A stretch of 52,723 bases of DNA. Origin: Lacticaseibacillus yichunensis (GTDB taxonomy: Bacteria; Bacillota; Bacilli; Lactobacillales; Lactobacillaceae). How positions within the stretch are numbered: the first letter of the stretch is position 1; the number at the start of each line of letters is the position of its first letter. The position numbers were made by a program, and so were the translations under genes. The stretch is from contig NZ_RHOG01000016.1 in NCBI RefSeq assembly GCF_003946405.1, positions 1-52,723 on the forward strand, written 5' to 3'. Positions 1-52,723 of the stretch are shown piece by piece. Below the pieces are notes generated by a model. The model was not told where the DNA came from. It worked only from the letters and a program-made list of their open reading frames with translations, and did no database searches.

Positions 1-575
1 TTGGGTGTCGTTCTCAAGATGGGCCGCATTCAGCTCCTGCAAACGAAGGTGGGCTGCACGACATTGCGATGAAAGACTGGGTGGTACTTTGGGGCACCGG
101 TGCCCGTAAAACATGTGCTGAACGCCTGCTAGCTAGACAAGCTTTCTGTTGGTGTGTTGTTTCCCCCGACCGCCCATGGAGTCGAATGAATATGCATGCG
201 ACAGTCTCCACTTGGGGCATGCTCATCCGGGAGTCGGTAAGAGCCCACCTTCCTGACCCTTACATAATATTAAGCGAGTGGGAGCCGGAAAATGTGATCG
301 GAAATTTTGAAACGTTGATGTAATGCGGGTTCCAGCAATCGCTGAAAAACCGCGACTAGTTCATGCCTTACACTGAAATTAGTGGTCATGGACGCACACA
401 AGATAGAATAAACAATGTAATTTTAACCGCTCTAAACTCCAAGGCAATCTCGAGTACTACGCCAGTATTTCATCTCTGAAGATCGCACGCCCCAGCCGGC
501 CGGGCAAAAACTTTTTTGATGGCGTCACACCCCGCGCTTACAGCATTTTGCGGGCGTGCGGTGCGGCGGTCTACA
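1..575. other. Gene-free region at left window edge
   Basis: No reading frame here has a ribosome-binding site or recognisable protein. G+C is lower than in the neighbouring genes. Visible landmarks are the perfect palindrome GGGCACCGGTGCCC near 93-106 and a minus-strand promoter-like pair TTGCCT (442-447) and TAAAAT (420-425) with 16 bp between, which would drive transcription toward the left edge. It does not match my recall of tmRNA, RNase P or SRP RNA. The right end borders the kup terminator. Confidence 0.4.
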
Positions 576-614
576 AAAAAAGACATCACGCCGAAAATTC
601 GAAGCGTGATGTCG
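576..614 (-). terminator. Intrinsic terminator of kup
   Basis: Read on the minus strand, GACATCACGC and GCGTGATGTC form a 10-bp stem around a 12-nt loop, followed by a run of seven T. It lies just past the kup stop codon. Confidence 0.9.
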
Positions 615-629
615 CAGCTGAAGCAGAAT

Positions 630-2648
630 CTATTTTTTCACATGCCAGATCTCATGAGTCTGAAATTGCGGGCGGTGCGTGGTGTCGATGAAAAGCGGCA
701 CCGTTTCCTGAACGACATTGCTGAACTCAAGGCCATACCAGTTGGCAGGACTGGTCGTGAAGTTCTGCAGCAACAGCCGGCCACCGATCAACCGTTTTTG
801 CCAAGCCGGGATGTTCTCTGCGGCTTGCAGGCCCATCGATTTTTCCATAATGATGACGAACTTGAAATCGCCGGCGCGGCGCCCCTGTATCGTGGTGTAC
901 TCCGGTGTTTGCACGTCGATCGCCCCAGCGTCCATCAGATCATTGATGATACGCCGAATATATAGATTGACGTGCTGCGAGCAGCGGAACCCGAGGTAGA
1001 GTTGGACAGACACGACATTGCGCGTGTGCATCATGTCGACGGTGTAGCGCATTTCATACGGGGAGCTCGTTTCGTTGACGGTGACGAACCAGTAGACCTT
1101 GGCGCGCTTGGGCTGCTTGTCCAAGATCGAATACAGCGCCGTGCGCTTGAGCCGGTAGTCGTCCTTGACCTTGGTCATGTAGACGAGATTGGTGGCAAAA
1201 AGCGGCTCACTTTGATCGGCACTGAGCGCGGTCAGCTGGTCAAGATAATCGGTGAGCTTGACCGTTTCACTTTCATCTTGGTATTTTTCACGCATCTTGT
1301 TGCCGAAATACCACACGACCATCAAGGCGAGGATGAGCAGCATGATCACCAAGGTAATGTAGCCGCCGTGCAGGAATTTGACCAAGCTGGCGAGCAGGAA
1401 AATACTTTCGGTGACGCCGAAGAAGCCGGCGATCAACGCCGCCTCCAGCCGCGAGCGATGCAGGCTGATGAATTCAAACAGCAACAGCGTCGTCATCAGC
1501 ATCGTCACGGTGATTGCAAGCCCGTATGCCGCCTCCATCGCCTTTGACGTGCGGAAATACCAGACCACGCTGAGGGTGACAACACACAGGAACCAATTGA
1601 CCAGCGGAATATAGATCTGGCGCTGATGCAAATTGGGATGCTTGATGTTCATCCGCGGCAGGAACTTCAGCGAGATCGCCTCGTGGACCAGCGTGTACGA
1701 CCCGGTGATCAGCGCCTGTGACGCGATGATCGCAGCAATCGTGGCCAGCGCGATCGCAAACGGCCGAATGCCATTGCCCATCATTTCATAAAATGGATTG
1801 AAATTGGTCAAATTGCGGTACGCGGCATCTTGATAATGCGAGATCAACCAGGCGCCTTGGCCAAAATAATTCAGCATCAGCATCGCATAGACAAATGGCC
1901 AGGTGGCGTAAATATTATGTTTGCCGACATGCCCCATGTCCGAGTACAAAGCTTCAGCCCCGGTCGTCGCAAGGAAAATACTTCCCAGCAGGAAAATGCC
2001 GACCTTGTTATCCGGACTGACCAACACCTTGATCGCATAAACAGGCGATAGAGCCTTGAGAATCTCCAAATGCCCGCCGAGTCGGGTGAGTCCCAGAATG
2101 CCGATAAACGCGAACCACAGCAGCATCAGGGGGCCAAATGCCTTGCCGATCAAAGAAGTCCCGTAGCGCTGAATCAAAAACAGTGCCACCAGCACAACGG
2201 TGGTGATACCCAAGATCACAAGCTGGGAGTTGCTGAAGACAAACCGGCCAAACGTCTGGCCCTTCAGCCCTTCGACGGCCGAGGTCACCGTGACCGCCGG
2301 CGTCAACGTCCCGTCAGCAAGCAGTGCGGCGCCGCCCAGCAAAGCCGGTACGGCCAGCCAAGCGCCGCGATGCCGCACCAAGGCGTACAGCGCAAAGATG
2401 CCGCCTTCCCCTTTGTTATCGGCGCGCATTGCCAAGATCACATATTTGATCGTCGTTAAAAGCATCAGCGTCCAGAAGATCAGCGAAACGGAGCCGATAA
2501 TATAATCCGGCGTTAAGTTGCCTACTTTGCCGGCATCTGCCACGATCGCGTTCATGACATAAAGCGGTGAGGTCCCGATGTCGCCGTACACAATGCCCAG
2601 CGTGATCAGCATCCCCGCGATCGTCACCCGTTTTTTATTTTTAGTCAA
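630..2648 (-). CDS. kup: KUP-family potassium uptake transporter
   Basis: Membrane K+ transporter of the KUP/HAK/KT family, normally K+/H+ symport. The family signature [13 protein letters not shown] sits at about residues 18-30, followed by many hydrophobic segments (about 12) to about residue 450 and a soluble C-terminal domain; 672 aa is usual for the family. I chose the TTG start at 2648 because AGGAGG lies 5 nt before it; the upstream in-frame ATG at 2681 has no ribosome-binding site and would fall inside the leader hairpin. It is transcribed separately from tagO, and a hairpin with T-run in its leader (2681-2711) could attenuate it. Confidence 0.95.
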
Positions 2649-2680
2649 AATAGCCTCCTGCGTGCCTGCTGGAAAATGCA

Positions 2681-2711
2681 AAACCGAGGTCGCGCAATGC
2701 GCTTCCTCGGT
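2681..2711 (-). terminator. Hairpin with T-run between tagO and kup
   Basis: On the minus strand CCGAGG pairs with CCTCGG around an inner GCGC/GCGC stem, followed by TTTT. It may simply end the tagO transcript. A promoter-like element (TGTTACAAT, -10 at 2732-2737) lies upstream of it, so it would also sit inside the kup leader and could act as an attenuator. Confidence 0.6.
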
Positions 2712-2731
2712 CTGACTAGCAGATGCTCAGT

Positions 2732-2740
2732 ATTGTAACA
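2732..2740 (-). promoter_or_regulatory. Extended -10 promoter candidate for kup
   Basis: The minus strand reads TGTTACAAT, an extended -10, about 85 nt before the kup start. No good -35 was seen at 17 bp, so this is tentative. Confidence 0.4.
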
Positions 2741-2752
2741 CCTTGGACCCGG

Positions 2753-3841
2753 TCATTCTACCCGGTCGCGGGCCACTTTTTTCACAATGCGGCGAATCAG
2801 CTTGAGCAGTGGCGTTCGGTTCTGGCCGAGCAAGCCAATCGACTCGACGAACAGCTCCAGCCCAATCACCACAAACACCGTCAGCATCACGGTTCCCCAG
2901 AACGTGCTCAGCGGATAAAGCAGCGAGATCAAGGAGAAGATCAGCGCGATGCCGTAGATCACCAGCACGGTCTGGCGGTGCGTCAGGCCCATTTGCATCA
3001 GGCGGTGATGCAAGTGGTGCTTGTCCGCCTGTGAGATCGGCACGTTATTGAGCCGCCGCCGGATCATCGCGTACACGGTGTCGGTGATCGGCACGCCTAA
3101 GATCACGACCGGAATGATCAGGGTGATGAACGTCACATTTTTCAAGCCTTGCAGCGACAGGACGCTGAGCATAAAGCCGATGTACAGCGCCCCGGTGTCG
3201 CCGAGGAAGATCTTCGCCGGGTGAAAATTATAAGGTAAAAAGCCAACCAGCGCCGCGCCCAATGTGAAGATCATGATCGGCGTCCCAACTTCGGCCACCG
3301 ACAGGAAGAAAAAGCCGATGATGCCCATCGTGAACAGCGCAATGATCGAGACGCCGGTGGCCAGCCCATCCAACCCGTCGATCAGATTGACGGCATTGGT
3401 GATGGCAAGAATCCACAGCAGGGTCACAGGCAGGCTGAGCCAGCCAAGATTCCACGTCCAGCCGAGTACGTGCACATCGGTCATCCGCGCGCCAACGAGA
3501 AAATACGCGATCAGCGCGGCCAGCGTTTGGCCAAATAATTTTTGCCGTGGCGTCAGCTCCTTCACATCATCGATCATGCCGGTGATGATGATGACCGCCT
3601 GAGCCAAAAATAGCGAGAAGAGAAAATGGGTGTCGAATTGCGGCCGCAGCAGGACAAACGTCGCAAAGTTGAAGGCCAAAAAAATCGCCAGGCCCCCCAT
3701 TGTCGGCATTGGCGTCTTATTGACGCGGCGCGCATTCGGCTTGTCGATCGCCCCGACGATAAAGGCCAGCCCGCGCACGAATGGCGTGATCAATGCTGTG
3801 ATCAGCATCGTCGCAAAAAAACTGACTATGATGCGAAACAA
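2753..3841 (-). CDS. tagO: Undecaprenyl-phosphate GlcNAc-1-phosphate transferase
   Basis: Integral membrane enzyme of the TagO/WecA/MraY superfamily. It moves GlcNAc-1-P from UDP-GlcNAc to undecaprenyl phosphate, the first step of wall teichoic acid or related glycan synthesis. Signatures are PMPTMGG near residue 45, the acidic pair in GMIDD near 90, NAVNLIDGLDG near 150, FLGDTGA near 213 and the HHLHHR histidine motif near 277. Start TTG at 3841 follows GGAGGG by 8 nt; an ATG at 3859 has no ribosome-binding site and would leave almost no leader behind the -10 box TATAAT at about 3873-3878. Product is 362 aa. Teichoic acid versus other glycan use cannot be told from this gene alone. Confidence 0.93.
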   Translation of the reverse strand: MFRIIVSFFATMLITALITPFVRGLAFIVGAIDKPNARRVNKTPMPTMGGLAIFLAFNFATFVLLRPQFDTHFLFSLFLAQAVIIITGMIDDVKELTPRQKLFGQTLAALIAYFLVGARMTDVHVLGWTWNLGWLSLPVTLLWILAITNAVNLIDGLDGLATGVSIIALFTMGIIGFFFLSVAEVGTPIMIFTLGAALVGFLPYNFHPAKIFLGDTGALYIGFMLSVLSLQGLKNVTFITLIIPVVILGVPITDTVYAMIRRRLNNVPISQADKHHLHHRLMQMGLTHRQTVLVIYGIALIFSLISLLYPLSTFWGTVMLTVFVVIGLELFVESIGLLGQNRTPLLKLIRRIVKKVARDRVE

Positions 3842-3943
3842 GTGGCCGTCCCTCCCCATTTCATAATTGAATTCATTATACTACGCCACGTCGCGCGTGT
3901 GGACGGCGGCTGGTGATTGAAAGGTAATTGAAAGATATCGCAC

Positions 3944-3976
3944 AAGAAAAGGCGACCACTGCTGGCCGCCCTTTCG
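3944..3976 (-). terminator. Intrinsic terminator of rny
   Basis: Minus-strand GGCGGCC/GGTCGCC stem (one G-U pair) extended by AAA/TTT and followed by TTTTCTT, just after the rny stop codon. Confidence 0.8.
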
Positions 3977-3980
3977 AACT

Positions 3981-5552
3981 TTACTTGGCGTATTCCACCG
4001 TGCGGGTCTCGCGAATGACCGTGACCTTGATGTGGCCGGGATACTCCAATTCTTTTTCGATCTGATTGCGAATGTCGCGCGCAAGCACCACGCTTTGTTC
4101 GTCGGAAAGCTGCTCCGGCTTGACGATGACTCGCACCTCACGACCCGCTTGAATCGCGAAGCTGTGATCGACGCCGGCAAAGCCATTGGCGATCGACTCG
4201 AGTTTTTCCAGTCGGTGCAGATAATTTTCAAGCGACTCGGACCGCGCACCGGGGCGCGCAGCTGAGATCGCATCGGCGGCGGCGACCAAGACCGCGATAA
4301 CGCTGGTCGCCGGCGTGTCGCCGTGATGCGAGGCAATCGTGTTGATCACCACTTGTGGTTCTTTGTACTTTGTTGCCAGCTCGACCCCGATCTCGACGTG
4401 GGAGCCGTCGACCTCGTGATCGAGTGCTTTGCCGATATCATGCAATAACCCTGCACGTTTTGCCATTGTCACATCTTCGCCGAGCTCTGCCGCCATCACA
4501 CCAGCTAATTTGGCGACCTGAATCGAGTGATCCAGGACATTTTGCCCATAACTAGTGCGGAAATGCAGGCGGCCCAGAATCTTGATCAAGTCGGGATGCA
4601 TGTTATGAATCCCGATGTCAAAAATCGCCTGTTCGCCGATCTCACGGATGCGGTCATCCATTTCCTTGCGCGCCTTATCGACCATTTCTTCGATGCGTGC
4701 CGGGTGGATGCGACCGTCCTGTATCAATTTTTCAAGTGCCATGCGCGCGATTTCACGCCTGATCGGGTCAAAGCCCGAAAGCACGACCGCCTCTGGGGTA
4801 TCGTCGATGATCAGATCGATGCCCGTCAGCGTCTCTAAAGTACGAATATTGCGGCCCTCACGCCCGATGATACGGCCTTTCATATCATCGCTTGGCAAAT
4901 TGACCACCGTCACGGTCGTTTCCGCAACAATGTCCGATGCACTGCGCTGAATCGCATCTGCGATCAGCGTTTTGGCTTGGCGGTCCGCTGTCTCCTTAGC
5001 TTCTTCTTCACTCTCTTTGATCAGCATTGCCCGCTCATGCGCAAGCTCCGCCTTCGTGTCCGTTAAGATCTGGTCTCGTGCCTGGTCTTTAGTCAGGCTA
5101 GCAATTTTTTCAAGAGTCTCTTTTTGCTGGGCGACCACAGTTGAGATGCTTTGCTCCCGCTCATCCAACTGCTGCTGCCGCTGATTCAAGGTCGTTTCGC
5201 GATCCGACAAACTCTGCTCTTTACGATCAAGCGTGTCGTCGCGCCGATCCAAGGTCTCTTCCCGCTGCAACTGCCGGTGCTCACTTTGCTGCACCTCACT
5301 GCGGCGACCCTTCAATTCATCTTCAACTTGGCTCCGGTAGCGATGGGCTTCGTCCTTCGCTTCGACCAGCGTCTCTTTTTTAAGGGAAGCAGCCTTATCC
5401 TTTGCCGCCTCAATGATCCCTGCCGCCGATTCGGTGGCCTGGTTCAAATTGTTTTTGTGGACCCGCTTTTGATACGCGATGCCGACCAATAATCCGACCG
5501 CTACTGCGATGACTGCAACGAGGATCATTGAGACCAGTGTGCCTGAACTCAT
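3981..5552 (-). CDS. rny: Ribonuclease Y
   Basis: Membrane-anchored endoribonuclease that initiates mRNA decay in Firmicutes. Order: one N-terminal membrane helix (residues 5-27), a long charged coiled coil with many Glu/Lys/Arg/Gln to about 200, a KH RNA-binding domain with [11 protein letters not shown], then an HD domain with the catalytic [12 protein letters not shown] motif. Its 523 aa matches the family. The ATG at 5552 follows GGAGGTGA. It has its own strong promoter (5640-5668) and terminator, so it appears monocistronic beside recA, as in Bacillus. Confidence 0.97.
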
Positions 5553-5639
5553 CTTTTCACCTCCGCATCATCTAAGCGATTCGATCAAAATGATCAAAGC
5601 ATTCAGAAATGCTGTATTCTTAAATTATCATACCAATCG

Positions 5640-5668
5640 ATTGTAACGGTTCACTGAACAAGTGTCAA
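5640..5668 (-). promoter_or_regulatory. SigA-type promoter of rny
   Basis: Minus strand shows TTGACA (5663-5668), a 17-bp spacer and TACAAT (5640-5645), a near-consensus promoter about 80 nt before the rny ribosome-binding site. Confidence 0.85.
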
Positions 5669-5851
5669 CCAACGCCGGCGTAGCGGCATCTTCGCCAGCC
5701 CGCCACGTGAAAAGACGGCATGCTGGGCGCGCGGGACGGCGCCGAGACGGGATGAGCCTGCGACTGGGCAGCGGACTCGCCGTTTTGACGAGGCAGAGAC
5801 ACTCACCGTTGAGTCGTGTGCAGCGAGCCCCGCGTTTCTGGCAACTGAAGC

Positions 5852-5896
5852 AAAAAAAGAGACAGGAAGCAGACTGCAATGTCTGTTCCCTGCCTC
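5852..5896 (-). terminator. Intrinsic terminator of recA
   Basis: Long minus-strand hairpin (GAGGCAGGGAACAGAC paired with GTCTGCTTCCTGTCTC) followed by seven T. Between here and the rny promoter (5669-5851) I see no gene. Confidence 0.9.
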
Positions 5897-5927
5897 TTTG
5901 ACTCCGCGCGAAAATCGGGAGCCAGCG

Positions 5928-7013
5928 TTATTTTTTCGCCTTATCGTCTGGTAAAATATCGATCTCTTCGCTCTTTTTGGCCTTTTCCTCCGGGGTGCCT
6001 TCTTCAGCTTCCTCGTTGGTCTCATCCATGTTGTAAGCCGCGCGCACCTTTTCACGCAACTCGGCCTTCATCTCTGGATGATCATCCATGTATTTCTTGG
6101 CATTCTCACGGCCTTGGCCGATGCGCTCGCCGCTGTAGGAATACCAGGAGCCAGCCTTTTCGACCAGGTCCTTCTCGGCGGCCATGTCGATCAACTCGCC
6201 GGTCTGTGAGATTCCCTTGCCGTACATGATATCGACTTCAGCGACCTTGAATGGCGGGGCGACCTTGTTCTTGACCACCTTGATCTTGGTCCGGTTCCCG
6301 ATCACATTGGTGCCATCCTTGATCTGCTCGGCGCGCCGCACTTCCAGGCGAATCGTGGCGTAAAACTTCAGCGCCCGGCCGCCAGGGGTCGTTTCCGGAT
6401 TACCGAACATGATGCCGACTTTTTCACGAATCTGGTTGATGAAGATCGCGATGGTCTTCGTCTTGTTGATCGAGCCAGACAGTTTCCGGAGCGCTTGAGA
6501 CATCAGGCGCGCTTGCAGGCCGACATGGGCATCCCCCATTTCGCCTTCAATTTCCGCCCGCGGCACTAGCGCCGCCACGGAATCGACAACAACGATGTCC
6601 ACGGCGCCTGAAGAAACCAGCGCATCCGCGATCTCAAGCCCTTGTTCACCGGTATCCGGCTGCGACAACAGCAGTTCATCGATGTTGACGCCAAGGGAAA
6701 CCGCGTACTTGGGATCCATCGCGTTTTCCGCGTCGATATATGCAGCGGTGCCGCCCTCTTTTTGGACCTCTGCCACCGCGTGCAGCGCGATGGTGGTCTT
6801 GCCTGAACTTTCCGGGCCGTAGACTTCAATGATGCGGCCGCGCGGATACCCGCCGACCCCAAGCGCCTCATCCAACGCCAACGAACCGCTGGAAATGGTC
6901 GAGATCCGGGTATCGATCTTGTCGCCCATGCGCATGATGGAACCTTTGCCAAAATTCTTTTCGATCTTCTTTAATGCAGCGTCGAGCGCCGCTTTGCGTT
7001 CATCTTGAGCCAC
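5928..7013 (-). CDS. recA: Recombinase A
   Basis: ATP-dependent strand-exchange protein for homologous recombination and for triggering LexA self-cleavage. It has the Walker A motif GPESSGKT at residues 66-73, the Walker B region [11 protein letters not shown], the loop-2 signature [10 protein letters not shown] and an acidic C-terminal tail. The GTG start at 7013 follows AAAGGAGG; the longer frame from 7064 has no such signal. Product is 361 aa. A LexA-type box lies upstream at 7092-7105, so SOS induction is expected. A perfect 18-bp palindrome touches the ribosome-binding site. The cinA-recA order is the usual one in lactobacilli and streptococci. Confidence 0.97.
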
Positions 7014-7025
7014 GAGTCGTCCTCC

Positions 7026-7043
7026 TTTGCGCGATCGCGCAAA
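7026..7043 (-). promoter_or_regulatory. Perfect palindrome at the recA ribosome-binding site
   Basis: TTTGCGCGATCGCGCAAA reads identically on both strands. In the recA mRNA it would form a hairpin whose last AAA is part of AAAGGAGG, so it could affect translation initiation. Confidence 0.5.
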
Positions 7044-7055
7044 ACCTTTACTTCC

Positions 7056-7105
7056 ATGATACAAGTCAGCCGCTGGGAAGGCAAGAAAAACCGAACAGGC
7101 GTTCT
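7056..7105 (-). promoter_or_regulatory. recA promoter and LexA (SOS) box
   Basis: Minus strand: promoter TTGCCT (7079-7084), 17 bp, TATCAT (7056-7061). Just upstream at 7092-7105 lies AGAACGCCTGTTCG, one base from the Gram-positive LexA consensus CGAAC-N4-GTTCG. It is also downstream of the cinA stop, so recA can be induced apart from cinA. Confidence 0.8.
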
Positions 7106-7109
7106 ATAT

Positions 7110-8354
7110 TTATTGTGGTTGAATGGCGCGCAAGGCTGCAAACATGGCGGCCTTGACTGCCCGGTCGCGGACGTCATTGCGGGCGCCTGGGAAATGATAC
7201 AGCGTCGCCTGCGACTTTTCCCCGCGCTTGGCCAGCCCGATCCACACCGTGCCAGCATCCACGCCATCGTCTGGGCCGGGCCCTGCAACGCCGGTCATGC
7301 TGACGGCAAGATCCGCGTCCACTTTTTCCCGGGCGGCTTCAGCCATTGCCAATGCCGTCGCTTCACTCACAGCGCCGTCGCGGTCGATCGTCGCCTCATC
7401 CAGGCCCAGCAACGTGGCCTTCGTGTGGTTGGAGTAGGTGACAAAGCCGCCCTTGAACCAGGTGGAAATGCCGGGAATGTCTGCCAGCGCGGCCTGAAAC
7501 GCACCTGCAGTCAAACTTTCTGCAGCCGTGATGGTCAAGTGCGCGTTGGCCAGCGCATTGGCCAATTCCTGCGCCAAGCTGTTGTCGTCGCCATAGCCAT
7601 AGAAATACTGACCTTCCCGGGCCAAGATCTCCTGTTCGATTGGGGCGATCAGTGCCTCTGCCGCCGCGTCATCCGCCGCCTTGGCCGTCAGCCGCAATGT
7701 CACTTCATGTTCCTTGATATAGCTGGCGATCGTGGGTTCGCTTTGCGCGTCGATCAGATCCGCCAAGTCAGTGGTCAAAAGTGATTCGCCGATGCCGTAA
7801 AAACGCAGGACCTTGCTTTTCAGCACCTGCTGCTCGCCGCGATGGGTCAACAGATACGGCGTGAGCTGCTCTTCGACCATCACCGTGAATTCACGCGGCG
7901 GGCCAGGCAACAGAACATAGGTCGCCTTGGGGGTCTCGCTGATCGCACCCACCGCCAACCCGACACGATTGGCCAGTGGCTGGGCGTCAAACGGCAAGGC
8001 TGCCTGGACGCGGTCGTTGGCCGTGAGTGGGGTCTGCCGCTGCTGGGCAAACGCGAGCAATTTTTCGATCGCCTGGAAGTTTGTGACCAGCGGCTTGCCG
8101 ATATGCTGGGCCAGCACCTGCTTCGTGATATCGTCGGCAGTCGGGCCGAGGCCACCAATCAAGATCACGAGGTCCGCGCGCCCTTCTGCCAGCGTCAGCG
8201 CCGCATCCAGTCGCTCGCCATTGTCTCCGACCACTTGCTGCTGCTCTGCGTCAATGCCAAGCAGGGCAAGCTGCCGGGCCAAGAAGGACGCATTGGTGTT
8301 GACGATCTGACCGAGCAGGATCTCGGTGCCGACCGCAATGATTTCTGCTTTCAT
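7110..8354 (-). CDS. cinA: CinA-family protein (competence/damage-inducible)
   Basis: Two-domain CinA protein of 414 aa. The N-terminal molybdopterin-binding-like domain (about 1-170) starts with KAEIIAVGTEILLGQI and carries GGLGPTADD. The C-terminal PncC-type domain (about 255-410) has AESLTAG and FVTYSNHTK and in homologues deamidates NMN in pyridine nucleotide recycling. In streptococci CinA interacts with RecA during transformation, and here it lies directly upstream of recA. coiA is in the same window, but two such genes do not show that the strain is competent. The ATG follows a GGGGTGG ribosome-binding site. Confidence 0.93.
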   Translation of the reverse strand: MKAEIIAVGTEILLGQIVNTNASFLARQLALLGIDAEQQQVVGDNGERLDAALTLAEGRADLVILIGGLGPTADDITKQVLAQHIGKPLVTNFQAIEKLLAFAQQRQTPLTANDRVQAALPFDAQPLANRVGLAVGAISETPKATYVLLPGPPREFTVMVEEQLTPYLLTHRGEQQVLKSKVLRFYGIGESLLTTDLADLIDAQSEPTIASYIKEHEVTLRLTAKAADDAAAEALIAPIEQEILAREGQYFYGYGDDNSLAQELANALANAHLTITAAESLTAGAFQAALADIPGISTWFKGGFVTYSNHTKATLLGLDEATIDRDGAVSEATALAMAEAAREKVDADLAVSMTGVAGPGPDDGVDAGTVWIGLAKRGEKSQATLYHFPGARNDVRDRAVKAAMFAALRAIQPQ

Positions 8355-8410
8355 CTTGCCACCCCATCTTATAGATTCGCAATTCCGCTTCAGTTTACCA
8401 CTCGAATCAA

Positions 8411-8436
8411 AAACGCGCCTGCTAAGAGACGCGTTT
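8411..8436 (-). terminator. Intrinsic terminator of the rodZ-pgsA unit
   Basis: Minus-strand AAACGCG and CGCGTTT stem, 12-nt loop, ending in a T-run. It separates pgsA from cinA. Confidence 0.75.
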
Positions 8437-8447
8437 GACGGATAGGC

Positions 8448-9029
8448 TCAATTGAATGAATCGCTGAAGACCCCGCGATTTTTGTAAAAATAATCCACGC
8501 CAGAATAAATTGTGAAGATTACCGCCAGATAGAAGAGCACCTGGCCGATCGGAAACCCGATGGCCCCAAAGCCGATATTGTTCAGCATCAAGAAGATGAT
8601 CGAAAAATCCTGCGTGGCCGTTTTGATCTTGCCTGGCCAAGCCGCGGCCAACACTTCGCCTTCATTTGAAAGCAACAGCCGCAAGCCAGTCACGGCCAGC
8701 TCCCGCCACAAAATGATGGCCGTCGCCCAAGCCGGAATGACGCCACTGGCTGTCAAAAAGATAAACGCAGTCATCACCAACAGCTTGTCCGCCAAGGGAT
8801 CGGCAAACTTGCCAAAATTCGTGACGAGATGCTGGCTACGGGCGATCTTGCCATCCGCAAAATCCGTCAGCGACGCGCAAATGAAGATGATCGTCGCCAC
8901 GAGCCAGGCGATGCCGATCTTCGTGCCGAGAATCGTGACACTCCCCGCCGGCCAGCCAAGGGCCAAGAGAATTGTGAAAACGGGAATCAGAATGATGCGC
9001 AACATGGTCAATTTATTTGGCAGATTCAT
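8448..9029 (-). CDS. pgsA: CDP-diacylglycerol-glycerol-3-phosphate 3-phosphatidyltransferase
   Basis: Membrane enzyme committing CDP-diacylglycerol to phosphatidylglycerol synthesis. The CDP-alcohol phosphotransferase signature D-G-x2-A-R-x8-G-x3-D-x3-D is complete (FADGKIAR, then GKFADPLAD) near residues 60-82. It is 193 aa with about five hydrophobic helices, as usual. The start lies 3 bp from the rodZ stop, so the two genes are co-transcribed and probably translationally coupled. Confidence 0.96.
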   Translation of the reverse strand: MNLPNKLTMLRIILIPVFTILLALGWPAGSVTILGTKIGIAWLVATIIFICASLTDFADGKIARSQHLVTNFGKFADPLADKLLVMTAFIFLTASGVIPAWATAIILWRELAVTGLRLLLSNEGEVLAAAWPGKIKTATQDFSIIFLMLNNIGFGAIGFPIGQVLFYLAVIFTIYSGVDYFYKNRGVFSDSFN

Positions 9030-9032
9030 CGC

Positions 9033-9953
9033 TTAGTCACCTGTGCTTTCTGAGGCGTCAGAAGAGGAACTGCTACTAGAAGCCGTCGAGTCAGCGGTGA
9101 AGGTGATCGTCCGCACGACACTGGTGCCGCTTGAGATATCGACTGTCTTCCCATTTAATTCAAGTTGCGTGCCGAGTGCATTCCCGGAGCGGACATCAAA
9201 GGTCGTCGTATTGTCTGGAATATCGACTTCCTGGCTTTCCCCGGCGGCCAAGGTCGCCTGCCAAGTCGTCGCGCCGTTGACCATCACCGCGACCCAGGCG
9301 GCACCCGTTGCAGAGACTTTCAATTTGTTGCCGGTGGCGGGCATGTTTTTGACCGTGACGGCCTGGGTGCTGCCGCTTGCCTGTGCGACGCTGATCGTCA
9401 GCTCGTCATCTTTTTTGCTGGAGCTGCTGCTTTCTTCCTTCTTGCTGCTTTCGGAAGAGGACTTACTGGATGAACTGCTCTTGCTCTCTTTTTTGCTGGA
9501 GACCGAGACCGCCGAAGACTGCACCGGAATCGCGCGCTTCTCGCCGGCGGATTGCTGAATGATCGCCCAGTAGATCGCCCCGAAGATCACAAGGACCAAC
9601 AGCACGATGATCACCTGAGGCAAATAGCGCCGCAGCTTGATCCCCGGATTGTTCTCGATGGCGCGGGTCGCCCGCGTCTTGTTTTCAACGGATTGGTCCA
9701 CATACTCTTGCGGCTGAGTATCGGGTATGTCTTGCTGAAATTGAGTCAACAGAGCGTCGCTATCAAGGCCGACCGTATCGGCGTATTGCTTGATGAAGGC
9801 GCGCACGTAAAAATCGCCCGGCAGCGCGCCGAAGTTGCCCTCCTCGATCGCGATCAGGTAACGCTTTTGAATTTTGGTGATCTGTTGAAGATCGTCAAGG
9901 GTGTAGCCCTTTTCGATCCGGGCTGCCCGCAATTTTTGCCCAATTTCATCCAT
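9033..9953 (-). CDS. rodZ: RodZ-like helix-turn-helix membrane protein (YmfM)
   Basis: Bitopic membrane protein of the RodZ/YmfM family, which links the shape-determining cytoskeleton to the envelope. Order: cytoplasmic HTH_25 domain (GQKLRAARIEKGYTLDDL, about 5-70), a basic stretch, one membrane helix (QVIIVLLVLVIFGAIYWAII, about 130-150), an extracellular Ser/Lys/Glu low-complexity linker (about 165-205), then a DUF4115-like beta domain. I prefer ATG 9953, which follows GGGTGAAG; a GTG at 9965 is possible (310 aa). Its own extended -10 promoter lies at about 9992. Confidence 0.9.
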   Translation of the reverse strand: MDEIGQKLRAARIEKGYTLDDLQQITKIQKRYLIAIEEGNFGALPGDFYVRAFIKQYADTVGLDSDALLTQFQQDIPDTQPQEYVDQSVENKTRATRAIENNPGIKLRRYLPQVIIVLLVLVIFGAIYWAIIQQSAGEKRAIPVQSSAVSVSSKKESKSSSSSKSSSESSKKEESSSSSKKDDELTISVAQASGSTQAVTVKNMPATGNKLKVSATGAAWVAVMVNGATTWQATLAAGESQEVDIPDNTTTFDVRSGNALGTQLELNGKTVDISSGTSVVRTITFTADSTASSSSSSSDASESTGD

Positions 9954-9991
9954 TTGTATCTTCACCCGCTCGATTTTTTATGTTCATTTTC

Positions 9992-10000
9992 AGTATAGCA
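9992..10000 (-). promoter_or_regulatory. Extended -10 promoter for rodZ-pgsA
   Basis: The minus strand reads TGCTATACT, an extended -10 box, in the 86-bp gap between ymfI and rodZ. The -35 is poor (TTCATG). Confidence 0.6.
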
Positions 10001-10039
10001 TGATTTCGAATGTTCATGAATTAAGAAATTGTTGAGAAG

Positions 10040-10768
10040 TCACGCGAGCCAGCCGCCGGAAACATACAGCGTCTGGCCAGTGAGATAGGCGGCCTCTTTC
10101 TGTAACAACATCGCGACATAATAACTGACATCCGGCGGGGTCGCCAGCCGTGCAGCCGGAATCGCGTCCTGCACAGCTGCCAGCGCAATGGCATCAAACA
10201 TCTGATTCATTTTCGTGTCAACGGCGCCAGGCGCCACCACATTGACGGTGATGCCCAGGCTCGCGACCTCTTTGGCATAGGCGCGCACAAACGCTGACTG
10301 GGCACCTTTGACCGTTGAGTAGGCGACCTCCATTGCCGACCCGCTCCCGCCGTACACGGAGCCGATGAACACGATGCGGCCAACCCCGCTGCGAGCCAAT
10401 TTTTCCTGCAAATGGGTCAACAGTAACATCGGCGTGACCAGATGCACGCGCATCAGGGCCGTTAATTCCGGTTCCGTCGTCGCGGTGAACAAATGATAAT
10501 ACGTCATCCCCGCCGCAAACACCACGGCGTCCACGCTGAACAGCTGCCCCGCAAGCGCCGTCACATGCGCTGAATCAGTGAGATCATACGCCAGCGGAAT
10601 GAAATCCTGGCGCGGGTAAGCCGCGGCCAGCTCCGCCACCAGCGCAGTCACTGGGGCTTCGTGATGGTTGTAGTGCAGGTACAGGGACCAGCCTGCCTTG
10701 GCAAGGCGCCGTGCGATCGCCCCGCCGATGTCACCTGATGCGCCGATGATCAAGGCTGCTTGGGTCAT
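10040..10768 (-). CDS. ymfI: SDR-family oxidoreductase (YmfI type)
   Basis: Short-chain dehydrogenase of 242 aa. The NAD(P)-binding glycine motif GASGDIGGAIA is near residue 9, the active-site serine is in FIGSVYGG, and Tyr/Lys are in YSTVK. Homologues are often annotated as FabG-like 3-oxoacyl-ACP reductases. The B. subtilis YmfI in the same gene neighbourhood reduces the 5-aminopentanone modification of elongation factor P, which is the better guess from context. Its ATG overlaps the ymfH stop by 4 bp, so the two are translationally coupled. Confidence 0.85.
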   Translation of the reverse strand: MTQAALIIGASGDIGGAIARRLAKAGWSLYLHYNHHEAPVTALVAELAAAYPRQDFIPLAYDLTDSAHVTALAGQLFSVDAVVFAAGMTYYHLFTATTEPELTALMRVHLVTPMLLLTHLQEKLARSGVGRIVFIGSVYGGSGSAMEVAYSTVKGAQSAFVRAYAKEVASLGITVNVVAPGAVDTKMNQMFDAIALAAVQDAIPAARLATPPDVSYYVAMLLQKEAAYLTGQTLYVSGGWLA

Positions 10769-12063
10769 GCGTCCACCTCCGGCAAAATATGGAACACCGA
10801 CACCGCATCTAACCGGAAAAATTGACTGGCGGCGGCCTGCAGATCCGCCAGCGTGATGGCCTGCATCACGTCGGCCAGATCAAACAATCCGATTGGCCCA
10901 AAGCTCTGGTCACTGACCTGATTGGCGACCTGTTCCAGCGAATTCAGCGATTGATAATATTTGCCCAGTGCCGCGTGCTTGATGCGGGCAAAACGCGCCT
11001 CTTCAAGCAGCGGCTGATCCGCCCCTTTGGCAATGACGGCGGTCAGGGCTTCCGACAGCGCAGACGCGTCGGTGGCATCCCCGCCCAAGGTCGCATAGTT
11101 ATACGTGCGCTGCGCGGTGAAATCAAAGTCAAACGAATCATCGACGATGCCGGCATCATACCAGCTCTGATAAAGCGGCGAGGAATCGCCAAACAACATC
11201 TCGAGCAGTAGACGGACCGTGATCGCATACTTGGTCCCCACCAGGTCATCGTCGACCGGCGTGGTGCCCTTGATACCCACGATGCTCTTCGGCCGCACTA
11301 AGGGCAACGTCGCCGCCCGATACGGCAAGATCGCAGCCAGATCCCCGTCAAACGACACGGGCCGAATCGGCGCTTGATACGGTGCGATGGTGCGGGCCGC
11401 CTGGTCAGCCTCGGCCAGCTCGATCACATGTTGCGGATCGACATTGCCTACCACCGTCAGGGTCATGTTGCCGGGCTGATAAAACGTCCGGTACGCACGA
11501 TACAACAAGTCCGGCGTGATCGCCGCAATCGACTCGACCGAGCCGGTCACGTCATTGCGCACAGGATGCGTGGGATAAAGATTGCCCAGAATGCCAAAGT
11601 ACAGGCGCCAGCCGGGATCATCTTGATACATCATGATCTCCTGGCCGATGATGCCCTTTTCCTTATTGACCGTCGCTTCGGAAAAATACGGATCCTGGAC
11701 AAAATCGAGCAGCGTCTTTAGATTTTCATCGATCTGGTCCGTAGCGGAAAACAGAAACGAGGTCCGCGTTGCGCCGGTGAAGGCATTCGCCGAAGCGCCG
11801 GTCGCTCCAAATAAGTCGAAGGCATCGTGATCCGCTTTTTCAAACAGCTTGTGCTCCAAAAAATGGGCAATGCCTTCCGGATCCTGCACCTTCTCACTTG
11901 CGCCCAGTGGCACATACGTCGTGTCGATGCTGCCGTAATCCACGGACAACATGGCATACGTCTCGTGGTACGTGGGCCGTGGCACGATCACGACACGCAG
12001 GCCGCTTGCAAGTTGGGTTGTCACCTGTCGTTCGGCGACGGCTGTATAGAAACGTTCTTTCAA
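10765..12063 (-). CDS. ymfH: M16-family zinc metallopeptidase (YmfH)
   Basis: Pitrilysin-family protein of 432 aa. The inverted zinc motif HFLEH is at residues 67-71, and the downstream glutamate ligand is probably in NKEKGIIGQE near 148. This is the catalytic-looking half of a YmfF/YmfH pair; in two-subunit M16 proteases one chain carries the zinc site and the partner contributes to substrate binding. It overlaps both neighbours by 4 bp (ATGA), indicating one mRNA with ymfF and ymfI. The physiological substrate is unknown. Confidence 0.9.
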   Translation of the reverse strand: MKERFYTAVAERQVTTQLASGLRVVIVPRPTYHETYAMLSVDYGSIDTTYVPLGASEKVQDPEGIAHFLEHKLFEKADHDAFDLFGATGASANAFTGATRTSFLFSATDQIDENLKTLLDFVQDPYFSEATVNKEKGIIGQEIMMYQDDPGWRLYFGILGNLYPTHPVRNDVTGSVESIAAITPDLLYRAYRTFYQPGNMTLTVVGNVDPQHVIELAEADQAARTIAPYQAPIRPVSFDGDLAAILPYRAATLPLVRPKSIVGIKGTTPVDDDLVGTKYAITVRLLLEMLFGDSSPLYQSWYDAGIVDDSFDFDFTAQRTYNYATLGGDATDASALSEALTAVIAKGADQPLLEEARFARIKHAALGKYYQSLNSLEQVANQVSDQSFGPIGLFDLADVMQAITLADLQAAASQFFRLDAVSVFHILPEVDA

Positions 12064-13322
12064 GAGAGCTCCTCTCCGCCCATAAAATAGCGGCTCTGCA
12101 ACGTCATCCCGGCAGCGGCTTCTTGGACCTGCGCGCGATCGACAGCGGCGATGCCAGCTTTGAATGCGGCAAAATCACTGTGATGGCCGCTCGCCAGCCG
12201 GTCGAGTAGCGCCTGCCTGGCCAAAAAACGTGGGGTGTCATAGGCCGCCAGTCGCGCTGACAGCAACCCCGCTTTGATGTTTGCCAACAGATCATCTGAA
12301 AAATCGCCGCGTTGAACCGCGGTCAGCTGGGTGTCGATCAACGCCTCGACGCGGTCGCGGTCTGCGGTATCGATGCCTGTTTGGACCATCATGAAATGGC
12401 GGTATGGATCCAGGCTCGAACTGGCGTAATACGCCAAGCTGGCTTTTTCCCGGACATTCGTGAACAAAAACGAGAGCGGCGAGCCGCCAAATAGCTCTTC
12501 GGCCACCATTGCGGCATAAAACGCCGGGCCACTTGTCGGGGCGGCCACATGATAGGCCAAATTGAGCTTAGCCTGATTGACTGGGGCTTCCTCGGTCTGG
12601 GCCTGCACCGTCTCACGCAGCGGGGTGTCCACCACAAACGGCACGCTCAGCTCCGGCCGCGGGGCAAACGCCAAGGTCGAAGCCAGTGCCTCGACTTGGG
12701 CTTGGTCCACATCCCCCAACACGACCAACTCGATCTGATCGCGGGTGAGAAGCTGCTGATAAGCCGACAGCAGCGCCGCATTGTCCACCGCCCGAGCGCC
12801 TTCCGGGGTGCCGAAACTCGGCACACCCTGACCCGACTCACCGCCAAAATACAACGCCTGCGTGGCCAGACTCGCCTGTAGCTGGCGATCCTCCGCCATG
12901 CTTTCAAGATACAGCGCCAAATTTTCGCGTTCACGCGCAAGCACACCCTGATCAAATTGACCGGCTGTGATGAGCGGGTGGTTGAGCACCTCATTGAGTA
13001 GGGCAAACCCGGCGGCCAGCGTCCCTTCGCCGGAAAATTGATCATTGACCAAGGTCAGCGTCGCCGTGACACGATGCCACTGGCCTTCCTTGGCCACGCC
13101 GATGCCAAAGCTCGCACCAAACAGCCGCTCCAGCTCCGCCGACAATGCGATCTGAGTCGGATACGCCGCGGTGCTCGTCTCCAGCATCGAGGTCAAAAGG
13201 GTCCGTGCGCTGAAGGTCGACACATCAAGCGGCGCCAAAAAATGAAGCTCGATGCGCACCGTTTTAAATTGGGTGGTGGGCAGGACGCTCAAATGAACCC
13301 CTGAAGCTAATGCAATTGACAA
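12060..13322 (-). CDS. ymfF: M16-like peptidase partner without zinc site (YmfF)
   Basis: 420-aa M16-fold protein. Where an active M16 enzyme has HxxEH it reads LLTSMLETS near residues 43-51, so the zinc site is absent. It is probably the non-catalytic partner of YmfH. It starts 12 bp after the ftsK stop and overlaps ymfH, so ftsK-ymfF-ymfH-ymfI is a probable transcription unit. Confidence 0.88.
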   Translation of the reverse strand: MSIALASGVHLSVLPTTQFKTVRIELHFLAPLDVSTFSARTLLTSMLETSTAAYPTQIALSAELERLFGASFGIGVAKEGQWHRVTATLTLVNDQFSGEGTLAAGFALLNEVLNHPLITAGQFDQGVLARERENLALYLESMAEDRQLQASLATQALYFGGESGQGVPSFGTPEGARAVDNAALLSAYQQLLTRDQIELVVLGDVDQAQVEALASTLAFAPRPELSVPFVVDTPLRETVQAQTEEAPVNQAKLNLAYHVAAPTSGPAFYAAMVAEELFGGSPLSFLFTNVREKASLAYYASSSLDPYRHFMMVQTGIDTADRDRVEALIDTQLTAVQRGDFSDDLLANIKAGLLSARLAAYDTPRFLARQALLDRLASGHHSDFAAFKAGIAAVDRAQVQEAAAGMTLQSRYFMGGEELS

Positions 13323-13334
13323 AAGACCACTCCT

Positions 13335-15707
13335 CTAATTTTGCCCGCCTGCATCCACAGGTCCTTGCCCGTAGACTTTCCGCGGCTTGCTTCCTTCACT
13401 GGGGCCGACCACCCCATTTTTTTCCAAGTCATCGATGAGCCTGGCCGCGCGGTTGTAGCCGATGCGGAAATTGCGTTGCAACATCGAAGTTGAGGCGCCT
13501 TGCTGCTGAATCACAAAGGCCTTGGCGTCTTCGTAGAGCTCATCTTCGGACTCGCCGTTCGCCGCGCCGCCTTCTTCGACGTCGGCTGGGGCCATTTTAT
13601 CATCATAGGCCGGTGCGACTTGGTTCGTGATCGCCTCGACCACCGCTTCAACATCCTCAGACGGAATAAACGCGCCTTGGATGCGCATCGGCTTGCTGGC
13701 ATCCATCGGGGCAAACAGCATGTCGCCACGCCCCAGCAGTTTTTCGGCCCCATTGGCATCCAAAATGGTGCGCGAATCCACGCCACTAGAAACAGCAAAC
13801 GCGATGCGCGACGGGAAGTTGGCCTTGATCAGCCCAGTGATGACATCCACGGAAGGCCGCTGGGTCGCGATGATCACGTGAATGCCGGCCGCCCGCGCCA
13901 TTTGACCGAGCCGGACCAGGGCCGTTTCGACCTCACTACCGGCGACCATCATCAAATCGGACAACTCATCGACCACGACCACGATCAGCGGCAGATGCGG
14001 CAGATTAGGATCTTGGGCCGCGGCCGCTTTCTTATTATATTCGCCGACATTACGCACGCCACCCGCTTCAAACAGTTCGTAGCGGCGCGTCATTTCATCC
14101 AGCACCTTATTGAGGGCGGATGGGGCCTTTTTTGCCTCGGTGACCACCGGCGTCAACAAATGCGGCACGCCATTATAAACAGAAAGTTCGACTTTTTTGG
14201 GGTCGATCAGCATCATGCGCACTTCCGTCGGTTTGGCGGTCATTAAAATGCTGGTGATGATCACATTGATCATGACGGATTTGCCAGAACCGGTCGCCCC
14301 TGCGATCAACAGATGCGGCATTTTTGTCAGGTCAAACGTCTTGACGTTGCCATCGACATCCCGCCCCAGTGGAATCACCAGCGGCTTGCCGGGATGCTGC
14401 GGGGTGTTGGCTAACACATCCCGATAGCCAACCGTCGCAACTTGCTGATTTGGGACCTCGATGCCGATCAACGACTTGCCGGGAATCGGGGCCTCAATGC
14501 GGATGTCTTTGGCGGCCAAGGCCAGGGCGAGGTCATCGGCCAAATTGACGATCTTGGAGACCTTCACCCCGACGGCCGGCTGGATCTCGTATTGCGTGAT
14601 CGACGGGCCAAGTGTTGCGGACTTGACGGTCACATCCACCCCAAAGCTTTCAAACGTCTGCTTCAACTTGGTCCGATTGCGCTTGATCATCTGATAATCC
14701 GCCGTTTGATCCGCGGCGGCTGGCTGGGTCAACAGATCCAGTGGGGGCAAAATGTAATCATCCAGCGCGGCGTCATCCCCTGTCGCCAGCGTGACCTCAT
14801 CAAGTTCAGGGGTCGGCTCAGGCTTGGCGGCAGGCTGCGGGCTTGGTTGCTTGCTCGGCTGCGGCGTCGGCTCAGTCCCAGTTGGCACCGCGCCTTTGAT
14901 CGTGAAGTCATCGCTGTCGGCCAGTGGCGTCGGCAAGTCTTTATCATCGGCAAAAACAGGCTTAGGCTGCTGTGTCCCGGTGCCGTTGGTCGCACCTTTA
15001 GAAGCGGGCTTGGTCCGCGGCGTTTGGGCTTTGCGCTCAGCTTGCGCCGCAGCCGCCTTTTGCGTCAGAGCATGCGCCCCACCGGCCAGCGCCTGACCAG
15101 CCCGGCCGAGTTTTGCCCCGACCCAATGACACCCAGCGAAAAATTGATCCGCGGTCAGTCCAACCGCCAGCGCGCCGCCAATCAAGATCAGTAGCCACGC
15201 CACGATCACGGCGCCGGTCGCCGACAGAAGCGGCGCAAACAGTGAGAAGCCCGCGGCGCCCAAGAGGCCACCACCAACATCCGTGGTGGCAGACATCACG
15301 GCAAAATCCGCCTTCAGCAGACGCCACGTGGCCAGCCAGTAATGGCTGTGGACGGCCAATTTTGCCATCGCCGTTGCGGTCCATACGATCAGCGCACCCA
15401 AATAGATCAGGCCCCCGCCGATGCCTTGTTTGACCGGAATTTTGACCAGCCGCCCAGTGAATAGGAGCCACAGGCCAAATGCAGCAGTCAGCGCAGACGC
15501 AAACAGCACGGTATCGCCGATGACCAGGCGATAGCAGTTTGCCATCACGATGCCCAGCGCCCCGACCCGCGTCAGTGCCAGCAAGCCAATGATCGTCAGT
15601 GCGACGCCGACCCAGTTGAGGGTCCGGTCGACTGGCTTTTTGCGACTGGCTGGTCTTCTTTTTGTTGTGGTGTGCCCCTTGGCCGTCGTGCGCCGACGTT
15701 GCGCCAT
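13335..15707 (-). CDS. ftsK: DNA translocase FtsK/SpoIIIE
   Basis: ATP-driven DNA pump that clears chromosomes from the closing septum. Order in 790 aa: about four N-terminal membrane helices (residues 30-190), an Ala/Pro/Gln-rich linker (about 220-310), and the motor domain with Walker A GATGSGKS near 470 and the Walker B region [15 protein letters not shown]-terminal gamma winged helix ([20 protein letters not shown]) in homologues reads KOPS/SRS sequences. The ATG follows AAGGAGG. Confidence 0.96.
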
Positions 15708-15796
15708 GTGTCTGCCTCCTTGACTCTTGCGACGCCCCCGCGCCGCTTTCCGAAAAACCGTTCAGCGCCTATTATACACGAGGTTTTCCAGAAAAA

Positions 15797-15825
15797 CGAA
15801 AAGGCGGCCGCAGCGGGTCGCCTAA
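15797..15825 (-). terminator. Intrinsic terminator of trmL
   Basis: Minus-strand GGCGACC and GGCCGCC stem followed by TTTTCGTTTTT, just past the trmL stop. Confidence 0.8.
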
Positions 15826-15828
15826 CTG

Positions 15829-16338
15829 TCACTTCAATTTATCATGTGGGTAGGTATGCACGCGCTCCAGCCCAGCAAAATCTTGTTGGCGCAGCGCCTC
15901 GTAGATCACCAATGCGGCGCAGTTCGCTAAGTTCAGCGCGCGCACTTCGTCAGTCATCGGAATGCGCACCGCTTTTTCCGGATTGGCGCGCATAAATGGC
16001 TCCGGCAAGCCGGTTGTTTCTTTGCCAAACATGAACCAGTGGTCGGATGTGTTGTCGCTGTAATCAACATCCGAATAAGTCTTCTCAGCGAATTTTGAAA
16101 CCAGATATAAATGGGTCGGATCCGTCACTGTTTTCAAAAAATCATCGAGCGAGTCATGATAGACCACGCGTACGCTCGCCCAATAATCCAGGCCGGCTCG
16201 CTTGAGATGCTTGTCGTCAGTCTCAAACCCAAGCGGCTTGATCAGATCCAGCACACTGTCCGTCGCCGCCGCGGTGCGGGCAATATTACCGGTATTCGAT
16301 GGAATCAACGGTTCATATAATACAAGATGATTTGTCAT
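15829..16338 (-). CDS. trmL: tRNA (cytidine/uridine-34 2'-O)-methyltransferase
   Basis: SPOUT-class methyltransferase (TrmL/CspR family) that 2'-O-methylates the wobble base of tRNA-Leu species, using SAM. Family marks: LYEPLIPSNTGNIART at the N-terminus, FGKETTGLPE in the middle and the knot region IPMTDEVRALNLANCAALV near residues 126-144. The ATG at 16338 lies 6 nt after GGAGG; the adjacent GTG at 16341 is too close. Product is 169 aa. A repeat array lies immediately upstream. Confidence 0.93.
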   Translation of the reverse strand: MTNHLVLYEPLIPSNTGNIARTAAATDSVLDLIKPLGFETDDKHLKRAGLDYWASVRVVYHDSLDDFLKTVTDPTHLYLVSKFAEKTYSDVDYSDNTSDHWFMFGKETTGLPEPFMRANPEKAVRIPMTDEVRALNLANCAALVIYEALRQQDFAGLERVHTYPHDKLK

Positions 16339-16381
16339 CACGCGCCTCCAAACACTGACTAACAGTTTACCATAAAAAAAG

Positions 16382-16650
16382 AGGGTGCGGCGCGGGGCGT
16401 TAGGACCCTGCAGATAAGTCCAGCAGACGCTTGAGGCGCACTAGGCCTCGAGTGACTGCTGGCTTAGATGTCAGGGTCCTGCCCCGCGAAGCCCGACTGA
16501 GGGTGCGGCGCGGGGCGCTTAGGACCCTGCAGCTAAGTCCAGCTGACGCTTGAGGCGCACTAGGCCTCGAGTGACTGCTGGCTTAGATGTCAGGGTCCTG
16601 CCCCGCAAAGCCCGACTGAGGGCGCGCCGGCTCGCGGGAAAGCCCCGTTC
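16382..16650 (+). repeat. Structured intergenic repeat array A
   Basis: Two tandem copies, 16382-16499 and 16500-16618, differ at only a few positions; a vestige of a third start (AGGGCGCGCCGGCTCGCGGG) follows at 16619. Each copy begins AGGGTGCGG and ends CCCGACTG. It folds as nested stems: GCGGGGC/GCCCCGC, AGGACCCTG/CAGGGTCCT, CTAAG/CTTAG, CAGCAG/CTGCTG and the apical CTTGAGGC/GCCTCGAG. Read on the minus strand, copy 1 is followed by seven T and could act as a terminator upstream of trmL. Confidence 0.9.
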
Positions 16651-16863
16651 TGCCGAACCAGCGCACAAAAAAACGTATCACCTCGGTGCTGCGCACGGCG
16701 AGACGATACGTTAGTGAAGTTTTTCATCGCTAACTTTTATCAATTTCCCAAAAGCAAGCCCTGATAAAAGCCAGAAATAAAAAAGCTTAAGAGTAACTTA
16801 ACACCGCCAATGGCTGAATGCAACCATCTGTGCATAAATTTTTTACATCCTGCACAGGTGTCC
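16651..16863. other. Intergenic inverted repeats between array A and rlmA
   Basis: There is no ORF of note. A hairpin AACGTATC...GATACGTT with an inner CTCG/CGAG lies at 16671-16712. CTTTTATCA/TGATAAAAG arms occur near 16733-16769. CATCTGTGCA/TGCACAGGTG arms lie at about 16826-16861, just after the rlmA stop. Any of these could end rlmA transcription, although none has a good T-run. Confidence 0.45.
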
Positions 16864-17688
16864 TCATATCGTTAACAGATCGACCGCCACATGAATGCTC
16901 GCAGGCGGCGTGGCCAGCATCGCCTCGCGTTTTTCAGCTGGGGCCTGCCAGGACAGTGGCGTCATCGCCAACACATCGGCAAATCCCGCCGCATCCACCG
17001 GGTGATCGTAGACGATAGCGGTCTGCTTGGCCTGCGGATACGCCGCCTTGAACCGCGTCAAAACGCGCTCGTTGCTGTATGTACCCTTCGCCGTGCCACC
17101 GTATAACCCCTGGCGCAATTCGCGCAGGTAGTCCGCTTGCGGAATCACCTTGAACAACCGGCTTTCCGGCGCGCGCACGCGATCAAATTCCTCATACGCC
17201 CCTGGTGAAAATAGGTCGACGATCGCCGAGAACCGACCAGCCAAAAACGGCAGATGTGCGAGGTCCGCCACACAGAAAAAGGCAGAGGTGGCCAGACTCC
17301 CGGCTAGTTCGATCGCAGGCTGAGAGATGTCAAACCCCACCGCGGCCGCCCCGCTTTCGGCTAATTTCGCAGTCGGGGTCCCTTCCCCGCAGCCAATATC
17401 CAGCAGTCGATCCGTCGCAGTGAGCTGTCCCTTGATCTCCGCCAAAAACGGGTCGAACAGGCCGTTTGCCAGCGCTCGCCGCCGCGCCTCAAGCATGGGC
17501 CGGCTGTATTCTGTTTTGACCGGGGCATTGAGGAAGTTCGCCGTCCCTTTGCGCGAGAGGTCGAACCGGTGGCCATTTGCACAGACCAGACTCGTTTCTT
17601 CTATTAATAATGGCTCACGGCACACCGGGCAAGCCAAAAACGGCGACTGATCCGCCAGCCAGGCCGCTTTTTGGGCGATCTTTCGCAT
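16864..17688 (-). CDS. rlmA: 23S rRNA (guanine-N1)-methyltransferase, RlmA family
   Basis: SAM-dependent methyltransferase of 274 aa. An N-terminal zinc finger (CPVCREPLL, then a second Cys and His in CANGHRFDL, residues 20-45) is followed by the Rossmann SAM motif LLDIGCGEGTPTAKL near 95 and PFLAGRFSAIVDLFSPG. Gram-positive RlmA(II) methylates G748 of 23S rRNA, the macrolide tunnel; that assignment is by family, not by direct evidence. It is divergent from corA, with a 94-bp shared promoter region holding a palindrome. Confidence 0.9.
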   Translation of the reverse strand: MRKIAQKAAWLADQSPFLACPVCREPLLIEETSLVCANGHRFDLSRKGTANFLNAPVKTEYSRPMLEARRRALANGLFDPFLAEIKGQLTATDRLLDIGCGEGTPTAKLAESGAAAVGFDISQPAIELAGSLATSAFFCVADLAHLPFLAGRFSAIVDLFSPGAYEEFDRVRAPESRLFKVIPQADYLRELRQGLYGGTAKGTYSNERVLTRFKAAYPQAKQTAIVYDHPVDAAGFADVLAMTPLSWQAPAEKREAMLATPPASIHVAVDLLTI

Positions 17689-17717
17689 CTTGGTCTCATT
17701 TCCTTTAAAATTGATTG

Positions 17718-17739
17718 CGGCAAAAAGTACCTTTTGCCG
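17718..17739. promoter_or_regulatory. Palindrome in the rlmA-corA divergent region
   Basis: CGGCAAAA and TTTTGCCG form 8-bp perfect arms around AGTACC. It sits about 30 bp before the rlmA start and 44 bp before the corA start, a possible operator or corA leader hairpin. Confidence 0.4.
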
Positions 17740-17782
17740 GTGAATTAACGTAGACTGGAGAAAGACACAAGGAGGAGCCCGT

Positions 17783-18730
17783 ATGCTTTCTATCTATAAA
17801 TTCGATGATACGATGGGTCAACTCAAGACTCAAGCCAAAATCGAATCCGATGTTTGGATCGATGCGGTCGACCCGACCCCAGAGGAAATGACCAAGTTGC
17901 AAAAAAAAGCCCGGGTGCCGGAAGCTTTTTTGCTGTATGGGCTTGATCCCGATGAAGGGGCCCGCTATGAATACGACGAGGATTATGATGCGCACCTATT
18001 GATCTTCGACATGCCCGTTGTCAGTCAGGACAGCAAGCACCGGGTCGCCTATAAGACGGTGCCACTGGCTGTGATCTTGACGACGACTGCCATCATCACG
18101 ATCGACAACACCGCGCAACCCCTGCTGGCCTTGTTTGCGAGCGGGAAAGTCGCCGGGTTCAATCCGAAAATGAAATCCCGCGCCGCCCTGCAGATGCTCT
18201 ACCAGATCTCCGTGGCCTACCTCGCGTATCTGCGCGACATCAACAAGGCTCGCGAAGCGCTGGAGACCAAGCTGCAAAATAATCTGAAAAACGAGGAGCT
18301 CTATGCATTGATGGGCATTCAGCGCGGCTTAGTGTATTTCATGATGAGCCTGCGCACCGACCGCAACGTGCTCGACCAGCTCAAACGGACCAACCCGCTG
18401 CACCTCAATGAAGAGGACCTCGACTTGCTCGATGACACGATCATCGAAAATCAGCAAGGCACCGAAATGGCGCAGATCTCAAACTCCATCATCAACGAGA
18501 CCGCCGACACGTATTCATCGGTCATTTCCAACAACATGAACAGCGTGATGAAATTCCTGACGTCATATTCAATCATCCTGACCATCCCCACCCTCGTCTT
18601 TTCATTTTATGGGATGAACGTGGAGCTCCCATTTGCGGGCATGCACGTCAGCTGGTTGATCACGATCATCATCTCGCTTGTGATCTCAGTCTTGATCGCG
18701 TTTCAGTTTTATAAAAACAAGTACTTTTGA
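17783..18730 (+). CDS. corA: CorA-family divalent cation transporter
   Basis: Membrane channel for Mg2+ (Co2+/Ni2+ in some homologues). It is 315 aa with a large soluble alpha/beta N-terminal domain and two C-terminal membrane helices. The pore signature YGMN is followed by VELPF near residue 275. The ATG follows AAGGAGG. It stands alone, with its own terminator. Confidence 0.94.
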   Translation: MLSIYKFDDTMGQLKTQAKIESDVWIDAVDPTPEEMTKLQKKARVPEAFLLYGLDPDEGARYEYDEDYDAHLLIFDMPVVSQDSKHRVAYKTVPLAVILTTTAIITIDNTAQPLLALFASGKVAGFNPKMKSRAALQMLYQISVAYLAYLRDINKAREALETKLQNNLKNEELYALMGIQRGLVYFMMSLRTDRNVLDQLKRTNPLHLNEEDLDLLDDTIIENQQGTEMAQISNSIINETADTYSSVISNNMNSVMKFLTSYSIILTIPTLVFSFYGMNVELPFAGMHVSWLITIIISLVISVLIAFQFYKNKYF

Positions 18731-18750
18731 TTCATTCACCCAGAATTGTG

Positions 18751-18777
18751 AAAGGCGGCCGCGTGCCGTCTTTTTTT
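18751..18777 (+). terminator. Intrinsic terminator of corA
   Basis: AGGCGGC and GCCGTCT stem with a short loop, followed by seven T. Confidence 0.85.
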
Positions 18778-18782
18778 GATTC

Positions 18783-19023
18783 AGGGTGCGGAGCGGGGCG
18801 CTTAGGACCCTGCAGCTAAGTCCAGCAGCCGCTTGAGGCGCACTAGGCCTCGAGTGACTGCTGGCTTAGATGCCAGGGCCCTGCCCCGCGGAGCCCGACT
18901 ATGAGGGTGTGAAGGCACGCGGGATGGTGGGTCGGCTAACTTGGCTCGGAAGCTTGGCGCGCACTTCGCACCGAGCGTCCGAGACGGTTAGGTGATCCCG
19001 CCATGCGCGCCGTAACCCAACTA
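18783..19023 (+). repeat. Structured intergenic repeat array B
   Basis: Copy 18783-18900 is almost identical to array A. Copy 18904-19023 (AGGGTGTGAAGG... to CCCAACTA) differs in most stem bases but keeps the pairing, for example TGGTGGG/CCCGCCA in the second stem and GGCTAAC/GGTTAGG near the third. About 75 further bases of unexplained sequence (19024-19099) follow before the guaC regulatory region. Confidence 0.88.
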
Positions 19024-19099
19024 CAAGGGGCGAGGGCCCCAGGATAGTAGTCTGGCCGTACAGCGACCTTCAGAACGGTGAGACTCTTGATCTTGAATA

Positions 19100-19112
19100 A
19101 AACACGAACATT
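19100..19112 (+). promoter_or_regulatory. PurBox upstream of guaC
   Basis: AAACACGAACATT matches 11 of 13 positions of the lactic-acid-bacterial PurR site AWWWCCGAACWWT. It lies about 60-70 bp before the inferred transcription start, near the position typical of PurR-activated promoters. Confidence 0.55.
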
Positions 19113-19134
19113 ATTTTTATATTTTAGCATATTG

Positions 19135-19163
19135 TTGACAGTTTCCTGTTTTTGCCGTATATT
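19135..19163 (+). promoter_or_regulatory. SigA-type promoter of guaC
   Basis: TTGACA (19135-19140), a 17-bp spacer, TATATT (19158-19163). The transcript would begin near 19170, at a CGCGGTG/CACCGCG hairpin (19168-19188). Confidence 0.88.
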
Positions 19164-19201
19164 TTGTCGCGGTGTGAAAATCACCGCGCAATTTCACAGA
19201 T

Positions 19202-19214
19202 AATGTTCGGCTTT
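19202..19214 (-). promoter_or_regulatory. Second PurBox in the guaC leader
   Basis: On the minus strand AAAGCCGAACATT matches 12 of 13 positions of AWWWCCGAACWWT. It lies downstream of the promoter, between the leader hairpin and the ribosome-binding site, in the opposite orientation to the first box. Confidence 0.6.
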
Positions 19215-19231
19215 TAGAAAGGACGACACAG

Positions 19232-20209
19232 ATGGAGATTTTTGATTACGAGGACATTCAGCTGATTCCAAACAAGTGTATCGTGCGCTCTCGCAAGGAG
19301 GTGGACACCTCTGTCGAGTTCGGCGGACGGACGTTCAAGATTCCCGTGGTGCCGGCCAATATGCAAACGATCATCGACGAGCCCCTCGCCAAGTGGCTGG
19401 CGGCCAATGGCTATTTTTACGTGATGCATCGCTTTGAACCCGAACGGCGCGCCGCATTTATCAAGCAGATGCACGAAGATGGCCCCTTCGCCTCGATCTC
19501 CGTCGGGGTGAAAGACGAAGAATTCGCCTTCATTGAAGAGCTGGCTGGCGCGCAACTCAATCCGGAATATATCACCATCGATATCGCGCATGGTCACGCC
19601 CAGATCGTGATGGACATGATTCAACACATCAAGAAATATCTGCCAGACGCTTTTGTCATCGCCGGCAATGTCGGCACTCCAGAAGGCGTCCGTGAGCTTG
19701 AAAACGCTGGGGCGGATGCGACAAAAGTCGGAATCGGCCCAGGAAAGGTCTGCATCACCAAAATCAAGACTGGCTTTGGGACCGGGGGCTGGCAATTGGC
19801 GGCACTGCGCTGGTGCGCCAAGGCCGCGCGCAAGCCGATCATCACGGATGGCGGCATTCGCACCCATGGCGACATTGCCAAGTCTCTGCGTTTCGGCGCG
19901 ACAATGTGCATGATCGGGTCCCTGTTTGCCGGCCATGAAGAGACTCCTGGCAAAAAAGTGACCGTCGATGGCAAACGGTATCAGGAGTATTTTGGCTCCG
20001 CCTCTGAATACCAAAAAGGCGACCACCACAATGTCGAAGGCAAAAAAATGCTGATCCCGCTGAAAGGCCACATTGCCGACACCCTCAAGGAAATGCAGGA
20101 AGATCTGCAGTCGGCTGTGTCCTACGCCGGCGGCCGCGATCTGGCGGCGCTGACCAAGGTCGATTACGTCATCGTGAAAAACTCGATCTTCAACGGCGAT
20201 CAATATTAA
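19232..20209 (+). CDS. guaC: GMP reductase
   Basis: NADPH-dependent conversion of GMP to IMP, rebalancing guanine and adenine nucleotides. It is an IMPDH/GMPR-family TIM barrel of 325 aa, the GuaC2 length. The catalytic cysteine is in [11 protein letters not shown] near residue 175; the phosphate-binding region is [10 protein letters not shown] and [13 protein letters not shown]. The ATG follows AAAGGA. Two PurBoxes flank the promoter, which suggests PurR control. Confidence 0.96.
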
Positions 20210-20251
20210 GCTAACTTTTAGTAAGTTTTCCGTGCACTCCGGGCCGGTGCG

Positions 20252-20260
20252 TGTTAGAAT
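20252..20260 (+). promoter_or_regulatory. Extended -10 promoter of rpsN
   Basis: TGTTAGAAT is an extended -10 box 62 nt before the rpsN start; no convincing -35 was seen. Confidence 0.5.
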
Positions 20261-20322
20261 TGACCACGATGTTACTAGTGATCGACCTAACCCAAACCAA
20301 AAACTCAAATACGGAGGACTGC

Positions 20323-20592
20323 ATGGCTAAGAAATCGAAGATCGAAAAAGCCAAGAAGATCGAACTGACCGTGGCAAAGTACGCCACGCTTCGCGCAGAG
20401 TATAAAGCGACAGGCAATTATGCCGCGCTTCAGACGCTGCCGCGCAACGCCAGCCCAGTGCGGATGCACAACCGCGACGAACTGGACGGCCGCCCGCATG
20501 CCTACATGCGCAAGTTCCATCTTTCGCGACTCAACTTCCGGGATCTCGCGCATAAGGGTCAGATTCCTGGTGTGCGCAAAGCTTCTTGGTAA
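20323..20592 (+). CDS. rpsN: 30S ribosomal protein S14, zinc-independent type
   Basis: S14 paralogue of 89 aa. It has the family end RHxF-like segment and [11 protein letters not shown] but none of the four cysteines of the short zinc-ribbon form. In Firmicutes this C-minus form replaces the zinc form, often under zinc shortage. The ATG at 20323 follows CGGAGG; the longer frame from 20251 is not supported. It stands alone rather than in the S10-spc ribosomal operon, typical of the alternative S14. No clear Zur/AdcR site was seen. Confidence 0.94.
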
Positions 20593-20614
20593 GTTAGCGT
20601 CAGTTAGAAAAAAT

Positions 20615-20659
20615 GGACCTCAGGCACCCACCTTTCTGGGTAGCCTGAGGTCCTATTTT
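20615..20659 (+). terminator. Intrinsic terminator of rpsN
   Basis: GGACCTCAGGC pairs with GCCTGAGGTCC, with an inner CCCA/TGGG, followed by TATTTTT. Confidence 0.93.
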
Positions 20660-20709
20660 TGTCGCACACAGCGTGGTGGCGCGCAGCTGCGCCAATTTTT
20701 GGCCAGGCC

Positions 20710-21084
20710 TCACTCAGCCGTCCGATACGTCAAGGTCTCGCCCACCGCAAACGTGGTGACCTGAGCCGGGGTGAGGTACAGCGCATTGGCCAGCGGCGAC
20801 TCAGCAGGCACAGGGCCGAAAACCAATGCAACATGGCCGATCGCCTGAAGATTTTCGTTTGCCAACGCGCCGACGTGGGTGATCGTATAGCCTTGCGACC
20901 CCACCTGCAACGTATCGCCTTCTGCCAGCGTCAAGGCTTGCTGACGCGCACGGTCTGTGAACCGCTGAATCACCGACACATCCTGCAGCGGTACAGTCGC
21001 CGTTTCCCCAAATAAGATCACTAGCGCCGCATCGCTACCCAAAGCATCTGGGCCGATCGCGGTGATCACCGAAGTTGTTTCCAT
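20710..21084 (-). CDS. Orphan PTS glucitol/sorbitol IIA-like protein
   Basis: 124-aa protein resembling the EIIA-Gut fold; the best match is the C-terminal half with ITHVGALANENLQAIGHVALVF, typical of that family. I see no EIIB/EIIC or sugar-phosphate dehydrogenase gene nearby. In E. coli GutA the phosphorylated histidine lies in an IHCHGEL-like segment; the matching stretch here reads DVSVIQRFTDRARQQALTL and has no histidine, so phosphotransfer seems unlikely. It may be a regulatory or degenerate relative. The ATG follows AAGGAGGGG. Family assignment is from motif recall. Confidence 0.7.
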   Translation of the reverse strand: METTSVITAIGPDALGSDAALVILFGETATVPLQDVSVIQRFTDRARQQALTLAEGDTLQVGSQGYTITHVGALANENLQAIGHVALVFGPVPAESPLANALYLTPAQVTTFAVGETLTYRTAE

Positions 21085-21107
21085 CTGCGCCCCTCCTTTT
21101 TGTCTTC

Positions 21108-21160
21108 AGTTATCATACCATGCCGCGAAATGCGTGCGGCAATGTTATACTGAAAGCGCA
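21108..21160. promoter_or_regulatory. Overlapping divergent promoters sharing a palindrome
   Basis: Plus strand: extended -10 TGTTATACT (21142-21150) for the lactonase gene. Minus strand: extended -10 TGGTATGAT for the PTS-IIA-like gene (about 21114-21122). Between them TGCCGC and GCGGCA arms form an inverted repeat, so one bound protein could block both. Confidence 0.55.
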
Positions 21161-21217
21161 ATTGTTTTGAACACACGCAGACGCGTTGAACACGACTGCG
21201 TTCAGGAGGCAAGTTCA

Positions 21218-22252
21218 ATGAAGCAAACAGTTCTGCTTGGCGGCTACACCCGCCACGGCGGCAAAGGTGTCTACCGGGCCGCTTTTGATTCCGAAACCGG
21301 TGCGCTCAGCCCCTTCACGCCTTTCATCTCGAGCCTGACATCGCCGACGTACATGGCGGTCTCAAGCGCAAACATCGCGTACATCGTGAGTGCAGGCGAA
21401 GGCGAAGGCGGCGTTGCGGCCTTTGACTTGAACGGCGACACCCCGCGTCTGATCAACAGCGTACTGACCCCGGGTGGTTCCCCGGCGCACATCTCCCTTG
21501 ATGAAAAACGCGGACTGGTTTTTGCGGCGTTTTACCATGATGGCCGCGCCAATGTTTACAAGATCGGCGAAGATGGCGGCCTCACCGCCACGGACAGCGT
21601 GCAACATGCGGGCAACGGGCCGCGGCCAGAGCAGGACGAAGCGCATGTCCATTTTGCGGCGCTCACGCCAGACGACCGGCTTGCCCTTGTCGATCTGGGC
21701 AACGACACCGTCACCACCTATCCAGTTGATGACGCTGGCAAACTTGGCGCACCGACGATTTTGAACACCCCGAAAGGCTATGGCCCGCGCCATTTGGTCT
21801 TCAATCACAAGCGCCCGATCGCCTATCTGCTTGGCGAATTGTCCAGTAACCTGACTGTGATGCCATATGATGCGACGACAGGCAGCTTCACCATGGGCCA
21901 GACGGTCAAAACAATTCCGGCCGATTACACCGACTTCAACGGGGCGGCTGCAATTCGGCTCTCCAGCGACGACCGCTTCCTGTATGCCTCCAATCGCGGC
22001 TATAACACGATCGTCGTGTACGCCGTCAGCGAAGATGGGCTGAGTCTCACCGAGATCCAGCAGATCTCTACAGAAGGCGACTTCCCGCGCGATTTTGACC
22101 TCGACCTGAGCGAGACCTATGTCCTTGCTGTCAATCAAAAAACGAGCAACGGCACCCTGTATCAGCGCGATGCCGCCACTGGCAAGCTTTCCTTGGCCGC
22201 CAAAGACTTGGAGACCCCAGAGGCTGTGAACGTGGTCTTTTTGAAAGACTAA
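21218..22252 (+). CDS. pgl: Lactonase / 6-phosphogluconolactonase-type beta-propeller
   Basis: 344-aa seven-bladed beta-propeller protein (Pfam Lactonase, YkgB/Pgl type) that in homologues hydrolyses 6-phosphogluconolactone in the oxidative pentose phosphate pathway. Family marks are LLGGYTRHGGKGVY at the N-terminus, GNGPRPEQDEAHVHFAALTPD near residue 130, YGPRHLVFNHKRPIAYLLGE and LYASNRGYNTIVVY. The ATG at 21218 follows CAGGAGG. The exact substrate is inferred from the family. Confidence 0.87.
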   Translation: MKQTVLLGGYTRHGGKGVYRAAFDSETGALSPFTPFISSLTSPTYMAVSSANIAYIVSAGEGEGGVAAFDLNGDTPRLINSVLTPGGSPAHISLDEKRGLVFAAFYHDGRANVYKIGEDGGLTATDSVQHAGNGPRPEQDEAHVHFAALTPDDRLALVDLGNDTVTTYPVDDAGKLGAPTILNTPKGYGPRHLVFNHKRPIAYLLGELSSNLTVMPYDATTGSFTMGQTVKTIPADYTDFNGAAAIRLSSDDRFLYASNRGYNTIVVYAVSEDGLSLTEIQQISTEGDFPRDFDLDLSETYVLAVNQKTSNGTLYQRDAATGKLSLAAKDLETPEAVNVVFLKD

Positions 22253-22262
22253 GATTTGAACT

Positions 22263-22290
22263 GAAATAGCGGCGATGTGCCGCTATTTTT
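22263..22290 (+). terminator. Intrinsic terminator of the lactonase gene
   Basis: AAATAGCGGC and GCCGCTATTT with a 5-nt loop, followed by further T. Confidence 0.93.
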
Positions 22291-22334
22291 TTGTGCGACG
22301 GTGTCGGCTTTTTCCTTAAATTTTCGCCATGGCG

Positions 22335-22362
22335 TTGTTATGCCCCGCCTGGCCGGTATACT
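22335..22362 (+). promoter_or_regulatory. Promoter of uppP-cutC
   Basis: TTGTTA (22335-22340), a 16-bp spacer and TATACT (22357-22362), about 30 nt before the uppP start. Confidence 0.7.
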
Positions 22363-22391
22363 TGAAGTATCGATCTGCAAGGAGGAGCCTC

Positions 22392-23213
22392 ATGCTAGAC
22401 ATAATCAAAGCCATCGTGATCGGCATCGTCGAAGGGTTGACGGAATTTCTGCCGATCAGCTCGACCGGCCACATCGACCTAGTCAATCACGTGATCAAGT
22501 TGAACCAAAGCGCGGATTTTACCGCGATGTTTGAATACGTGATTCAATTCGGCGCGATTCTCGCCGTCATCTTGCTTTATTTCAACAAATTGAACCCGTT
22601 TGCCCCCACCAAGTCCGCCCCGGAGAAAAAGGCGACCTGGTTGATCTGGGCAAAGGTGATCGTCGCCGTTTTGCCATCAGTCATCATCGGCCTGCCGCTG
22701 AATGATTGGATGGACGCGCATCTGCACACCCCGCAAGTCGTCGCAACGACCTTGATCTTCTACGGAATCTTGTTCATCGTCATCGAGAACTGGGCCAAGG
22801 ACAAGCAGCCAGCCGTGTCGCGCCTCGCTGATCTATCTTTCCAGACCGCCCTGTTCATCGGCCTGTTTCAGGCGCTGTCGATCATCCCTGGCACCAGTCG
22901 CTCTGGCGCGACGATCTTAGGCGCGATCATTCTCGGCACCAGCCGGGCAGTGGCAACGGAATTCTCGTTTTACCTCGCGATTCCCACAATGGTCGGCGTG
23001 TCGATCTTGAAAATTGGCAAGTTCATCATGAATGGCAACAGTTTGACCGGCGAGCAATGGGCCGTCCTGTTGACCGGGCTCATCGTCTCGTTTCTGGTCG
23101 CCGTGGTCGCGATCAAGTGGCTCATCAAATTCGTCAAGACGCATGATTTCAAACCCTTTGGCTGGTATCGTATCGGCCTCGGGCTCGTCGTCTTGCTGGT
23201 CTTATTCCTATAG
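22392..23213 (+). CDS. uppP: Undecaprenyl-diphosphatase
   Basis: BacA/UppP family membrane enzyme of 273 aa. It dephosphorylates undecaprenyl pyrophosphate to recycle the lipid carrier for peptidoglycan and teichoic acid, and raises bacitracin tolerance. Signatures: [14 protein letters not shown] near residues 14-27 and [10 protein letters not shown] near 167-176. About seven to eight membrane helices. The ATG at 22392 follows AAGGAGGAG. cutC follows after 9 bp and its ribosome-binding site overlaps the uppP stop. Confidence 0.96.
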
Positions 23214-23222
23214 GAGGTCCTC

Positions 23223-23858
23223 ATGTTAAAAGAAGTCGCAGTTGAAAATTTCACCAACATTCCCCGCGCCATTGCGGCTGGTGCCCGGCGCATCGAGCTC
23301 AACGATAACCTGGCTGTGGGCGGCACCACCGCTTCAAAAGGCACACTGGCCGAAGCGACCGCTTACTGCCATGATCACGATGCCAGCGTGGTCGCGATGA
23401 TCCGGCCCCGCGGTGGTGATTTTGTCTATAACGATACCGAACTGAAGATCATGGAAGCCGACATTTTCGAAGCCCAGGCGCTGGGCGTGGATGCCGTGAC
23501 GTTCGGGGTCCTCACTCAAGGCGGCCAGCTCGATACAGAGGCCATGACCCAATTGATCGCGGCGGCTGGCGGCATGGACGTCGTGATGCACATGGCGTTT
23601 GACGCGATGCCCGAAGCCAACCAAGGCCCGGCAATCACCTGGCTCGCCGACCATGACGTCGTGCGCATCCTGTCGCATGGCGGCCCGCTGACCACGCCGA
23701 TCGAGGAGACCTTGCCCCATCTCAGCGACTTGGTCAAAGAAGCCGGCGATCGCATTACGATTTTGCCAGGCGGCGGCGTGACCGCGGCCAACTTCGACCA
23801 CATCGTCGAAGTGTTGGGTGTGCAACAGGCACATGGGACGAAGATCATTAGTTACTAA
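23223..23858 (+). CDS. cutC: CutC-family protein
   Basis: 211-aa TIM-barrel protein of the CutC (PF03932) family. Marks are RIELNDNLAVGGTTAS, MIRPRGGDFVY and LPGGGVTAANFDHI. CutC was linked to copper tolerance in E. coli and enterococci, but the biochemical role is unsettled. It is shorter than E. coli CutC (about 248 aa) but typical of lactobacilli. It is coupled to uppP, and its stop codon abuts repeat array C directly. Confidence 0.9.
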   Translation: MLKEVAVENFTNIPRAIAAGARRIELNDNLAVGGTTASKGTLAEATAYCHDHDASVVAMIRPRGGDFVYNDTELKIMEADIFEAQALGVDAVTFGVLTQGGQLDTEAMTQLIAAAGGMDVVMHMAFDAMPEANQGPAITWLADHDVVRILSHGGPLTTPIEETLPHLSDLVKEAGDRITILPGGGVTAANFDHIVEVLGVQQAHGTKIISY

Positions 23859-24158
23859 AGGGTGTGGCGGCTCGTGGGATGGCCGGGTAGCTAGCTTGGC
23901 TCGGGTGCTTGAGGCGCACTTCGCCTCGAGTGCACAAGCCTGCTAGATATCCCGGACATGCGAGCCGGAACCCAACTAAATGGTGTGGAGGCTCGCGGGA
24001 TGGTCGTGCATATAGGCTAGCCTAGTGCTTGGTGGCGGTCCTTGCCACCGAGTGCTGGGCGTACCTACATGTCTCGACCATGCGAGCCGGAACCCAACTA
24101 TATCGGTGTGAAGGCTCGTGGGATGCCGAATCAGCTAACCGTCCCCTTGCTTCCAACT
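23859..24158 (+). repeat. Structured intergenic repeat array C
   Basis: Full copies at 23859-23978 and 23981-24100 and a partial one at 24105-24158. Copy 1 pairs GGCTCG/CGAGCC, CTAGC/GCTAG and an apical TGAGGCG/CGCCTCG. Copy 2 pairs GGCTCGC/GCGAGCC, TGGTCG/CGACCA and an apical GGTGGC/GCCACC instead. The partial copy keeps only the 5' arm through CAGCTAAC before ending CCAACTA, as if the whole hairpin top and 3' arm had been deleted. Confidence 0.9.
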
Positions 24159-24199
24159 AAAAGGCGCGCAACCAAGTCAAATCGGTTGCGCGCCTTTTG
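24159..24199. terminator. Bidirectional terminator between cutC and degV
   Basis: AAAAGGCGCGCAACC and GGTTGCGCGCCTTTT form a perfect 15-bp stem with A/T runs on both sides, suited to ending the convergent cutC and degV transcripts. Confidence 0.95.
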
Positions 24200-24230
24200 C
24201 GTTCTATTAAATTTTATAATGGCAGTTCAG

Positions 24231-25100
24231 TTAAGCATGCGGTTCGCTGGCGATCACGAAGGCCGCCACGCAACCAAATCCAGTGTGGCTGGCGATGGTC
24301 AAGCCGATCGGGCCGGTCAAGACATTGGCATCAGGCGCCTGACTCAAGATATGCGCCTTGACCTCATCGGCCGCGGCCCAATCCCCGCTGGTGGCGATCA
24401 GGATCTGCTGGCTCGGATCTGCTGGCAAGGCCGCCAAGATCTTATCCCCCAGCGTGAGCAGCGCACGTTTGCGGGCGCGGACCTTGCTGACCATGCGCAG
24501 TTTGCCGTCCGGATCGACATCCAAGATCGGTTTGATGTTCAAAAGCGTACCCAGCGTCGCCGCCGTGCGCGAGACCCGGCCGCCATGATACAGGTAGTCC
24601 AGATTATCCACGGTGAACCAGGACTGAAGCCGATTTTTCTCTGCTTCAATGTAGTCCGCGACCTCGTCGAGACTCTTGCCCGCCTGTTTCTGGGCGATTG
24701 CGTCCAGCACAAGCCGTCCTTCCCCAGCCGAGGCGGCCAGCGTGTCGACAATGCGCAACGTTGCGTCTGGGTATTTTTCCAAAAGCAGGTCGCGGGCCTG
24801 GAGTGCCGAGCTCAGTGAGCCGGACAGCCCGCTTGAAAAGCCGAGGTACAACACGGGGGTGCCCGCCTTGAGGTACGGTTCGAAAAACGCCTCATACTCA
24901 CCCACGTTGACTTGGGCGGTGGTCGGCATCACGCCTGACTTGATCTTGGCGAAAAAGCCTTCGAGGTCGTAACTTTGGCCCAGATCGTCGTTGAGCTCTT
25001 GTCCGTCGACTTCAAAATGGAATGGGACGAATCCCACGTCTGCTGCCTGGAGTGTGTCGTAGCTAAGATCGCAAGCCGAATCAGTCAATAATTGGTACAT
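24231..25100 (-). CDS. DegV-family fatty acid-binding protein
   Basis: 289-aa DegV protein. Marks are LLTDSACDLSYD at the N-terminus, the fatty-acid-contact region LYLGFSSGLSGSLSSA near residue 85 and the C-terminal TGPIGLTIASHTGFGCVA. DegV/FakB-like proteins hold a fatty acid for phosphorylation by FakA, or serve as transport partners. No fakA is in the window, so the specific role is open. It follows the rluD-type gene after 13 bp. Confidence 0.92.
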   Translation of the reverse strand: MYQLLTDSACDLSYDTLQAADVGFVPFHFEVDGQELNDDLGQSYDLEGFFAKIKSGVMPTTAQVNVGEYEAFFEPYLKAGTPVLYLGFSSGLSGSLSSALQARDLLLEKYPDATLRIVDTLAASAGEGRLVLDAIAQKQAGKSLDEVADYIEAEKNRLQSWFTVDNLDYLYHGGRVSRTAATLGTLLNIKPILDVDPDGKLRMVSKVRARKRALLTLGDKILAALPADPSQQILIATSGDWAAADEVKAHILSQAPDANVLTGPIGLTIASHTGFGCVAAFVIASEPHA

Positions 25101-25113
25101 CTTCCCACATCCT

Positions 25114-26019
25114 TTACGCCCTATCGATGGGCAACTCTAACATGTCACACAAGGATACCATATCCGATGGCACCGCGGCGGTCAATTCCAGGGTCCGCTG
25201 CAAAAAAGGATGCCAAAGGGCCAGCTTCCAGCAATGTAGCGCCTGGCGTGTGATGCCGCGCATTGGGCCGCCGTATAAGTCATCCCCATATAATGGATGG
25301 CCGACGCCGGCAAAATGCACCCGAATCTGATGCGTTCGCCCGGTGTGCAGCGCCACTTGTGCCACTAATCCGGCCGAATTTTGCTCGAGCACCTGATATT
25401 CCGTGATCGACCGCTTGCCATCCGCGACCACTTTTCGCCGCATGTAAAATTCGGGGTCATGGCCGATTGGTAGCATCAGCCACCCATGCGGCGGCATCGG
25501 CGTCTTATTCGTCGCCACAGCCAGGTACGTTTTTTGCAAGCGGGTACTGTGCAGTTGGCGGTCCAGCAGGCTGTGGACAAAGCCGTGCTTGGCAAATAGC
25601 ATCAGCCCCGATGTATCGCGGTCCAGCCGGGTCACCACATGCACCGCGGCGCTTTCCGCATGTTCCGCTAGCAAATGTGCCTTCACGTAATTGGCCATGC
25701 TGTCGTTACCGCGCAACGGGTCCGGAATCGAGGCAACCCCGGCCGGCTTGTTGACCACCAACAGATACGCATCTTCATACACCACGTCCAGCGGAAACGG
25801 CGTCGGCACCACCACGTCTTTGACGATCTCTGGCGCCGTTTGTAGCAAGATGCGGTCACCGTCTTGCACCAAAAAGGCGAGATTGCGCTGCTTTTTGTTG
25901 ACGAACACAAACCCGCCTTGATATTTGAGCCGCTTCAACTGAATGCGCGAAAATCCCTCATGTTGCAAAAATCGGCCTAGCGCAAGGGTCTCCCCGTGAT
26001 ATCGCCACTGAAACCTCAT
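25114..26019 (-). CDS. RluA-family pseudouridine synthase (RluD/YjbO type)
   Basis: 301-aa rRNA or tRNA pseudouridine synthase. The catalytic aspartate is in VVTRLDRDTSGL (Asp133); other marks are VVNKPAGV near residue 88 and HTGRTHQIRVHF near 215. Position after nadK matches B. subtilis yjbO. Whether it modifies 23S rRNA positions like E. coli RluD cannot be read from the sequence. Its start overlaps the nadK stop by 4 bp. Confidence 0.93.
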   Translation of the reverse strand: MRFQWRYHGETLALGRFLQHEGFSRIQLKRLKYQGGFVFVNKKQRNLAFLVQDGDRILLQTAPEIVKDVVVPTPFPLDVVYEDAYLLVVNKPAGVASIPDPLRGNDSMANYVKAHLLAEHAESAAVHVVTRLDRDTSGLMLFAKHGFVHSLLDRQLHSTRLQKTYLAVATNKTPMPPHGWLMLPIGHDPEFYMRRKVVADGKRSITEYQVLEQNSAGLVAQVALHTGRTHQIRVHFAGVGHPLYGDDLYGGPMRGITRQALHCWKLALWHPFLQRTLELTAAVPSDMVSLCDMLELPIDRA

Positions 26020-26813
26020 TGCTTTGCGCCAATGAAGGCGTCCTCGACCCGATCCCAGAAATGCATGTGGCGGTATCGGGCAAAATGAATCCGCTCATCC
26101 GCGATACGGAAGCGAATCTCCGTGACCATTTGCGGCGTGATCGTAAACTGATCGATGGTCATCAAATAATCCTGGAACGCCTCGGGCCGCGTGATCATCC
26201 ACTCATCAGGCGCCAGGATCATCGGCGCCGCCAAGGTTCGAAAAACGCGATTGTTGATCGACGCGATCTCCGTGACCTGCAAGGCATCCAGCCGCGGGTG
26301 CATCACCGCGCCGCCGTTTGACTTACTGTAGCCCGTTGAGCCGGTCGGGGTGCACACGCAAAGCCCATCGCCGCGAAAACTTTCAAAGAAGTTCTCCTTG
26401 ATGTAAACATCCGCGCGCATCGTGCCGTTGGGCCGCTTCAACGTCGCCTCATTCAACGCGAGGTAATGGGAGGTCGTGCCATCTTCATAATCCGCCAACA
26501 CATCTAAGAGCGGATAGCTGACACTTTCCCCGGAATCATTTTTCAAAGCCTCGACCAGCTCGTCGATCTCAAAATCGCGCCAGTCCGTATAAAAACCGAG
26601 GTGGCCTGTATGCACGCCGATGAAGCGCACCGAGTTGAGCTGATCGGCGTAGCGGTGAAAGGCGGACAGTAGCGTGCCGTCGCCGCCGATCGAGATCACG
26701 ACATCCGGCCGCTTCTCGTCCATCACAAAACCACCAGCGGCCAGCCCAGCAGTGAGTTTCTGGTTGGCCTCCAGCGACTTGGCATTATTGTTGTGGACGA
26801 TCGAGATTCGCAT
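26016..26813 (-). CDS. nadK: NAD kinase
   Basis: Makes NADP+ from NAD+ and ATP (or polyphosphate). It has the GGDGT motif at residues 43-47 (ISIGGDGTLLSAFH), the LNEATLKR motif and TPTGSTGYSKSNGG. Its 265 aa is the Gram-positive form. The start shares one base with the relQ stop (TAATG), indicating translational coupling in the conserved relQ-nadK-rluD operon. Confidence 0.97.
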   Translation of the reverse strand: MRISIVHNNNAKSLEANQKLTAGLAAGGFVMDEKRPDVVISIGGDGTLLSAFHRYADQLNSVRFIGVHTGHLGFYTDWRDFEIDELVEALKNDSGESVSYPLLDVLADYEDGTTSHYLALNEATLKRPNGTMRADVYIKENFFESFRGDGLCVCTPTGSTGYSKSNGGAVMHPRLDALQVTEIASINNRVFRTLAAPMILAPDEWMITRPEAFQDYLMTIDQFTITPQMVTEIRFRIADERIHFARYRHMHFWDRVEDAFIGAKQ

Positions 26814-27484
26814 TAATCCTCACCTTTTTCATCATCATCGTGCGGCCGGATCATCGGGACATTTTGCCCCTTCCCATAGGAGAACAACTGCTGCGCTTCC
26901 TGAATCTCTTCGCGAATCTCAGACATTTCTTTATCCAGCATAAAACTGGCCTCGGCCGCTCGCTTCAATCGAGCCTTCAATTCGTCTGGAAATTCGCCTT
27001 GATATTTATAATTCAACGAATGCTCGATCGTCGCCCAGAAGTTCATCGACATCGTGCGAATCTGGACTTCCGCCAGCAACCGCTTTTCGCCATGCACCAG
27101 CTGCACCGGATACTCGATCACCACATGATAAGACCGGTAGCCCGAGGGTTTGACGTTCGTCACGTAATCGCGCTCCTCGACCACCTTCATGTCGTTGCGC
27201 TTGTGCAACATGTCGACGACCTCATAAATATCTTCAACAAACTGGCACTGAATACGCAATCCGGCGATGTCCTGCATATCCTGTTCGAGCATCTCATCTG
27301 AGATATAGCGGCGAGACTGCTTTTCAATGATCGAATCCACCGGCTTGACGCGGCCGGTCACAAATTCGATTGGCGAATGCTCACTGGCCTGCTGGAACTG
27401 CTTACGCATCCCGCGAAACTTGATCTTGAGCTCACTGACCGCTTGTTCGTATGGCATCAAAAATGAATCCCAATCGCGCTGCAT
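26813..27484 (-). CDS. relQ: Small alarmone synthetase RelQ (YjbM)
   Basis: GTP pyrophosphokinase without a hydrolase domain, making (p)ppGpp and pGpp. Synthetase-domain marks are VTGRVKPVDSIIEKQSRR, DIAGLRIQCQFVEDIY, PSGYRSYHVVI and EVQIRTMSMNFWATIEHSLNYKY. The ATG at 27484 lies 7 nt after GGAGG; the longer frame to 27523 has no such signal. Product is 223 aa. A weak promoter (TTGAAC, 15 bp, TAGAAT) lies at 27541-27567, right beside repeat array D. Confidence 0.95.
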   Translation of the reverse strand: MQRDWDSFLMPYEQAVSELKIKFRGMRKQFQQASEHSPIEFVTGRVKPVDSIIEKQSRRYISDEMLEQDMQDIAGLRIQCQFVEDIYEVVDMLHKRNDMKVVEERDYVTNVKPSGYRSYHVVIEYPVQLVHGEKRLLAEVQIRTMSMNFWATIEHSLNYKYQGEFPDELKARLKRAAEASFMLDKEMSEIREEIQEAQQLFSYGKGQNVPMIRPHDDDEKGED

Positions 27485-27572
27485 CGCGCCGCCTCCTACC
27501 ATCGCGGCGGCCAAAACACGCAAACGGCCGCCAGTGACAAATTCTATTACATTTTAACATAGTTCAAGAGCC

Positions 27573-28016
27573 AGGGTGCGGAGGTCCGCGGGATGGCGGA
27601 TCAGCTAACCTGGCCCTGGCACTTGAGGCGCCCTTCGCCTCGAGTGACGGGGACAGTTAGATGTATCCACCATGCGGACCGCAGCCCAACTTCAGGGTGC
27701 GGAGCCGAGCGGGAGGTCTGAGCAGCAATTTTGGACTATGGGCGTATGGCGCACCTTGCCATCGAGCGCCTGGGCCAATTAGATGCCTCAGACCTGCTCG
27801 GCGCAGCCCAACTTCACGGTGCGGAGGGCCGCGGGATGGCGGGGTAGCTAGGTTGGCTCGAGCGCTTGAGGGCGTTCTTTGCCCTCGAGTGATTGAGACG
27901 CCTAGATGTCCTCACCATGCGGACCGGAGCCCAACTACACGGTGCGGAGGGCCGCGGGATGGTGGGGCAGCTAACTTGGCCCTGGCGCTACGGCGTACTT
28001 CGCCTTCCAGATCGTC
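27573..28016 (+). repeat. Structured intergenic repeat array D
   Basis: Largest array: copies 27573-27691, 27694-27813, 27816-27937 and a partial 27941-28016. Pairings change between neighbours but are kept: copy 1 GGTCCGC/GCGGACC, copy 2 GCCGAGC/GCTCGGC with AGGTCTGAG/CTCAGACCT, copy 3 apical TTGAGGGC/GCCCTCGA. The partial copy stops just after the apical loop and lacks the 3' arm. Apparent ORFs through this region are chance frames in G+C-rich palindromes. Confidence 0.9.
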
Positions 28017-28281
28017 TTATCCGGTGTCGCGTATCGTGAACACCCAAGTGAAAAAATTCATCATCTTCGCCAGATCGATCCCGATGAAACGCCGCCAGCC
28101 GGCACAAAAAAACTTTTCAGACGCAAGGTCCCGAAAATAATAGAAATATAACTATTATGCACCAGCCGAATCAAAATTATTGGTACGCAAATCTGCTACC
28201 TCTGATTAGTGGAGACTTTTCCATCAAATTTGGCAGCCGCGCCGACATTCAATTGATGTGAAAAACTCACAAGCTAAATCG
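28017..28281. other. A+T-richer spacer upstream of yjbH
   Basis: About 265 bp without an ORF carrying a ribosome-binding site. The right half is markedly richer in A+T. Nothing was recognised apart from the yjbH promoter at its end. Confidence 0.4.
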
Positions 28282-28318
28282 TTGCACCATTCACGATATC
28301 TGGTACATTATAGATATC
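28282..28318 (+). promoter_or_regulatory. Promoter of yjbH with overlapping inverted repeat
   Basis: TTGCAC (28282-28287), a 16-bp spacer and TACATT (28304-28309). GATATCT (28295-28301) and AGATATC (28312-28318) form perfect arms flanking the -10, a possible operator. Confidence 0.5.
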
Positions 28319-28357
28319 AACAGACTGTGCCTGTGTCATTTTTCTAGGAGGTCCACC

Positions 28358-28972
28358 ATGCTTGAGATCTTTCTGTTCGTCAACCCGCTTGGCACGCGCT
28401 GTCGACACGCAGAACAGGCGATGACGCGTATTGCCCAAGAACTGCCAACGCCGATCACCCTTCATTTTGTCCCCTTAGTCAACTTTGCGATCATTGACGC
28501 TTTTATGGCGCGCCACCATTTAGATGAAAACGATCTGGCGCTTCGCAACCAACTCTTCGATGCGGCCTATCAGGTCTCGCTGGATTATAAAGCCGCTCAG
28601 TTTCAGGGCAACCGCCTCGCGCGGGCCCTGTTGATCGCTGAACAGGAAATGTTTCGTCACCATCACCGTCAATACGATGCGGCCTTCGCCGACCAATGCA
28701 TTCAGGCATCTGGCCTCGACCGCGAAGCCTTTGACGCCGATCGCGCAGAAGAGGCGGCGATGCACAATTGCTTCACCTCCGATCAGCGCATCGCCTATGA
28801 GATGGGCGTGACCGAGACGCCTGCCGCTGTGATCTTCGATGTCACGCATCCGGATCGCGATGGCGTGCGCGTTTTGAACATCACCAGCTATCACCACCTC
28901 AAACACATCTGCGAACAGATCGGCGCGGCCAGCCAACCCTTGCCGCCCCAGCGCCTGCTTCATATTTTGTGA
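28358..28972 (+). CDS. yjbH: YjbH-like thioredoxin-fold protein (Spx/ClpXP adaptor family)
   Basis: 204-aa DsbA/YjbH-family protein. The N-terminus EIFLFVNPLGTRC aligns with the YjbH start, where Bacillus has VDPLCPEC; the first cysteine is missing, so a redox CxxC is absent. In B. subtilis YjbH delivers the regulator Spx to ClpXP. Placement beside relQ-nadK-rluD and coiA matches the Bacillus coiA-yjbH-yjbM neighbourhood and supports the name. The ATG follows AGGAGGTCCACC. It is convergent with coiA. Confidence 0.82.
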   Translation: MLEIFLFVNPLGTRCRHAEQAMTRIAQELPTPITLHFVPLVNFAIIDAFMARHHLDENDLALRNQLFDAAYQVSLDYKAAQFQGNRLARALLIAEQEMFRHHHRQYDAAFADQCIQASGLDREAFDADRAEEAAMHNCFTSDQRIAYEMGVTETPAAVIFDVTHPDRDGVRVLNITSYHHLKHICEQIGAASQPLPPQRLLHIL

Positions 28973-29013
28973 AAAAAACGGGTCGTCCGCCATGCGGACT
29001 ACCCGTTTTGTTT
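28973..29013. terminator. Bidirectional terminator between yjbH and coiA
   Basis: AAAACGGGTCGTCCGC and GCGGACTACCCGTTTT pair with one mismatch around CAT, with A- and T-runs outside. Confidence 0.93.
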
Positions 29014-30057
29014 TGTCTGCCGAGCCAGCGCCAGCTGTTTGACAGTCAGATCTGGATACCATGGCGGTCGCCGTTGCCAAGCAAAGCCACTCGCTGTTTT
29101 CACCAGCCATCCCTGGTCGATCAAGACCGCCAGCCACGCGCGGCGCATCGCAGACAACACCGCAAATGGCGGCAATAGCGGCGTGTGCACAAGTGGGGCG
29201 AGCCCGCGCCAAAATTCCTGCTCCGCGGCTTGTGATATGGTCGGCGCCTCCTGAAACGCCAGCAACCACTGCACCCGCACCTGCCACTCCGGCAAATGTA
29301 GCCCGATCAGCCCACTGCCCGCCTCATGCACGACCCAGGGACAACCGGCAAGATGCAGCCCACGCTCATAACAGGCTCGTTGCAACGCGACCACCCGCTT
29401 ATCGGCAAAATGCAGTTGCGTCTGAATTTGCTCGGCCTCCCGCAGTGGATCGCGGCGGCGCGGCAACAGCCGAGTCGCGCCCGGCATTCGGGTCTCAGTC
29501 AAAGTCGCCGGGGCCAATTGCCAATGAACCAGCTGACCGCCTGGCATTTTCAAGAACCAAAGCTGAAACCCCGGGCTCAAAAACAGCCCCTGCTTGCTGG
29601 TTGGCCAAGCGCTTTGATAGCGGCTGCCCAGCACCCAGAACACGGTGAGGCCAAGCTGCTGGTAGCCCTTGGTCCGCGCCGCCAATTTTTCCTCATTGAG
29701 CGGGCTGCATTGAAACTCGATGACCAGTGTCGCTTCCCCGCGCCGCCACACCACATCGGCACGTTGGCGGATGCTGGGAAAATAGGTCTCAAGCGCCACC
29801 TCATAACCCAGCTTTGCCCCCAAGTCCGCCAGCCACCGCTTGCCCGTCAAATGTTGCAGGCTTTCCGGCTCGGTGCTGGCCTCGCACGGCGGCCCCAGAT
29901 GATAAAAATGTGCCGGCATGATCGCCCCATTGCGTACCCCGACCGGCATCCGGCAAGCCGGACAGACAAAAGCACTTCCTTGGGCCCGCAGCGCAGCGGC
30001 CTGCTCGTGATCATTCAATGTGATCAGCTGCGCTTTTGCATCCATCGCCACAAACAT
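28999..30057 (-). CDS. coiA: Competence protein CoiA
   Basis: 352-aa CoiA-like protein, needed in streptococci after DNA uptake for recombination. An N-terminal zinc-finger-like CPACRMPVG is followed by a nuclease-like region with RADVVW and LVIEFQCS (PD-(D/E)xK type, residues about 110-135). ATG 30057 lies 7 nt after GGAGGG; the frame extends to 30159 without a ribosome-binding site. Lactobacilli often keep coiA without proven natural competence. The C-terminal ~20 codons overlap the terminator region. Confidence 0.85.
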   Translation of the reverse strand: MFVAMDAKAQLITLNDHEQAAALRAQGSAFVCPACRMPVGVRNGAIMPAHFYHLGPPCEASTEPESLQHLTGKRWLADLGAKLGYEVALETYFPSIRQRADVVWRRGEATLVIEFQCSPLNEEKLAARTKGYQQLGLTVFWVLGSRYQSAWPTSKQGLFLSPGFQLWFLKMPGGQLVHWQLAPATLTETRMPGATRLLPRRRDPLREAEQIQTQLHFADKRVVALQRACYERGLHLAGCPWVVHEAGSGLIGLHLPEWQVRVQWLLAFQEAPTISQAAEQEFWRGLAPLVHTPLLPPFAVLSAMRRAWLAVLIDQGWLVKTASGFAWQRRPPWYPDLTVKQLALARQTKQNG

Positions 30058-30165
30058 CACCCATCCCTCCCTTCTAAATAAAAAGATTACGCAAAAACGC
30101 CTGGCGCCCCTCCTACGCTGAAGAGGGACGCCAGGCGTTTTTGAAAAATGGCCAGGCAAAATAAG

Positions 30166-31509
30166 TTAGTTTTTGAAGCTATGTAGCGGCGCTGGAATGC
30201 GTCCCCCACGGCCGATCAACACGCTGGCATCCCCATCGTTGACCGCCATGATTGGGGCGCGACCAAACAGCCCGCCGAATTCAATACTTTCGCCAACTGT
30301 TTTCCCCGGCACCGGAATCACGCGCACCGCAGTCGTCTTGTTGTTGATCATGCCGATCGCGGCTTCGTCGGCGATCATCCCGGCGATCGTGGTGGCCGGC
30401 GTGGCGCCCGGAATGGCGATCATGTCGAGGCCAACACTGCAGACGGCGGTCATCGCCTCCAATTTTTCTAAATTGATCTGGCCAGCCGCTGCGGCACGAA
30501 TCATGTTGGCGTCTTCAGACACTGGGATGAACGCGCCTGACAACCCGCCGACGCGCTCGCAGGCCATGATGCCGCCTTTTTTCACCGCGTCGTTGAGCAA
30601 CGCCAAGGCCGCCGTGGTCCCCGGAGTCCCCACATGGCTGAGGCCCAGTGTCTCCAAGATCTGGGCCACCGAGTCCCCTTCCGCCGGGGTCGGCGCCAGC
30701 GACAGATCGACGATGTTGAACGGCACGCCGAGGCGCTCGGCCGCCTGCTGGCCCACGAATTGGCCCATGCGTGCGACCTTGAATGCCGTTTGCTTGATCA
30801 CTTCGCAGATCTCTTGGAACGGCGCATCGGGATGCTGCGCCAAGGCGCGCTGGACGACACCGGGCCCAGAAACACCGGTGTTCACGGCGCAGTCACCTTC
30901 AGATACGCCCCAAAACGCGCCGGCCATGAAGGGATTGTCTTCGACGGCATTGGCGAAAACCACCAGCTTCATTGCATTTTCTGGTTTGATCGCCGCGACC
31001 TCTTTGACGACTTGCCCCATCAAGGCAACGGCGTCCATGTTGAGCCCGGCGCGTGTGCTCCCAACATTGACGCTCGAACAGACGCGCTCGGTGCTCGCCA
31101 GCGCCTCAGGAATCGCGTGCATCAACGCGAGGTCCGCTTGGGTGCAGCCGTTTTCGACCAGCGCGGAAAAACCGCCGATCAGGTCGACACCGACCGCTTT
31201 GGCGGCGTCATCCAGCGTTTTTGCCAACAGGACAAAATCCGGGTGCGGGTCTTGGCCGGCCAACAGCGCGACCGGGGTCACACTGATGCGCTTGTTGACG
31301 ATCGGGATCCCATACTCACTTTCGATCGCGTTGGCCACCTCGACCAAATGGGCCGCCTTGGTCGTAATTTTGCGCGTGATCGCCGCGGCGGTGGCGGCCG
31401 TATTTTCCCCGATGCAATCCAGCAGCGAGATGCCCATGGTGATGGTGCGAATGTCCAGGTTCTCTTCGCTGATCATTTCAATTGTCTCTTTGATCTGATT
31501 GGTGTCCAT
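30166..31509 (-). CDS. PFL-family protein UPF0210
   Basis: 447-aa protein of UPF0210 (DUF711), a pyruvate-formate-lyase-fold family of unknown function. Marks are [15 protein letters not shown] at the N-terminus and [20 protein letters not shown]. It is nearly always encoded next to a small ACT-domain protein, as here: its ribosome-binding site GGAGG overlaps the ACT gene stop. It could be a metabolic enzyme allosterically controlled by the ACT partner, but no reaction is known to me. Confidence 0.93.
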
Positions 31510-31518
31510 GGCCGCCTC

Positions 31519-31785
31519 CTACAATTGGTGCATCGCGGTGAAGATCTCTTGGCGCGCCACCTGAATCGTCACGCCGATCCCACTGCCAGTTTGCGCCATC
31601 GCCGCCTTGAACGCCGCAAAATCGCTGGTCGCGGGGAGCTGCGCCAGGAGCATCATCGTGAACGCGCCTTGCATGATGGTCTGCGACACATCCAAAATAT
31701 TCACTTCTTCTTTGGCTAAAGCCGCGGTCACCGCCGCAATAATGCCGACCTTATCTGTTCCGATCACCGTTACGATCACTTTCAT
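31519..31785 (-). CDS. ACT-domain protein UPF0237
   Basis: 88-aa stand-alone ACT domain (KVIVTVIGTDKVGIIAAVTAALA), the small-molecule-binding fold, probably sensing an amino acid. ATG 31785 follows AAAGGTGG; the frame continues upstream to 31965 but without support. It is the first gene of a two-gene operon with the UPF0210 gene. Confidence 0.93.
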   Translation of the reverse strand: MKVIVTVIGTDKVGIIAAVTAALAKEEVNILDVSQTIMQGAFTMMLLAQLPATSDFAAFKAAMAQTGSGIGVTIQVARQEIFTAMHQL

Positions 31786-31897
31786 GAATCGCGCCACCTT
31801 TGCGTTTTCGCCAATTTTAGCATATTCGCGCAGTGGGCAAAACAAACGGTCGTGGTCAATGCGTTTGTACGTTATACTGATGGCGGAGGATCTTGAT

Positions 31898-33250
31898 ATG
31901 AAGAAATTAATACAAAGCGTCGTGGCGCTGCTGGCGATGACCCTTTTTGCCGGTTTGCTGGCCACCAGCTATCCGCAAGCCGCCGCCCCGGCCAGTCAGC
32001 TGACCGCCACCACCCAGCCGCAATTGTGGGTCCTGAGCGACACCCATTTCATTGCGCCGAGTCTTCACGATGAGAAAAAAGCCTATCAGCTGATCAAGGG
32101 GTCCGACGCCGGCAAAGATATGGACTATCAGCCCGTCGCCATCAATGCGCTTGTCCAAACCGCGCTGAAAAAACGGCCGACCGCAGTGATCATCACCGGC
32201 GATGTCACCTTCAACGGGGCCAAGGCCAGCGCTGAGAGTCTGGCCAAACGCCTGGCGCCCCTTGAAAAGGCCGGGATCCACGTGCTAGTCATTCCCGGCA
32301 ATCATGACATCTACGACGGCTGGGCGCGTGCGTATAAAGGCGATGAGCAGCAAGTCGTCGACCAGATCAGCCCCAGTGATTGGAAAAACATCTGGTCGGG
32401 TAGTTACCAAGCCGCCAGCAGTGTCGACAGCCAGTCCCTGAGCTACACGGTGACGCTGAATCGCAACTATGAGCTGATCATGCTGGACAGCAATATCTAT
32501 ACCGTGCAGCCGGCAACGCGGCCGCCAAGCACCGGCGGGATGCTCAAACCGGAGACCTTGACCTGGCTCACGGCCCAACTTAAGGCCGCGCGGAAAAATG
32601 GCCGGACGCCACTGGTCTTCATGCACCACAACCTCTACGCGCACAGCGCCGTAGTCTCCACCGGCTATGTCCTCAGCAACGCCGACACGCTCCAGAAGCT
32701 CCTGACAAAATACAAGGTGCAAGTCCTCTTTTCGGGTCACATCCATGCCCAAGACATCGAAAACGACCCAGCCGGTAAGTGCCTCACCACCGAGATCGTC
32801 GATGGCGCGTTTTCCATTTCGCCGGCGGGTTATGGCATCGTGGACCTGACGCCGACCACCCTGCACTACCAGCGCCAAGCCTTGGATATCTCGCCCTATC
32901 TGACCGCCAAGCAGAAAAAGAATCCAGATCTGCGCGACTATCCGGCTTATCTGAAGAAGTTGTTCATGCGCAACGGTCAGGCGCTGGCTATCAACACCAT
33001 GATGGATGGCAGTGACACGTTCTCCGACAAAGAAGTGACGATCGGCGCGGACTTCATCGGCGAGCTAAATTGGCGGTACTTCACCGGCCAGGACGATCCG
33101 ACCGCCAAAGAACTGGCAACGCTCAAGGCTTCCAAAGGCTATCAGATCGTCAAACGGTCCCCGAGCTTGATGCGGTATGTGAATTCGATTCTGCAGGATA
33201 AGAATCTGAACGACCAGACGCTGACGATTCACTTCAACACAAACAAATAG
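31898..33250 (+). CDS. Secreted metallophosphoesterase
   Basis: 450-aa calcineurin-like phosphoesterase with an N-terminal signal peptide (MKKLIQS, hydrophobic core, cleavage probably near AAA-PAS at about 30). All metal-binding blocks are present: SDTH (Asp48, His50), GDVTFNG (Asp102), GNHD (134-137), MHHN (about 242-245) and SGHIH (about 279-283). Homologues act on cyclic nucleotides or phosphodiesters outside the cell; the substrate here is unknown. ATG 31898 lies 8 nt after GGAGG. A TATACT box lies at about 31874. Confidence 0.92.
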   Translation: MKKLIQSVVALLAMTLFAGLLATSYPQAAAPASQLTATTQPQLWVLSDTHFIAPSLHDEKKAYQLIKGSDAGKDMDYQPVAINALVQTALKKRPTAVIITGDVTFNGAKASAESLAKRLAPLEKAGIHVLVIPGNHDIYDGWARAYKGDEQQVVDQISPSDWKNIWSGSYQAASSVDSQSLSYTVTLNRNYELIMLDSNIYTVQPATRPPSTGGMLKPETLTWLTAQLKAARKNGRTPLVFMHHNLYAHSAVVSTGYVLSNADTLQKLLTKYKVQVLFSGHIHAQDIENDPAGKCLTTEIVDGAFSISPAGYGIVDLTPTTLHYQRQALDISPYLTAKQKKNPDLRDYPAYLKKLFMRNGQALAINTMMDGSDTFSDKEVTIGADFIGELNWRYFTGQDDPTAKELATLKASKGYQIVKRSPSLMRYVNSILQDKNLNDQTLTIHFNTNK

Positions 33251-33252
33251 AC

Positions 33253-33286
33253 TAAAAAAGGGGCCCTCGCCCCTTTTTTAGTCCAC
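33253..33286. terminator. Bidirectional terminator after the metallophosphoesterase
   Basis: AAAAAAGGGG and CCCCTTTTTT with a CCCTCG loop. It ends the plus-strand gene and, read on the minus strand, the putative RNA from 33629. Confidence 0.95.
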
Positions 33287-33629
33287 TTAACACGGTAGAC
33301 ACAGCAAACAGGCCGTCGAGGTCCAAATTTTTCGCCAGCCTGCTTGGTGCCAGTGGGCCGCGGTCCTCCCCTCCCCCTTGGGTACAGGAAAGAACCCCGT
33401 CTCATCCTATTCAATTGCCCTAAGCGCGGTATGTACCCCGGCCGCTGGCTTAATACTCCGGACTTCCCGTCACGCTTGCATTGATGGTAGGAGGCAGCCC
33501 ATGCTCCCTAATGTCTGATCTAGAACACCATCAATGGTTGCGAGCCGCAAAGGAGCCGGCCGTTCGTCGCTTTTGCCTGGCAGATCAATGACATGCCTGC
33601 CGCCAAGTGCGAGCTTCTAAACTTTTAGT
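33253..33629 (-). ncRNA. Putative structured non-coding RNA, about 375 nt
   Basis: Promoter TTGACA (33660-33665), 18 bp, TATACT (33636-33641) on the minus strand drives this interval, which ends at a perfect intrinsic terminator. No frame with a ribosome-binding site is present. The ends can pair (CACTTA at the 5' end with TAAGTG near 33284-33289). Inside, CATTGATGGT and ACCATCAATG (about 33479-33537) form a 10-bp stem enclosing smaller hairpins. It does not show the tmRNA, SRP RNA or RNase P signatures I know. It may be an unannotated regulatory RNA. Confidence 0.45.
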
Positions 33630-33635
33630 AAGTGA

Positions 33636-33665
33636 AGTATAGATCCGGGTATCGATGCCTGTCAA
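33636..33665 (-). promoter_or_regulatory. Strong promoter with no gene behind it
   Basis: TTGACA-N18-TATACT on the minus strand, just beyond the patB terminator. The only sequence it can transcribe before the next terminator is the gene-free interval 33253-33629. Confidence 0.75.
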
Positions 33666-33685
33666 GGAGGCGCTTTCATTTTTGG

Positions 33686-33716
33686 CCAAAAAAAGCCGGC
33701 AACAGCGGCCGGCTTT
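33686..33716 (-). terminator. Intrinsic terminator of patB
   Basis: Minus-strand AAAGCCGG and CCGGCTTT stem followed by further T. Confidence 0.9.
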
Positions 33717-33738
33717 CGTCATCAAATCGCCAAATCGT

Positions 33739-34935
33739 TCATCGTTGATGAAGTGCTGTGATCACACGTTCTGCAGCCTCCAGCACCAGCTTGGGATCCG
33801 TCGCCAGATTCATCCGGATGCAGGTCGCTGTTTTCGGTGAGAACCAGGCCCCATAATCCACCGCGATTCGGCACTGGTCCTGCACGAACGGCTGAATCGC
33901 GTCCGGCTTCATGTAGGCGCCAAGATCGACGAACGACAGGTAAGTGCCCTCAAGCGCAGAGAGCCGCACATCGGGGGCGCCGGCTGCAAATGCTGCCTGC
34001 AATTCCCCATAATTATGACGAATCACCTGAATCAGTTGCGTCAGCCATGGCCCGCCGTGCTCATAACCCGCCTGCGTCGCCACCTGGCCGAGCAAAGTGC
34101 CCGCCACCGCGTTGTGCGCGGTCGCAAAGGCATCATAATCCGCCCGACGCGCATCGTCTGGAATGATGATATGGGCATTGCGCAGCGACGCCAGGTTGAA
34201 GGTCTTGGAGGCGGCGTTGAGCACGATCAGGTTGTCATGATAACGGCCATCGGCGATGCTCAGCGTCGAGGTGAAGCGTGGTCCGCCGATCTCAAAATCT
34301 TGATGGATCTCATCGCTGATCACCAGCACCTGATATTTTTCTGCTAAGGCCAGCACCTGCGCTAATTCGGTCGCCGTCCAAATGCGGCCCACGGGATTGT
34401 GCGGCGAGCACAAGATCGTGACATGGACATCCGGCCGCGCAAAAGCTTTTTCCAAGGCGTCAAAGTCGATGTGCCAGCCGCTGTCATTTTGCACGAGATC
34501 AGCGGAAACAACGACGCGCCCCTGATTTTCGATGGCCTTCATGAACGGGTAATAGACCGGCTGCATGATCACCACCGGCTCGCCCGGTTTCGTCAGCCAT
34601 GCGACCATGCGATACAGCGCATTGACCACGCCGACATCAAACCGCACCCACTCAGCCTTGACCTCAGTGTGGTGCCGCGTCTGCATCCAGTTGGCCAAGG
34701 CGTCATAATACCCCTGCGGCACCAGCGGATACCCGAACACCCCGCTCTTGACCCGGGCGATCAGTGCGTCCTTGATCGGCTGAGGCGTGGAAAATTCCAT
34801 GTCCGCGATCCACATTGGCAGGAGCCCGTCCGTGCCAAATTCGGCGCGCTGGCCATCCCATTTTTCGTTGTCGGTGCCGCGCCGGTCGACGAGATGGGTC
34901 TTGATAAATTCCTTGTTTTCTTCGGTCAAAGTCAT
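33739..34935 (-). CDS. patB: PLP-dependent cystathionine beta-lyase / C-S lyase (PatB/MalY type)
   Basis: 398-aa class-I-fold PLP enzyme. It cleaves C-S bonds in cystathionine or cysteine conjugates, with homocysteine, pyruvate and ammonia as products; homologues influence methionine supply and sulfur aroma. Marks are LPMWIADMEFSTP near residue 40, CSPHNPVGRIW, ISDEIHQDF and the PLP-lysine region NAASKTFNLASLRN near 240. The ATG follows AGAGG. An extended -10 (TGGTACACT, about 34968-34976) precedes it. Substrate preference is inferred. Confidence 0.9.
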   Translation of the reverse strand: MTLTEENKEFIKTHLVDRRGTDNEKWDGQRAEFGTDGLLPMWIADMEFSTPQPIKDALIARVKSGVFGYPLVPQGYYDALANWMQTRHHTEVKAEWVRFDVGVVNALYRMVAWLTKPGEPVVIMQPVYYPFMKAIENQGRVVVSADLVQNDSGWHIDFDALEKAFARPDVHVTILCSPHNPVGRIWTATELAQVLALAEKYQVLVISDEIHQDFEIGGPRFTSTLSIADGRYHDNLIVLNAASKTFNLASLRNAHIIIPDDARRADYDAFATAHNAVAGTLLGQVATQAGYEHGGPWLTQLIQVIRHNYGELQAAFAAGAPDVRLSALEGTYLSFVDLGAYMKPDAIQPFVQDQCRIAVDYGAWFSPKTATCIRMNLATDPKLVLEAAERVITALHQR

Positions 34936-35148
34936 CGCAATTGCCTCTTTAAACTAGTATTGCCTTCAGTGTACCAGACTTGCGGGACAATGGCTGACGC
35001 AAAATAACGGGCGTTGCGCCCAGCGACTGGCGGTGGGCGAACAGCATTGCGCAACCCGCAGCGACTGGCGGCGGGCCGCCTCACCCTCGTCTCGCGCAGC
35101 ACCAACCAAAAAAGCGCCTGCCTCTCGAACAAGGCAAGCGCAACATCA

Positions 35149-37164
35149 CTATTTTGCCACATACACCCGCAGGCCCTTGGCATCCCCGTAGACGCCTTGA
35201 ATCTCAAACGCGAACCCGGGATAAAGCCGCATCAACTCTGCGAGATTTTGGAAATGCTGCTGGGCCAGCGCGGACCATTTTTCACCTGGCATCACGACGA
35301 ACACGCCCGGTGGATAAGGCAGCGCGCCTTCCAGCGCCACGCGCCCGATTGCCTGACTCAGCGTAATCCACTCACCATTGCCGCGAACAAATTCGGCATC
35401 CGCGGCGGCCGGCGTCATCACCGCTTCACCCCAATGCGCCGCCTGGAAAAGGCCTTGCAGGGACTCTGTCAATTCGAGGTCTTCGATATCGATGGTCATC
35501 TGATACGCCAACTCACGAAGCGTCATCCCCGCATAGCGCTCAAATGCCGGACCAGGCAGGGCGGCCGTCGCATCCGCCCCGGCAAAATACAACCGCTCCA
35601 GATTTTTCAACGCCGCCAATAGCCGTTGCCAATCCGCCTCACTGGAGCCAGGGGTCGCCAAGTACAAGCCGGAAAAGAGATCATTTTTCTCCGCGATGAT
35701 GCCCCGCGCCTCAAGATACGCCCCAACGATCGGCGCCGGCAGCGGATACGCCTCGGTGCCGTAGCAGACCGTCACCTTCAACGGATCGTTCAGATACTGC
35801 CCGCTGGCCACGTCGTCAAAGCCATGCCAGTTCGCGGCTGGCGCCACCGCCCACGCGGACGCCTGGCGTAGCGCCGCATCAGCGGCCGTGGCCCATGGCT
35901 TGCCGTCGACTGTCGGCGCGACAAACGGCCGAAACAGCTGCGTCGCAAACAACGCGCGGCGAAACGCATTGGCCTCATCCTGCGCCCGTGCCCATTGCGC
36001 CTGCCCGTCAAACGCCTGGACAGCCGCATTCACCGTCAGCGACGCATATAACGGATACGAATAACTGGTCGTCACATATTTCAGATAGGCGTGATTGAAG
36101 CGGTCATGGTCGATATAGCGCGCCTGCCCCTGCAAATGATGATCGCGCTTGAGAATCTGAGACCCCTGCGCCATCGCCGCCATTGTTTTATGAAGCGACT
36201 GGGTGACGAAAATGCCGGGATCATCCGGCCCCAGCTCAAGCTTGGCAACATCGCTGGCAGCCAGCGCCGGCACAAAATGTTCGTAGCCGCCCCAGGCATC
36301 GTCAAACAGGATGTAATCGCAGAGCGGCCCGAGATGCGTCAGCACATATTGCAGCGTCGCAAACTGGCCATCGTAAGTCGCCAGTTGCAACACCGCCAGC
36401 CGAAATGGGCGCTGCGCCGCGCCGCGAACCGGATCCACCTTGGTCGCCGCTTCCCGTAGCGTTTTTTCATCGAGACTGCTGGCAAGCGGGCCGCCGATCG
36501 CCCCCAGCGCATTGCGGTTGGTCGGCAGATAGACCGGTTTGGCGCCGGTGAACACCAACGCGGCATTGGCCAAGGACTTGTGGTTATTGCGGTCAAACAA
36601 GACAAGGTCCCCAGGCGCTAGCGCCGCCGCAGCCGCGATCGCATTTGCGCTGGTGGTGCCGTTGGTGACAAAATACGCCTCATCGACGCCGTAAGTCTGC
36701 GCCGCAAACCGCTCGGCCTCAAGCGGGCTGCCGCCATGCGTCATCATGTCACCGAGTTGATCGACCGAATCGCTGACGTCGGCCGTGAACAGTGCCTGGC
36801 CAAAAAAGTTGCGGAGTGCCTGGCCGGCCGGTGCGCTTTCAAAGGCGCGGCCGCCATGATGCCCCGGGGTCGCAAAACTGACTGGCTGCTCTGTCGAAAA
36901 ATCGATCAGGTCGCGCAAAAACGCGGGCACCTGCTGATTTTCATAAGCCGTCGCGGCCGCAAACACCTCGGCCCAAGCTGGCGACGCGGAAAAGGTGGGC
37001 AGGCCCGCCCGTTGCGCTGCGCCTGCATCCTGCGGCGAGGCCGGACCAACAACGGCCGCCAATGCCGTTGCGGGCACGTTGCTCGCCTTCACAAAAGTCC
37101 AACCTTGAGTCTCGGTCGGCGCCGCTGCCCCTTCACCGAGGCCAATTTTCAAACTATGAGTCAT
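35149..37164 (-). CDS. Orn/Lys/Arg decarboxylase family (group III PLP)
   Basis: 671-aa biodegradative decarboxylase. The PLP lysine is in QSLHKTMAAMAQGSQ; other marks are SFATPGHHGG near residue 95, TADVSDSVDQLGDMMTHGG, VTNGTTSANA and LFDDAWGGYEHF. Ornithine is the likeliest substrate among lactobacilli, but lysine or arginine cannot be excluded. ATG 37164 follows GAGCGTGA; ATG 37200 has no signal. It is divergent from an amino-acid permease, the usual partner in acid-resistance antiport, but that permease is frameshifted here. No terminator was found after it. Confidence 0.88.
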   Translation of the reverse strand: MTHSLKIGLGEGAAAPTETQGWTFVKASNVPATALAAVVGPASPQDAGAAQRAGLPTFSASPAWAEVFAAATAYENQQVPAFLRDLIDFSTEQPVSFATPGHHGGRAFESAPAGQALRNFFGQALFTADVSDSVDQLGDMMTHGGSPLEAERFAAQTYGVDEAYFVTNGTTSANAIAAAAALAPGDLVLFDRNNHKSLANAALVFTGAKPVYLPTNRNALGAIGGPLASSLDEKTLREAATKVDPVRGAAQRPFRLAVLQLATYDGQFATLQYVLTHLGPLCDYILFDDAWGGYEHFVPALAASDVAKLELGPDDPGIFVTQSLHKTMAAMAQGSQILKRDHHLQGQARYIDHDRFNHAYLKYVTTSYSYPLYASLTVNAAVQAFDGQAQWARAQDEANAFRRALFATQLFRPFVAPTVDGKPWATAADAALRQASAWAVAPAANWHGFDDVASGQYLNDPLKVTVCYGTEAYPLPAPIVGAYLEARGIIAEKNDLFSGLYLATPGSSEADWQRLLAALKNLERLYFAGADATAALPGPAFERYAGMTLRELAYQMTIDIEDLELTESLQGLFQAAHWGEAVMTPAAADAEFVRGNGEWITLSQAIGRVALEGALPYPPGVFVVMPGEKWSALAQQHFQNLAELMRLYPGFAFEIQGVYGDAKGLRVYVAK

Positions 37165-37327
37165 TTTGTCACGCTCTTTTCCGAAAATTGCTTGACCCAT
37201 TCTTGCTGCGTCCCTATGATGGAAAAGACTTTCATTTTGACCAGAGGAGGCGCGGGGTCTTGCATGCTAATAAAGCACCTGGCGAAATGGGCGTTGTCTG
37301 TTGACGTCACATTTCGGAGGAAACTAA

Positions 37328-38784
37328 TTGAATAATACACTAGAACCAGGCAAGAAATACATCAAATGGCCGACGCTTGCCCTTTTGACATTCGTTACGG
37401 TCATCGGTTTCGATGATATCATTTATCCATTCCAAAACCAGGGCTTGTCCGTTGTTTTGTCCTGGATCTTCATGCTTTTTACATTCGTCATTCCCTATGA
37501 ACTGATCGCCGCACAAATGGGCTCGACCTTCACCGAAAACGGCGGCGGCCTGGCGACCTGGCGACCTGGGTGCGCCGGACTTCAAACGACACGCTGGGCT
37601 ATTGGACCTCCTGGATCTACTGGTCCTCGACCCTGCCCTACCTGGTCGATGTCGCCAATTCCGTCATCGTCGCCCTGTCCTGGCTGGTTTTGGGCAACAA
37701 CACCCTGGGCGATCACATGTCCAACTTCTGGTTTGGCCTGTTCACCTTCGCCGTCATCTTGATTTTCATCGTCTTGGAAAATGTCTTCAAGCGCTCCCTT
37801 GAAGTGATGAGCATGATCGGTGGCGGCGCGATGTTCATCATGACCATCTTGTTCGTGGTGATGACCATCGTTGGCCTGGCCCATGGCAATGCGATCGCCA
37901 CCCAGCCATTTGACTGGCACGCCTTCATGCCGAAGTTCGACACCCACTATTTTGCCACGACCGGCCTGCTCATCTTCGCCATGTCCGGCGCGGAGCTTGG
38001 TGCGGCCTACATCCTTCAAATGAAGGACCCGAAGCACGAGTATCCCAAAGCCATGATCATGCTGGCTGTGATGACCGCGTTTCTGACGATTTTTGGCTCC
38101 TTTGCCCTCGGCGTGTTCTTCAACGCCCATCACTTGCCGAATGACCTGAAAATGAATGGCGCGTACTACGCCTTCCAGCGACTCGGCGAGAGTTTTGGCT
38201 GGGGCAAGAGCCTGATGTACGTGTTCGGCGTGGTCCAGCTAGTCTACATGCTTGCCCAGCTCGCCGTCTTGATCGATGCCGCCTCCCGCGTTTTGTCGAT
38301 GGACACCGCGGTCGCGTACATGCCGAAATGGCTGCTCAAGAACAACAAGAATGGCCGCCCGATTCACAGCTATATTTTCACCGCGGGCCTGTGCCTGTTC
38401 TTGCTGCTGCTATCCGGCACGCTGCCGAACATCAACACGATCTTCAACTGGCTCCTGAACCTGAACGGCATCGTGTCTCCATATAAGACATGCTGGGTCT
38501 TCTTCTCGTTCATCATGCTGCGCTGGCACCAGGACCGCTACCAAAGCGCCTATGTCTTCATCAAGAACCGCTATGGCGCGCTGGCCGTGGGCTGGTGGTG
38601 CCTGCTGTTCACCTTCACCTGCGCAACGCTGGGCTTCATCCCGCAGGAAGCCAGTTTTGGCACCGCGGCCTTCAGCCATCAATTGCTCTTGAACGTGGTG
38701 TCCACCTTGGTCCTTTTTGGCCTCGGTTTTGTGATGCCACTGCTCGCGCGCTGGGAAAAACACCGCGCAGAAGCACGAGCATGA
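37328..38784 (+). pseudogene. APC-family amino-acid permease, frameshifted by an 8-bp duplication
   Basis: Two frames make one protein: residues 1-78 in the first (start TTG 37328 after GGAGG) and the rest in a second frame running from about 37570 to 38784. At 37553-37568 the 8-mer GCGACCTG is tandemly duplicated; removing one unit restores a continuous 482-aa protein of about 12 membrane helices reading ENGGGLATWVRRTSNDTLGY. It resembles glutamate:GABA and polyamine:amino-acid antiporters. It faces the decarboxylase gene, so it is probably its substrate/product exchanger. It could be a recent inactivation, a reversible switch or an assembly error. Confidence 0.85.
37553..37568 (+). repeat. 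8-bp tandem duplication inside the permease gene
   Basis: GCGACCTG occurs twice back to back. The second unit shifts the frame by +2; the frame is intact on both sides of it. Confidence 0.93.
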
Positions 38785-38816
38785 CGTTTATCGCCGTCAC
38801 GTCGGCCTAGAATCGA

Positions 38817-38863
38817 AAAATCGCGCTTCCTTGCAAAATTGCGGGGAGACGCGATTTTTTTGC
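38817..38863 (+). terminator. Intrinsic terminator of the permease gene
   Basis: AATCGCG and CGCGATT outer stem with inner pairing, followed by seven T. Confidence 0.8.
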
Positions 38864-38953
38864 TTACTGGCCAGTGACCCAGCTGGCTGGGCACAGACCT
38901 GGTAGGCCGCTGCCCGGCCACTTCCACTGACTGCCAATGACACTGTCTGCCAG

Positions 38954-39793
38954 TTACGCCTGTGCGCCGCTGGCCGCGATGCGCTGCATATAATGCGGCA
39001 ACGCGGCGATCACCATCGATGGCAGGACCACGTAATTCGTCGCAGCCAGTCCATCGGCGATCGCACTATGCGCATAGACCGCGGCGCACACGGTCTGATC
39101 CACATAGCCGAACTGGGCGATAAACGCCGCCAGGATGCCAGTCAACGTGTCCCCTGAGCCGCCGGTGGCCATGGCAGCCGAGCCGGTCGTATTTTCATAC
39201 GAAGCCGTGGGGGAAAAAATCTGTGTGCGGTGGGCCTTCACGATCACCGTGCCGGCAATGGCCGCGGCTGCCTTGGTGTTGGCCGCCACCGTCTGTTCTT
39301 TGACAGCCAGCCCGGACAGCCGCTGCCACTCCATTTGGTGGGGCGTCCACACGACATTTTGAAACTCGACAGGCAGCTGGTGCTCAGCCACCAACGTGAT
39401 CGCCGAGCCATCCAAGATCAGCGTTTGCGCCGGGGTGATGCCGCCCAGCGTCGTCTGCAAAATGGCCAGCGCCGCCTCGTCTGTCCCCAGCCCTGGGCCA
39501 ATGACGATCACCGTGGCCGCCGCCAGCGCCGCCTTGAGCGCCTGACGGTCATTGAACGGCACGATCATCGCTTCCGGCAGCCGGGCATGCAGCGCCGACC
39601 GGTTCACCGGATCCGTCGCGACCGTGACCAGCCCCGCGCCGGCATACACCGCCGCGCTGGCCGCCATGATCGCCGCCCCGCCGAATTGGGCGTTGCCGCC
39701 GACGATCAGGACGCGCCCAAATGTGCCTTTATGACTCTCCTGCGGCCGCGGCCGCACCACTGTTTGAACAACGCTTTCGCTCAATTGCTTCAT
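38954..39793 (-). CDS. nnrD: ADP-dependent NAD(P)H-hydrate dehydratase
   Basis: 279-aa carbohydrate-kinase-fold repair enzyme that restores hydrated NAD(P)H (YjeF C-terminal domain). Marks are RVLIVGGNAQFGGAA near residue 20, VIGPGLGTDE near 95, TPHQMEWQRL in place of the usual TPHPGE motif, and ATGGSGDTLTGI near 217. The usual DADAL reads DGSAI here. ATG 39793 lies 7 nt after AGGTG; GTG 39802 is too close to it. The epimerase partner (nnrE) is not in the window. Confidence 0.92.
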   Translation of the reverse strand: MKQLSESVVQTVVRPRPQESHKGTFGRVLIVGGNAQFGGAAIMAASAAVYAGAGLVTVATDPVNRSALHARLPEAMIVPFNDRQALKAALAAATVIVIGPGLGTDEAALAILQTTLGGITPAQTLILDGSAITLVAEHQLPVEFQNVVWTPHQMEWQRLSGLAVKEQTVAANTKAAAAIAGTVIVKAHRTQIFSPTASYENTTGSAAMATGGSGDTLTGILAAFIAQFGYVDQTVCAAVYAHSAIADGLAATNYVVLPSMVIAALPHYMQRIAASGAQA

Positions 39794-39889
39794 GCCACTC
39801 ACCTCTTAGCGCCATTGTAGAAGATGCGCGGGGAAAAGACCACTGATTTTGACTGGCTAGGGCGCCGCACACCTGAAAAATGGCAAAAA

Positions 39890-39926
39890 AAAAGAGACAC
39901 GTTGATCACTCAACTGTCTCTTTTTA
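39890..39926 (-). terminator. Intrinsic terminator of tRNA-Leu
   Basis: AAAAAGAGACA and TGTCTCTTTTT with an inner GTTGA/TCAAC, perfectly paired. Confidence 0.93.
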
Positions 39927-39948
39927 TAACACGTTTTGTTGCCTGATC

Positions 39949-40032
39949 TGCCGCAAACAGGAGTCGAACCTGCACATGGATAACCATACAGCGACCTGAA
40001 CACTGCGCGTCTGCCAATTCCGCCATTGCGGC
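39949..40032 (-). tRNA. tRNA-Leu (anticodon CAG)
   Basis: 84-nt class II tRNA. Acceptor stem GCCGCAA/TTGCGGC, anticodon loop TTCAGGT between CAGTG and CGCTG, a variable arm and a T-arm with GGTTCGACTCC. It reads CUG, matching the specifier of the leuS T-box in this window. The CCA end is not encoded. Confidence 0.96.
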
Positions 40033-40045
40033 AACAACGTATTTG

Positions 40046-40074
40046 ATTATAGCAAGGATCTAGCGGCTTGCCAA
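40046..40074 (-). promoter_or_regulatory. Promoter of tRNA-Leu
   Basis: TTGGCA (40069-40074), 17 bp, TATAAT (40046-40051) on the minus strand, with a TG extension. Confidence 0.92.
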
Positions 40075-40234
40075 GTCCTTTTTTTCAGTCCCCGCAAGGC
40101 ACACGGCCATTGGGTACTTGAATATATTACCAGCCCATCCCCCGCATAGCAAGGGAAAAAGCCGCTCTGCAAAGAAAAACATGGCGGCCTCAACGCCATT
40201 GCGCAGGACCGCCTGACTCGTGCATGATTCTTGA

Positions 40235-41869
40235 TCAGCTGATATGCAACCGGCGCCGCAATCCCGCCACGCGCTCGCCGATGACCAGATCCGCCAGTCG
40301 TGTTTTCAAAACGGCATAGCCATAGATCGCAACACCAACCGGCAGCGCGATAATGATCGTGATCATCGACGCAACAGCCGATGCCGGATTCAGCAAGTGG
40401 CTCATGCCAAAAACGATCAGCCAGACCACCACCGCCATCACCGCGGAAAACAGGAAAATCCCGGCGGTGCGGCGCAGCGTCTGATGGAAACGATAGTGGT
40501 AACGGCCGCGCAGCGAGTGCAACATAAGCACGCAGGAGACCAGCATCCCCGCCATGCTTGCCAGCGTTGGCCCGTACACGCTGAACCAGTAGATGAATGG
40601 CATCTGGGTCAGGAGTTTGACGCCCATACCGATCAACATTTCCAAGATCGCGAGTTTGTTGTGGAAAAGCCCCTGCAAGATCGTGGCCAGAATGCTGAAT
40701 AACCCCAGCAACACCGCCAGCACCGAGGCAATCGCCAGCATCTTAATGCCCAGACTGTCGTAGCCATAGAACACGACGTACAGCGGTTGGGCGATCGCAA
40801 TCATCCCCATCGCCGCAGGAATCATCACGATGAAAAACAGTTGGAGAATGTTGGTAATCTGATCGGAGACATTTTTCATCTCGCCGCGTGTTTTCGCCGC
40901 TGACAAAAGTGGCAAAGCGGTCACGGCCATGGCCACCGCCAAGCTGACGATGATCATGATCAGCTTATTGGCATTCCCCGCAAACAGGGCGTAGATCTCA
41001 TCGAGCTGGTGGGTCGTAGTCTGATAGAAGCGCATCATCATCGGATTGAACGTATATTGATCGATGATGTAGTAGATATTGATAGCCGAGTCCATGATGA
41101 TGAACGGAATCGCCTGGTGGACAATATCAAGCAAGATACGTTTGATGGGCACGTTCAGCGAATCGACACTGTTCTCGATCAATTCGGTGAATTTATGGCG
41201 TTGGCCGAAGAAATAGATCACCAGGATCGCCAGTCCAAACAAGGCACCGACGAAAGCCGCAAACGTGGACTGGGTCACCGCTGCGACATAATCGCCGCTG
41301 CCCAGGCGCATGATTGAAAAGGTCATCAACAACATGTACGCCACCCGGGCCAACTGTTCGATGAACTGGCTGATCGCGCTCGGCGCCATTTCGTTGTAGC
41401 CTTGGAAAAAACCGCGCATGATCGACAGCGGCGGAATCAAAAGCAGCGGCCAGGCCAGCGACCGAAAGACGGCGGTCAACGCGGGATCGTGCAACGCAAG
41501 CACCGGCGCCAGCAGCCACATCAGCGCACAAGACACGACGCCCATCCCCGTCATCGCGATCGCACCGTATTTGAAGATGCGCAGGCCAGTTCGGTACTCC
41601 CCCATCGCGTTGTAGTGCGAGACCTGTTTTGAGATCGCCCCAGGCACGCCGGCCGTCGAGATCAAGAGGAAAACACTGTAGATCTGGTAGCCTTTCGTAA
41701 ATAACGCATTGGCCGTCAAAAAAGCGGCCCCTAGCCAAATGCGCCAGGGCACGACATAAATTGCGCCTAAGATGCGTGAAAAAATACTGCCGGCCGTCAT
41801 CCAGGCCGACCCGCGAAGCATTTTATCGTGGTCAGATGTCTGTTGTGGCTCGGCCTGTTGTTTGTCCAT
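40235..41869 (-). CDS. murJ: MOP-superfamily flippase (MurJ/YtgP-SpoVB type)
   Basis: 544-aa membrane protein with about 14 helices, of the polysaccharide biosynthesis/MATE-like family. The N-terminus after a polar 16-residue leader, MLRGSAWMTAGSIFSRILGA, is typical of Firmicutes YtgP, which acts as the lipid II flippase MurJ; closely related SpoVB-like proteins move other lipid-linked sugars. Lactobacilli carry several paralogues, so the specific substrate is inferred. A promoter (TTGATT, 18 bp, TATTAA at 41903-41932) lies between it and repeat array E. Confidence 0.82.
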   Translation of the reverse strand: MDKQQAEPQQTSDHDKMLRGSAWMTAGSIFSRILGAIYVVPWRIWLGAAFLTANALFTKGYQIYSVFLLISTAGVPGAISKQVSHYNAMGEYRTGLRIFKYGAIAMTGMGVVSCALMWLLAPVLALHDPALTAVFRSLAWPLLLIPPLSIMRGFFQGYNEMAPSAISQFIEQLARVAYMLLMTFSIMRLGSGDYVAAVTQSTFAAFVGALFGLAILVIYFFGQRHKFTELIENSVDSLNVPIKRILLDIVHQAIPFIIMDSAINIYYIIDQYTFNPMMMRFYQTTTHQLDEIYALFAGNANKLIMIIVSLAVAMAVTALPLLSAAKTRGEMKNVSDQITNILQLFFIVMIPAAMGMIAIAQPLYVVFYGYDSLGIKMLAIASVLAVLLGLFSILATILQGLFHNKLAILEMLIGMGVKLLTQMPFIYWFSVYGPTLASMAGMLVSCVLMLHSLRGRYHYRFHQTLRRTAGIFLFSAVMAVVVWLIVFGMSHLLNPASAVASMITIIIALPVGVAIYGYAVLKTRLADLVIGERVAGLRRRLHIS

Positions 41870-41902
41870 CCTTATACCCCGTTCAGTCTAATTAATTCTA
41901 TT

Positions 41903-41932
41903 TTAATAGAAGACCCGCGCCACTTCAATCAA
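41903..41932 (-). promoter_or_regulatory. Promoter of the MurJ-like gene
   Basis: TTGATT (41927-41932), 18 bp, TATTAA (41903-41908) on the minus strand. Confidence 0.5.
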
Positions 41933-41969
41933 CCTCGGAATTCTTCAGATTATGATAAGGAATTTGTGG

Positions 41970-42332
41970 CGGGTGTGTAGCCGAGTGGTTTGGGGTGGGC
42001 AGGTAGTTTGGCCTGGGCGTTTGATGGCGTACTTGGCCATCGGGCGATCAGACCAACTACATGACCCGCCCCTGCTCGGCGGAACCCAACTAAGGGTGCG
42101 GCGCGGGGCGCTTAGAGGCGGACGGCTAGGTCCATCAGGCGCGTGAGGCGCTCTTTGCCTCGGGTGACTGATGGCCTAAATGCGCCGCCTCTGCCCCCGC
42201 GAAGCCCAACTGAAGCGTGTGGAGGCCCGCGGGATGGTGGGGCAACTAGCTGGCTCGGGTGCTTGAGGCGTCCTTCGCCTCGGGTGCACGAGCCAGCTAG
42301 ATGTCCCCACCATGCAGGCTGGAACCCGACTA
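41970..42332 (+). repeat. Structured intergenic repeat array E
   Basis: Three full copies: 41970-42092, 42093-42211 and 42214-42332. The first is the most divergent yet fully paired: GCCGAG/CTCGGC, GGGGTGGG/CCCGCCCC, TAGTT/AACTA and apical GATGGC/GCCATC. The second resembles array A in its outer stem (GCGGGGC) but has AGAGGCGG/CCGCCTCT inside. The third has CTAGCTGG/CCAGCTAG. The array lies between the leuS end and the MurJ-like gene promoter. Confidence 0.9.
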
Positions 42333-42381
42333 TTTCCCGGGTGATACAATCCCAAGTTGTGGTCCCCGCCACCAGTCCGCG

Positions 42382-42417
42382 AAAAAGGACCCGAGACAAT
42401 ATTGCCCAGGGTCCTTT
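42382..42417 (-). terminator. Intrinsic terminator of leuS
   Basis: AAAGGACCC and GGGTCCTTT stem with a 16-nt loop, minus strand, followed by TTCG. Confidence 0.85.
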
Positions 42418-42425
42418 GATCGCGC

Positions 42426-44837
42426 TTATTTCACAACGATATTGACGAGCTTGTGCGGCACAACGATCTCTTTGACGATCGTCTTGCCTTCCAAAAACTT
42501 CTGAACATTTTCCAGCTCACGGGCAGCCGCCTTGATCGCGTCCGGCTCGGTGCCTTCTTCGACCGGCATTTGGCCGCGCAGCTTGCCGTTGACCTGAACG
42601 ACCATGTTGAAGGTGCTGGTCTGCATCGCCTTTTCATCAAAGGTCGGCCATGGCTCGTATGACAAGGAGCCCTCATGACCCAGAATCTGCCAGAGCTCTT
42701 CCATCAGATGTGGGGCGATCGGCGCCAGCAGCTTCACGAAGCCTTCGACATACTCATACGGCAGATCATCGACCTTATGCGCCTCGTTGATGAAGACCAT
42801 CATCTGCGAAATGGCGGTGTTGAAATGCAGGGCATCAAAGTCCTCGGTGACCTTCTTGACCGTTTCGTTGTAGACCTTGTCGAGCTTGTGGTCGTTGATC
42901 GTGGTGATGTGGTCGCGCATTTTCCCACTGTCATCCACAAAGGTCAAATAGACGCGGTCCAGAAACTTGCGCGCGCCGGCCAGCCCGGTCGTGCTCCACG
43001 CGATGCCGGCATCCAGCGGTCCCATGAACATTTCGTACAGGCGCAGCGTATCGGCCCCGTATTCGTTCACCACATCATCTGGATTGACGACGTTGCCCTT
43101 GGATTTACTCATCTTTTCGTGGTTATCGCCCAAGATCATGCCTTGGTTGAAAAGACGCTGGAAGGGCTCCTTGTTTGGAATCGCGCCGATGTCATACAGA
43201 AAAAGATTCCAGAAGCGCGCATACAGCAGATGCAAGACCGCATGTTCTGCACCGCCGATGTACAGGTCGACCGGCATCCACTCCTTGAGCTTGTCATAGT
43301 CGGCTAGCGCTTCCTTATTATGCGGATCCACGAACCGCAGGAAATACCAAGAGGAACCGGCCCATTGCGGCATCGTGTTCGTCTCGCGCTTGCCCTTGCG
43401 CCCATTTTCGTCGACGACATTGACCCAGTCGTCCAAGTTGGCCAGTGGCGATTCGCCGGTGCCGCTTGGTTTGATGTCCGCCTCTTCCGTCAGCATCAAC
43501 GGCAACTCGTCTTCAGGCACCAGTGTGGTCTCGCCGTCTTCCCAATGAATGACGGGAATCGGTTCGCCCCAGTACCGCTGGCGGGAAAAGACCCAGTCGC
43601 GGAGCTTGTAGTTCACCTTTTTGTCGCCGATCTTTTTGTCTTCGAGCCACTGAATCATGGTGTCGATGGCATCTTGCTTATTTTTCCCATCCAAAAAGCC
43701 GGAATTGATATGCAGGCCGTCACCGGTGTAGGCTTCCTGTGCTACGTCGCCGCCTTCAATGACCGGGCGAATCGGCAAGTCGAACGCCTTGGCAAAATCG
43801 TAGTCGCGCTGGTCATGGGCCGGCACGGACATGATGGCACCGGTGCCGTATGTGGCCAGCACATAATCGGAGATCCAGATCGGCAGGGCCTCGCCGTTGA
43901 CCGGGTTCGTTGCATAGGCCCCAGTCCACACGCCGGTCTTGTCTTTGTTCAGATCGGTGCGCTCAAGGTCGGACTTGCTGGCGATCTCCTTCTTATATGC
44001 CGCAACGGCCGCTTGTTGCGCCGGCGTTGTGATCTGGGCGACCAACTCGTGTTCAGGCGCCATCACCACATAGGTCGCGCCAAATAATGTATCCGGACGC
44101 GTCGTGAACACATCGAACGTCTTATCGGAATCCGCCACATGAAACGCGATCTGGGCGCCAACAGAGCGGCCGATCCAGTTGCGCTGCATCTGCTTGATGT
44201 TTTCAGGCCAATCGAGCTTGTCGAGGTCTTCCAGCAAGCGGTCCGCATACGCCGTGATTTTCAGGACCCACTGGCGCATCGGCTTGCGAATGACTGGAAA
44301 GCCCCCGCGCTCGGTTTTGCCATCGATCACTTCTTCGTTTGCGACCACGGTGCCAAGATCCGGACTCCAGTTGACCGGAATCTCCGCTTCATACGCGAGC
44401 CCCTTCTTGTACATCTGCTCGAAGATCCACTGGGTCCATTTATAATAGGAAGGATCTGTGGTCGCGAGTTCGCGGTTCCAGTCGTAGGAAAAACCAAGCG
44501 AATTGATCTGCCGCTTGAATGTCTCGATATTTTTCTTGGTGAATTCACGCGGGTTGTGGCCGGTGTTGAGGGCATACTGCTCCGCGGGCAGACCAAAGGC
44601 ATCCCAGCCCATTGGGTGAAGCACGTTGTAGCCCTGTGCGCGCTTCATGCGAGCGACGATATCCGTGGCTGTGTAGCCTTCCGGATGGCCAACATGCAAG
44701 CCTTGGCCAGATGGATATGGGAACATGTCCAGCGCATAGTAATTCTTCTTTTTTGGATCCGTGGTGGTATTGAAGGTATGATTCTCCGCCCAATACTTCT
44801 GCCACTTTTTCTCGACCGTTTTGTGATCGTAAGCCAT
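42426..44837 (-). CDS. leuS: Leucyl-tRNA synthetase
   Basis: 803-aa class I synthetase. The HIGH motif appears as HVGH (48-51, in [16 protein letters not shown]) and the KMSKS motif in EKMSKSKGN near residue 573. An editing (CP1) domain lies between them, with [14 protein letters not shown]. The ATG follows GGAGG by 5 nt. Expression is controlled by the T-box leader upstream. Confidence 0.98.
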
Positions 44838-44848
44838 GAGTGCCTCCT

Positions 44849-45106
44849 CGGGACAAGTTGTCTATCAGGTTTTTTCTTCAAGCAAGCAAAAAGCCGCCCT
44901 AAATCATTAGGACGGCTTTAGCCGCGGTACCACCTAAGTTCTGCAAATGCAGCGCTCGACTGGATAACGGCCAGGGCCGGCCACGGTTACTGAATTCACC
45001 GCGGCGCTTGAAGGTCAGTTCACGAAGCGCGTCGCCAAGCTCACATCAGCCGCTTGGTTTCTGCTTTCCGGCACAATCGCTACTCGTCCTTCACTCGCTT
45101 GATATT
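44849..45106 (-). promoter_or_regulatory. T-box leader of leuS (specifier CUG)
   Basis: The T-box sequence TAGGTGGTACCGCGG is at 44922-44936 (minus strand). Its terminator (AAAGCCGTCCTA / TAGGGCGGCTTTTT) is at 44889-44920. Stem I closes with TGAAGG/CCTTCA, leaving a specifier loop reading GAACTGA; the CUG codon is at 45016-45018. Uncharged tRNA-Leu(CAG) would stabilise the antiterminator and allow leuS expression. Confidence 0.93.
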
Positions 45107-45112
45107 GACTTG

Positions 45113-45151
45113 ATAATAGCAAAGTTTCGCCGGTGTGACAAGCACTTGTCA
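45113..45151 (-). promoter_or_regulatory. leuS promoter with palindrome at the -35
   Basis: TTGTCA (45136-45141), 17 bp, TATTAT (45113-45118) on the minus strand. TGACAAG and CTTGTCA (45136-45151) form a palindrome with a 2-bp centre covering the -35. Confidence 0.75.
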
Positions 45152-45271
45152 ACGCGATGATTTACGTGGTGCAACGTATTCTGGTCTATGATATAGTAAA
45201 GCTCAAAAGCGACGCGAAAAGGGTTTCACTCGTCAGAATGTTATTTTTTAAACGAGAGAAAGGGTTGATTA

Positions 45272-45968
45272 ATGTGGGCGAAAAAACGGGTAAGCGCAAT
45301 CATTTTTTAATGTTGCTTTAATTGTTGTTACCATCATTGCTATTTATTACCTGATCTACCAGCTCATCTTTTATGTCCCGGGCAACGTTCTTCCTATACC
45401 AATCTCGTTGTTGACCGCACTGCTTGTCTTTATTCTTATCAGACGGCTGTTTAGAGAGCGGCTTGCGGAGATTCGCAACTATCGAATCAGAACATTCTTT
45501 CCTCCTGTCTTTGCACTTCTACTAGTTGCTTTATTGGATACCGCCTTCTATATTGGTTACCGAGTCGCAAATCCCGTGGCGATCTTTGACCGACAGCCGT
45601 TGATTGCGCGGTATTACGAGAAGAACACACTTGTGAAGACGCAGTACATCAAGGTCTTTATCGATGAATGGCGGATGTCCGAGTATGATTCAAAAAAGAA
45701 GATGTTAGAAAAGCAGACGTTTGGCACAACGCCATTGATCAATTTCACTCAGAACTTTGCTTTTCAAGTCAACAAGACGCCCAATCTTCTCCGAGTATTT
45801 TCCGGGAAATTACCACACGGCCTCCTGCTGGTCCGCTATCCGCTCCCAACAACAAAAAAATATTTCATATTGGGAGATTTTCAAAAGAATGGCAACAAAT
45901 GGCGTAGCACGGTCCTAGAGGATGGCGGCTCAGACATCACGAGCGTCACTTTTGAGCGGGCAAAATAA
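45272..45968 (+). pseudogene. Hypothetical membrane protein, frameshifted in a T run
   Basis: I do not recognise the family. The ATG at 45272 follows AAAGGG and reads MWAKKRVSAIIF before a stop at 45308. If the run of six T at 45303-45308 had five, the frame would continue NVALIVVTIIAIYYLIYQ and on to 45968, giving one 231-aa protein. It has two N-terminal membrane helices (about 9-30 and 40-55), a third near 75-95, and a soluble C-terminal domain. G+C is clearly below that of the neighbours, suggesting acquired DNA. Translation from the TTG at 45408 is an alternative. Confidence 0.65.
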
Positions 45969-46017
45969 GCGCGTCCAACAGCCACCTGAACGCAAACACA
46001 TAGTAAGGCATCGCAAA

Positions 46018-46057
46018 GACACTGACGGAAATCGAACAGCCGTCAGTGTTTTTTGCA
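46018..46057 (+). terminator. Intrinsic terminator after the frameshifted membrane gene
   Basis: ACACTGACGG and CCGTCAGTGT with an 11-nt loop, then a run of T. Confidence 0.88.
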
Positions 46058-46116
46058 CTTCACACCGCTGGCTCCCGCAATGTATGCTACACTACACCTC
46101 AATAAGGAGCATTAAG

Positions 46117-46839
46117 ATGAAAAAACGTCCCGTGTATCCATTGATCATTGCGGCCCTCAGTGGTCTTGTCTTCCTCATTCTCCTGGTTGGTGTCACCACC
46201 GGGCAAGCGTTCATCGCCGCCATCGACAAACCGGTGATCGCCGTCCTCACCGCACACCGCCCGGCCTGGCTCACTGCACTGTTGATTGGCTTCACCACCC
46301 TCGGCGAGCCTGTCAGCATCGTCATTCTCGGCCTGATTCTCGCCGCGGTCCTTTATTACCTGCGCAAAAAGCGCTACGCCGTGTTCGCCTTCATCAGCAT
46401 CGTTCTCTTGAGTGGTGGCAATAGCCTGGTCAAACACCTTGTGCGGCGGCCGCGGCCATTTGTCGCGGATCCCGCGATCACGCCGCTCGTGCACATCGGC
46501 GGGTACAGTTTTCCCTCCGGTCACGCCAGCGGTACCATGCTGTTTTGGGGCACCGTGATCTTATTGGTGTGGTCGCTGATGGCCCCGACCTGGGCGAAGT
46601 GGACGTTCACCAGCCTGAGCCTAGTGATGATCATTTTTACAGATATTTCGCGTATTTATGTGCAAGTCCACTACCCCACCGATGTCTTGGCCGGCGCAAG
46701 CGGGGCCTTGGCCGGGCTGATGCTGATCTGGTGGCTGATGTGGCCGTGGCTGACCGCCGTGACTCCGACCGGCTGGCATTTACGCCGCCCAGCGGACCAG
46801 CGCTTCAGCGACGGCCCTTACCGCCAACTCGACGAATAA
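46117..46839 (+). CDS. PAP2-family membrane phosphatase
   Basis: 240-aa phosphatidic-acid-phosphatase type 2 protein with about six membrane helices. The three-part active site is complete: KHLVRRPRP, PSGH and SRIYVQVHYPTD. Substrates could be undecaprenyl pyrophosphate, phosphatidylglycerol phosphate or other lipid phosphates. ATG 46117 follows AAGGAG. It is followed by a 215-bp gap containing the mntH promoter. Confidence 0.9.
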   Translation: MKKRPVYPLIIAALSGLVFLILLVGVTTGQAFIAAIDKPVIAVLTAHRPAWLTALLIGFTTLGEPVSIVILGLILAAVLYYLRKKRYAVFAFISIVLLSGGNSLVKHLVRRPRPFVADPAITPLVHIGGYSFPSGHASGTMLFWGTVILLVWSLMAPTWAKWTFTSLSLVMIIFTDISRIYVQVHYPTDVLAGASGALAGLMLIWWLMWPWLTAVTPTGWHLRRPADQRFSDGPYRQLDE

Positions 46840-46907
46840 GTCCCTCTGAAAAATTTTGTGACGCCGACCGCCACATTGCGGTTCATTAATGGAAAGATAA
46901 ATTTAAG

Positions 46908-46952
46908 CAACCCTAGAATTTTGGTTGAAAACGGTCTAGTCAGTGGTATAGT
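46908..46952 (+). promoter_or_regulatory. mntH promoter with inverted repeat
   Basis: TTGAAA (46925-46930), 16 bp, TATAGT (46947-46952). CAACC (46908-46912) and GGTTG (46923-46927), 10 bp apart, overlap the -35 and may be a metalloregulator site. Confidence 0.65.
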
Positions 46953-46963
46953 TTAAAAGGAAA

Positions 46964-47054
46964 CTGGGAGTATTCCGAATACCCCCGTTTTGTTATGTAC
47001 TGGACCTAGGGGCCCGGGCTGAATTTCTAACTCCATAGGGAAGAGGTCTTTATC
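46964..47054 (+). promoter_or_regulatory. Structured mntH 5' leader
   Basis: About 95-nt leader. The first hairpin, GGGAGTATT/AATACCCCC, is followed by GTTTTG; then comes a G/C-rich segment CCTAGGGGCCCGGGC. It begins with GGGAGTA but lacks the rest of the yybP-ykoY manganese riboswitch consensus, so I do not call it one. Confidence 0.35.
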
Positions 47055-48434
47055 ATGCGCAATGAGCCACCGAAAAAGAACCACGAACACGTGATCCATT
47101 ATGCCACCGAGGAAGGCAAGAGCCTCGATGAGGTCAATGGCAGTATCAAAGTGCCAGAGCACGCCGGTTTTTGGAAAACACTTGTCGCCTACACTGGCCC
47201 CGGCATCCTGATTGCCGTCGGGTACATGGATCCCGGTAATTGGATCACGTCCATCGCTGGGGGCGCACAGTTCCAATATAAATTGCTGGCTGTGGTCCTG
47301 ATCTCCAGTCTGATTGCGATGCTCCTGCAGGCGATGGCCGCCAAGCTCGGCATCGTCACCGGCAAGGACCTCGCGCAACTCACGCGCGAACACACTGGCA
47401 AAGTCTCCGGTTTCATCCTCTGGGTGATCGCCGAGCTTGCGATCATGGCAACAGATGTCGCCGAGATCATTGGCTCGGCCATCGCCTTGGAGCTGCTTTT
47501 CCACATTCCACTCGTGGTCGGGATCTTGATCACCGCGCTGGATGTGTTGCTGTTGCTGCTCTTGATGCGGTTAGGGTTCCGCAAGATCGAGGCGATCGTC
47601 GCCACCCTGGTCGCCGTCATCCTGCTGGTTTTCGCGTATGAAGTCTTCTTGGCCAGCCCAAGTCTGACGGGCATCTTGAACGGCTACCTGCCAACCGCCG
47701 CGATCGTCGAAAATCATGGCATGCTTTACCTGTCCTTGGGGATCGTCGGCGCGACGGTCATGCCCCATGACCTGTACCTCGGCAGCTCCATTTCCCAGAC
47801 CCGCGAACTTGACCGGAGCGATCCAGCAAATATCAGAAAAGCGATTCGTTTTTCCACAATCGATTCAAATATTCAGCTGTTCATCGCGTTCATCGTCAAC
47901 TCGCTGCTTCTGATCTTAGGGGCCGCCCTGTTCTACGGCACGAATTCCGACCTCGGCCGGTTCGTGGACCTGTTCAACGCCTTGTCAGACAGCAAGATCG
48001 TCGGCGCGATCGCCAGCCCTGTTTTATCCATGCTGTTCGCCGTTGCCCTGCTCTCATCCGGGCAAAGTTCGACGATCACAGGCACCCTGTCCGGCCAGAT
48101 CATCATGGAGGGCTTCATTCGCCTCCATGTGCCGCTGTGGGTCCAGCGCGTGGTCACCCGTGTGCTGTCCGTGACGCCAGTCCTGATCTTCGCCATCATC
48201 TACAAAGGTAATGAGGCGAAGATCGAAGGCTTGCTCACCTTCTCGCAAGTGTTCCTCTCGATTGCCTTACCATTTGCAATTATCCCGCTGGTGATTTTCT
48301 CCTCCAGCAAAAAGCTGATGGGTGAATTTGCCGCCCATCGCTGGGTGAAAATCTGCTCCTGGGTCGCCACCATCGTCCTCATTGTCCTGAACGTCTATCT
48401 GCTGCTGCAGACGGTCGGCATCATTCCGGGATAA
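47055..48434 (+). CDS. mntH: Nramp-family manganese/divalent metal transporter
   Basis: 459-aa proton-coupled Mn2+ (Fe2+) importer with about 11-12 helices. The metal-binding DPGN motif is at residues 59-62 and MPHD at 236-239, both intact. A 40-residue polar N-terminal extension is common in lactobacilli, which depend on Mn2+ for oxidative defence. The ATG follows AGAGG. The promoter overlaps an inverted repeat and the leader is structured. Confidence 0.95.
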
Positions 48435-48453
48435 GGACGCGATCAACTGAAAG

Positions 48454-48512
48454 AAGGCTAAGCATGACGGCTTCGGAGAAGGTGCTCCGAAACGTCGGTG
48501 CTTAGCCTTTTT
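48454..48512 (+). terminator. Intrinsic terminator of mntH
   Basis: Long stem: AAGGCTAAGCA with TGCTTAGCCTT, inner GACG/CGTC and TTCGGAG/CTCCGAA, followed by T. Confidence 0.93.
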
Positions 48513-48532
48513 GCTTCGCGAAAAACAGTCAA

Positions 48533-48562
48533 GGCGCAGAGGCAACGTACTGTCTCTGCGCC
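48533..48562 (-). terminator. Weak terminator hairpin after the MFS gene
   Basis: GGCGCAGAG and CTCTGCGCC stem with a 12-nt loop. On the minus strand the T-run comes only 9 nt later. Confidence 0.5.
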
Positions 48563-48595
48563 TCTTTGCTGTCTGTGGGCCACCGTGTCAGGCAG

Positions 48596-50086
48596 TCAAT
48601 CGTTGCTCAGTGTCGCCTCATCGACCGCCCGGTTTGCCCGCGTTCGGTCGAACTGGTTGATGATCAGCGCAAGCGCGACGATCACGACGGAGAAGAAGTA
48701 AATATTATGCAAGCCTTCATACAAAATCTGGTGTAAGGTCGGCAATAATTTTGCTGGTAGCTCCCCTGCTGTTTGCGAATTGATCAGCTTGTCGAGCATC
48801 CCGCTGGTCACATTTTTGTGCGCCGCCACGCCTTTCGCGAGATGGAGGTTGATGACGACACCGTAAACGGAAACCATCAGCGTCTGCCCGAGCGTGCGGG
48901 ACAGCGTGTTGAAACTGGTGGCCGTCCCCACTTCATCCGGCTCGACGACCGCCTGCGCACGCACAGTGGTGGTCGTGATCACGATCCCGAAGCCAAACCC
49001 GAGGAACCCGGCAATGATCAGGAAGCCCCAGTATGGCGTTGCTTGTGGCACCAGCGCAAGGGCCAGCGCCCCGGCCAGCAGATCGACCAACGCGACCGTC
49101 AGCACCGTGCGAATTTTCAGCTTGGTCATCATCCGGCCCGCGACGAACGAGCCAACCACCCACATGACCGAGCTTGGCGTGATGGAAAAGCCGCCCAGCG
49201 TTGCCCCGAGGCCGAGAATGCCCTGCATCCACATCGGCATGTACGCCTCAAAGCCGATCACGAACCCGGAGATCAACGCGGCGATCGCATTGGCGATGAC
49301 AAACGGCTTGTTTTTGAAAAAATGGAGCGAAATGATCGGGTCCTCCGCCTGTTTTTCCGCCCGGATGAACTGCCACAAGGTGAACCCAGCCACCACCAGC
49401 GCGGCGGCGAGCCACAAGAGCCCATTGGTACCGGCCAGCGCCTGAAACCCGAGCATCAGCGCCAGCAAGGTCGTCATCAGCCAAACCGCGCCGCGCAGAT
49501 CGATCGGCGCCTTGCTGTGCTGCGGCGTTTCGACCAAGTAGAACCACACTAGCGCCAGCGTGAACAGGCCGATTGGGACATTGATGATGAAGATCCAGTG
49601 CCAGGACAGCTGATCGACGATGAAGCCGCCCAACAGCGGTGCCACGACCGATGCGATGCCCCAGGCAGATCCGTTGAAGCCCAGCACCTTCGCGCGTTTT
49701 TCAAAGGGATAGATGTCCGCGATAATGGTGAACGTCACCGGCATGATGGCGCCGGCGCCGATGCCCTGAATCGCGCGGAACACGATGAGCACCGGCATCG
49801 ACTGGCTCAGACCGGACAAGAGCGAGCCGATCACGAAGATCACGAGTCCCAGCATGAAAACGGGTTTGCGGCCGATGCGGTCGGAGAATTTGCCATAGAT
49901 CGGCGTCGCCATCGCATTGGTCAGCAGATAAACGGAATAGACCCAATTCATCAACTTGACCCCGTGCAGGCTCCCCACGATCGTCGGCATCGCGGTGGAG
50001 ACGATCGTACCTTCGATTGCCGTCATGAACGTGGCAATGAAGATTGCGACGGTCACCACCGCGACATTTGTGTGCTTTTTGGTCAT
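48596..50086 (-). CDS. EmrB/QacA-type MFS drug efflux transporter (DHA2)
   Basis: 496-aa proton-driven exporter with 14 hydrophobic helices. Marks: YGKFSDRIGRKPVF between helices 2 and 3, FRAIQGIGAGAIMPV in helix 4 and the motif C-like GIASVVAPLLGGFI in helix 5. ATG 50086 follows AAAGGA; the longer frame to 50149 has no signal. There is no adjacent regulator or membrane-fusion subunit, so the substrate is open. Confidence 0.9.
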   Translation of the reverse strand: MTKKHTNVAVVTVAIFIATFMTAIEGTIVSTAMPTIVGSLHGVKLMNWVYSVYLLTNAMATPIYGKFSDRIGRKPVFMLGLVIFVIGSLLSGLSQSMPVLIVFRAIQGIGAGAIMPVTFTIIADIYPFEKRAKVLGFNGSAWGIASVVAPLLGGFIVDQLSWHWIFIINVPIGLFTLALVWFYLVETPQHSKAPIDLRGAVWLMTTLLALMLGFQALAGTNGLLWLAAALVVAGFTLWQFIRAEKQAEDPIISLHFFKNKPFVIANAIAALISGFVIGFEAYMPMWMQGILGLGATLGGFSITPSSVMWVVGSFVAGRMMTKLKIRTVLTVALVDLLAGALALALVPQATPYWGFLIIAGFLGFGFGIVITTTTVRAQAVVEPDEVGTATSFNTLSRTLGQTLMVSVYGVVINLHLAKGVAAHKNVTSGMLDKLINSQTAGELPAKLLPTLHQILYEGLHNIYFFSVVIVALALIINQFDRTRANRAVDEATLSND

Positions 50087-50118
50087 AATGATCCTTTCTC
50101 GTGCAAAATTCATAAAAA

Positions 50119-50160
50119 TAGACGGTCCTCTGCCGGTGTTATCCAGCAAAGGCCGCCTCT
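50119..50160 (-). terminator. Intrinsic terminator of metK
   Basis: Imperfect minus-strand stem AGGCGGCC...GCTGG with CCGGC...GGACCGTCT, followed by ATTTTT. Confidence 0.7.
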
Positions 50161-50168
50161 TTTCTCGT

Positions 50169-51353
50169 CTAATCTAAATACTTGGCCAGCGCCTCGACTT
50201 TATCGAGATGCTCCCATGGTAGATCGACATCTGTACGTCCGAAATGCCCATACGCCGCAGTCTGTTTGAAAATTGGCCGGCGCAGGTCTAACATTTGAAT
50301 GATTCCAGCCGGCCGCAAGTCAAAGTTATCGCGAATCGCCTGGGTGATCTTTTCTTCCGAGATCTTGTTGGTATCAAAGCAGTTGACTGAGATCGACACA
50401 GGCTTCGCCACGCCGATCGCATACGCCAGCTGGACTTCGAGCTTGTCAGCAAGGCCGGCCGCCACAACGTTTTTGGCAATGTAGCGCGCCGCATAACTCG
50501 CGGAGCGGTCCACCTTCGTCGCATCCTTACCAGAAAAGGCGCCGCCGCCATGCCGGGCAAAGCCGCCATACGTATCGACGATGATCTTGCGACCCGTCAG
50601 CCCGGAATCGGCTTGCGGCCCACCAAGAACAAAACGGCCAGTCGGATTCACATAGATCTTCGTCTGCGCATCCAGCAGTTCGGCCGGAATCACTTGGCGG
50701 ATGACCTGCTCTTCGACATCCTTGCGAATCTGGGCCAATGTCACGTCTGGGTCATGTTGGGTGGAGATCACGACCGTATCAACGCGCAACGGTTTTTCGT
50801 GTTCATCGTACTCAACAGTGACCTGTGATTTTGCGTCAGGACGCAGGTAACGGATCGTCCCATCCTTACGCAACATCGCGATGCGGCGCATCAATTGGTG
50901 GGCCAAGCTGATTGGCAAGGGCATCAATTCCGGTGTCTCATTGATCGCATAGCCAAACATCATGCCTTGATCCCCGGCCCCGATCTTGTCCAGCGGATCT
51001 GATTCACCTTCACGCGCTTCATAGGAGTCATCGACCCCTTGCGCGATATCAGGCGATTGCTCGTCGAGTGCCGTGAGCACGCCGACGCTATCCGGATCGA
51101 ACCCGGATTCTTTCGTGTAGCCGATTGTGCGAATGGTGTCGCGGACCACTTTTTGGATGTCCACATACGCGGTGGTCGAGATCTCGCCGACCACCAGCAC
51201 CAGCCCAGTCGTCACAGTCGTTTCGCAGGCGACCCGCGCATTTGGGTCCTCTGCGAGCATCGCATCCAAAATCGCGTCGCTGATCTGGTCAGCAATCTTA
51301 TCCGGATGGCCTTCGGAGACAGACTCCGAAGTAAATAAATGACGTTCCTGCAT
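50169..51353 (-). CDS. metK: S-adenosylmethionine synthetase
   Basis: 394-aa enzyme making SAM from methionine and ATP. Marks: [18 protein letters not shown] near residue 14, the hexapeptide GAGDQG near 118, and [17 protein letters not shown] near 260. The ATG is preceded by GGGGG within the riboswitch. A SAM-III/S(MK) box in the leader gives feedback control of translation. Confidence 0.98.
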
Positions 51354-51359
51354 TCTTAT

Positions 51360-51418
51360 TTCCCCCTTAATTGTCGGTTACAAGGCATCTCCACGCAAGC
51401 GTGGATCCCATCGGGAAT
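51360..51418 (-). promoter_or_regulatory. S(MK)-box (SAM-III) riboswitch of metK
   Basis: Minus strand: TTCCCGA, then a variable hairpin (TCCACGC/GCGTGGA), GATGCCTTGTAACCGA and AAGGGGGAA containing the ribosome-binding site. This matches the S(MK) consensus, in which SAM binding pairs the ribosome-binding site away. It is typical of Lactobacillales metK. Confidence 0.95.
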
Positions 51419-51434
51419 TCTTTGCAACTGTCTT

Positions 51435-51443
51435 ATTCTATCA
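51435..51443 (-). promoter_or_regulatory. Extended -10 promoter of metK
   Basis: TGATAGAAT on the minus strand about 20 nt before the riboswitch; the -35 is weak. Confidence 0.55.
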
Positions 51444-51526
51444 CAGATCATCATTCTTCTCGAAGGTATTTTCCAATCCCCGCCGTCTTTGGTAACATAG
51501 AGCTTGTACGCGAAAGGATCTTATCG

Positions 51527-52189
51527 ATGAAAAACAATGGTCTACTCGCTGGCGTGCTGTTCTTTGCCCAAGCGACCCTCTTTCCGATTCTCAATAGCGG
51601 CCTGCCGCTCACCCAGTTTTCTTGGCGGTTAGCGGCGCTGGTCGCCATGGCCCTGGCGTTGAGCTTTACCCAATCCGCCTTTTTCCCGCGGGCCATGCTG
51701 ATCGCAGCGGCAGTGCTCGGCCTCCTCGGTTGCATCGGACAGTGGCAACTTTTGCCACTGGTGATCACGCAGCTCGGTTTTTCCTTGCTGCTGAACTTTC
51801 AACAACTTAATGTGCGCGTTCAGCTGTCCGGCTGGTTTATCCAAGTGATCTTCCTCCAGTTGCTGCTGACGATTGCAGTGGTCCAAGTCCTGCCTGCCGC
51901 ATTTTTGACCGGTCTACTGCTGGACATAGCCCTCTTGACCCTACCCGCTCTTTTGACACTCTGGGCGGACCGGCTGCCAGGCTGGAGCGATGTGGTCCTA
52001 CTGGTCGCAATGGCTGGCGGCGGGTTTCTGCTTCAGCGCCTGACCCTCGTCACCGCTGCCGCATTATTGATTCTGACCGCGTTGCTGAATCCGCGCATTG
52101 CAAAAAAGGCAAGCAGCCACCCCGCTTTATATGCAGCACTCGCAACGATCCAGGGACTATTGATGACATTGACCCGGCTGCATGGTTGA
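51527..52189 (+). CDS. Hypothetical integral membrane protein
   Basis: 220-aa protein made almost wholly of hydrophobic helices (about seven) with short polar links; no family recognised and no catalytic motif visible. ATG 51527 lies 8 nt after AAAGGA; the frame runs upstream to 51371 through the metK riboswitch region and is not used. It is divergent from metK. Leu/Ala-rich composition and codon use fit the host. Confidence 0.75.
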   Translation: MKNNGLLAGVLFFAQATLFPILNSGLPLTQFSWRLAALVAMALALSFTQSAFFPRAMLIAAAVLGLLGCIGQWQLLPLVITQLGFSLLLNFQQLNVRVQLSGWFIQVIFLQLLLTIAVVQVLPAAFLTGLLLDIALLTLPALLTLWADRLPGWSDVVLLVAMAGGGFLLQRLTLVTAAALLILTALLNPRIAKKASSHPALYAALATIQGLLMTLTRLHG

Positions 52190-52259
52190 CCGTGCGCTCT
52201 GATTGATCTAGACCGACATCTACTGTTACCGTGATGCCGGTTTTTTTATTCTGGCAAAA

Positions 52260-52301
52260 CAAAAAGCGCCAACGACCATTGACTGATCGTTGACGCTTTT
52301 G
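52260..52301 (-). terminator. Terminator of the rrn-tRNA operon
   Basis: AAAAGCG and CGCTTTT with inner CAACGA/TCGTTG (one bulge pair), minus strand, ending the tRNA cluster. Confidence 0.88.
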
Positions 52302-52312
52302 TCTTGTCATGA

Positions 52313-52385
52313 TGGAGGATACAGGGCTCGAACCTGTGACCCTCTGCTTGTAGGGCAGACGCTCTCCCAACTGAGCTAATCCTCC
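52313..52385 (-). tRNA. tRNA-Val (anticodon TAC) with C33
   Basis: 73 nt. Acceptor GGAGGAT/ATCCTCC, D-arm GCTC/GAGC, anticodon stem TCTGC/GCAGA with loop CCTACAA, T-arm ACAGG/CCTGT. The residue before the anticodon is C instead of the nearly universal U33. The CCA end is not encoded. It is last in the operon. Confidence 0.95.
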
Positions 52386-52391
52386 ATGAAG

Positions 52392-52463
52392 TGACCCGTA
52401 CGGGATTTGAACCCATGTTACCGCCGTGAAAGGGCGGTGTCTTAACCACTTGACCAACGGGCC
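52392..52463 (-). tRNA. tRNA-Glu (anticodon TTC)
   Basis: 72 nt. Acceptor GGCCCGT/ACGGGTC with one G-U pair; anticodon loop CTTTCAC between CCGCC and GGCGG; T-loop TTCAAAT. Confidence 0.96.
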
Positions 52464-52475
52464 GTTCAAGAAAAA

Positions 52476-52564
52476 CGGAGAGTAAGGGATTCGAACCCTT
52501 GATACGGGAAAACCCGTATACATGGTTTCCAACCATGCTCCTTCAGCCTCTCGGACAACTCTCC
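52476..52564 (-). tRNA. tRNA-Ser (anticodon GGA)
   Basis: 89-nt class II tRNA. Acceptor GGAGAGT/ACTCTCC, anticodon loop TTGGAAA between CATGG and CCATG, long variable arm (TACGGG/CCCGTA), discriminator G. Confidence 0.96.
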
Positions 52565-52568
52565 ATGA

Positions 52569-52641
52569 CTCCGGTTGTCAGGCTCGAACTGACGACAACC
52601 TGATTAACAGTCAGGTGCTCTACCAACTGAGCTAAACCGGA
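52569..52641 (-). tRNA. tRNA-Asn (anticodon GTT)
   Basis: 73 nt. Acceptor TCCGGTT/AACCGGA, anticodon loop CTGTTAA between CCTGA and TCAGG, discriminator G. First tRNA after the 5S gene. Confidence 0.97.
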
Positions 52642-52646
52642 ATAAA

Positions 52647-52723
52647 GCGCGGCGGCTTCCTACCCTCGCAGGCAGTTACCCACCAACTACTCTCGGCGTA
52701 GAGAAGCTTAACTTCTGTGTTCG
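52647..52723 (-). rRNA. rrf: 5S rRNA, 3' part (cut by window edge)
   Basis: The minus strand starts CGAACACAGAAGTTAAGC and continues GCCGAGAGTAGTTGG to CTGCGAGGGTAGGAAG, the conserved 3' two-thirds of Lactobacillales 5S rRNA. The 5' end lies beyond the window. The tRNA genes follow at once, so an rrn operon runs in from the right. Confidence 0.95.

Follow-up and report, generated by a model that had tools for sequence, protein, structure and literature searches.

The window analysed here, a stretch of 52,723 nt from the genome of Lacticaseibacillus yichunensis, contains 12 full units of a repeat in five tandem arrays, together with partial copies and a vestige (Table 1). The array positions given in an earlier note, which was made from the sequence letters, were borne out; the 12 full copies could be delimited, and the partial copies behind arrays 3 and 4 and the vestige behind array 1 were found again. 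In the close relative G021, the site of array 2 holds only a vestige.

Table 1. Repeat arrays in the window, with their units and surroundings
Feature	Position	Strand	Units	Neighbours or setting
Array 1	16383..16617	+	Full units 16383-16498, 16501-16617; GA spacer	SpoU-family methylase gene (-) / 23S-methyl RNA motif and RlmA-type gene (both -); array antisense
Array 1 tail	from about 16620		Degraded partial copy (vestige), seen in the sequence	
Array 2	18784..19022	+	Full units 18784-18900, 18905-19022	Directly 3' of the corA terminator run TTTTTTTGATTCA; IMPDH-domain gene next
Array 3	23860..24144	+	Full units 23860-23977, 23981-24099; partial copy behind, from about 24105	cutC (+) / degV (-)
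Array 4	27574..28005	+	Full units 27574-27691, 27695-27813, 27817-27936	Divergent intergenic region, upstream of RelA/SpoT-domain gene
Array 4 tail	27941-28005		3'-truncated copy (nhmmer match)	
Array 5	41971..42331	+	Full units 41971-42091, 42094-42211, 42215-42331; trailing copy not clear	Polysacc_synt-domain gene (-) / leucyl-tRNA synthetase gene (-); array antisense to both

The unit is a rod of about 118 nt with fixed bulges and an apical loop that usually contains CUU, and its ends pair as a short helix of four pairs. Folding against dinucleotide shuffles agreed with the description of each copy as one long interrupted hairpin for 12 of 12 copies in the window, with z-scores from -3.4 to -9.7; none of 200 shuffles folded as well for 11 of the copies, and 1 of 200 did so for the copy at 27816. 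The units stand in tandem, separated by spacers mostly of 1-8 nt, and each starts immediately after an A. This base precedes the first unit in 90 of the 91 arrays of this genome with a measurable spacer, and 103 of 114 units in other genomes. The arrays nearly always end in a further unit start that is truncated at its 3' side (90/100, against 12-13 of 99-100 control positions). The trailing copy was also considered as a degenerate full copy and this was rejected, as the 3'-end motif follows in 10 of 90 cases against 4 in the control window.

It was previously noticed that the stem bases change in pairs between copies, and the 12 copies of the window confirm this for 23 of 42 pairs. In an alignment of 147 distinct copies (A2), taken from the best 150 matches of this genome, compensatory change was found at 33 of 42 pairs, and in other genera at 42 of 42. 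In the 147-copy alignment, 1106 cells showed double changes where shuffles gave a mean of 339, and 95.4% of all cells were paired against 28-40% when the partners were slid. The alignments used in the covariation test were fitted by a covariance model; the pairing of A2 also holds when its copies are aligned with MAFFT from sequence alone, 95.2% of the cells then being paired. With our own R-scape-like script, in which 30-60 null alignments set the limit of the E-values, the column pairs found significant lay inside the structure in 20 of 23, 27 of 30 and 12 of 12 cases for the three alignments. This significant covariation supports the proposal that the fold is maintained, either through selection or through a copying mechanism dependent on it.

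The mismatches indicate which strand folds. Among the 6171 cells of the 147-copy alignment, G.U occurs 558 times and A.C 54 times (553 and 55 in the sequence-only alignment), and at the 35 pairs dominated by Watson-Crick pairing the counts are 108 and 48. Three pairs are constitutive wobbles, in 111, 108 and 132 of the 147 sequences, and a G opposite an A is kept at columns 34/98 (142 and 134 of 147). In other genera the wobble bias at Watson-Crick-dominant pairs is weaker (34 against 22 in alignment A5 and 39 against 12 in A4). Since G.U is far commoner than A.C, one strand folds alone. The high copy number and the intergenic placement would suit DNA cruciforms serving as gyrase-binding or nucleoid-binding sites for chromosome organisation, which was one of three guesses in the earlier note. 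A cruciform should tolerate G.T and A.C symmetrically, an expectation from reasoning and not a published criterion, and this guess is weakened by the asymmetry in both alignments and by the three constitutive wobbles. It is further opposed by the many genomes of the family in which the unit was not detected and by the absence of replication-strand bias, both described below, and we regard it as highly improbable.

This genome (G000, 2.56 Mb) has at least 150 matches, and 200 full copies were counted in the stretches of it that were read, which were 80 of 82 planned array regions; copy numbers are lower bounds. The scale of the repeat family is far larger than reported in the earlier note. Under strict filters, 86 of 201 Lactobacillaceae genomes matched a genus-wide covariance model of the architecture, and none was detected in the other 115. 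The copy-rich genomes G001, G006, G011 and G014 of the genus have 50-61 R1 matches each. With strict filters the architecture was also found in other Lactobacillales, the order to which the search had been proposed; this scope was too narrow, as three further Bacilli genomes, of other orders, matched in a phylum-wide set of 398 genomes. The Rfam search of the window gave nothing at the arrays at the gathering threshold. At 20 + 20 + 8 further loci searched against Rfam 15 with E up to 1, there were only sub-threshold matches, mostly to miRNA precursors; some overlap units, the best having an E-value of 2.8e-5 and 44.5 of 91 bits. Thus no match reached the gathering score in the units examined. 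Lack of significant covariation, or a match to a described family, had been named beforehand as evidence against the proposal; as covariation was significant and no Rfam model reached its gathering score, neither occurred.

According to gene calls from a rough codon-usage caller, which also served for the array neighbours, 8 of 101 arrays overlap genes, 89 of 194 adjoining genes lie on the strand of the element, and all four gene orientations are used. A cis-regulatory or terminator function was rejected in the absence of gene-direction bias. A leading- or lagging-strand preference was rejected as well, since 51 of 118 arrays were in leading-strand sense in a one-contig genome (a hand count from bins). 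These observations bear on the possibility that the unit is a structured RNA useful to the host, either protein-bound or a substrate of RNase III, and only incidentally multi-copy, with arrays acting as dosage or decoy loci and selection on the transcript keeping the fold. The strand-specific fold, the conserved bulges, the apical CUU loop and the constitutive wobbles look RNA-like, and the architecture is spread across Bacilli. However, the arrays have no orientation bias to genes and occupy divergent and antisense positions, their copy number goes from none detected in more than half of the family genomes under strict filters to at least 150, and units are replaced at their sites. We consider this explanation unlikely.

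The evidence for mobility comes from plasmids and from the turnover of units at their sites. A 154-nt difference separates copY-copA plasmids that have one copy from those that lack it; the 5' junction is precise and the 4-nt repeat ATAA is present at both junctions, which were read by eye. Plasmids in the empty state may instead have lost the copy by exact deletion between these repeats. One copy type occurs in 77 plasmid records, and near-identical plasmids have unlike units at one site. Array 3 of the window as query gave no plasmid match, four other copies as queries gave none, none, 1 and 15 records, and the one query used for phages found no match.

When G000 was compared with its close relative L. 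mingshuiensis, no unit of at least 90% identity stood at the same site for 23 of 43 units. Mapping to G021 covered arrays present in G000 (25 tried, 24 mapped), which leaves sites found in G021 alone under-counted. Identical spacers of at least 3 nt were shared by 28 of 46 adjacent unit pairs less than 75% identical, against 1.9% between arrays. In a random sample of about 15% of the pairs between different arrays of this genome, none of 2929 reached 95% identity and the best had 94%, so that recent chromosomal transposition was not seen. The left flank equals the first spacer in full in 13 of 78 arrays (3.7 expected, maximum 11 in 2000 shuffles), which is above chance and below what simple target duplication predicts. 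Target duplication after the trailing copy was rejected, as no left-flank duplicate was found behind trailing copies in this genome. Two further candidate empty sites turned out to be a vestige and an ambiguous case; L352, dropped as an empty site, is a hairpin-deleted vestige.

Such hairpin-deleted vestiges, for example GGGTGCGAAGCCCAACT, suggest polymerase bypass, and the replacement of units in place with their spacers kept resembles unit-limited conversion. Both would fit a purely mutational maintenance of the fold, in which quasi-palindrome correction and gene conversion between arrays act through hairpins in replicating DNA, with neither selection nor a dedicated enzyme. This process should make the arms perfect, yet neither the G opposite A nor the fixed bulges have been removed, and G.U outnumbers A.C. 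Nor does it explain why the unit occurs in many genera as well as on plasmids, and we consider it improbable.

Taken together, we propose, with a probability of about 0.6, that the units are non-autonomous mobile elements which are moved via a folded single strand, and that they form a family spread through Bacilli whose common feature is structure and not sequence. Among the guesses in the earlier note, the mobile miniature element is the best supported, by the presence and absence on plasmids with the 4-nt repeat and by the turnover at the same site. A protein partner may exist; none was found. The folded strand, be it RNA copied from the unit or DNA in the course of replication or transfer, would be recognised by a putative enzyme, and the copy would insert with its 5' end exactly after an A-ending target and with an imprecise 3' end. 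New units would land at sites already occupied, which would explain the common spacer of unlike neighbours, and the elements would be mainly selfish and tolerated in intergenic DNA. More tentatively, they may represent a type of Bacilli mobile element whose folded shape, as ssDNA or as RNA, is recognised by a putative trans-acting enzyme. In this reading almost all base pairs could change, the 5' end would lie exactly behind a short clade-typical A-ending motif (CCA, AGA, GAA) and the 3' end would be loose. Bolder still, the arrays may be transcribed and yield circular rod RNAs, for which retrozymes offer an analogy.

The search for the moving enzyme covered two domains in 30 genomes of the genus. 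Y1_Tnp (PF01797) was present in 13 of them and absent from the copy-rich G001, G006, G011 and G014; REP/RAYT mobilisation was rejected, since the Y1 transposase does not track copy number in the genus. RVT_1 (PF00078) was present in 11 of 30, with none in G000, G021, G006, G011 and G001, and mobilisation by a reverse transcriptase (retroelement or group II-derived) was rejected for the same reason. Close array pairs box in 28 genes, as called by the same rough caller, and the 12 scanned for a partner included no transposase or recombinase.

EFAR of Enterococcus faecalis are reportedly palindromic miniature insertion sequences of about 170 bp that insert at stem-loops. In family f8, whose genus g15 is probably Enterococcus, the one match is the plasmid-type copy. 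The element bcr1, judging from the title of its report, is said to be multi-copy, to have mobile-element characteristics and to be specific to the Bacillus cereus group; by this description it is like the present units in the first two traits and unlike them in its restriction. The bcr1 element is also longer. A likeness to integron attC sites or to the start of group II introns was dropped, since conservation of the edges does not extend from genus to genus.

BOX, RUP and SPRITE of pneumococcus are, according to PMC3049150, small interspersed repeats with stable folds that its authors judge parasitic, and the present units are alike in size class, dispersal and folding. The same paper describes BOX as a boxA/boxB/boxC composite, with terminal inverted repeats likened to ISSpn2 and tandem boxB modules that differ in number between strains. 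Going by that description, the present unit is set apart as a single rod with freely changing stems in scattered Bacilli families. REP/RAYT repeats (PMC3733652) are palindromic and of high copy number like ours, with 20-40 bp against about 118 nt. The units are small, multi-copy, base-paired and intergenic as MITEs are (about 118 nt, 200 full copies, 8/101 arrays overlapping genes). As for target-site duplication, ATAA stands at both plasmid junctions and the spacers belong to the site, and no duplicate follows the trailing copies in this genome.

The economically important lactobacilli (the former casei group and others) gain a structure-defined repeat family captured by no Rfam model searched. 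What moves a rod of about 118 nt with almost free sequence becomes a concrete, testable question, and genomes with well over a hundred copies offer a natural experiment in compensatory evolution. The family is also relevant to genome comparison and plasmid annotation, because copies sit inside operons and beside promoters.

The window holds 12 full units of about 118 nt together with partial copies, spread over five arrays, and every unit forms a single interrupted rod on folding. The scanned neighbours of the arrays are ordinary chromosomal genes (a SpoU-family methylase, an RlmA-type methyltransferase, corA, an IMPDH-domain gene, cutC, degV, a RelA/SpoT-domain gene, a CoiA-domain gene, a Polysacc_synt gene and a leucyl-tRNA synthetase gene). 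The Rfam scan of the window gave no match at the arrays that reached the gathering scores; elsewhere in the window it gave T-box, SAM-III, 23S-methyl and four tRNAs. Array 1 stands between the 23S-methyl RNA motif and the downstream SpoU-family gene.

Coordinates of the features discussed in the text
Feature	Location	Strand	Context
23S-methyl RNA motif	window 16667-16780	-	beside array 1
GATTCA after a terminator T-run	window 18767-18783
Divergent single copies	G021 (L. mingshuiensis) C6, about 112.4k, 117.1k and 141.7k; locus L238, 1685-1800		window counterparts at about 3950, 8420 and 33250
Copper-gene plasmid copy	plasmid record L339, 3022-3138	-	between copY and ATPase gene

The conserved feature of this family is the fold. 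Within this genome, double changes occurred in 33 of 42 pairs (1106 cells vs 339 in column shuffles), and they were found in 37 of the 38 predicted pairs genus-wide and in all 42 pairs of the other-genera alignment. Covariation was assessed by a purpose-written, tree-aware test, in which Fitch substitutions were re-scattered on a FastTree tree and scored by a G statistic with APC. This test, which is our own implementation and used alignments fitted to the structure, gave 23 significant column pairs in the genus-wide alignment (A4), 30 in the other-genera alignment (A5) and 12 among 147 distinct copies from the best 150 matches in this genome (A2). The structure accounted for 20, 27 and 12 of them, respectively, leaving 22, 15 and 30 of its 42 pairs below significance; 2, 2 and 0 lay one column away from it, and 1, 1 and 0 elsewhere. 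On a sequence-only alignment, pairing in A2 was still 95.2%.

Were duplex DNA all that mattered, decay of a G-C pair would be about as easy towards G.T as towards A.C. The copies of this genome showed 558 G.U cells against 54 A.C cells over all pairs, three of which are wobble in most copies, and 108 against 48 over the 35 Watson-Crick-dominant pairs. The same bias held in the sequence-only alignment, with 553 v 55, as well as in A4 (148 v 28) and in A5 (128 v 39); for Watson-Crick-dominant pairs it was 39 v 12 on A4 and weaker, 34 v 22, on A5. As the copies are not independent by descent, these counts carry no exact probability. Because G.U outnumbers A.C, unlike the equal decay expected of duplex DNA, the folding strand is the one reading GGGTG...CCCAACT, as RNA or single-stranded DNA.

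A covariance model built from the 12 window copies (R1) found at least 150 matches in this genome, and nhmmer applied to the window and 80 stretches around R1 matches gave 220 hits without overlap, of which 200 are full. R1 matched 25 of 30 genomes of the genus, this genome counted, and 0 of 30 others. The reach of a second model (R2), made from 60 sequences spanning the genus (A4), was much wider: it matched 86 of 201 Lactobacillaceae genomes, spread over 20 of 40 genera; 18 of 246 in an order-wide draw, including 8 from outside Lactobacillaceae; and 4 of 398 in a phylum-wide draw, namely this genome and three class Bacilli genomes outside the order. These draws overlap, and the counts stand per draw and are not additive. 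In G027, a one-contig genome of the genus, R2 gave at least 150 matches, where R1 gave 6.

The anatomy of the arrays was examined on 101 arrays of this genome. Spacers between units are short, nearly all 1-7 nt, and an A directly precedes the first unit in 90 of the 91 arrays having a measurable spacer. Of 100 arrays with a full unit, 90 have the start of another unit (9 or more of 12 pattern positions) within about 10 nt after them, vs 12/100, 13/99 and 13/99 at control positions of +250, +400 and +600 nt; with nhmmer partials added the count is 91 of 101. The trailing copies extend over a median of 28 nt (range 6-102; 90 arrays), and the full unit most similar to them is in the same array in 25 of 90. 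On a recount, 18 of 20 partial nhmmer hits are 5'-complete and two are 3' pieces. In other species and genera, an A precedes 103 of 114 units, the clade-typical endings being CCA, AGA or GAA by eye, and 44 of 113 units are followed by the start of a next unit (control position 1/112). GATTCA follows several terminator T-runs in this species, array present or not, as in the window and many left flanks, and the post-terminator sequence TTGATTCA ends about a tenth of left flanks here (6-mer counts of 10-11 in 101).

The spacers belong to the site, while the units come and go. Median identity is 72% both within and between arrays; pairs reaching 95% were 19 of 150 within arrays and 0 of 2929 sampled between arrays. 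For adjacent units below 75% identity, the spacers were the same, and 3 nt or longer, in 28 of 46 pairs, vs 1.9% between arrays. The close relative L. mingshuiensis matches this genome over long stretches at 89-99% identity. Of 25 arrays, 24 could be mapped to it, and a whole or partial unit occupies the same place in 21 of these; two of the remaining three, the two looked at by eye, are vestiges there. Identity of 90% or higher to some same-site unit of L. mingshuiensis is seen for only 20 of 43 units, and the same-site best match exceeds the best match elsewhere for 17 of 43. Either new units insert with duplication of the site spacer, or conversion replaces units in place.

Plasmids provide one presence/absence site. 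The records L339, L343 and L344 carry one copy between copY and a heavy-metal ATPase gene, and its sequence has matches in 77 plasmid records of many genera, with a query coverage of 80% or more in 74. In three Leuconostoc plasmids, which carry these genes too, the gap is 96 nt rather than 250 nt, and the CopY protein accession is identical to that in L339 and L343. By eye, the empty site on the element's strand reads ..CCCCCTAAAAATAAGTTTCCGCC, and the filled site reads ..CCCCCTAAAAATAA, then the unit plus about 33 nt, then ATAAGTTTCCGCC; the filled site is longer by 154 nt, its 5' end is precise after A, and ATAA stands at both junctions. The empty state could also be the product of a precise deletion. 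At a second site (PTS IIC/IIB), near-identical plasmids hold different units and another plasmid a hairpin-deleted vestige; a third site (IID/DUF956) holds a vestige, one unit, or two units and the same vestige. In plasmids of Pediococcus and L. paracasei (L346, L347, L349), a copy separates two PTS genes that apparently belong to one operon, and is antisense to them.

Given the observed structure, strand, boundaries, turnover and copY site, we propose that the folded single strand would be recognised by an enzyme acting in trans, that insertion would be precise at the 5' end and loose at the 3' end, that occupied sites would be used repeatedly, and that persistence would be mainly selfish. 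The plasmid insertion has a tail of ~33 nt, roughly the combined length of spacer and trailing copy (about 4-5 and 28 nt) in this genome. This may reflect a moving copy that takes along ~33 nt from downstream of its donor, which is offered only as a suggestion; tail lengths vary widely. No host logic of gene direction or replication strand was found for the arrays of this genome and G027, respectively. Of 194 neighbour genes, 89 share the element's strand, and each of the four gene orientations is used (25, 23, 16 and 33, with 4 contig-edge arrays set aside). In G027, 51 of 118 arrays have leading-strand sense (hand count from bins), taking the contig start as a dnaA-like gene and the skew sign change between 1.42 and 1.60 Mb.

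The nearest described kind is the BOX, RUP and SPRITE repeats (PMC3049150). Stem-loop families have been surveyed across bacterial genomes, among them Bacillus halodurans, Enterococcus faecalis and Lactobacillus johnsonii (PMC2267715), and a paper on 104 RNA motifs includes Lactobacillales motifs, none described in its accessible part as this hairpin family (PMC2864571). The family is undescribed only in the sense that it was found neither in Rfam 15 nor among the titles and abstract openings in the literature searched, to which most subscription papers did not belong.

A divergent subfamily, reading GTGGGACAAATGTC... or close to it, is represented in L. mingshuiensis by three single copies. 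They are followed by a GGGACAAA...TTTGTCCC hairpin, and this genome has other terminator-like sequence at these places. The covariance model gave one of these copies a score of 54.7 bits.
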